Of a stretch of 28,975 bases of DNA, positions 1 to 28,975 are shown piece by piece. Each line of letters starts with the position of its first letter. Position 1 is the first letter of the stretch. The stretch covers positions 1 to 28,975 of the IMG/VR virus record IMGVR_UViG_3300021140_000029; one strand, written 5' to 3'. The notes below the pieces were generated by a model, which was given only the letters and a program-made list of their open reading frames with translations, did not search any database and was not told the DNA's origin. The translations under genes were made by a program, and so were the position numbers. This DNA is from a virus.

Positions 1-99
1 CCCATGTTTATGCAGAAATTTTGCGTAGTCATGGGGTAGAATGGTTACTTTTTTGCCGTCATTCTGCCAAAAAACATCATCCACATTCTGCACCTCCTT
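1..99. repeat. Left copy of 99-bp terminal redundancy
   Basis: The first 99 bases are identical to bases 28877-28975. The repeat lies inside a continuous reading frame (the primase-helicase). A length of exactly 99 fits a k-mer overlap left when a circular or circularly permuted genome is assembled, so this is probably not a biological terminal repeat. Subtracting one copy gives a unit genome of 28,876 bp. Confidence 0.95.
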
Positions 100-1032
100 T
101 TTAACGCTCTCAATGATACCGCCATTCACTCCTAGTTGCTTCTGTATCTCATCTTCACTAATACCATCCTGGAGCTTTATCTTTACTTTCTTTACTGTAC
201 TGTTATCCTCAAAGTAACGGGTCCCAAAAGGTGCCTTTCTGTATGCGCTCCCTATTGTAACCATTATTTCATGCAAGGTAAAACCCTCCTGTTGATATTG
301 TTGCAGGTAATCCTTAGCCGCATACTCATCGACACCGTACTCAGCCATGCAACAGGCTACCTTGTATATCCAGTTATTTCTGCCTGCTGAAAAATTGCCA
401 TGATCAAAGCGCATGATTAAATCAATGATTCTATCCTCATTAGTAATAGCTAATACTGGGAGCTTCTCAGATACATGATAACCAACATCCTCAGAGATAT
501 CTGTATATATCTCGCAAAATTCATTGAGGTAGGCATCTGGATCGTAACTTTCAAAGCAAACCCTCGATACGTTACTATTGGCCGTATCAAAATAATCACT
601 TTGTATATACTGCTCGAATGCTTTAAACCTTCGTTTGTGCTCAAACTTATCTGACTCTGGTATCCTAATCACTACCTTGAGCCCATTACCAGATGGAGAG
701 GTAAATAGCATATAAACATACGGGCACTCCATGAGCCTCTTTCGTTCCTCCTGCTGTACCTTCTCATTAGGGTACTTATCAAAGTCCAGTATGCAAAGCC
801 CAGAATGGTTTACCAGGCCATCATCCTTCCGTTCATTGAAGGTACCATTAAACATTATGGCCATGAGCTGGTTCTTGCTTTCAGGATCTCCAGACCTTAC
901 CCGTTTAATTTTGGTAATGATATCAGGATTGCCTTGCTTTATCCTGTTGAATACTTCTAGAGCTGTGAGCTTAAATGGTGTTTCCTTACTATTAAATAGG
1001 CTTCGGAATACGCTTATAGTGGGGTTATACAT
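1..1032 (-). CDS. Primase-helicase, N-terminal part (BT4734-like primase domain; continues at 28975)
   Basis: The frame starts at an ATG at 1032 and runs without a stop off the left edge. It continues in frame at 28975 down to 27596, giving one protein of 770 aa. Residues 1-165 look like the BT4734/VirE N-terminal primase domain. The start resembles that family (YNPTISVFRSLFN), the likely metal-binding acids are in ILDFDKY (D83, D85), and SPSGNGLKVVIRI follows at 112-124. Residues 216-265 resemble a primase C-terminal (PriCT-2) helical domain. The protein should make primers and, through its C-terminal SF3 helicase, open the phage fork. The domain begins right after M1, which supports this start although the promoter lies only 7 nt upstream. 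The gene is the first of an early unit with the VRR-NUC nuclease behind it. Confidence 0.88.
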   Translation of the reverse strand, partial: MYNPTISVFRSLFNSKETPFKLTALEVFNRIKQGNPDIITKIKRVRSGDPESKNQLMAIMFNGTFNERKDDGLVNHSGLCILDFDKYPNEKVQQEERKRLMECPYVYMLFTSPSGNGLKVVIRIPESDKFEHKRRFKAFEQYIQSDYFDTANSNVSRVCFESYDPDAYLNEFCEIYTDISEDVGYHVSEKLPVLAITNEDRIIDLIMRFDHGNFSAGRNNWIYKVACCMAEYGVDEYAAKDYLQQYQQEGFTLHEIMVTIGSAYRKAPFGTRYFEDNSTVKKVKIKLQDGISEDEIQKQLGVNGGIIESVKKEVQNVDDVFWQNDGKKVTILPHDYAKFLHKHG

Positions 1033-1038
1033 AGAATA

Positions 1039-1068
1039 CAAAGTTAATTAATGACACAATACGGACAA
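1039..1068 (-). promoter_or_regulatory. Bacteroidota-type promoter for the primase-helicase
   Basis: On the minus strand TTG (1068-1066) is followed by 19 nt and TAACTTTG (1046-1039). This is a full match to the Bacteroidota housekeeping pattern TTG-N19-TAnnTTTG. The expected transcription start falls at about 1033-1035, just before the primase ATG at 1032, so the message would have almost no leader. Confidence 0.65.
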
Positions 1069-1070
1069 CA

Positions 1071-1240
1071 AATGTCGATAAATTTTTTTTATCGTCATGG
1101 CTATAAATCAATACAGGCTTACGTTTCAGCGATTTCATGACGATATGACGATAAAATTGCAAAAGTTTTAAAAAAAAAGTTACTCATATCTTAAGGGGGG
1201 TATATAAAGAGATTTGACACATCGTCATGATGTCATGACA
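1071..1240. promoter_or_regulatory. Candidate replication origin with DnaA-box-like repeats
   Basis: This gene-free stretch lies between the primase-helicase start and the DnaA-like gene's terminator. It holds five related 9-mers. TTATCGACA (minus, 1073-1081) differs from the DnaA box TTATCCACA at one base. TTATCGTCA occurs at 1089-1097 (plus) and 1146-1154 (minus). Variants are ATATCGTCA (minus, 1138-1146) and ACATCGTCA (plus, 1219-1227). The first two form an inverted repeat around a T-run. The perfect palindrome TGTCATGACA is at 1231-1240, and an A-rich run at about 1160-1180 could be the unwinding element. That it is an origin is inferred from the repeats and from its neighbours, primase-helicase and a DnaA-like protein. 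An operator region is the alternative. Confidence 0.55.
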
Positions 1241-1264
1241 AAAAAAGGGAGCCTTGACTCCCTT
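1238..1264 (-). terminator. Intrinsic terminator after the DnaA-like gene
   Basis: Read on the minus strand: a perfect 7-bp stem AAGGGAG/CTCCCTT (1264-1258 with 1251-1245), a 6-nt loop, then a run of seven T (1246-1240). It lies 22 nt beyond the stop codon of the DnaA-like gene and closes the 2364-1286 unit before the primase promoter. Confidence 0.85.
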
Positions 1265-1285
1265 CAATTATAACCCACATTATAA

Positions 1286-1738
1286 TTATGATGGGGTAAA
1301 GATACGACCAATTTCCTCACGTTGCATGACTTGTTCAATAGATGTTAACATCTTTGGAGAAAATACTCCCGTAATTGTGAGCCTTACCTCCTGATCATCC
1401 AGGTGCATGACCTTCACATCATAACTGTTTACATCCTCTCTGCTGTGGTTAATGAGCTCAGGCAATGGATATACAGCTCTGAGGTAATAAGGGTCTTTTT
1501 TCTTCCACCAGTACTCATGCTCCCGTATGCCGTGAATTACACTAGCATGGTTTTTTCCAAACATCCTGCCGATCATTGTGGTAGATAGGTGCCTACGTTT
1601 ATGCAGAAAATTGTACAGGAAAAAACGTTTAAAGGCTATTTCTGGGGTGCGTTTAGGTACATTCAATTGGTACTCCTCAATGATATCAATTATATCCTGG
1701 TTAAGGTCTGTTGCTAGTTTAAATCTCTCTTCGTTCAT
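1286..1738 (-). CDS. DnaA domain IV-like DNA-binding protein
   Basis: A 150-aa protein. Residues 28-80 resemble domain IV of the replication initiator DnaA: TPEIAFKRFFLYNFL is followed by LSTTMIGRMFGKNHASVIHG, close to the DnaA signature helix-turn-helix that reads the DnaA box. There is no AAA+ ATPase domain (no Walker A or B), so it cannot work as a full DnaA. The C-terminal 70 residues (VKVMHLDDQEVRLTITGVF) look like a small beta-rich domain that I do not recognise. Its gene ends about 45 nt from a cluster of DnaA-box-like repeats at 1073-1227. It may bind the phage origin, recruit host DnaA or the primase-helicase, or compete with host DnaA. A role as transcription regulator is also possible. 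Confidence 0.75.
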   Translation of the reverse strand: MNEERFKLATDLNQDIIDIIEEYQLNVPKRTPEIAFKRFFLYNFLHKRRHLSTTMIGRMFGKNHASVIHGIREHEYWWKKKDPYYLRAVYPLPELINHSREDVNSYDVKVMHLDDQEVRLTITGVFSPKMLTSIEQVMQREEIGRIFTPS

Positions 1739-1775
1739 ACCTTCTCAATTATAAAATGTCCTAATCTATGGGTGC

Positions 1776-1988
1776 CTAATCTATAGAGCTCTCTGGCTTT
1801 CCAGTTGGCAAGGGCTTCTGTTGGGAAGTCGTAACTTTCTCTGAGGCTTCCTCCTGCGTAATATAACAATCTAAACATTGGTATTTTGTTTTTAAAATTT
1901 GTAAATAAAGTTCTATGTTAAAAGAGCCACCCCTGTCATGGGGTAGGCTCTGCTTCCGCCACCATCTGGCCATCTCATATAAATTCAT
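1776..1988 (-). CDS. Small hypothetical protein, 70 aa
   Basis: I do not recognise it. The protein begins MNLYEMARWWRKQSL and has a helix-like middle with one Cys pair (CLDC, C38 and C41). Its hydrophilic tail is rich in Ser, Pro and Lys and is likely disordered. Its ATG overlaps the stop of the upstream 94-aa gene as ATGA (1988-1985), which indicates translational coupling. It precedes the DnaA-like gene by 37 nt in the same early unit. Confidence 0.6.
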   Translation of the reverse strand: MNLYEMARWWRKQSLPHDRGGSFNIELYLQILKTKYQCLDCYITQEEASEKVTTSQQKPLPTGKPESSID

Positions 1989-2269
1989 AATCCGCAGGTC
2001 CAGTGTTCATCCCACTCATGTACTCTCGAGCCATTGTCATAGCGGATACGTTGCTCATCAATTAGCTCCTGGAGCCAATAGTAAAGGCCTTCCATCTGTA
2101 CATCATTCAAGGTATATTCATCACCTTCAGAGGTTACTGCCTCCACATCATATACCTTGAAGCTCTGATCTCTGTACATTCTGAATTTAAATTCTCCAGA
2201 ATAATCATAGATTTCAAATTCAGCTTGAAATTCATTTCTTTCGCTGTCATCTGTTATATTGATCCACAT
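1985..2269 (-). CDS. Acidic hypothetical protein, 94 aa
   Basis: A small acidic protein rich in Asp, Glu and aromatic residues (MWINITDDSER, EIYDYSGEFKFRMYRD, EWDEHWTC). It has no membrane segment and no motif I recognise; the alternating pattern suggests a beta-sheet fold. The start overlaps the end of a 36-aa membrane peptide by 16 bp, and the stop is coupled (ATGA) to the next gene. Its place behind a host-type promoter at 2387-2415 suggests early expression. A role against host functions would be a guess. Confidence 0.65.
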   Translation of the reverse strand: MWINITDDSERNEFQAEFEIYDYSGEFKFRMYRDQSFKVYDVEAVTSEGDEYTLNDVQMEGLYYWLQELIDEQRIRYDNGSRVHEWDEHWTCGL

Positions 2270-2364
2270 ATCGAAAAAATTAAAGAGTAATACATTACGG
2301 CTGTCATGCCGACTAACACAATAAAGCTAAGCAAGCTGTTTACATAGGGGTCTTTCATAATCAT
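2254..2364 (-). CDS. Small single-span membrane protein, 36 aa
   Basis: The reading frame from ATG at 2364 to TAA at 2254 gives 36 residues. A short polar start (MIMKDPYVNS) is followed by one hydrophobic segment at about residues 11-33 (LLSFIVLVGMTAVMYYSLIF). An in-frame ATG at 2358 is an alternative start. It is the first frame behind the promoter at 2387-2415, with a leader of about 15 nt, and it overlaps the next gene by 16 bp. Function is unknown; it should sit in the inner membrane. Confidence 0.55.
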   Translation of the reverse strand: MIMKDPYVNSLLSFIVLVGMTAVMYYSLIFSICGSI

Positions 2365-2386
2365 TTGTTTTTGGGTTAATACTGTA

Positions 2387-2415
2387 CAAAGATATTAAAA
2401 GTTTCATATATGCAA
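2387..2415 (-). promoter_or_regulatory. Bacteroidota-type promoter for the DnaA-like early unit
   Basis: On the minus strand TTG (2415-2413), 18 nt, then TATCTTTG (2394-2387), matching TTG-N-TAnnTTTG. It lies in the 121-bp AT-rich gap after the DEDD exonuclease gene and would start transcription at about 2380, just ahead of the 36-aa membrane gene. I see no strong terminator hairpin in the rest of this gap (2416-2485). Confidence 0.65.
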
Positions 2416-2485
2416 AACTTTATGCACAAATTTTTACATTTTTTAACAAATTATTTTTGAAACCCTTGTAAAATAAAGGAATTAG

Positions 2486-3265
2486 CTAGAAAATATTTTT
2501 CTTTTTTCTGTAGATGTACTCCTGGTATTTGCCGAAAACCAATTGACTTAGCTTATTATAGCTGTTGCAATCCTTACATTTTACCCAATGGTGTACGGTG
2601 CCTGCTCTGGTTACTACCTTCTTATTATATTGGTAGTTAGTGCCTCCACATTCTACACATTCATACTTATCACCTCCATGCTGTACGGCATAATTGTGCT
2701 GAGGCAATGTATAGGCCTGTATCTTATTATATACCTTCTCAAGTACCTTTACATCCATCTTGCAATAGGCCACCATCTTATCCAGGGCCTGCTGATCTTT
2801 ACGGAAAACTATATCCTTCCATAGATCTAAGCCTCCAGTTTCCATCTTAGCGCCTACCTGTAGAAACTTAGCAATATAATCTAGTTTATTACTGTTAAAA
2901 TTAAAGTATTTTTTAGCCAGTTTAAGGGTATCAATGGTCTTAGGATGAGGCATAACATCAATACCATGAATTAGAGCTCGTGTACGTATCCATTTGAGGT
3001 CAAATCTATCCCCATTGTGAGCCACAATCTCATCCGCTTGAGCCAATAGTTTGGTAAATTCTTTGAGCATGGCCTTATCGCTCTGACTCTTTGACCAGGT
3101 TAGGCTATGGATCTCCTCCTCACCTTCCCACTTATAACAAATGCAAATGATGGCCCTCTCATGGATTATATCCTGAGGGTTTATATTGATATTGTACCCT
3201 GTTCTCCAGAATACCCCAACATTGAATGATGTCTCAATGTCGTAAAACAATCTTTTTCTTATCAT
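2486..3265 (-). CDS. DEDD-family 3'-5' exonuclease with C-terminal zinc ribbon
   Basis: A 259-aa protein with the RNase H-like fold of DnaQ-type exonucleases. Exo I is FYDIETS (D9, E11), Exo II is AHNGDRFDLKW (D86 or D89), and Exo III is YCKMDVKVL (Y167, D171). A zinc ribbon follows: CVEC at 203-206 and CKDC at 230-233. It should remove nucleotides from 3' ends, in replication proofreading, recombination or DNA degradation. A longer in-frame start exists at 3361, but I chose 3265 because MIRKRLFYDIET begins the domain there and its ATG overlaps the previous stop as ATGA. The gene sits oddly at the end of the lysis unit, away from the replication genes. Confidence 0.8.
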   Translation of the reverse strand: MIRKRLFYDIETSFNVGVFWRTGYNININPQDIIHERAIICICYKWEGEEEIHSLTWSKSQSDKAMLKEFTKLLAQADEIVAHNGDRFDLKWIRTRALIHGIDVMPHPKTIDTLKLAKKYFNFNSNKLDYIAKFLQVGAKMETGGLDLWKDIVFRKDQQALDKMVAYCKMDVKVLEKVYNKIQAYTLPQHNYAVQHGGDKYECVECGGTNYQYNKKVVTRAGTVHHWVKCKDCNSYNKLSQLVFGKYQEYIYRKKKNIF

Positions 3266-3726
3266 ATTTTTCTCCAAAGGGCCAGCCTGTCTAGTAGGCC
3301 TCCCTGCAATAGGTACGGTATTATTAAACCTATGATTAAACCAACAACAAAAGGCCACCATCTGGTGCGGTACTTTACCTCTTTAACTGCTGCTGCTTTT
3401 GCCTGCTCTCTAATTACTTTTACTTCTGTAGCTCCTTTGATTTTCTCAATCTTTACCCTCTCTTTATATTCAATGCGGGTCTGCCATTTTGTTTTAGGTA
3501 TCTCAACAGTTTTGAAATTTATTACCGTATCGCGATATGCGATATACTTCTCATATACAATGGTATCATTCTGAATAACAGGGAAGCTATCCACCTTCAG
3601 CACCTGGATAGTATCACTAGCCTGCTCAATTTTAAGGCCATTAGCTAGGGCTCTCTTGTAATGATACTGCGCTCTCTTAGGAGCTGAGCAGGATATCAAT
3701 AATATTAAAGGTATCAGGTATCTCAT
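3262..3726 (-). CDS. Unimolecular spanin (u-spanin) lipoprotein
   Basis: A 154-aa protein. Its N-terminus (MRYLIPLILLISC) is a lipoprotein signal with a lipobox ending in Cys13. Near the C-terminus there is a membrane segment, WWPFVVGLIIGLIIPYLL, followed by a short charged tail. A charged, extended central part links them. An outer-membrane lipid anchor plus a C-terminal inner-membrane span is the topology of u-spanins such as T1 gp11, which fuse the two membranes in the last step of lysis. The start at 3726 (not 3783) is chosen because it opens the signal peptide and overlaps the endolysin stop as ATGA. It directly follows holin and endolysin genes and supports a Gram-negative host. Confidence 0.78.
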   Translation of the reverse strand: MRYLIPLILLISCSAPKRAQYHYKRALANGLKIEQASDTIQVLKVDSFPVIQNDTIVYEKYIAYRDTVINFKTVEIPKTKWQTRIEYKERVKIEKIKGATEVKVIREQAKAAAVKEVKYRTRWWPFVVGLIIGLIIPYLLQGGLLDRLALWRKI

Positions 3727-4316
3727 ATCTCGAGTAAAGTATAACTGAAGCAATTGCCGTGAATTTTCGCAGCTTTCTTGCAAATGAACATGAAGGTTTC
3801 GAAGTCCTTAACCCTCTTGAATACCTGGCACCCTTCGCTCCAGTTCTCTACCCATGTGCTATCTGTTCCTGCTTTGTGGATGTTTATGCCAAAGATACCT
3901 TTATCGGTTTTCACCTCATCAAATTTTAAATCCTTATTGCCATCCCTCCATACAGTAACCTCTCCGAGCCTCTGGCATAATGCATCATATTTGCCCTGGT
4001 GTTTATCGATTTTCCACGTTGCTCTGTATTGACCAGGAACCAATCTAGCCACGCCTTTGGCATTATGAAACTGCTGTACTCCCTTTTTACCCGGGTCCGT
4101 GGTTGCGTTCCAACAGAAAAAATTCCAGTTACCTAGGCTATCTTTATAGGTTATGGTAATATAATCATCAAATACATTCGTAACCTTATCAGCTATGGAT
4201 GGAGCATTGTTGCGGATGCCTACTATATTGACATCATACCCCTTATTAGCCGTATCCTCAAACCATTTATATCCTTTCTCCTTAACTATTCGCTCGATCT
4301 GTTCTCTTGTGTACAT
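3723..4316 (-). CDS. Endolysin-like protein with YkuD-like catalytic motif
   Basis: A 197-aa protein in the lysis cassette. The C-terminal half has GIFGINIHKAG (His147) and, 12 residues later, WSEGCQVF (Ser160, Cys163). This resembles the His...[ST]-x-G-C active site of L,D-transpeptidases (YkuD fold). The N-terminal 20 residues form a helix-like segment (REQIERIVKEKGYKW). There is no signal peptide or membrane span, so it should reach the wall through the holin. It is probably a peptidoglycan-cleaving enzyme that uses the catalytic Cys; the exact bond cannot be read from sequence. The gene overlaps the holin by 31 bp and the spanin by 4 bp. Confidence 0.7.
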   Translation of the reverse strand: MYTREQIERIVKEKGYKWFEDTANKGYDVNIVGIRNNAPSIADKVTNVFDDYITITYKDSLGNWNFFCWNATTDPGKKGVQQFHNAKGVARLVPGQYRATWKIDKHQGKYDALCQRLGEVTVWRDGNKDLKFDEVKTDKGIFGINIHKAGTDSTWVENWSEGCQVFKRVKDFETFMFICKKAAKIHGNCFSYTLLEI

Positions 4317-4771
4317 ATCTCATCTGTATTATTCTTAATCTCCTTCACTCTATTGAATAGCCTCTTAGCACTATCCCATAGATCTAGGCCTCTCACTGCC
4401 TTATAGTTTTCATTGATACTTATTACCTCAATAGATACCAGGATCAATGCCACTATCTTAGTGAGGAGTAAATCTATTGAAAAAAACTTTATAATGATAC
4501 CATTGAGGATGAAATAATCAATGAGATAAAATAAAATAACAGTTATCTCATAGAGTGCCATCTTACTAGCAATCGATGAAAATAATCTACTACTGAATGG
4601 CACCTTGTTTTTTCTACTCTTCCAGATGCCTGTGATGGTATCTAATGAAATAGCAAAACCAATTAAAAATAATAGCCCCCATATAGGCATAAAAAACGCC
4701 ATGATTGTTGCTATTAATGCAGGCCACTTTGCCTGGATTGTTGTGAGTAATATGCTGAGCTGTGCCCTCAC
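4286..4771 (-). CDS. Holin (phage_holin_4-like)
   Basis: A 161-aa membrane protein with about three to four hydrophobic segments (about residues 18-45, 70-95 and 100-120). It contains the family-like stretches GFAISLDTITGIWKSRK and SIEVISINENYKAVRGL, followed by a charged cytoplasmic tail. Proteins of this type form inner-membrane lesions that release endolysin at a set time. The ATG at 4771 overlaps the stop of the upstream connector gene as ATGA, and the tail overlaps the endolysin start by 31 bp. Confidence 0.75.
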   Translation of the reverse strand: MRAQLSILLTTIQAKWPALIATIMAFFMPIWGLLFLIGFAISLDTITGIWKSRKNKVPFSSRLFSSIASKMALYEITVILFYLIDYFILNGIIIKFFSIDLLLTKIVALILVSIEVISINENYKAVRGLDLWDSAKRLFNRVKEIKNNTDEICTQENRSSE

Positions 4772-5334
4772 AGAATTAAGATGCTGTTATTGTAGCCATT
4801 CTCTCGGAAGTTACCACATAATCCTGTGCAGGTTGTGGTCCATTCGTTGATGCATGAGCAATGATTGAACATTGGCCGTAGGTCTGTATCAGTATTCGCA
4901 GCAGATGTAAAGATCGGGAATAGTGCCTTGTTAGCCAGGAGCCATCTGATAAGACGTTGCTCAAAAAAACTGGCTTTCTGTGCATAGTGCTCCATGCCGA
5001 AGGCTACCTCACTACGGGATACACTAGCAGAATAATCTCCGTTTTGAGTTTGTAGGCCCTTGTTCTTTAATTGGTAGGTCAATCCAAATACGGCATCCTC
5101 TGCGGACCTCCATGCAATGACTGGCTGTATAAATTCTACCAAATCAATTTCATCATTGGTTAAGGTCTGAGCATTGTAGGCTGTCAATAGATGATTATAG
5201 AATACAGTTCCCAGGATAGGCTGTATTCTCAATGCCGATTGAGTTGCAATGTATGGAGTTACATCTGTTACATCCACATTAGCAGTTATCGGGGTATTTG
5301 TTTTAAGGTAATTTTCGGTAATAAAATATAACAT
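4768..5334 (-). CDS. Putative head-tail connector protein
   Basis: A 188-aa protein directly after the portal, overlapping it by one base (TAATG). It begins MLYFITENYLKTNTPITANVDV and is largely helical, with a conserved-looking middle part (FIQPVIAWRSAEDAVFGLTYQLKNKG). A small Cys cluster lies near the end (CSC, CTGLC). It resembles the DUF6712 type of protein found beside portal genes in Bacteroidota phages, where a head-completion or adaptor role is presumed. The assignment rests on position and general character more than on a motif. Confidence 0.55.
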   Translation of the reverse strand: MLYFITENYLKTNTPITANVDVTDVTPYIATQSALRIQPILGTVFYNHLLTAYNAQTLTNDEIDLVEFIQPVIAWRSAEDAVFGLTYQLKNKGLQTQNGDYSASVSRSEVAFGMEHYAQKASFFEQRLIRWLLANKALFPIFTSAANTDTDLRPMFNHCSCINEWTTTCTGLCGNFRENGYNNSILIL

Positions 5335-6653
5335 TATACAATGGGTTGTGATGCTGCTGCACCTTGTGTTACATCTCCTCCCTCTATTGGCGGTAAGGAT
5401 GCCAGAGCTCGTATCTCGTTAATGGTCATGGTCTCAAGTACCTTAGTAGCTACCAATGGGCTTAGGCTATTGAGTGCATCATTTGTTTTGCTTGTATCCT
5501 CCTCCAGCTCCACGATGGTCTCATTGATTATCTGGAAGTTATTAATAGTAAATTCTGCAGGGATTCTAGCAATAGATATCAGCTCGTTAAATATTGTTGT
5601 AATCTGATTGCGGAGCTCCATTACCACGTTTTTCTCGAATATAATGTATGCCTGCTTAATATCGGAACCATTACCCAGAGCTCCTGCCGTACGGATACCC
5701 ATGAGAATAGGGTCAATGGTATGAGCAAAACAGATTTGCTCAGTATTCAATTGAGAGGCCTCAAGAAATAGCTTGTCATTGTTGTTATTTGGAAGGGCCT
5801 CTATCTTAGGAAGCTGGTCCTGGCTATTGGCAAAGAAAGCCACGGCCTTACCAGCATTGGCTGCACCCTTAAGCCTGTCGATGGTTTCCTTTATCATGTG
5901 CTTCTCCTCCTCTGACTGTGGTCGTTTGGGGAACATCATAGCAAAGGATGGGAAAACGCTATTTTGAATGTTACTCTTTGCGAAATAGGAAAGATCACCA
6001 CTCAGAAATGCAAAATTTAAAGCACTTGTATAGGTAGGTAGCGGATAGTAATCCTGACCCATCGATTTTATCTCATAGCAATAGAGCTGATATTCATCGG
6101 TACAGGTGATGTGGTAGGGTTTAATCTCTCGTATATCAATACGGGTGCTCCAGTCATCACATAGATAGTACATCTTTCTATCCCTAGATACCCTTACTTT
6201 TTCAGGGCTGATGTTTTCAATCTTAGTTAGCTTCCGTTTTTTATCAAAACATAATTTAAAGTAAACCCGATTATGTAGAATGAGCTGTTTTGTTGTCGCT
6301 TTTACAATGTGTTTAAGATTGATTTTTTTCTCAAAGGTATAGAGCTCTAGTTTTTCTTGAGCTGTCATTTTATCCGTACTCAATGCAAAGCCTCCACCAA
6401 TAACTGCATTGGTTTTGTAATCCACAATGGCACCATGCAACGGGGAGCTGTAATACATTTGATTTAATAGCTCTGGATATAATCCATCCGTACCAAATCT
6501 TACCTCCTTATTGGTATCATACCTACCATTCACATAGGGTAGGGTTAAATTGCCACGGCCTACTGGAAGAAATGGAGTAGAAAATGATTGATACCCTTCG
6601 ACTACTTCGGGTCCTTTTGATTTGCTTTTAAAGATGTCGTTATACCATGCCAT
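5334..6653 (-). CDS. Portal protein
   Basis: A 439-aa protein with the length and layout of a siphophage portal. It has an N-terminal region (PYVNGRYDTNKEVRFGTDGLYPELLNQMYYSSPLHGAI), an early hydrophobic turn (AVIGGGFAL), a middle domain (INLKHIVKATTKQLILHNRVYFKLCF), and a C-terminal helical part that includes GIRTAGALGNGSDIKQAYIIFEKNV. The portal ring is the DNA channel and motor docking site at one vertex. A longer start at 6686 is open, but ATG 6653 (MAWYNDIFKSK) lies one base after the previous stop and begins the usual portal N-terminus. Confidence 0.85.
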   Translation of the reverse strand: MAWYNDIFKSKSKGPEVVEGYQSFSTPFLPVGRGNLTLPYVNGRYDTNKEVRFGTDGLYPELLNQMYYSSPLHGAIVDYKTNAVIGGGFALSTDKMTAQEKLELYTFEKKINLKHIVKATTKQLILHNRVYFKLCFDKKRKLTKIENISPEKVRVSRDRKMYYLCDDWSTRIDIREIKPYHITCTDEYQLYCYEIKSMGQDYYPLPTYTSALNFAFLSGDLSYFAKSNIQNSVFPSFAMMFPKRPQSEEEKHMIKETIDRLKGAANAGKAVAFFANSQDQLPKIEALPNNNNDKLFLEASQLNTEQICFAHTIDPILMGIRTAGALGNGSDIKQAYIIFEKNVVMELRNQITTIFNELISIARIPAEFTINNFQIINETIVELEEDTSKTNDALNSLSPLVATKVLETMTINEIRALASLPPIEGGDVTQGAAASQPIV

Positions 6654-6654
6654 A

Positions 6655-7005
6655 TTAATCGTATATTGAGTTGCCTGCTGGACCACTTACTACCATTCTG
6701 CCCTCCTCAATGACTACGCCTGTAGTTTGCGCTATGGATAAGGGTAAAACAAAAGGGTTATTACTCTCGTATACCTGATAAGTAAATTGGCCCTGTATCA
6801 ATGAGATATCTGTAGGCTCATTGAGGCTAAATAAATTGTATCTCTCTGGATAGGCACTTGTATCAGGTGCCGTAAATAATTGAGGGGTACTTGTTGTATT
6901 CATTTCATTGGTGAACACAAACAAATAATGAGGATTTGCCACCGTTGTAACCTCTGATAAGGTCAATACGATTTGATTAACCACCCCTTGCTCTAGATAG
7001 ATCAT
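6655..7005 (-). CDS. Small beta-rich structural protein, first gene of the portal-lysis block
   Basis: A 116-aa protein I cannot name. It looks all-beta: MIYLEQGVVNQIVLTLSE, HYLFVFTNEM, YNLFSLNEPTDISLIQGQFTYQVYES, then VVIEEGRMVVSG near the end. It is probably a minor virion or neck protein, because it lies between the tail tube-like gene and the portal. Its ATG follows one copy of the putative late promoter (7007-7036) by one base, and a terminator stands just upstream, so it probably begins its own transcript. Confidence 0.6.
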   Translation of the reverse strand: MIYLEQGVVNQIVLTLSEVTTVANPHYLFVFTNEMNTTSTPQLFTAPDTSAYPERYNLFSLNEPTDISLIQGQFTYQVYESNNPFVLPLSIAQTTGVVIEEGRMVVSGPAGNSIYD

Positions 7006-7006
7006 A

Positions 7007-7036
7007 CCTATATTATTGAATGCCTAATAAGATGTT
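7007..7036 (-). promoter_or_regulatory. Putative phage late promoter, copy E
   Basis: On the minus strand TTTAACAT (AACA at 7036-7033) is followed 21 nt from its start by TAATATAGG (7015-7007), then T and the ATG at 7005. It belongs to the five-copy late motif. Its upstream box touches the T-tract of the preceding terminator, so transcription stops and restarts here. Confidence 0.6.
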
Positions 7037-7066
7037 AAAAAAAAGCCCCCATTTCTGAGGGCCTTT
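7036..7066 (-). terminator. Terminator after the tail tube-like gene
   Basis: Minus strand: AAAGGCCC (7066-7059) pairs with GGGCTTT (7048-7042) with one bulge. An 8-T run (7044-7037) follows. It lies about 19 nt after the stop at 7085. Its hairpin sequence closely resembles the terminator at 7638-7659. Confidence 0.75.
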
Positions 7067-7084
7067 AGATGTATATGGAGTTGA

Positions 7085-7621
7085 TTATTGTACTCCGATT
7101 GCCTGCAATTGTACAGGGGTCATGTTCACCTCGTATGCGAGGTACTCATTCTCAGCTACCAAAGTAACGGAATATTTAGAGCCATCAGCACGAGCTGTAC
7201 CTGAACCTTCACCTGTTGCAGAAACTTGCAAATAAGGGAAGTACCAGTATATTCCATTGGCATCCAAAATGATGGCAGTAAGGTACTGCTGTCCACCACC
7301 TAAGATTTTAATGGCACGAGATTTAGCAGCATCTCGTCGGTGAAACATTAGGTTAATTGTAGAGGTAACAAATGAGCTACCATTCACTAGGTCGATGTTA
7401 CTCTCCTCTGTGAAGTTGGAGGTATTTCGTCTAATGTAGAAATTTTGAAACAAGTTAACGCCAGCTAATGTGATACCTGTGATTGACCATCCAGCTCCTG
7501 CTGATGGATCTACAGGAGTGATTGAGGCAATCTCATCCTGTTGGTTAATCCAGATACCATAAATACCACCAGAGTTATTGTCGCATGATTTTACTATGTC
7601 TTCAAGAACTAAACAAGGCAT
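7085..7621 (-). CDS. Putative major tail (tail tube) protein
   Basis: A 178-aa, mostly beta protein (GIYGIWINQQDEIASIT, LFQNFYIRRNTSNF, KYSVTLVAENEYLAYEV near the C-terminus). It directly follows the major capsid gene and sits between two similar terminators, the setting expected of a strongly expressed virion protein. Size and beta content fit a siphophage tail tube subunit. I see no diagnostic motif, and another abundant structural protein is possible. In many siphophages the tube gene lies nearer the tape measure; here it lies next to the capsid. Confidence 0.5.
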   Translation of the reverse strand: MPCLVLEDIVKSCDNNSGGIYGIWINQQDEIASITPVDPSAGAGWSITGITLAGVNLFQNFYIRRNTSNFTEESNIDLVNGSSFVTSTINLMFHRRDAAKSRAIKILGGGQQYLTAIILDANGIYWYFPYLQVSATGEGSGTARADGSKYSVTLVAENEYLAYEVNMTPVQLQAIGVQ

Positions 7622-7659
7622 GATTTAAAGTATTAAAGAGCCCCCATTGCTGAGGGCTC
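7622..7659 (-). terminator. Terminator or attenuator after the major capsid gene
   Basis: Minus strand: a perfect 6-bp stem GAGCCC/GGGCTC (7659-7654 with 7643-7638) with a 10-nt loop, followed by a T-rich but broken tail. It lies 10 nt after the capsid stop and just before the next ATG. The tail is weaker than at 7036-7066, so it may stop only part of the transcripts and set the capsid-to-tail ratio. Confidence 0.65.
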
Positions 7660-7668
7660 GGTTATTAA

Positions 7669-8589
7669 TTATGAATAGAATACGATCTCTCCTGGGTTAA
7701 CGAAGTTGAAACCTACCTTCATGTTAGCACGAGTACGGATGTAAGGCTCAGCTACAGTATCAGCTAAGTTAACAGCACGCAAATCAGAGCTATCACCTTC
7801 AGCATCGAATGCGTAGATAAGGTTATCTTTCAAAGTCCATACAAAAGTGTTGTTAGACATCCCTGGACAAACTACGATTTTAACACCTAAGAAAGTTAAC
7901 GCTAGATCCTGAGTAATATACGCTTGAGTGTTACCAGATGCTACTCCTAATCGGTAGATGTTAACCAATTGAGTAGGCATATATAAACGTAGATCAGCAG
8001 TTCTAGTTGCAATAGTAGCAGGTAACAAAGCAAATGCAGCAGACAATGCAGCCTCAAGAGCTGTAAAGTTAGCGATTGCACCAGTACCTCCATTGATAAC
8101 ACCTGATCCAGGAGCTCCTAACAATTTCTCGTAACCATCACAAAGAGCTAAGGTAGGGTTACCACTAAGGGTATCACCTTGCCAACGGATTGACTCAAGA
8201 TCTCCATTGATTTTGTTTGCCATTTCTGACCAGTAGAAGCTCATGAATGAAGCCACAGAGAAATCTCCATTTGATCCTTTGCTCATTTGCAAAGAAAGGA
8301 AAGATTGCTCAAGGTCAAATTGACAAATCTGAGCCATTGCAGAAAGAGCGCATACGTCAATTTCTTTCGCATCTAGGTCATCAGTTGGAGCTGTAAAGGC
8401 ACAGCTAGAAGCCTGAAGGATGTTACCAAAAGTAACAGAGGCTAATTTAGTTTTGTACTTTACACCTGGAAGGGCACGGTAGTTATCAGCAGTATCCTCA
8501 GACAAATATGCCTTAGAATAGAATGCCTCAGGGTTAGCAGCCAATAAGGCTGTAGGGTCGATATTCAAATCGAATTTTAACTTTCTCAT
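7669..8589 (-). CDS. Major capsid protein (HK97-like)
   Basis: A 306-aa protein with the pattern of an HK97-fold capsid subunit. A helical N-terminal part (PTALLAANPEAFYSKAYLSED) comes first. A middle with a spine-helix-like stretch (FTALEAALSAAFALLP) is followed by an A-domain-like region (LRLYMPTQLVNIYRLG, FLGVKIVVCPGM). The C-terminal beta strand is MKVGFNFVNPGEIVFYS. It follows the XkdF-like protease-scaffold gene by 4 nt, the usual order. The start has an A-rich leader typical of highly expressed Bacteroidota genes, and a hairpin follows the stop. Confidence 0.85.
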   Translation of the reverse strand: MRKLKFDLNIDPTALLAANPEAFYSKAYLSEDTADNYRALPGVKYKTKLASVTFGNILQASSCAFTAPTDDLDAKEIDVCALSAMAQICQFDLEQSFLSLQMSKGSNGDFSVASFMSFYWSEMANKINGDLESIRWQGDTLSGNPTLALCDGYEKLLGAPGSGVINGGTGAIANFTALEAALSAAFALLPATIATRTADLRLYMPTQLVNIYRLGVASGNTQAYITQDLALTFLGVKIVVCPGMSNNTFVWTLKDNLIYAFDAEGDSSDLRAVNLADTVAEPYIRTRANMKVGFNFVNPGEIVFYS

Positions 8590-8593
8590 TTTG

Positions 8594-8992
8594 TTATTTG
8601 TTTATAAATTTATTTACGTTACTAAATCTTTGCTGTACGCTTAACGCTACAGCCTCAGCCATCTCCACTTCCTCCTCTTCCATCTCTGGAGTTAGAGCTT
8701 GATCCAATTGATTTTGAAGATCAGCAATCATAGCTACTAATGCATTTACCTGCTCTTCAATAGCTGGCTTAACAATTGCTAAAACTGCCTCAGCATCTAG
8801 CTCAGGATCTACGGCCATGGTTTCCTCTTCAGTTGTTTCAACTGTGGTTTCCTCTTCCACTACCGTATCCTCAAGAGCTACCTCCTCAGAGGCTTCTACT
8901 TTTTCGACTTCCTTAATCTCGATAACCTCTCCGTCTTTTACGACGTAGATTTTACCCTCGATTAGGTGCTCGCCATCGGGTAACTTGTTCAT
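8594..8992 (-). CDS. Nested scaffold protein from an internal start (predicted)
   Basis: In frame within the protease gene, the ATG at 8992 (Met193 of the full protein) begins MNKLPDGEHLIEGKIYVVKDG. This is exactly where the protease domain ends and the acidic scaffold begins; the product would be 132 aa. The 20 nt before it read AACAAATAAAAACCAAATAA, an A-rich leader like that of the capsid gene, although here it encodes a linker. Nested scaffolds inside protease genes are known from lambda (C and Nu3). That this start is used is an inference. Confidence 0.5.
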   Translation of the reverse strand: MNKLPDGEHLIEGKIYVVKDGEVIEIKEVEKVEASEEVALEDTVVEEETTVETTEEETMAVDPELDAEAVLAIVKPAIEEQVNALVAMIADLQNQLDQALTPEMEEEEVEMAEAVALSVQQRFSNVNKFINK

Positions 8993-9568
8993 GTTTATTT
9001 GGTTTTTATTTGTTTGCTCACTTAACTTCATGCCCAGATAACCTTCAATTGAGAAGCCTATCTGCTCCTCACTTACTAGCTCTGCATAATATTCCTTATC
9101 CGTTACCTGTGCCGTTACCATCAATGTACCTTCTGGCACCTCGATACCAAAAGAGCTGTATGCTTTATCCTTCTTTGGGTTCTCAACTATCCAGGCCTCA
9201 AGCACATAGGCAGGGACTGTTTTCTCAGTATCATGCTCTAGATTGAATAGGTCTCTATTGACCATATCCCTCATGAATTTGCCGTGGATATTCTCAATCT
9301 CCTCTTTTGTAAATTGAACAAAGTACTCCTGTTTGGCATCATCATCATAGCGATATATATCCATAGGGATTAATGCCGGGGCCGTGATGCGGTACTTTAG
9401 TTCATCTGAAAAAAACATTGGCTTAGCTTCACTTGAGAAGGCCATCCCTTTCACCTTAATGGCAGGATTTGCCGTGAATGCTATCTGTTCAATTCCTAGA
9501 TCCTCACCATTTTCAGCATAGGCTGGGTCAATGGTAATCTTATAAGTAGGGATATTTTTTTCTGCCAT
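8594..9568 (-). CDS. Prohead protease (XkdF-like) fused to a scaffold domain
   Basis: A 324-aa protein. Residues 50-180 match the XkdF-like serine protease pattern: YRITAPALIPMDIYRYD (59-75), YFVQFTKEEIENI (82-94), NLEHD with His112, AWIVEN (125-130) and GFSIEGYLG with Ser173. Residues 193-324 form a separate acidic, Glu-rich, coiled-coil-like region (LDAEAVLAIVKPAIEEQVNALV) typical of a scaffold. The protease should process prohead proteins and remove the scaffold before DNA packaging. The gene starts 3 nt after a late motif (9572-9599) and is followed at once by the capsid gene. An internal ATG at 8992 may yield the scaffold alone. Confidence 0.82.
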   Translation of the reverse strand: MAEKNIPTYKITIDPAYAENGEDLGIEQIAFTANPAIKVKGMAFSSEAKPMFFSDELKYRITAPALIPMDIYRYDDDAKQEYFVQFTKEEIENIHGKFMRDMVNRDLFNLEHDTEKTVPAYVLEAWIVENPKKDKAYSSFGIEVPEGTLMVTAQVTDKEYYAELVSEEQIGFSIEGYLGMKLSEQTNKNQINMNKLPDGEHLIEGKIYVVKDGEVIEIKEVEKVEASEEVALEDTVVEEETTVETTEEETMAVDPELDAEAVLAIVKPAIEEQVNALVAMIADLQNQLDQALTPEMEEEEVEMAEAVALSVQQRFSNVNKFINK

Positions 9569-9571
9569 TTA

Positions 9572-9599
9572 CCTATATTAGAATTTTCTTATATTTGTT
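9572..9599 (-). promoter_or_regulatory. Putative phage late promoter, copy D
   Basis: Minus strand: AACA (9599-9596), then TAATATAGG (9580-9572) beginning 19 nt from its start, then TAA and the protease ATG at 9568. It sits in the 42-bp divergent gap between the protease-capsid unit and the plus-strand pair. Its upstream box overlaps the host-type -7 box for the plus strand (9590-9597). Confidence 0.6.
9590..9597 (+). promoter_or_regulatory. Host-type -7 box for the plus-strand gene pair
   Basis: TATATTTG matches TAnnTTTG, 13 nt before the ATG at 9611. No TTG lies at the expected distance upstream (TTT is there), so the promoter is probably weak or needs help. Confidence 0.45.
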
Positions 9600-9610
9600 A
9601 AAAAAAAATT

Positions 9611-10165
9611 ATGATAACAATTTTAGGGAAAGAGATCCCAAACCAAATGAAAGAGCTCACCATTGAGCAGTTTGAAATGATCACAGAGATCAATAACAAT
9701 AAGGACCTGGATGCCGTTGATAAGCACCTTAAAATCTTTGAATATCTAGGAATCCCTGAGAAGGATTTTTGGGATGTGGATATCTCAGATTTTATCGAGA
9801 TGGTAAAGGCCTTCAATAGCCTGGATAAAAACATTGACTATCCTACCATTGATACTATCGAGATAGATGGTTACACCTATACGGCTCAGATGAAGTTAAC
9901 CGTAAGGGATACTAAGCACATCGAGAAGCTGGCAATAGATAAGCCGAAAAACTACATCAGCCAAATGATGGCCGTGATGTTTAAACGTGAGGATCTTACT
10001 CCTGCTGAACACTACGCAGAGGCCCACATTAAACACAAAGCTAAATTCATTTGCAAAATGAGTGCGGATATTTCTATCCCTTATGTGATGTACATAGCTA
10101 ATAAAGTTAACCAACAATTTAAGAATGCTGAAGCTACCCCAGAGCTGGAGCCAAGTAACGCTTGA
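9611..10165 (+). CDS. Putative tail assembly chaperone-like protein A
   Basis: A 184-aa acidic, helical protein (MKELTIEQFEMITEINNNKD near the N-terminus, DISDFIEMVKAF and KLTVRDTKHIEKLAI in the middle). It is one of only two plus-strand genes. Its start resembles that of its neighbour (LTIEQFEMITEI against VTLEQFIEISKI), so the two may be related. Overlapping acidic helical pairs of this kind often serve as tail assembly chaperones that coat the tape measure. The overlap with the next frame is 41 bp, in the +1/-2 register. The function is inferred from character and context only. Confidence 0.5.
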   Translation: MITILGKEIPNQMKELTIEQFEMITEINNNKDLDAVDKHLKIFEYLGIPEKDFWDVDISDFIEMVKAFNSLDKNIDYPTIDTIEIDGYTYTAQMKLTVRDTKHIEKLAIDKPKNYISQMMAVMFKREDLTPAEHYAEAHIKHKAKFICKMSADISIPYVMYIANKVNQQFKNAEATPELEPSNA

Positions 10166-10865
10166 GCAGTTCATCGAGATCAGTAAAATTGATAAAACGC
10201 AAGGGGCCTACCACTACAATAGTGAGGCCCTTTCTATTTTAGCCGATGTTAATATCGAGGTTATTGAGGAGCTCGAGATTGATGAGCTCAATGCCTTAAT
10301 TAAGCAGGTCAATTGGTATAGCCATCAGCCACCCAATAGATACCAGGATGAGGTCCTGGGGTTGAAGCTCAAGGCCTTCAGTAAACTAGAGCTTTATGAG
10401 TGGATTGATCTGGAGTATCTATTCACTAATGACTATGTGGATAACCTGGATAAGATTTGTGCTATCCTGTACAGGAAAACTAAGTTAAACGAATGGCAGG
10501 AGGAGGTAATGGAGCCGTATGATTTTGACCTTAACAATAGAGCTGAACAGTTCCTGGACCTACCCATCACAGATATCTATGGTATCATTAATGAGTTCAT
10601 AAAGTTCCGTAAGCACTTTTACGAAACGTACAAAAATTTATTTGGAGATGTGGATGATACGGATCTATCTGAGGAAGAGAAAGCAAAGCTAACTAAGGAG
10701 GAGCTCGATGAAATTGAAGCGGAAAAGAAAGCCTCTAAATGGTCCTGGGAGCAAATGATTTACAGCCTATGCAATGGTGATTTGACTAAGGCAGAAAAAC
10801 TAGGCAAGCTAAAACTTACTTTTGTATTTAATATGATCGGGATGAAAAAGGAGTTAAACATCTAG
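10125..10865 (+). CDS. Putative tail assembly chaperone-like protein B
   Basis: A 246-aa, strongly acidic helical protein. The N-terminus is MLKLPQSWSQVTLEQFIEI, and a Glu/Asp-rich section follows (DLSEEEKAKLTKEELDEIEAEKKA). It starts inside the end of gene A and ends in a 12-bp tail-to-tail overlap with the minus-strand gene at 10854. It may be translated from its own ATG or, less likely, by +1 or -2 slippage from gene A, since its frame is open from 10098. It resembles gene A at the N-terminus. A tail chaperone role is inferred. Confidence 0.5.
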   Translation: MLKLPQSWSQVTLEQFIEISKIDKTQGAYHYNSEALSILADVNIEVIEELEIDELNALIKQVNWYSHQPPNRYQDEVLGLKLKAFSKLELYEWIDLEYLFTNDYVDNLDKICAILYRKTKLNEWQEEVMEPYDFDLNNRAEQFLDLPITDIYGIINEFIKFRKHFYETYKNLFGDVDDTDLSEEEKAKLTKEELDEIEAEKKASKWSWEQMIYSLCNGDLTKAEKLGKLKLTFVFNMIGMKKELNI

Positions 10866-11306
10866 CGGAAAGCCTGGAGTGAAATCAGGCGGTGCATCTA
10901 GTGCGTAGAAGTTATACACAATGCTTTGCTCCTCTTCTAAGATAGGCACTATCTCTAGTATGGGGTAATTTTTTGTGAGCCATTCAGTATATTGGCTGTA
11001 TATTTCTGTTATTATTCCTGCACTTGTTAGCTCATCGGTAAATTGGCGAACCAAATTATAAGGAGGTATTACCCCTCCATTCCAAAGGAAAGCCCCATTG
11101 TTTAGAAATATAAAGTAATACATCGCCACGATCTCAATCTCAAGGGTACTGAAGCCTGTTATTTGTGCATTAATTCGTACACTATCCTCCAAAGTACGGG
11201 TATCTACTAGGCCGTTCTGCCTAATAATCCTTTTTAAAATTGTAGCCATCCTTCTCCTGGTAGGATAAAGGATGTTAAATACTCCGTTTTTTGCGTATCT
11301 AGGCAT
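10854..11306 (-). CDS. Putative tail completion or neck protein
   Basis: A 150-aa protein beginning MPRYAKNGVFNILYPTRRRMATILKRIIRQ, with a helix and then a mixed alpha/beta body (TRTLEDSVRINAQITGFSTLEIEIV, FIFLNNGAFLWNGGVI). This layout resembles head-tail joining or HK97 gp10-like tail completion proteins, but I see no firm motif. It is the last gene of the tail fibre block and converges with the plus-strand pair, overlapping it by 12 bp. No terminator is visible between them. Confidence 0.45.
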   Translation of the reverse strand: MPRYAKNGVFNILYPTRRRMATILKRIIRQNGLVDTRTLEDSVRINAQITGFSTLEIEIVAMYYFIFLNNGAFLWNGGVIPPYNLVRQFTDELTSAGIITEIYSQYTEWLTKNYPILEIVPILEEEQSIVYNFYALDAPPDFTPGFPLDV

Positions 11307-11442
11307 TGATTAATTCTTTATATATATCCATTGTATCATCTATTAGAATTATACCCTTGTCAGTTTCTACATGTAGCTGTGTATCACTCACTACCTCAAT
11401 AGGCCCTGTGATTGTGTACTCTATTCCATTGTAATTAAACAT
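11299..11442 (-). CDS. Small protein, 47 aa, between tail fibre and tail completion genes
   Basis: The frame from ATG 11442 to TAG 11299 encodes 47 residues beginning MFNYNGIEYTITGPIEVV and ending MDIYKELINA. It fills an otherwise empty 128-bp gap and overlaps both neighbours by 8 bp, the spacing used throughout this genome. It looks like a compact beta protein with a final helix. I do not recognise the family; a minor tail or assembly role is possible from its place. Confidence 0.55.
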   Translation of the reverse strand: MFNYNGIEYTITGPIEVVSDTQLHVETDKGIILIDDTMDIYKELINA

Positions 11443-12796
11443 ATGCAAATACTTTGAATAGATCTATGTTAGCAATATCAGCAGCGTTCTGTGCTTGCAT
11501 TGTAAACAAGATATATTGGTTAACTGTTCTATTGAATGCAGTGGTTTGAATGTTACCGGTAGTATATTCGGAGAATGTAGTACCTACCATTGTCCTAAGA
11601 CTTGTGCCATCATAGCTATAGTTACGCTCGCAGTATCCTATAAACTGAGTACCTCCACCATTCATTGTAAAGATAGAGCTAATCAATGTGGCACCTGTTA
11701 AGCTGTTGGTAGTGTTGGTATATATTCTACCATACATCTGCCCGATATTACCTGATTGTCTATACATCCTGAATACTAACTGCAGGATATTGTTGCTGTT
11801 TAATGTATTGGCAGGGATGAGTAATGAGTGACATATAGTAACTGCGGTACCTGTAGTTGGAGTACCTAGTATTCCACTATATCCCATTAGCCTGGGCCCG
11901 ATGTTTAAATTACCACTACCTAGCAGTGAGTTGTTGTTCACTGTCTTAATGTTAGTGCCTGATACCAATGCATCCTGCTTGTTATTAAACGTACTCCAAT
12001 CGGTTGTGCTCAATGCTCCTCTAGTTAATGCTGAAGCTGTGGGTAGATTAAATTGATGGTCAATACCTGAGGATACTACATTGAAATCAGAGCCTGCTGT
12101 ACCTGTGCTAATGGTCTGAACATCTGCACTCAATCCATTCAGTGCAGTCATGCCTGTACCTGCTATGATACCTGCTTGTTGTGTTACGGTGAAGATAGCA
12201 GATGCTGTTGCAGGAGGAGGGCTACCTGCAGGATAGAACTCCATGGTAACATCCAAGCTCGTAGCACTCCAATACAGCTCGTAGTAATCACCGCCTACTG
12301 CATCAAGTATGTAATTCCATGATGTTATAACATGACCTGGACCACCACCATGTGAAGATACCACAGCAACAAATCCTGCACTACCATCTACATCAACCCC
12401 ATTCTTTCTAAGCCATATAGTTACATCCTGAGTCTTGACATCTATGTTTTGATATTGAAAAGAAAATTGCAGGTTATATATCCCTGTGTTAGCTATGGTT
12501 ATTTCAGTGTCATTCACTACAGTTACCCCATTACTTAAGTCCATAGTCCTGAACTTAGTAGGTTGCCCTACATTCACTGCAACCAATGGCTGAGTAATAT
12601 CATCCTGGTATTGTGCATAGTAACCTACTGCACCACCACCACCTGCTGCATTGATTATCTGCTGGCCTGTGATGGCTGTATTAATAGGTTGCCCTGCTAC
12701 TATCTGAGTGCATTCGATTAGGTCAGTAGGTTGCAGGTCGCCATTATGTGGATCTAGCTGAGGTCGCCAATCACCCCACCATTTAGGTAATGTCAT
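11435..12796 (-). CDS. Tail fibre or receptor-binding protein with C1q-like middle domain
   Basis: A 453-aa protein. The N-terminus (MTLPKWWGDWRPQLDP) is probably the part attached to the tail. Residues about 58-205 look like a C1q/TNF-type jelly roll (TGIYNLQFSFQYQN, VTIWLRKNGVDVDG). Then comes fibre-type sequence (TRGALSTTDWSTFNNKQDA, VNNNSLLGSGNLNIG) seen in many phage fibres, followed by a C-terminal beta domain rich in Thr, Asn and Gly. It should form trimers and bind the cell surface. Its ATG follows a late motif by one base, so it starts its own block. Confidence 0.72.
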   Translation of the reverse strand: MTLPKWWGDWRPQLDPHNGDLQPTDLIECTQIVAGQPINTAITGQQIINAAGGGGAVGYYAQYQDDITQPLVAVNVGQPTKFRTMDLSNGVTVVNDTEITIANTGIYNLQFSFQYQNIDVKTQDVTIWLRKNGVDVDGSAGFVAVVSSHGGGPGHVITSWNYILDAVGGDYYELYWSATSLDVTMEFYPAGSPPPATASAIFTVTQQAGIIAGTGMTALNGLSADVQTISTGTAGSDFNVVSSGIDHQFNLPTASALTRGALSTTDWSTFNNKQDALVSGTNIKTVNNNSLLGSGNLNIGPRLMGYSGILGTPTTGTAVTICHSLLIPANTLNSNNILQLVFRMYRQSGNIGQMYGRIYTNTTNSLTGATLISSIFTMNGGGTQFIGYCERNYSYDGTSLRTMVGTTFSEYTTGNIQTTAFNRTVNQYILFTMQAQNAADIANIDLFKVFAYV

Positions 12797-12797
12797 A

Positions 12798-12826
12798 CCT
12801 ATATTACATTAACCAGGGCAAATGTT
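12798..12826 (-). promoter_or_regulatory. Putative phage late promoter, copy C
   Basis: Minus strand: TTTAAACAT (AACA at 12826-12823), then TAATATAGG (12806-12798) beginning 20 nt from the AACA start, then T and the ATG at 12796. The whole block resembles that at 19897-19925, including CCTGG in the spacer. Confidence 0.65.
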
Positions 12827-13260
12827 TAAATCGGTACAGCGCAATCTGTCCAATCATTGAGTGCAAAGGTAATACTCATCTGATATCCTGCCGCATAATC
12901 TAGTAAATCATTATTCAATGGGGTAAAGGTAGGCACCCCGATAACATCCATGCTTCGATCTAAACCAAAGAAATAATATACATACAAATCATTTAAAATC
13001 TGATGGCAATCACTTAGGATGGTTATGATGTTAGCCCTGTCCTTTTGTATGATATCATAGCAGAATATATCCAGGGTAAATTCTGTAGTGTTTTCTGTAG
13101 GGATAACAGCATCAGGCACAATAAAAATGATAGGGTATTTTTCATCCTGGGTAGCAAAGTTAAATATCTGCTCTCTAAAATCAGTACCTACTTTCTTTAC
13201 CTGTTTGTGCTGTGAATAGAAGTTCACCACATTGTTAATTACGCTCTGTAAACTTATCAT
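12826..13260 (-). CDS. Hypothetical tail protein after the tape measure, 144 aa
   Basis: The protein begins MISLQSVINNVVNFYSQHKQVK and continues with strands and helices (KYPIIFIVPDAVIP, TEFTLDIFCYDII, ANIITILSDCHQILNDLYVYYF). The size and the N-terminal helix followed by beta strands resemble tail terminator or tail completion proteins, but no motif is decisive. It is coupled to the tape measure stop by a 4-bp overlap (ATGA) and is the last gene of its block. Confidence 0.5.
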   Translation of the reverse strand: MISLQSVINNVVNFYSQHKQVKKVGTDFREQIFNFATQDEKYPIIFIVPDAVIPTENTTEFTLDIFCYDIIQKDRANIITILSDCHQILNDLYVYYFFGLDRSMDVIGVPTFTPLNNDLLDYAAGYQMSITFALNDWTDCAVPI

Positions 13261-15722
13261 AATTCTGCGTTTTTATTTATCTTATTAATTTTATTCTGCA
13301 CGTTGGTAACTTGAGTTTCAGATACGATGGCCGTAACTGTCATGCCTCCCGTTTCAACAGCTCCTCCTCCTGCACTCATTACGTTGCCAGTATTGGCTGA
13401 GCCAAAGAGCTGAGCCGATTGTGGCACCACCTGAGTAACACTACTGCCATTACCATTAGATGCACCTCCACCTCCACCACTTGAGGATGGTGAGCCTCCA
13501 GATGTTAGGATCTGTTTTGCCTTAGCTATATTGGTAGCAATCTGAATAATACCAGCGGCAAACTGTGCAACACCTGCCGCCCCTGAAGTAACTGCGTTGG
13601 CTGGGTTTTTTTGTGATGCTGCAGTAAGGGCACTAATTGCTAACCCTGTATCGATACCTATCTGCACCAATGCCATTGCCTTGTTGAATTTCTCTAGTTT
13701 CTTCTGGTCATTAACTAGGCCTTTTGCAATGTTTGTAATACCATCAGCAATATCCCCTGCCAATTGTAGCCTGGCATCTCTTTCCTTTTGTGCATTGTCT
13801 ATCCTTTCAACTTCTGCCTTATTGGTGATATCATTTATCTTAGCCTCGTGGTCTTTCTTTAATTTTTCTAATAGCTCATAGTTACCCTTGGCCAGCTCCT
13901 GATCCTGTAGGTATTTAGCTTCTGCCTCAGCAATGGCTCTAGTTTTTTCATCCTCCAAAGATAGGGCTAAATCACTTTGAGCCTTGAGCCTTTCATCATT
14001 TCGTTTCTTACTTTCCTCAGCATCCATTTGATCATAGATAGCTAGGATCTGCCTACGTTGTTCCTCCGTTAATGTGGTATCATTGATGGCCTCAGTTCTG
14101 AGCTTGTCATACTTTTGCTTTTGCAGTATAGCCTCTTTCTCTGCCCCATCAGCCATGGCCTCGATGGTGAGGTCATTGATCTTAAGCTGGTTTTCTTTAT
14201 ATTGTTCTGCCGCCTTTTTGTCAATAGCTAGGAGCTCGTTATTTTTCAACGTTTCCGCATCCTTCAAAATCTGAAGCTCCTGTGCCGTTAACTTACTCAT
14301 AGCATCTAGCCTAAGCTGTGCTAGTTTTTTCTCATAGTTCTGTATGCTTCCACCCTTAGTGATATACTCATTATCAATGGCCGCCTTCTCCTCCTTCATT
14401 TTCTCCTCAAGGAAGTTCTGTTTATAATCCTGGAAGGCCTGCTCTCTGACCATTTTTTCCTTATCAGTACCCTCAGCAATCAATGCCGTTCTGTTCTTAA
14501 TACCTTCAGCCTCTAGCTTCAGCCCTTCCGTGTACTGAGTTTGGATATCGGCCACCTGTTGCTTTCTTTGAGCCTTAGCATCTGATGCCGCCTTCTTGTT
14601 GTTATCGGCTATCTTTTTATTGTTATCCGCTACCTTCTTAGCATTATCCTCACTTGCTTTTTGTGCCGCCTTATTGCTTTCCTGTATCCTCTTTTGCTCA
14701 TTGATATCTAATATCTTAAGCTCGTTTTGGCCATCCTTTATCTGCTCAGTTAATGACTGGTTATCTTTGATGTTCTTATCTAACTGCTCGTTAATTTTTT
14801 TCAACTGATCAACCTGTGCCTGGGTACCTGTGGCCACGTTACCAGTAACATCCATCGAAGCTAGGAGGAGGGTTTTCTTTGCAGCGATTTGCTTAAAGAT
14901 TACATTGTTCTCCTCTAGCATTCTTTTGCGGTAGGCAATGGATGCAAGGATTCTTTGCTTCTCTAGCTCATAGGTATTTTTTCCTTCAGCCTTAGCTAGT
15001 TCAATATCTCTTTTGAATTGCCCATCCCGTAAATTAAAAGCATTCGTTATGGCCGCTTTCTTTCTTTCCTCTGCTTCAATCTGTCTATCAATGTTTGCAA
15101 TCTGGCTTTGCGTTTGCAATTCTTGTTGCTTAGCTTGCTCCTCTTCAGCGTGGCTAGTTATTCCTATGGCATCGGTCAAATAATAGAAACCATCAATAAG
15201 GCCACCGATGGCCGCCTTAATCCCATCCAGTACTGGCTGAAGCATTCCCATTTTGTTCATCCATAAACCAATAGCCACCACAATAGCGGTAATGGCTGAT
15301 ACTAGCAAAAATATAGGGTTGGCTAGTATGGTTACTCCTAGCTTTACAAAGGCTCCACCCATTGTACCAATAACCCCCATGAAGCTCTTGAAACTTTTAC
15401 CTAGTTCAGCAGGGTTAATCTTGCCTATCACCTGGCTGAACACCTTTGCCTTTTGGTTTGCCTCCTCAAAGTCAAGGCTCATGAGGCTATCCTTAATACC
15501 TCCTAATGAATTACTGACCTGCTCAAACTTACTACCCGATGCAAACACATTGGCCGCATCATTGGCGTCGCTTATCTTATCCTTTAGCTCCCCTGCTCTG
15601 GCAGAGAGCTCGGCCATTTGTTCTGGATCAGTAGCCTCGGCAATAGCTCCTTTTAATTCTCGAAGCTCTGCCCTCATGGCACCAATGCCCTGTATAACTA
15701 TAGGTATCTCAACTTGATTCAT
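13257..15722 (-). CDS. Tape measure protein
   Basis: An 821-aa protein with a long helical, Lys/Glu/Gln-rich coiled-coil body (about residues 190-690). A hydrophobic segment lies at about 128-154 (VTILANPIFLLVSAITAIVVAIGL), and the low-complexity tail is Gly/Ser-rich (about 755-775). One stretch repeats KKVADNN and KKIADNN. This is the standard make-up of a siphophage tape measure, which sets tail length and enters the host envelope on injection. At the usual 0.15 nm per residue, a tail of about 120 nm is expected. It overlaps the upstream tail gene by one base. Confidence 0.88.
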   Translation of the reverse strand: MNQVEIPIVIQGIGAMRAELRELKGAIAEATDPEQMAELSARAGELKDKISDANDAANVFASGSKFEQVSNSLGGIKDSLMSLDFEEANQKAKVFSQVIGKINPAELGKSFKSFMGVIGTMGGAFVKLGVTILANPIFLLVSAITAIVVAIGLWMNKMGMLQPVLDGIKAAIGGLIDGFYYLTDAIGITSHAEEEQAKQQELQTQSQIANIDRQIEAEERKKAAITNAFNLRDGQFKRDIELAKAEGKNTYELEKQRILASIAYRKRMLEENNVIFKQIAAKKTLLLASMDVTGNVATGTQAQVDQLKKINEQLDKNIKDNQSLTEQIKDGQNELKILDINEQKRIQESNKAAQKASEDNAKKVADNNKKIADNNKKAASDAKAQRKQQVADIQTQYTEGLKLEAEGIKNRTALIAEGTDKEKMVREQAFQDYKQNFLEEKMKEEKAAIDNEYITKGGSIQNYEKKLAQLRLDAMSKLTAQELQILKDAETLKNNELLAIDKKAAEQYKENQLKINDLTIEAMADGAEKEAILQKQKYDKLRTEAINDTTLTEEQRRQILAIYDQMDAEESKKRNDERLKAQSDLALSLEDEKTRAIAEAEAKYLQDQELAKGNYELLEKLKKDHEAKINDITNKAEVERIDNAQKERDARLQLAGDIADGITNIAKGLVNDQKKLEKFNKAMALVQIGIDTGLAISALTAASQKNPANAVTSGAAGVAQFAAGIIQIATNIAKAKQILTSGGSPSSSGGGGGASNGNGSSVTQVVPQSAQLFGSANTGNVMSAGGGAVETGGMTVTAIVSETQVTNVQNKINKINKNAEL

Positions 15723-18451
15723 TATGGATAGTATTTTATTTCAATTGTTGTATATGCTAGGTAGTTATCACTGAAGCCTACCCCTATCTGAGAAGTATCT
15801 ACATAGATGCTGTTATTAGCCGCCACATAGATGGCACTATATATCCCATCAAAATAGCTAGATCCTATCATTACCGTGATGCGGTCCTGTGGGATAGCAC
15901 CTAGATCCCATGCATCCAATGTGGCCTGGTATTGACCTACCCCTAAATAATTCCAGGTGATTTGACCAAAGGTATTTACTAGCTCAGTAGCTACTGGAGG
16001 AGTAGCTCCCGCCTGAAACAATACAGCAGTATAGGCATAGCATGCTGGCAATACTGGTAAGCCATTGTACCTGTTGTAAACTACTAGGTTGTCGGTATAG
16101 ATACCATCCTCAGATATTAGCTTGTTATCTGTTACCACTACGGTCTTGAGGCCCTCATTAACTACGTTACCCTTCCCCGTTATTACTCCATTAGAATTGC
16201 CAGGTATTACGTTTGCATTCGAGCTCCTATGATTGAATATAGTATTACTAGCTACATGGGCTATGGCCCCATTATTACCGTTGCCAATTGGAGGAGCTTC
16301 TCCAGGGATTGCTGTGCTCCCAGGTAATACGCTCATGAGATCAATCTCACTATCCACGCTGATGAGCTCTACCTGGGTTAGCTTGTTAGCATTGGCATCG
16401 TAATCAATTACCTTATTGATATTCCACCATGAGTTATCTATCCTTATCTTATCATTTAATTCTAGGCTCTGGATATCTGGCTCTTTTAAATCAAAGAAAG
16501 CCGTTAACATTTTGCCGTTATTAATCTGCCCCATTGTACGCCTCCAGTATTTGTTATACAGATTGTTATCTGTTAAGGTCAAAGGCTGGTAATAATAAAA
16601 GGAACAGATGGCAAAATTAAGGTCCCATGATGGGCTTAATGGATCATTGAAATGACCTACATACGGGTAGCTCGTTAGGTTAGTTGCACCAACACTACCG
16701 TAATCATAAATATTGAATGCAGCACAATTGGTGAGGCCTACCTCCGCTGTTGAATCGTAAAGTATACGGATATTAGTATCAGGCTGTGAGCCCATGATCT
16801 GAGGTACATACGCTCCGAAGGTAGTATCTATCACAGGGGTAGGGCTGAATAATACGGCCTTAGTAGTTACATCCTTTACATACTCATTGTCAAAAATCAC
16901 CTCAGCCTGTCCATAGATTTGATTAGTTGCATTGGTGTATATTACATTTGGATCATCCTTATCAGGTGCATAGGTGAGTATTACCTTTTTACTTGTTAGC
17001 TCTGGAAGAAATGATAAACTTTGTTCCTGGTCTTTGGCTAGTTTGTAGGTCCAGTCCACCTGCTTACCTGCATCATAGTAGTCATCTCTATGCACTAGGT
17101 TCAGCATATTAGGCTGGCTCTTATCCACCTCAGCGTAAAGGTTGAACATATTAAAGATGGCCTTAACGTAATCGGATTGCTTTATCTTTTTGGGTACATA
17201 ATCATTGACATCTAAGGTGCCACCCACAGCTACAATGTTACTACTAGGTGTAATGGTTATATCTGCTGAATTGATTGTTAAATCTAAGGTGTAAGGTATA
17301 GTGTAAAAACCACCACCTGTAAAAAAGAACGCCTGTACGTTCGTGGTTAATGCAGTAAGCTGAGGCAATAGCGTTGCATCTGTTGCTTGTATGCTAACCA
17401 GTAAAGTATCTACTGCCACATTATAAGTACCTGCACCTAGCACTCCTGTTAATCCATTGTATAATGGGGAGGATACGTTTACATTATAAGGTGCATTGAA
17501 AAAGTTAAGATAAAACTGAGGCGTCCCTACTGATACGTTCCCAGTTGGGAAGGTAACATCTAAGGAGAAATTAATCAGGATCTTTATCTCATAGTATTGG
17601 CTATTGGCTGAGTTAATATTGAATGGTGTAGTATATACCCCAGTCAATGGATTGAATAAGTTTTGAGGATCCTCCAGCTCTGTTAAACCTGTGAATGTAT
17701 ATACTGCCGTGGATGGTTGTAATGATAACGCTGAGGTAACTGTACTGGGTGTAGTTTTCTCAGCCCTTACTACATAATCAGCAAAATCAAAGTTATCGCT
17801 TCCACCATTGTACGGTATGATTAGTTTATCAAATTTCGTGGCACTTAATGTGGGCCAGTTGTACTGATACCCTGCATCGGCAAAGATACGATCCATGTAA
17901 ACCTTTGCAAATATAGCAGGCTTAAATTCATTGATCATATAGTTAGCATCTCCTGACATTGGAAGGAAATACTTAAAGCCATCCGTAACCGTATTGCCAA
18001 AGCGCATCTGGATATTGTTCGCATCAAAGGGATGGTTCAAATCCGTGAAATCTATATCTGTTAATTCCTTATTATTGATGGCCGTAAAGAAATCACCTTT
18101 ACTATCCCTTACTAATACCTCATACTCAACGTGCTCCTCATAGCCATCCGTGAGCTGTACCTTTTTAACTGATGTTAACTGTAGCACAGCATCCTCCATT
18201 ATAGGGATACCATCCTGAATAACTGAGCAGGTTGTAAGGGTATTGATATTGAAGGTGCCTGCCTCAATGTTTACATCATAGTAATGGTTCAGCAAGTCAT
18301 TGTTATTCTTGCTCCCTACCAAAGTAATGGTCTTAGAGAAGTTACCCTTTCGCTGTGAGATATCTCTGATATCACCTACTTGAAAATTCAAAGGGAAAGC
18401 TGTGCCCTCCTTTACCTCCAGGTATCCTGTTGCTAGTTGTATCTTAACCAT
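15722..18451 (-). CDS. Large tail tip protein (Bacteroidota-type)
   Basis: The largest gene, 909 aa. The N-terminus (LEVKEGTAFPLNFQVGDI, RKGNFSKTITLVGSKNNNDLL) is typical of large tail proteins of Bacteroidota phages that follow the distal tail gene. The middle is beta-rich and Thr/Asn/Val-rich. A region near residues 410-500 (YVPKKIKQSDYVKAIFNMFNLYAEVDKSQPN) resembles hub or tail-associated modules. It probably forms the tail tip or hub. The gene order (distal tail, this gene, tape measure, fibre) fits. No peptidase motif is seen. Confidence 0.6.
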   Translation of the reverse strand: MVKIQLATGYLEVKEGTAFPLNFQVGDIRDISQRKGNFSKTITLVGSKNNNDLLNHYYDVNIEAGTFNINTLTTCSVIQDGIPIMEDAVLQLTSVKKVQLTDGYEEHVEYEVLVRDSKGDFFTAINNKELTDIDFTDLNHPFDANNIQMRFGNTVTDGFKYFLPMSGDANYMINEFKPAIFAKVYMDRIFADAGYQYNWPTLSATKFDKLIIPYNGGSDNFDFADYVVRAEKTTPSTVTSALSLQPSTAVYTFTGLTELEDPQNLFNPLTGVYTTPFNINSANSQYYEIKILINFSLDVTFPTGNVSVGTPQFYLNFFNAPYNVNVSSPLYNGLTGVLGAGTYNVAVDTLLVSIQATDATLLPQLTALTTNVQAFFFTGGGFYTIPYTLDLTINSADITITPSSNIVAVGGTLDVNDYVPKKIKQSDYVKAIFNMFNLYAEVDKSQPNMLNLVHRDDYYDAGKQVDWTYKLAKDQEQSLSFLPELTSKKVILTYAPDKDDPNVIYTNATNQIYGQAEVIFDNEYVKDVTTKAVLFSPTPVIDTTFGAYVPQIMGSQPDTNIRILYDSTAEVGLTNCAAFNIYDYGSVGATNLTSYPYVGHFNDPLSPSWDLNFAICSFYYYQPLTLTDNNLYNKYWRRTMGQINNGKMLTAFFDLKEPDIQSLELNDKIRIDNSWWNINKVIDYDANANKLTQVELISVDSEIDLMSVLPGSTAIPGEAPPIGNGNNGAIAHVASNTIFNHRSSNANVIPGNSNGVITGKGNVVNEGLKTVVVTDNKLISEDGIYTDNLVVYNRYNGLPVLPACYAYTAVLFQAGATPPVATELVNTFGQITWNYLGVGQYQATLDAWDLGAIPQDRITVMIGSSYFDGIYSAIYVAANNSIYVDTSQIGVGFSDNYLAYTTIEIKYYP

Positions 18452-19895
18452 TGACTAGGTCATTATTGGCATACTTAATCGTAATGCTCTGGCGTATTAA
18501 ATTCTTGTTTCGTTTCTTGAATAGCTCATAGGATGAGGTGAGGATGTTACAGCTGATGTACTCAGTGCTCTGAGGTTGCTCGCAGTCTTCATCATCATAT
18601 ATAGCCTTTTTAATATAAGTTTCTGGTGAGCTGATGAGCTCAGAGAAATACTGGGCCATCTCTTCAGTCATCCAGTTGGTATTTAAATCGATGGTAGTAT
18701 CAGTACTTATATAGCTGTTCACATAGCCCTTATCCTGGGTATTGTAGGTCCAGTATTGACTAGATATGTATCCTTGCACATCCCTATTGAATTGCTCCCG
18801 TGTTACGTTACCTTTCTCATAGTAACGGCCTGTAAACGCAAAGCTACCCCATGATCCCATGCGATCTAGGAATAGGATGTGATACTCAATATCCCTTACC
18901 CTCCTATCTAGATATACCCTGTACTTTTGAGAGGTCTGAGTTCCGAGGTGCTCATAATAGAAATCATACCACTCAGTTCCTGGCTTAATCAATGGTGCTG
19001 AGCCTGCCACTACGTTGGTAGCTCCATGGTTATTAGGACCAACAGATATGCCTACAACGTGATCAGTAGCCGCCACATCCTTATCCAGGATATCCCCTAG
19101 ATTGTTTTCAAATACCATTCGATGGCTACCAGCAGGTGAGTTGTTCACGGCATCCATCCAGAGGTCCTGCGCTAGGGTAGCATAGTATCCATCCGTTGGT
19201 AATGTTGTTAGTAGCTTATCGGTTATATTATTGAGTAGGTAATCCTGGTAATTATAGGCAGGCCATTCTACCCATCGGATGGCACCATTGAATACATAGT
19301 TATTCTTATCCTGCCTCAAAGCTCGGTTAATGGTTCGCCTACCATCGGCATAGGTTATATCCCCGTTAATAGTTGCATCGGTTACCAATGACCAGGGGCT
19401 ATTGACTACCAGGTAACCAGGGCCCACTCCTATAACTGTTTGCAATCCTTCGAGATTAGGGTTGGCAATACCTCCATCCGATTGAGCTATATTAATCTGA
19501 TCACCTACCACAAAGCTATTGGCTACGTTTATCTGAACGTTCCCTGCATTGTTGGTAAGGTTAGCGAAGTATTGCACGATGGTGAGGTACTCCTCCCCTA
19601 CGGCCACATCATATTTATAATGGCTATTCGTTGCATCGTATACCGTGGTGTTGGCCAGCTCAAGGTCATAGCTCACCTTAGCCTGTAGTAACTTACTCAA
19701 GTCAATCTCACCATACCCGCTAACGTATTGAGGCAGTACCCGGTACTCTGCTATCTTATTAACCGTGCCACTCTCGTATATATCGAAAACAAATTTAAAA
19801 CCAGGGTTCCCTGAGTTCGTGGATGCGTAGATAAATTTAATAGGGTTATACGCTGGCATCAATGGATCTGCCTTAGCTATTAGTAGTATTGCCAT
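18444..19895 (-). CDS. Putative distal tail protein
   Basis: A 483-aa, beta-rich protein beginning MAILLIAKADPLMPAYNPIKFIYAS. Later stretches are YKYDVAVGEEYLTIVQYF, HILFLDRMGSWGSFAFTGRY and, at the C-terminus, LIRQSITIKYANN. It is the first gene after the terminase and lies before the large tail tip gene, the place of a distal tail or baseplate platform protein. The 'DRMGSWGSF' stretch is common in structural proteins of Bacteroidota phages. A late motif ends one base before its ATG. It overlaps the next gene by 8 bp. Confidence 0.55.
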   Translation of the reverse strand: MAILLIAKADPLMPAYNPIKFIYASTNSGNPGFKFVFDIYESGTVNKIAEYRVLPQYVSGYGEIDLSKLLQAKVSYDLELANTTVYDATNSHYKYDVAVGEEYLTIVQYFANLTNNAGNVQINVANSFVVGDQINIAQSDGGIANPNLEGLQTVIGVGPGYLVVNSPWSLVTDATINGDITYADGRRTINRALRQDKNNYVFNGAIRWVEWPAYNYQDYLLNNITDKLLTTLPTDGYYATLAQDLWMDAVNNSPAGSHRMVFENNLGDILDKDVAATDHVVGISVGPNNHGATNVVAGSAPLIKPGTEWYDFYYEHLGTQTSQKYRVYLDRRVRDIEYHILFLDRMGSWGSFAFTGRYYEKGNVTREQFNRDVQGYISSQYWTYNTQDKGYVNSYISTDTTIDLNTNWMTEEMAQYFSELISSPETYIKKAIYDDEDCEQPQSTEYISCNILTSSYELFKKRNKNLIRQSITIKYANNDLVNG

Positions 19896-19896
19896 G

Positions 19897-19925
19897 CCTA
19901 TATTATCCTATGCCAGGAAAATGTT
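19897..19925 (-). promoter_or_regulatory. Putative phage late promoter, copy B
   Basis: Minus strand: AAAAACATTTT (AACA at 19925-19922), then TAATATAGG (19905-19897) beginning 20 nt from the AACA start, then C and the ATG at 19895. It fills the gap between the large terminase stop (19927) and the distal tail gene. Confidence 0.65.
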
Positions 19926-19926
19926 T

Positions 19927-21075
19927 TTAAAACGCATAGTATGAATCATCCGTATAGTACTCCTGCCGTATGTGGGTAGTAGCATACCTCACAGCATCCA
20001 TTGCATCATCGAATAGCTTGACAGGTTCATCCGTTATGAAATCACCGATTTTCTTCCACTTGTAGTTTTCATACTCCCGTTTTAGATCCTTATGATCCTG
20101 GCAAAATACCCCAAATGTTTTAACGTTATCAATACCCTTCTTGACTACCTTGTTGGCATTCTGTACATCAAACCCTGCAATGTTCATTTCTTGTATGATC
20201 TCTGGACGTGAATAATCTGCCATGATTGTAACCGTTTGCTCTATCCCCATAGCCTGAAGCTTCTCGATTAGCATGGTAGTAGTTAGGTAGCTCTCATATA
20301 TCACAGGCTCGATGTATATATCATTATCACACCAATATACCCTCATGAGTGCCGTGGGGTGATTGTACCCAAAGTCCAGACCATACACATAGTTGACAAA
20401 CCTAGCAGGCCTATGTGATAGGAAGGTCCAGTTGCTGTATATGTTACTCTTGCTGATAGCCTTCTCACCTAGTGCATAGATCTGGTATAGTGCCTCATCG
20501 GTTCGCTTTAAATCCTCAATCTGTGCCCTGATGCTATTGGGTAGAAACGGGTTATCTCGGTACGTTGATTTGATTAGTATGCTCTCCTCCTTTGGAAGCT
20601 CATATAACCAGCTCGAGCTATCTGATGGGTTATAATCAAATATTAGCTTAAATTCAGTACGCATATTGAGCTGAGTAAAGTCATCGAAGTACAGCTCATT
20701 AGCTTCATTGCACCATGCTATATCTCGCTTCCTTCCCCTTATCTTCTGCTCATCATCCACGGAAAAAAATTCCACAATACTCCCATTAGAGAAAGTATAT
20801 ATATGCTCACTCTTGTTATGGCTATCCAGGCTATAAATACCCATCTCCTTAAGTATCTCTATGAAATCCCTTAGCACCGTTGCCCTCAATGCAGGGAAGG
20901 TCTTACGAATAATACTAACCACCTTCCCAGAATTCTGTAGGCAATAGATAACCATGAGCTGGCAGAGGCTGTAGGTCTTAGAGCTCCTGCTCCCTCCCTC
21001 GTTGATTATAAACCTATGTGGCCCACTCAGAGCCTCATAGTTCTTTTCAAATATTACCGTACTCTTTATCTCCAT
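19927..21075 (-). CDS. terL: Terminase large subunit
   Basis: A 382-aa protein, the DNA packaging motor. The ATPase domain has Walker A GGSRSSKT (27-34) and Walker B DIAWCNEA (118-125, catalytic Glu124). The RNase H-like nuclease domain has GLDFGYNHPTA (Asp233), IMADYS (Asp286) and LFDDAMDAVRYA (Asp355, Asp356 and Asp359). The family is Terminase_3/PBSX-like, slightly short but complete. Its start overlaps the preceding 56-aa frame by 29 bp. A late promoter follows its stop. Confidence 0.93.
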   Translation of the reverse strand: MEIKSTVIFEKNYEALSGPHRFIINEGGSRSSKTYSLCQLMVIYCLQNSGKVVSIIRKTFPALRATVLRDFIEILKEMGIYSLDSHNKSEHIYTFSNGSIVEFFSVDDEQKIRGRKRDIAWCNEANELYFDDFTQLNMRTEFKLIFDYNPSDSSSWLYELPKEESILIKSTYRDNPFLPNSIRAQIEDLKRTDEALYQIYALGEKAISKSNIYSNWTFLSHRPARFVNYVYGLDFGYNHPTALMRVYWCDNDIYIEPVIYESYLTTTMLIEKLQAMGIEQTVTIMADYSRPEIIQEMNIAGFDVQNANKVVKKGIDNVKTFGVFCQDHKDLKREYENYKWKKIGDFITDEPVKLFDDAMDAVRYATTHIRQEYYTDDSYYAF

Positions 21076-21217
21076 TAACTGCTATTTGGTAGGCATTCAT
21101 TAGCATGGCCACCTGCCTGCCATCAGTTGCCACGGCCCTTCTATCTATTCTCACCTGCACTCCCTTCATTTTATAGATGTATGCCTCCACCATTGAGCAC
21201 ATGATATCAATCTGCAT
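21047..21217 (-). CDS. Small protein, 56 aa, between the terminase subunits
   Basis: The frame from ATG 21217 to TGA 21047 fills the 131-bp gap between the two terminase genes. It overlaps the small subunit by 11 bp and the large subunit by 29 bp. It begins MQIDIMCSMVEAYIYKMKG and includes RIDRRAVATDGRQVAML. It looks helical and basic. In-frame ATGs at 21202 and 21193 are alternative starts. I do not recognise it; a helper role in packaging is possible from position alone. Confidence 0.5.
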   Translation of the reverse strand: MQIDIMCSMVEAYIYKMKGVQVRIDRRAVATDGRQVAMLMNAYQIAVNGDKEYGNI

Positions 21218-21545
21218 CTGGTCTCACAATGGTTACCTCTATCCCTGTAATTGATTGCTCAATGCTCTGGTCTATCTGTTGGACAGGGGATCCATAGGCA
21301 GAATCCATCAATGCCTTGTATGCCATTACATCCCCTTCTCTAGCTTTTTTTATTAAGGCTAAGGTAGCTAAATCCTCCTGGCTCATATTTTCGTTTTCGC
21401 CTGTTAAAGGGTTTTTTAAGTTCTGATTAACTTCTAACCAATACTTTGCTATTGTGCTTCTATTCTTTGCTCCTTTAGGTCTTCCGTTAGGATTTCCGCT
21501 TTCGCCTTTTTCCCATGCTGGTTTTAAATTGTCTTCTTTTGGCAT
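21207..21545 (-). CDS. Putative terminase small subunit (DUF5681-like)
   Basis: A 112-aa basic protein. Residues 7-30 (LKPAWEKGESGNPNGRPKGAKN) match the DUF5681 pattern common in phage proteins next to TerL. A helical segment follows (LATLALIKKAREGDVMAYKALMDSAYG), like the DNA-binding part of small terminases. It should recognise phage DNA and load TerL. The gene follows the methyltransferase gene by 20 bp. Confidence 0.7.
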   Translation of the reverse strand: MPKEDNLKPAWEKGESGNPNGRPKGAKNRSTIAKYWLEVNQNLKNPLTGENENMSQEDLATLALIKKAREGDVMAYKALMDSAYGSPVQQIDQSIEQSITGIEVTIVRPDAD

Positions 21546-21565
21546 AATCGGTGTTATTTCGGTGT

Positions 21566-22747
21566 TTATTTTAATTCAACTCCGTTCTTCTTAATAACTA
21601 AACTTGGGTCAAGTTTTTTCATACGGTCAACTATGACTTGGCAATACTTCGGGTCTAATTCCATACCGTAGCATTTGCGTTTAAGTTGATGAGAAGCTAC
21701 CATTGTAGAACCTGAACCGAGAAAGAAGTCAAGAATATAATCTCCTTTTTTACTACTATTGTTCAATGCCCTTGTTGGAAGTTCGATAGGCTTTTGAGTT
21801 GGATGAAATTCATTTTTTGATTCTCTATTAACATCCCATACTGTAACCTCATTTGTAGGACCGTACCAATACGGAGAATTTCCTTTCTTAAAACAATAAA
21901 AGCAAGGTTCGTGTTTTTGTTTATACTGAGCGGATAAAGCTCCAAACTGAGCTATATTTTTATTCCATATAATTTGACTGCGTATCTCAATACCATTATC
22001 CCATAAATGAGAAGCCATATCTGCGTAACCTGCAGCGTGCCATATATACATAGGTGCTTTATCCTTTGTAAATAGTATTATATTAGGTAAAACTTCTTGA
22101 TATATGTTCGTGTTTTTTTGGTCATTGTCAAGTTTAGTTCTTTTAGTCAAAGCTCCACCCTCGTAGTCTACACCATAAGGAGGGTCTGTAAATACCATAT
22201 CAGCCTTTTGTCCGTTCATCAGTTTTGCTACTTGGTCGCTATCAGTTGAATCCCCACAAAGCAAACGATGTTCTCCAATCTCAAATAAATCTCCTAATAC
22301 AATATCTGTTTCAATTCCACCTTCAGGCACATCAAACTCATCCTCTTCAGCTTCAAGTTCTTCTTGAACACTTAAATCAACTGGCAAATCCAATCCCCAC
22401 TCTTCAAGTTTATCTACTTCCCATTCATTCGCTAAACTATCCCAGTCCCACTCTCCGAATCCTACGTTATCTTTGATTAAAAATTCTGCCTTCTGTTCCT
22501 CAGTCCACTCATCTGCTAGTATAACTGGTATCTCTTTTAATCCTATCTCTTTGCAGGCTTTTAATCGCATATTTCCACCTAATACAACGTATTTACCATC
22601 AACGTCTGTAAAAACAATTAGAGGCCGTTTATTTAGCATATCAGGGAAATCCTGAATGCTTTTAACTAACTTCTTAAATTTATCATCCTTTATTATCCTA
22701 GGATTTTTGGGATTAGGTTTAACCTCGTTTATCTTTACTATCTGCAT
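21566..22747 (-). CDS. ParB-like nuclease domain fused to a DNA methyltransferase
   Basis: A 393-aa fusion. Residues 1-95 are ParB/Srx-like (VKINEVKPNPKNPRI, VVLGGNMRLKACKEIG). An acidic linker (about 128-145) follows. The methyltransferase has motif IV TDPPYG at 187-192 and motif I FFLGSGST at 341-348. This order (DPPY first) is that of beta-class N6-adenine or N4-cytosine enzymes. No partner restriction gene is present, so it probably modifies phage DNA for protection or regulation. It sits inside the packaging block, coupled to the 46-aa gene by a 10-bp overlap. The target site cannot be read. Confidence 0.85.
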   Translation of the reverse strand: MQIVKINEVKPNPKNPRIIKDDKFKKLVKSIQDFPDMLNKRPLIVFTDVDGKYVVLGGNMRLKACKEIGLKEIPVILADEWTEEQKAEFLIKDNVGFGEWDWDSLANEWEVDKLEEWGLDLPVDLSVQEELEAEEDEFDVPEGGIETDIVLGDLFEIGEHRLLCGDSTDSDQVAKLMNGQKADMVFTDPPYGVDYEGGALTKRTKLDNDQKNTNIYQEVLPNIILFTKDKAPMYIWHAAGYADMASHLWDNGIEIRSQIIWNKNIAQFGALSAQYKQKHEPCFYCFKKGNSPYWYGPTNEVTVWDVNRESKNEFHPTQKPIELPTRALNNSSKKGDYILDFFLGSGSTMVASHQLKRKCYGMELDPKYCQVIVDRMKKLDPSLVIKKNGVELK

Positions 22748-22878
22748 CCTTGCCCTTTATATATTTTTAAATAGTTCTTAGATCCCTTCAATTTAGATGA
22801 TTTGCACTTAGAATGAACCCCAGGCCGTTTCACCTTAGGCTTAGCAACGTGTATTTTAACATTAGTTTGCTTTGCCAT
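22738..22878 (-). CDS. Small basic protein, 46 aa
   Basis: The frame from ATG 22878 to TAG 22738 encodes a very basic peptide: MAKQTNVKIHVAKPKVKRP, then GVHSKCKSSKLKGSKNYLK and GQGCR. It fills the gap between the 156-aa protein and the methyltransferase, with overlaps of 17 and 10 bp. Similar 'KRPGVHxKxKxSKxKxSKNY' peptides occur in other tailed phages, from memory. It may bind nucleic acid or the capsid interior. The function is unknown. Confidence 0.65.
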   Translation of the reverse strand: MAKQTNVKIHVAKPKVKRPGVHSKCKSSKLKGSKNYLKIYKGQGCR

Positions 22879-23332
22879 CTCTAATCTGTTTTAGTTTTCT
22901 CGAAGCCCATTCAATACCTTCATCACCTCCCCAGGCTAACCACATGAGCCTACCGCATCCATCCCCTAGCTCACGTTGAGAGTTTTGCCGATGCCGTTCA
23001 AAGCCTGCCATTCTGGCGATTGTTTCCTCAGATAGGGGCCTACCTGCTGCTAGGTCATTGGCTCTTTTTTTCCCCACAGGGGTGCCACAGGATCCCCAGC
23101 CGTTTTCTTCAGCCCATCTTAGTGCTGTTTTGGCGTTATCAATTGCGGCCTTTGGGTAGTCGGTGTAACTATCCTGGAATGCCTTACGATATGCCCCAAC
23201 AGGCCCCTCGTAAATAGAAATACAAACTGCATACCTCTGATCTTCATCAGGGTACTTATCTAATGTTTCAGGATCACTCATACAGCGAGCGATGTACTGC
23301 TCTTCTGTTTCGTTAGCCTTCGGTTTTGGCAT
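22862..23332 (-). CDS. Conserved head-related phage protein, 156 aa
   Basis: The protein begins MPKPKANETEEQYIARCMSD and continues PDEDQRYAVC, a start known from phage head and protease proteins. The C-terminal part (EETIARMAGFERHRQNS, then GCGRLMWLAWGGDEGIEWA) is also typical of Bacteroidota phages. No catalytic motif is obvious. It probably acts in head assembly. It overlaps the upstream 66-aa gene by 20 bp. Confidence 0.6.
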   Translation of the reverse strand: MPKPKANETEEQYIARCMSDPETLDKYPDEDQRYAVCISIYEGPVGAYRKAFQDSYTDYPKAAIDNAKTALRWAEENGWGSCGTPVGKKRANDLAAGRPLSEETIARMAGFERHRQNSQRELGDGCGRLMWLAWGGDEGIEWASRKLKQIRDGKAN

Positions 23333-23513
23333 CCTCCACTCCTTTGTATTTCTTAGCTTTGGTATCCTCTACCTCAAAAAGGTAGCCTAAACCTACTGAA
23401 GAATAATACTCATGGTCTTGAGCCATTTCTTCAGTTACATAAATTGAGGTATCAAACCCCTTGCTGTTGTAGATAGTAACGTAACTACCTAGATGTTCAT
23501 TCTTGACTTTCAT
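23313..23513 (-). CDS. Conserved small phage protein, 66 aa
   Basis: A short acidic protein: MKVKNEHLGSYVTIYNSKG, then IYVTEEMAQDHEYYSSVG and LGYLFEVEDTK. The pattern resembles small proteins beside head or packaging genes, but I cannot give a function. Its ATG lies within the end of the 54-aa membrane gene (17-bp overlap), and it overlaps the next gene by 20 bp. Confidence 0.6.
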   Translation of the reverse strand: MKVKNEHLGSYVTIYNSKGFDTSIYVTEEMAQDHEYYSSVGLGYLFEVEDTKAKKYKGVEDAKTEG

Positions 23514-23661
23514 ATTCTGATGTTATTAGCCATGTATAATATAATAAAATCCATACGCCTGCCCCTTTGCTAGCCCATACATAGTTTTCCCAAATAAGAG
23601 ATAACCCCACTGAGAATGCCGTGAACATTGCTAGGATGCTAAATATTTGCGATGGCCTCAT
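23497..23661 (-). CDS. Small membrane protein, 54 aa, first gene of the late block
   Basis: The frame from ATG 23661 to TGA 23497 encodes 54 residues with two hydrophobic segments: FSILAMFTAFSVGLSLIW (about 7-24) and GVWILLYYTWLI (about 35-46). It starts within the last codons of the sigma-like gene (23-bp overlap). A late motif ends one base before its ATG. It fills an otherwise empty 125-bp gap. Its role is unknown. Confidence 0.6.
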   Translation of the reverse strand: MRPSQIFSILAMFTAFSVGLSLIWENYVWASKGAGVWILLYYTWLITSEYESQE

Positions 23662-24181
23662 ACCTATATTGTAATGAGTTTAGATTTTGTTTAATTTCTT
23701 TAATAAGATAGTGCGCTGAGGTAACGGTAATCCCGAAATACTTAGCCATTGCCCTGGCTGTGGTGTATCCTTTATCAATATATGCCTCAAATACAATTCG
23801 ATGCACGTTATCCTCTATCTGTGCCCGGTATATTTCAATGATTGCCTTCTGATGGCTGTACTGGATATCCTCCCGCACTTTATCCTTCAGGTCCTGCTCA
23901 TCCTCCACCTCATTATGTGGCCCATCAATTGCCGTGATGGCATCGTCTCGATGGCTTTTAGATGTGGTCCAGAGTATTTGGTATTTAATGGTATTTAAAA
24001 GGTAGCTCTTGACTATATCAATATCCTTCTGGGCCTCCTGGATACCTAACACATGAAGGTAACTGTTGTTAATTACCGTATCTGCCTCCATTGTGGATTT
24101 AGTACGCTGTAAAAAATACAACGTATAAGCTCTCACCTCCTGGTAATTCTCAGATATGTATTGATCTAAGAGCTTTTTCAT
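23639..24181 (-). CDS. Phage sigma-like factor (ECF-type)
   Basis: A 180-aa protein with the layout of an ECF sigma factor. A region 2-like helical part covers about residues 5-75 (ENYQEVRAYTLYFLQ, EADTVINNSYLHVL, KSYLLNTIKYQIL). An acidic linker (90-105) follows, and a region 4-like helix-turn-helix is at about 127-170 (RIVFEAYIDKGYTTARAMAKYFGITV, then SAHYLIKEIKQNL). It should direct host RNA polymerase to phage promoters. It is the last gene before the late region, and copy A of the late motif lies in its own 3' end. A plain regulator with a sigma-like HTH is the alternative. Confidence 0.7.
   Translation of the reverse strand: MKKLLDQYISENYQEVRAYTLYFLQRTKSTMEADTVINNSYLHVLGIQEAQKDIDIVKSYLLNTIKYQILWTTSKSHRDDAITAIDGPHNEVEDEQDLKDKVREDIQYSHQKAIIEIYRAQIEDNVHRIVFEAYIDKGYTTARAMAKYFGITVTSAHYLIKEIKQNLNSLQYRYEAIANI
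23663..23691 (-). promoter_or_regulatory. Putative phage late promoter, copy A
   Basis: Minus strand: TTAAACAAAA (AACA at 23691-23688), then CAATATAGG (23671-23663) beginning 20 nt from the AACA start, then T and the ATG at 23661. It lies inside the 3' end of the sigma-like gene and would start the packaging block. It differs from the other copies at the first base (C for T). Confidence 0.6.
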
Positions 24182-24368
24182 ACCAGATTTGAAAATCTTT
24201 ATACCATACCTTCCGCCTTACGGAAGCGCAAAAACACTCCCTAGGCTGTGGCCCATCGTATTTTGTCCTAATCTTATATAACTGAACGCATGACTGTTTT
24301 GAATACCTGAGGGCCTCAGGCAATTGGTCAATTTTCTCAATGAGATCTAGCTCAGTTTGTTCAAACAT
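24150..24368 (-). CDS. Small Cys-containing protein, 72 aa
   Basis: It begins MFEQTELDLIEKIDQLPEAL and has a conserved-looking stretch with ECFCASVRRKVWYKDFQIWYE (about 44-64). The Cys pair (CFC) and C27 may bind metal. Such proteins occur next to small regulators in Bacteroidota phages. Here the gene overlaps the sigma-like gene by 32 bp, so a partner role is possible but not shown. Confidence 0.55.
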   Translation of the reverse strand: MFEQTELDLIEKIDQLPEALRYSKQSCVQLYKIRTKYDGPQPRECFCASVRRKVWYKDFQIWYEKALRSIHI

Positions 24369-24595
24369 AGTTCTAAAATATAGGCACCTAGTGCTGCCTC
24401 ACAAGCCAGGATAAAATCAAAGCTCCCCAGCAACGTTACCCAGAAGGCCATGCACTTAATACAGCTCAATGCGTTGAATAAGTACATGACCCAGGGCTTG
24501 CTATGAAGAGACATATATACACTAGTTAAAGTTGCCTGTAATGGCTCGAAATACACGAGCCACCAGGCTATAGAGATATAGGCGATTAGTTCCAT
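24347..24595 (-). CDS. Membrane protein, 82 aa
   Basis: It has hydrophobic segments at about residues 3-20 (LIAYISIAWWLVYFEP), 38-56 (NALSCIKCMAFWVTLLG) and 58-78 (FDFILACEAALGAYILELC), so probably two to three spans. The CIKC motif and FWVTLL resemble small membrane proteins of phages and prophages (compare DUF1360). It overlaps its neighbours by 10 and 22 bp. Function is unknown. Confidence 0.6.
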   Translation of the reverse strand: MELIAYISIAWWLVYFEPLQATLTSVYMSLHSKPWVMYLFNALSCIKCMAFWVTLLGSFDFILACEAALGAYILELCLNKLS

Positions 24596-24798
24596 TGCTT
24601 CAAATATAATACAAAAAACCTATCATAGATCTCTGAGGTAGTATTTTTACCACGCATGAACCTGTATAGCTTAGCGTAATTTACCCCCATATCCTCCGCT
24701 AGATGGGTTAATTTGTATCTTTTGCACAAACGGCTGTTAATTTCTTTCCGTATCCAGTCAGATAGGGTTTGCTGATTAGAAAGGTAGATCGCTGTCAT
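24586..24798 (-). CDS. HTH DNA-binding protein, 70 aa
   Basis: A helical protein with a probable helix-turn-helix at about 29-52 (LTHLAEDMGVNYAKLYRFMR, then GKNTT), like Cro/CI-type or AraC-like reading heads. It could regulate the early promoters or operators such as the palindrome at 1231-1240. It is coupled to the SSB-like gene by a 23-bp overlap. There is no sign of a lysogeny module around it. Confidence 0.6.
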   Translation of the reverse strand: MTAIYLSNQQTLSDWIRKEINSRLCKRYKLTHLAEDMGVNYAKLYRFMRGKNTTSEIYDRFFVLYLKQWN

Positions 24799-25126
24799 TT
24801 TCTAGATCCATTTTTTTAGTTAGATACTCTACCGCTCCCTTATCCTGGAAAGAGCTCAGGCTCATTGTCCAGGCTTCTATGGTATTGAAGTACTTAATGG
24901 TGCCATCCTGTGCCTCCCACTTACGCCCTCTAAGGTTATACTTCACATTAACCACATCCCCAGGGGTTAGGTTATTAGCTAGATCACATTTGTCCTGTGT
25001 TAGCTGGAAGGTAACGTACTGCGGATACTCCCCATCACTCTTCAATGTTACTTCTCTTTTTTTGAACTTGTCAGATACTGACGTTGTTGGGGTAATGAAT
25101 ACCACCTCTCCTTTAAATTCACTCAT
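24776..25126 (-). CDS. Single-stranded DNA-binding protein (DUF3127-like)
   Basis: A 116-aa OB-fold-like protein. FKGEVVFITPTTSVSDKFKKRE and YPQYVTFQLTQDKCDL are followed by LRGRKWEAQDGTIKYFNTIEAW, the pattern of DUF3127. The acidic tail ends DSDLPF, like the protein-interaction tip of bacterial SSB. It should coat single strands during replication and ERF-mediated annealing. It lies in the recombination operon. Confidence 0.82.
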   Translation of the reverse strand: MSEFKGEVVFITPTTSVSDKFKKREVTLKSDGEYPQYVTFQLTQDKCDLANNLTPGDVVNVKYNLRGRKWEAQDGTIKYFNTIEAWTMSLSSFQDKGAVEYLTKKMDLENDSDLPF

Positions 25127-25214
25127 CTTTGATTATATTAATTATTATTGTTAAGGTCCAAATCCATCCCCATATAATGCCAGGGGCCAGCAGTATTATT
25201 AGTCCTGCAATCAT
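25119..25214 (-). CDS. Tiny membrane peptide, 31 aa
   Basis: The frame from ATG 25214 to TGA 25119 encodes a nearly all-hydrophobic peptide: MIAGLIILLAPGIIWGWIW, then TLTIIINIIKDE. Its ATG overlaps the preceding stop as ATGA, and its end overlaps the SSB-like start by 8 bp. This coupling on both sides supports a real gene. It is a single-span inner-membrane peptide of unknown role. Confidence 0.55.
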   Translation of the reverse strand: MIAGLIILLAPGIIWGWIWTLTIIINIIKDE

Positions 25215-25432
25215 AGGTCTAAATTTACGTTATTTTCCTGAAGTATCTCAAAAAACCTTTCCCGTATCTTATCCACCATATCCCATTGCTCCTGTAATAA
25301 ATCACCATGCTTCCATTCATGCCTGAGCTCCCGCTTCATCTCATGCAGTGCCAGGTACATCCTAGAGGATTCAACCATGATATCATACTCGTGTTGATCC
25401 TCAGGGAATACAAATTCAATTGTTGCTTTCAT
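25211..25432 (-). CDS. Conserved small phage protein, 73 aa
   Basis: It begins MKATIEFVFPEDQHEYDIM and continues with a helical, charged body (RMYLALHEMKRELRHEWKHG, IRERFFEILQENN). This 'MKATxEF.LPED..E' start is widespread among phage proteins of unknown function, from memory. It is coupled to both neighbours by ATGA overlaps. Confidence 0.6.
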   Translation of the reverse strand: MKATIEFVFPEDQHEYDIMVESSRMYLALHEMKRELRHEWKHGDLLQEQWDMVDKIRERFFEILQENNVNLDL

Positions 25433-25644
25433 AGCTCTTTCTTTAGTTTTTCAATATATAGAGTAGCATCCATCAGCTCCTCCTGGAGATGGTCCAGCCA
25501 TCCAATTAAATCTACATCTGTCCTGTCCAGGTTAGTACCGTACTTTGCCTGCCCTCTCTTTGATCTATCGTAATACTTAGCCATGACAGCTAGGAGGATG
25601 CTATCCTCCTGCTGTATGGTTACGCTGTCGTTTGTTATGTTCAT
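25429..25644 (-). CDS. Small protein with MazG-like motif, 71 aa
   Basis: The protein carries KRGQAKYGTNLDRTD and WLDHLQEELMDATLYIEKL, helices with an EELMDA motif like that of MazG-type nucleotide pyrophosphohydrolases. It is short for an active enzyme, so it may be a minimal or inactive relative. It is coupled to both neighbours. Confidence 0.5.
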   Translation of the reverse strand: MNITNDSVTIQQEDSILLAVMAKYYDRSKRGQAKYGTNLDRTDVDLIGWLDHLQEELMDATLYIEKLKKEL

Positions 25645-25961
25645 CTTATCTTAATTAAGCCCCAAAGAATTGATACTTCTCTTTTTCTACGCTGATACTT
25701 TCTTGTTTCTTTTTTAGGTAATGGGGATGGTACTGCTGACACTATTTGAGATCCTAGATAAGTCCATATTCTACCATATTCATTTTTCCATTCTGGATGA
25801 ATAGTCAATGCATCCTTTAATGCTCCTGTTTGCACAATAGGATTGCTAGTAGTGCCTATGATACTACTGATCTCTCTGGATGAGTAAGATCTGTTTTTTT
25901 TGAATTTTTTACTATTCAATTTTTCGATAACAAAATCTACATTTTTCATTTTACTTTTCAT
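25641..25961 (-). CDS. Basic hypothetical protein, 106 aa
   Basis: It is rich in Lys and Arg, with a possible winged-helix-like N-terminal half (SYSSREISSIIGTTSNPIV, then LKDALTIHPEWKNEYGRIWTYLG) and a very basic tail (KKETRKYQRRKREV). It may bind DNA. There are two possible starts: 25961 (11-bp overlap with the exonuclease) and 25949, one base after the exonuclease stop. Confidence 0.5.
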   Translation of the reverse strand: MKSKMKNVDFVIEKLNSKKFKKNRSYSSREISSIIGTTSNPIVQTGALKDALTIHPEWKNEYGRIWTYLGSQIVSAVPSPLPKKETRKYQRRKREVSILWGLIKIR

Positions 25962-26574
25962 TTAATTGGGTTATAACTTCTTTATAAAACTTTGTGGCCT
26001 CAATCAATCTCTCCGCCATCTGTATTTCCATCTCCTTATCTCTCTCAAAGGTGATGGATGTAATTCTTTTCGCAGGATCAATGTGATCTACTTCATGTAT
26101 ATCATAAGGATCATATTGGCTCAATAGCTCAGGATGTGTTGATACCATGACATAGCATAACTCAAAGGTAGGCATATCATATAACCACATATAGGCTCTA
26201 CCTTGCCATTCATAATCATTTAGATCCTTCAGCTCATAGCTAGTAGACGGAAAGGTATCTAATGACCAGGAGCTCTTGATATCAATAATAGAGAATTCAG
26301 TAATGATATCACAGCATCCGGTTATCCATTCATTCTCTACTCTCTTATCATTCTTTACCCACTTCTCTACTCTTACCAGATTCAATAGATCAATAGAATC
26401 CTGCTCCTGTTCTATTCCCTTCAATACATACTTATTTGTTAGCTCATTCTTATATCCATAGAAATCTTCTTTAGCTTTCTGAATGATATAGCTCTTAGCT
26501 GTTTGTGATAAGACATCCCCCTTACTTCTAGAGGAGGTCATTAACTTTCCTAGTGATGATGCTCTGAATTTCAT
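25951..26574 (-). CDS. PD-(D/E)XK exonuclease of the recombination module
   Basis: A 207-aa protein. The nuclease core is seen as GCCDIIT (Asp89), IIDIKSSW (Asp98, Lys100) and YEWQGRAYMWL (Gln124), the D...DxK...Q pattern of YqaJ/lambda-exonuclease-like enzymes. It should resect DNA ends to give the strand used by the ERF annealing protein encoded just upstream (4-bp overlap). Confidence 0.75.
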   Translation of the reverse strand: MKFRASSLGKLMTSSRSKGDVLSQTAKSYIIQKAKEDFYGYKNELTNKYVLKGIEQEQDSIDLLNLVRVEKWVKNDKRVENEWITGCCDIITEFSIIDIKSSWSLDTFPSTSYELKDLNDYEWQGRAYMWLYDMPTFELCYVMVSTHPELLSQYDPYDIHEVDHIDPAKRITSITFERDKEMEIQMAERLIEATKFYKEVITQLNEK

Positions 26575-27107
26575 AACTGCCCCTCCTGCTCTTTAGTTAG
26601 GTTATAAGTAGCCTTGAGCTCATCAACTGAATATCTGCCATCTGCAATTGCCTTCAATGCCTTAGCAAACTTATCAGCATCCAGGGATGGCTTAGCCTTT
26701 GGAGCTCTTGAAGCCTCATGACCATCATCATCCACAGCCTGCAGAGATAACAAAGATACTAGCGTATATCTACGGAAGTAAGTAACGGCACCGCCTAGCT
26801 TCTGTGCATCTGTGATGGGAGGTAAAGTAAGGTAACAATCTACCTTATCACCTGTCTCAACATCCACAATACAGGTGCATACCTTATCATCAATGATTGG
26901 CTGTATCAATAACAGGCCATGATCTAACAAAATAGGCTCTACCGTATCAATGATGCTGTTGATGTCGGCATAGTTACGCTTCAAATGTGGGTTAGTAGCA
27001 TTCTTAATGACCTTACCCATTGATTGTTTAGCTAGATGTAGCTTTTGGTAGATGTTGAGGCTTACCTCAGGTGCCGTTTGCTCGGCTGCTTTTCTTGTAG
27101 TTGCCAT
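26571..27107 (-). CDS. ERF-family single-strand annealing protein
   Basis: A 178-aa protein of the ERF type. IYQKLHLAKQSMGKVIKNA and LKRNYADINSIIDTVEPILLD are followed by the core GGAVTYFRRYTLVSLLSL and DDDGHEA. It anneals single strands during phage recombination. A longer start at 27131 is open, but ATG 27107 (MATTRKAAEQ) is preferred, because 27131 lies within the promoter at 27129-27160. Confidence 0.85.
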   Translation of the reverse strand: MATTRKAAEQTAPEVSLNIYQKLHLAKQSMGKVIKNATNPHLKRNYADINSIIDTVEPILLDHGLLLIQPIIDDKVCTCIVDVETGDKVDCYLTLPPITDAQKLGGAVTYFRRYTLVSLLSLQAVDDDGHEASRAPKAKPSLDADKFAKALKAIADGRYSVDELKATYNLTKEQEGQL

Positions 27108-27128
27108 AATTATAGGGTTTAATTTATA

Positions 27129-27160
27129 CAAAGATACAAAAATTTAATTACTATTTACAA
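27129..27160 (-). promoter_or_regulatory. Bacteroidota-type promoter for the recombination operon
   Basis: Minus strand: TTTG (27161-27158), 21 nt, then TATCTTTG (27136-27129), the same -7 sequence as at 2387-2394. Transcription would begin at about 27122, leaving a leader of about 15 nt before the ERF ATG at 27107. The spacer is longer than usual by two bases. Confidence 0.6.
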
Positions 27161-27599
27161 ACTCATGATAAAATTCTACAAATTCATCAAAATCCCTCGC
27201 TATATAGTATGTACCTCCTGCTCTCTCGATCATCTCCTGGTATCTCTTCTGAGCCTCTGACTGCCTATCTCGGCCTATTTTTACCTCAATCTTAACGCTT
27301 CGGCCCTTAATGGTAGCTGAGATATCGGCAGAGCCTGCTGTACTGGTTCCTCTGGTCCAGGTTACTCCTATCACTTTGCCTCCCGTTGTTTTCTTTTCCC
27401 TGGCAGTACCCATTGTATTGATACGTTCTGCCTGGTATCCATGCAGGTTAATCCAGTCGCAAATGGCCTTAGTTAGGCCGTTGGCCGTTGCAGGTTTGTA
27501 TTCAGTTTTCGCAATGTAATTAGGAGGTATGCTAGGATGCGTTATTGAATACCTCTCTACCTTCAGCTCATGGAGCTTGTTTTTATGTTCTTTTTTCAT
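27144..27599 (-). CDS. VRR-NUC-type nuclease
   Basis: A 151-aa protein with the PD-(D/E)XK core of VRR-NUC enzymes: AGSADISATIKGR (Asp92), KIEVKIGRDRQS (Glu105, Lys107) and AQKRYQE (Gln117), then AGGTYYIARDFDEF. It probably resolves branched DNA in replication or recombination. It is coupled to the primase-helicase stop as ATGA. Confidence 0.8.
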   Translation of the reverse strand: MKKEHKNKLHELKVERYSITHPSIPPNYIAKTEYKPATANGLTKAICDWINLHGYQAERINTMGTAREKKTTGGKVIGVTWTRGTSTAGSADISATIKGRSVKIEVKIGRDRQSEAQKRYQEMIERAGGTYYIARDFDEFVEFYHEFVNSN

Positions 27600-28975
27600 T
27601 CTTCTGTTATTTCAAAGAATCTGCCGTGCTGATCCCTATTTTTTACAAATTTATAACCTTTATATGTGGCCCATGCAGCTACCCATTTGAGGTACTTTCT
27701 AGAATCCAAATCTTTAAAGCCATTCGTATCCTCCTGGAAGCTTTCAATCGAGCTCTTATTATAATGCCTGGTGCCTAGCCCGATATTTCCATCCATAACA
27801 AAATCATAAAACTCCTTACAGGTGCTCTGTATAAATCTCTTAGCATCGGCATTAATTGATTTGCTCTTGAGTAAACCATTCTGTAGGTACATCTGTAGGT
27901 TGTTCAGCATATAATTGTCGAATGCTGTCCACTCTGAGGCTGTCCACTCATCGAATAGTAACCTTCCATACTCATCCTGTGGGTTACGTTGTGAATTAAA
28001 GTACTGAAAAAACTCTATTTCGTGCCTCCTCCTGTCATGAGATGTACCTGCTCCCGAAATAACGTAGTTTGTGGTGATAACAATCTTAGGGCTTCGCTCG
28101 AATGGGATGTATATTTCATCCTTATTCTTTCTGTTGACTGGGATGCCCTCAGTGATCAGTGAGAATAACTGCTCAAAATCAAAATGCTTTCTCACATCAT
28201 CGAAGGCCAGCACCTGGGTATCTAGATTCACTCGTTGATACACAAAGTCATTCTTAGATGGGTTATAGGCCTTACCATCTATCTTTATAATTTTACGGAT
28301 GTTGCCGATAGCCGTTAACATTAATGATTTACCGCTACCTCCATTAGGATTATCATCAATCTCCTGGTCATTAAAAATGATTGCTTTCTGATCTGTCTTA
28401 TCTTTGAACGTATGGATAAGATACCCTAGGGTGCTTTCCATTGCTTTTATCCTATCCTGATCCTTATTGCTTACCTTATGTACAAAATCCTGGAAATTAT
28501 TTGCATGATCTGGTAATCGGGTAAAGTTTCTTTTAATGATTTGCTCATGCCAGATATATCCATCAATATCAATGTAACTGAGTAGGTCTATCTGGTCCTT
28601 AGTTACCCTTACCACTCCATTAAGGAATGGGATATATGATACATCCCTGCTATCCTGGAGTATTTTCATGTTAATACTTTCCAGCATATTGAGATGGCTT
28701 TCTGTAAAGAGCTGAGCACTCTTGGCACAATGGTTATATACATCCAGTTCATCCTTACTTAGGAGGTATTTCAGGACAAAATCCTTTATAAGCTCCACGG
28801 AGCTCTCCTGTACCTTGTTTTCTTGAATGTATACATAGGTAGGCTTATTACTCCTTTCTGGATAGTACTTTGCAAACCCATGTTTATGCAGAAATTTTGC
28901 GTAGTCATGGGGTAGAATGGTTACTTTTTTGCCGTCATTCTGCCAAAAAACATCATCCACATTCTGCACCTCCTT
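27596..28975 (-). CDS. Primase-helicase, C-terminal part (SF3-like helicase; begins at 1032)
   Basis: The frame enters from the right edge and joins in frame with the part at 1-1032. Numbered in the full 770-aa protein, Walker A is GGSGKS (523-528), Walker B is VLAFDDV (566-572) and motif C is IVITTNY (609-615). An Arg-rich HDRRRHEIEF follows (624-633). This is an SF3/D5-like replicative helicase. The GTG at 28969 is not the real start; it is codon 314. Confidence 0.88.
   Translation of the reverse strand, partial: KEVQNVDDVFWQNDGKKVTILPHDYAKFLHKHGFAKYYPERSNKPTYVYIQENKVQESSVELIKDFVLKYLLSKDELDVYNHCAKSAQLFTESHLNMLESINMKILQDSRDVSYIPFLNGVVRVTKDQIDLLSYIDIDGYIWHEQIIKRNFTRLPDHANNFQDFVHKVSNKDQDRIKAMESTLGYLIHTFKDKTDQKAIIFNDQEIDDNPNGGSGKSLMLTAIGNIRKIIKIDGKAYNPSKNDFVYQRVNLDTQVLAFDDVRKHFDFEQLFSLITEGIPVNRKNKDEIYIPFERSPKIVITTNYVISGAGTSHDRRRHEIEFFQYFNSQRNPQDEYGRLLFDEWTASEWTAFDNYMLNNLQMYLQNGLLKSKSINADAKRFIQSTCKEFYDFVMDGNIGLGTRHYNKSSIESFQEDTNGFKDLDSRKYLKWVAAWATYKGYKFVKNRDQHGRFFEITEE
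28877..28975. repeat. Right copy of 99-bp terminal redundancy
   Basis: It is identical to bases 1-99 (see there). Both copies encode the same residues of the primase-helicase, just downstream of its PriCT-2-like domain. Confidence 0.95.

Follow-up and report, generated by a model that had tools for sequence, protein, structure and literature searches.

A promoter-like element at five late gene blocks of an uncultured phage and its probable reading by a phage-encoded ECF-like sigma factor

What switches on the late genes of a virus in which one short two-part element stands at the head of block after block? The question is raised by IMG/VR record IMGVR_UViG_3300021140_000029, all 28,975 nucleotides of which were analysed and are referred to here as the window. 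It appears highly likely that the five copies of this element are late promoters, to which the host core RNA polymerase is directed by an ECF-like sigma factor that the phage itself encodes (gene 23639-24181). The phage would probably represent an uncultured, Bacteroidota-specific variant of the known control of late genes by phage sigma factors, one for which the comparative evidence is unusually strong.

The five-copy element and its surroundings

The minus strand of the window holds five exact copies of AACA-N15-17-[T/C]AATATAGG (P1-P5, Table 1), at the positions reported in a preliminary description; 0.02 matches are expected from 100 dinucleotide-preserving shuffles of the window, none of which (0/100) reaches five. 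The distances from AACA to the second box (20, 20, 20, 19, and 21 from P1 to P5) are also as reported there, and so is the placement of the copies 1-3 nt before the first genes of late blocks: the ATG follows the box by 1, 1, 1, 3, and 1 nt, with block-head starts at 23661, 19895, 12796, 9568, and 7005. Four copies read GG-N-ATG, and the protease copy (P4) reads GG-TAA-ATG. The two-part motif has no copy on the plus strand of the window; AATATAGG alone occurs seven times in the window, its two extra occurrences being on the plus strand and without AACA.

Table 1. Positions of the proposed late promoters, host-type boxes, and associated features in the window
Feature	Position	Strand	Remark
P1, late promoter (proposed), packaging block (gene 23497-23661 onward)	23663..23691	-	orthologous in 11/11 clade-1 genomes
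P2, late promoter (proposed), tail block (gene 18444-19895 onward)	19897..19925	-	directly 3' of terL stop codon
P3, late promoter (proposed), fibre gene 11435-12796	12798..12826	-	overlaps preceding stop codon
P4, late promoter (proposed), protease-capsid block (gene 8594-9568 onward)	9572..9599	-	divergent intergenic gap
P5, late promoter (proposed), gene 6655-7005, portal and lysis genes	7007..7036	-	directly after terminator
Intrinsic terminator, 11-pair hairpin and U run to 7037	7041..7066	-	immediately upstream of P5
Gene of the proposed reader of P1-P5, an ECF-like sigma factor of 180 aa	23639..24181	-	fold match; NCBIfam sigma70-ECF in relatives
Two small genes (24347-24595, 24150-24368)	24150..24595	-	upstream of / overlapping sigma gene (ORFs)
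Host-type box TATATTTG (proposed)	24601..24608	-	5 nt before ATG of 24347-24595, first gene of sigma operon
Host-type box TATATTTG for reversed genes 9611-10865	9590..9597	+	overlaps AACA end of P4
Host-type box TATCTTTG, early	27129..27136	-	upstream of ERF recombinase gene
Host-type box TAACTTTG, early	1039..1046	-	6 nt before helicase-like gene ATG

The hairpin before P5 was missed by a terminator scan and is supported by direct folding (-15.8 kcal/mol, z -3.4), and terminator-like sequence occurs at this position in all three clades of the family described below. The protease gene and the divergent genes 9611-10865 are separated by 42 nt, and P4 lies in this interval; its AACAAATATA end is at the same time the complement of the host-type box that serves the divergent genes, which is TATATTTG or, in clade 3, TATCTTTG; two polymerases would be expected to bind in this gap in a mutually exclusive manner. 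With a terminator before P5 and a restart at P4 after the inverted module, both sites are located as promoters should be. The divergent genes themselves are two overlapping plus-strand genes inverted within the late region, an inversion common to all three clades. Their products resemble each other by eye, and our guess is that they are tail-assembly chaperones. The packaging block of the window additionally contains a gene for a ParB-N and DNA methylase fusion (21566-22747, minus strand), which was not found there in the relatives compared.

P1 is encoded within the 3' end of the sigma gene, so that the DNA of P1 determines how the protein ends, namely in LQYRYE (23639-23691). In clades 1 and 2, the C-terminal QYRYE simply results from translating P1 (TTA CAA TAT AGG TAT GAG), whereas clade 3 has no P1 at that place and its protein lacks these residues. 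One candidate for a clade-3 P1, CAATATAGATATG at position 1373 of genome G044, was rejected: it looks like coding sequence, and its ATG is not conserved.

Conservation and concerted change among relatives

More than two hundred IMG/VR viral contigs encode a tblastn-confirmed relative of the sigma-like protein, the complete-looking ones being mostly 28-31 kb long. No relative was found by tblastn (E<=1) in 50,697 cultured-phage records, and the distant clade-3 sigma gave chance matches only when used as the query. A search of relatives for the motif, suggested in the preliminary description, revealed that it is retained at the same late-gene heads. All 30 longer relative records carry two to six copies of AACA-N13-19-[T/C]AATATAGG on one strand, with a single stray match on the opposite strand, and each of 11 whole clade-1 genomes has the same five orthologous sites. 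Among these 11 genomes, AACA is kept everywhere but at P4 of one subclade (TACA), and the box is altered by one base in one genome. A count over 146 distinct clade-1 sites, for which the box itself was a requirement for inclusion, gives 1.4-1.7 bits at the AAACA columns, 1.5-1.7 bits at the TA that follows the box, and less than 0.7 at most spacer positions. In 89/93 distinct clade-1 sites, the spacer measures 16 nt; it spans 16-17 nt in clade 2 and, ahead of GCAATATA, 15 nt in clade 3. Furthermore, when the 8-mers that precede start codons were counted without bias, pieces of each clade's own late box came out as the top words in all three clades.

The start codon is less rigidly fixed than the box. 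Some relatives use GTG instead of ATG at P5; the P4 context is TAAATG, TAGATG, TAATG, or TATG; and at P2, one subclade has its start codon approximately 10 nt further downstream, with the box unmoved and the protein start still aligned. Thus, the start codon is genuine and can shift, whereas the box and the next two bases (usually T, then A or G) stay. Motif and sigma gene were also compared in 50 other records with one pattern match, restricted to those of at least 23 kb: the sigma is encoded in 5/5 records with two or more motif copies, and the 21 that lack it carry no more than a single copy each. The five records represent one phage family, so shared ancestry limits the weight of this association. 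Near-identical single copies of a promoter-like match in the large contigs L094, L108, L111, and L120 were set aside, since, as read from the sequence, they look like the start of a gene on the opposite strand.

The two further clades, whose sigma is approximately 43-48% identical to that of the window, have the same late-gene order and the same inverted gene pair as clade 1, and nearly all copies of their block-head box read TACAATATAGG (clade 2) or TTGCAATATAA (clade 3). When 225 loci were counted on the coding versus the opposite strand, AACA with TAATATAGG gave 72:0 in clade 1, the TACAATATAGG form 141:0 in clade 2, and AACA with TGCAATATAA 33:0 in clade 3. The two-part forms were never found in the wrong clade, with the exception of P1, at which clade 1 has the TACAATATAGG form; no AACA can be recognised at P5 and at some P2 copies of clade 2. 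The separate sites of a genome have thus altered together, as would be predicted for one evolving trans-acting reader, and a switch that changes together with a protein between related phages ties the two to each other. The concerted change indicates one common reader; were the hosts of the clades different, a host factor would fit it too. In the divergent clade-3 phage G057 (L385, L386), CAACATA replaces CAATATA at P4 and P5 and not at the other two sites, possibly a box in transition.

The sigma-like protein and the proposed switch

The ECF-like protein reported earlier at 24181-23639 is predicted to have a fold with sigma2 and sigma4 domains. From its sequence alone, no confident Pfam or PHROG match and no Pfam sigma hit were obtained, E-values against sigma models reach only 0.02-0.05, and sequence-profile searches of the PDB returned no sigma factor. 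Weak matches to the ECF model TIGR02937 of NCBIfam were found in 16/31 relatives (best E 2.4e-4), and all single-sequence family matches of the sigma-like proteins are below curated cut-offs. AlphaFold models from two alignments contain two helical domains (approximately residues 2-73 and 95-179) joined by a low-confidence, disordered linker; a layout of sigma2, linker, and sigma4, with neither sigma1.1 nor sigma3, is thus seen at the level of fold only. Nearly all of the 50 best Foldseek matches in the PDB are sigma factors, with ECF SigH, SigL, AlgU, sigmaE, and RpoE prominent; the first is a chain of a 2025 RNA-guided transcription complex, presumably its sigma subunit. In a viral structure library, the fold matched phage proteins annotated as sigma factors, and the sigmas of Citrobacter CVT22, Salinivibrio CW02, and Cronobacter GAP52 were matched solely in the fold comparison. 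Given these modest E-values (best in the PDB only about 1e-3, with full-length TM-scores near 0.3-0.37), the modelled sigma fold is likely, not proven. ECF promoters are expected to have AAC in their -35 box, followed by a spacer of approximately 15-17 nt, and both features can be read in the AACA-N15-17-box pattern of P1-P5 and of relatives.

A plausible sequence of events can be proposed from these observations. Host polymerase would first read TAnnTTTG promoters, one of which stands before the operon whose last gene is that of the sigma. The two small genes and the sigma gene are proposed, from their adjacency, to form this early operon, and TAnnTTTG stands 4-8 nt before its start in 11/11 clade-1 genomes and, at a distance of 4 nt, in 4/5 clade-3 genomes as well. 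The new sigma would then turn on the packaging, tail, fibre, protease-capsid, and portal-lysis blocks, with AACA serving as a -35 element contacted by sigma4 and [T/C]AATATAGG as a -10 element and discriminator contacted by sigma2. That early genes have host-type boxes, as the preliminary description had it, holds for the helicase, ERF, and sigma-operon genes and for the reversed genes at 9611, and the boxes before the first three suggest a host-then-phage cascade. That the sites are promoters of the ECF-like protein, also proposed there, has gained support from the relatives, the fold, and the concerted box change; like the binding of the sigma to P1-P5, its timing, and the exact start sites, it is still something that we infer.

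Transcription would start at, or within approximately 3 nt of, the start codon, and start codons lie 1-17 nt, mostly 1 nt, after the box; most late mRNAs are therefore probably leaderless or nearly so, as judged from sequence. If the first base were the A of ATG, the box would occupy -10 to -2 and AACA -30 to -27; both elements of sigmaE promoters lie approximately 2-4 nt farther from the start than in that geometry. With the start codon 1 nt after the box, a -10 element and the first transcribed base would be unusually close to each other, and sigmaE-like spacing would put the transcription start just inside the gene. Either the sigma has a compact geometry or transcription starts at GG. In Flavobacterium johnsoniae, the start site lies 4-5 nt after the TAnnTTTG box and most mRNA leaders exceed 10 nt (PMC6847099); by the 4-5 nt yardstick, the sigma operon would be leaderless as well.

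Among alternative explanations, a late activator of the RinA/Ltr type might bind the element and recruit polymerase carrying the host sigma, with no replacement of sigma. A weak match to NCBIfam phage_rinA in 8/31 sigma relatives speaks for this reading, which we nevertheless regard as improbable. In Gram-positive phages, Ltr proteins have approximately 130 aa and act via repeats upstream of a host-type promoter (PMC13123087), one with a TATA box, whereas each of the five sites here has one bipartite promoter-like element with its own -35/-10 spacing and no direct repeats of the Ltr kind; P1, P2, P3, and P5 have no TAnnTTTG box, and the predicted fold spans two sigma domains, not sigma4 alone. 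Still less probable is that a host alternative sigma reads the sites and the phage sigma-like protein does something else. The concerted change is compatible with any shared reader, host factors of differing hosts among them; however, TAnnTTTG at the divergent gene of P4 persists across clades while the late box changes, every longer multi-copy record encodes the sigma, and no relative of it was confirmed in the bacterial genomes of the collection.

We attach hardly any credence to the idea that the motif is a translation-initiation or processing signal in mRNA rather than a promoter, which is suggested by a box that abuts the start codon at most copies. Against it, the motif is confined to block heads, and at P2 of one subclade the box has stayed in place with the start codon downstream. 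Two boxes separated by a spacer of drifting sequence and near-fixed length suit recognition of DNA, little upstream RNA would carry AACA at P5 because this site directly follows a terminator, and no Rfam family was matched. Control by the phage sigma remains the preferred reading of P1-P5. Two other candidates were rejected: a promoter for a single-subunit T7-type polymerase (a TATAGG lookalike), as box spacing varies and no such polymerase is among the proteins examined, and a disguised Bacteroidota -7 box, as there is no TTT core and the distance to the start codon is unlike the 4-5 nt of F. johnsoniae.

Known systems, the probable host, and the genome ends

In phage T4, gp55 acts as the late sigma at TATAAATA promoters, which have no -35 element and depend on the replication clamp; the likeness to the present system is that a phage sigma gives late promoters a -10-type box. 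Middle and late promoters are known for the sigma factors of phiEco32 (gp36) and phage 7-11 (PMC4331800). Here, too, an ECF-like phage sigma is accompanied by a short motif upstream of structural genes and by host promoters that drive early genes, and the phiEco32 box tAATGTATA resembles the TAATATAGG of clade 1. However, the host here is probably one of the Bacteroidota, the genome is approximately 29 kb, starts are probably nearly leaderless, and no homology to gp36-like proteins was detected (no tblastn match in the 50,697 phage records at E<=1). In phage ECF promoters of the phiEco32 type, the -10 is extended and a -35 cannot be discerned (PMC5333181), whereas AACA is conserved here. The primary promoter of Bacteroidota is TAnnTTTG (PMC6847099), which early genes use here and of which TAATATAG matches 4/6 fixed positions; the late box differs in lacking the TTT core, in having AACA upstream, and in ending nearer the start codon.

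Few cultured phages are known to control their late genes through a sigma of their own, and this family provides a large natural data set, with three clades, hundreds of contigs, and four or five promoters per genome. We would give roughly even chances to the broader view that sigma and promoters are a matched, evolving pair running a leaderless late programme, in which protein and promoter have shifted together in each clade. With a compact sigma and clade-specific boxes, sigma-promoter co-evolution becomes directly testable, and candidate promoter-sigma pairs distinct from the host box become available for Bacteroidota genetics. The mRNAs of Bacteroidota hosts mostly have leaders, whereas this late programme, if the proposal is true, is largely leaderless, and one may ask how hosts without Shine-Dalgarno sequences would translate late mRNAs of this leaderless kind.

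The host is probably a member of the Bacteroidota, as judged only from the TAnnTTTG boxes and the best matches of the terminase, which show approximately 32% identity and come mostly from Parabacteroides and Bacteroides phages. A sigma70 consensus scan gave fewer hits than in shuffles. The helicase-like gene runs off the window end and is split across both ends (1-1032 and 27596-28975); since it is intact in a relative (G001, 771 aa), the window is likely a near-complete genome that was opened from a circular map. Upstream of this gene, the repeats TTATCGTCA / TGACGATAA (1050-1170, minus strand) may constitute an origin or operator, and the gene beside them (1286-1738, minus strand) encodes a DnaA C-terminal DNA-binding domain (Bac_DnaA_C, E 2.7e-7).
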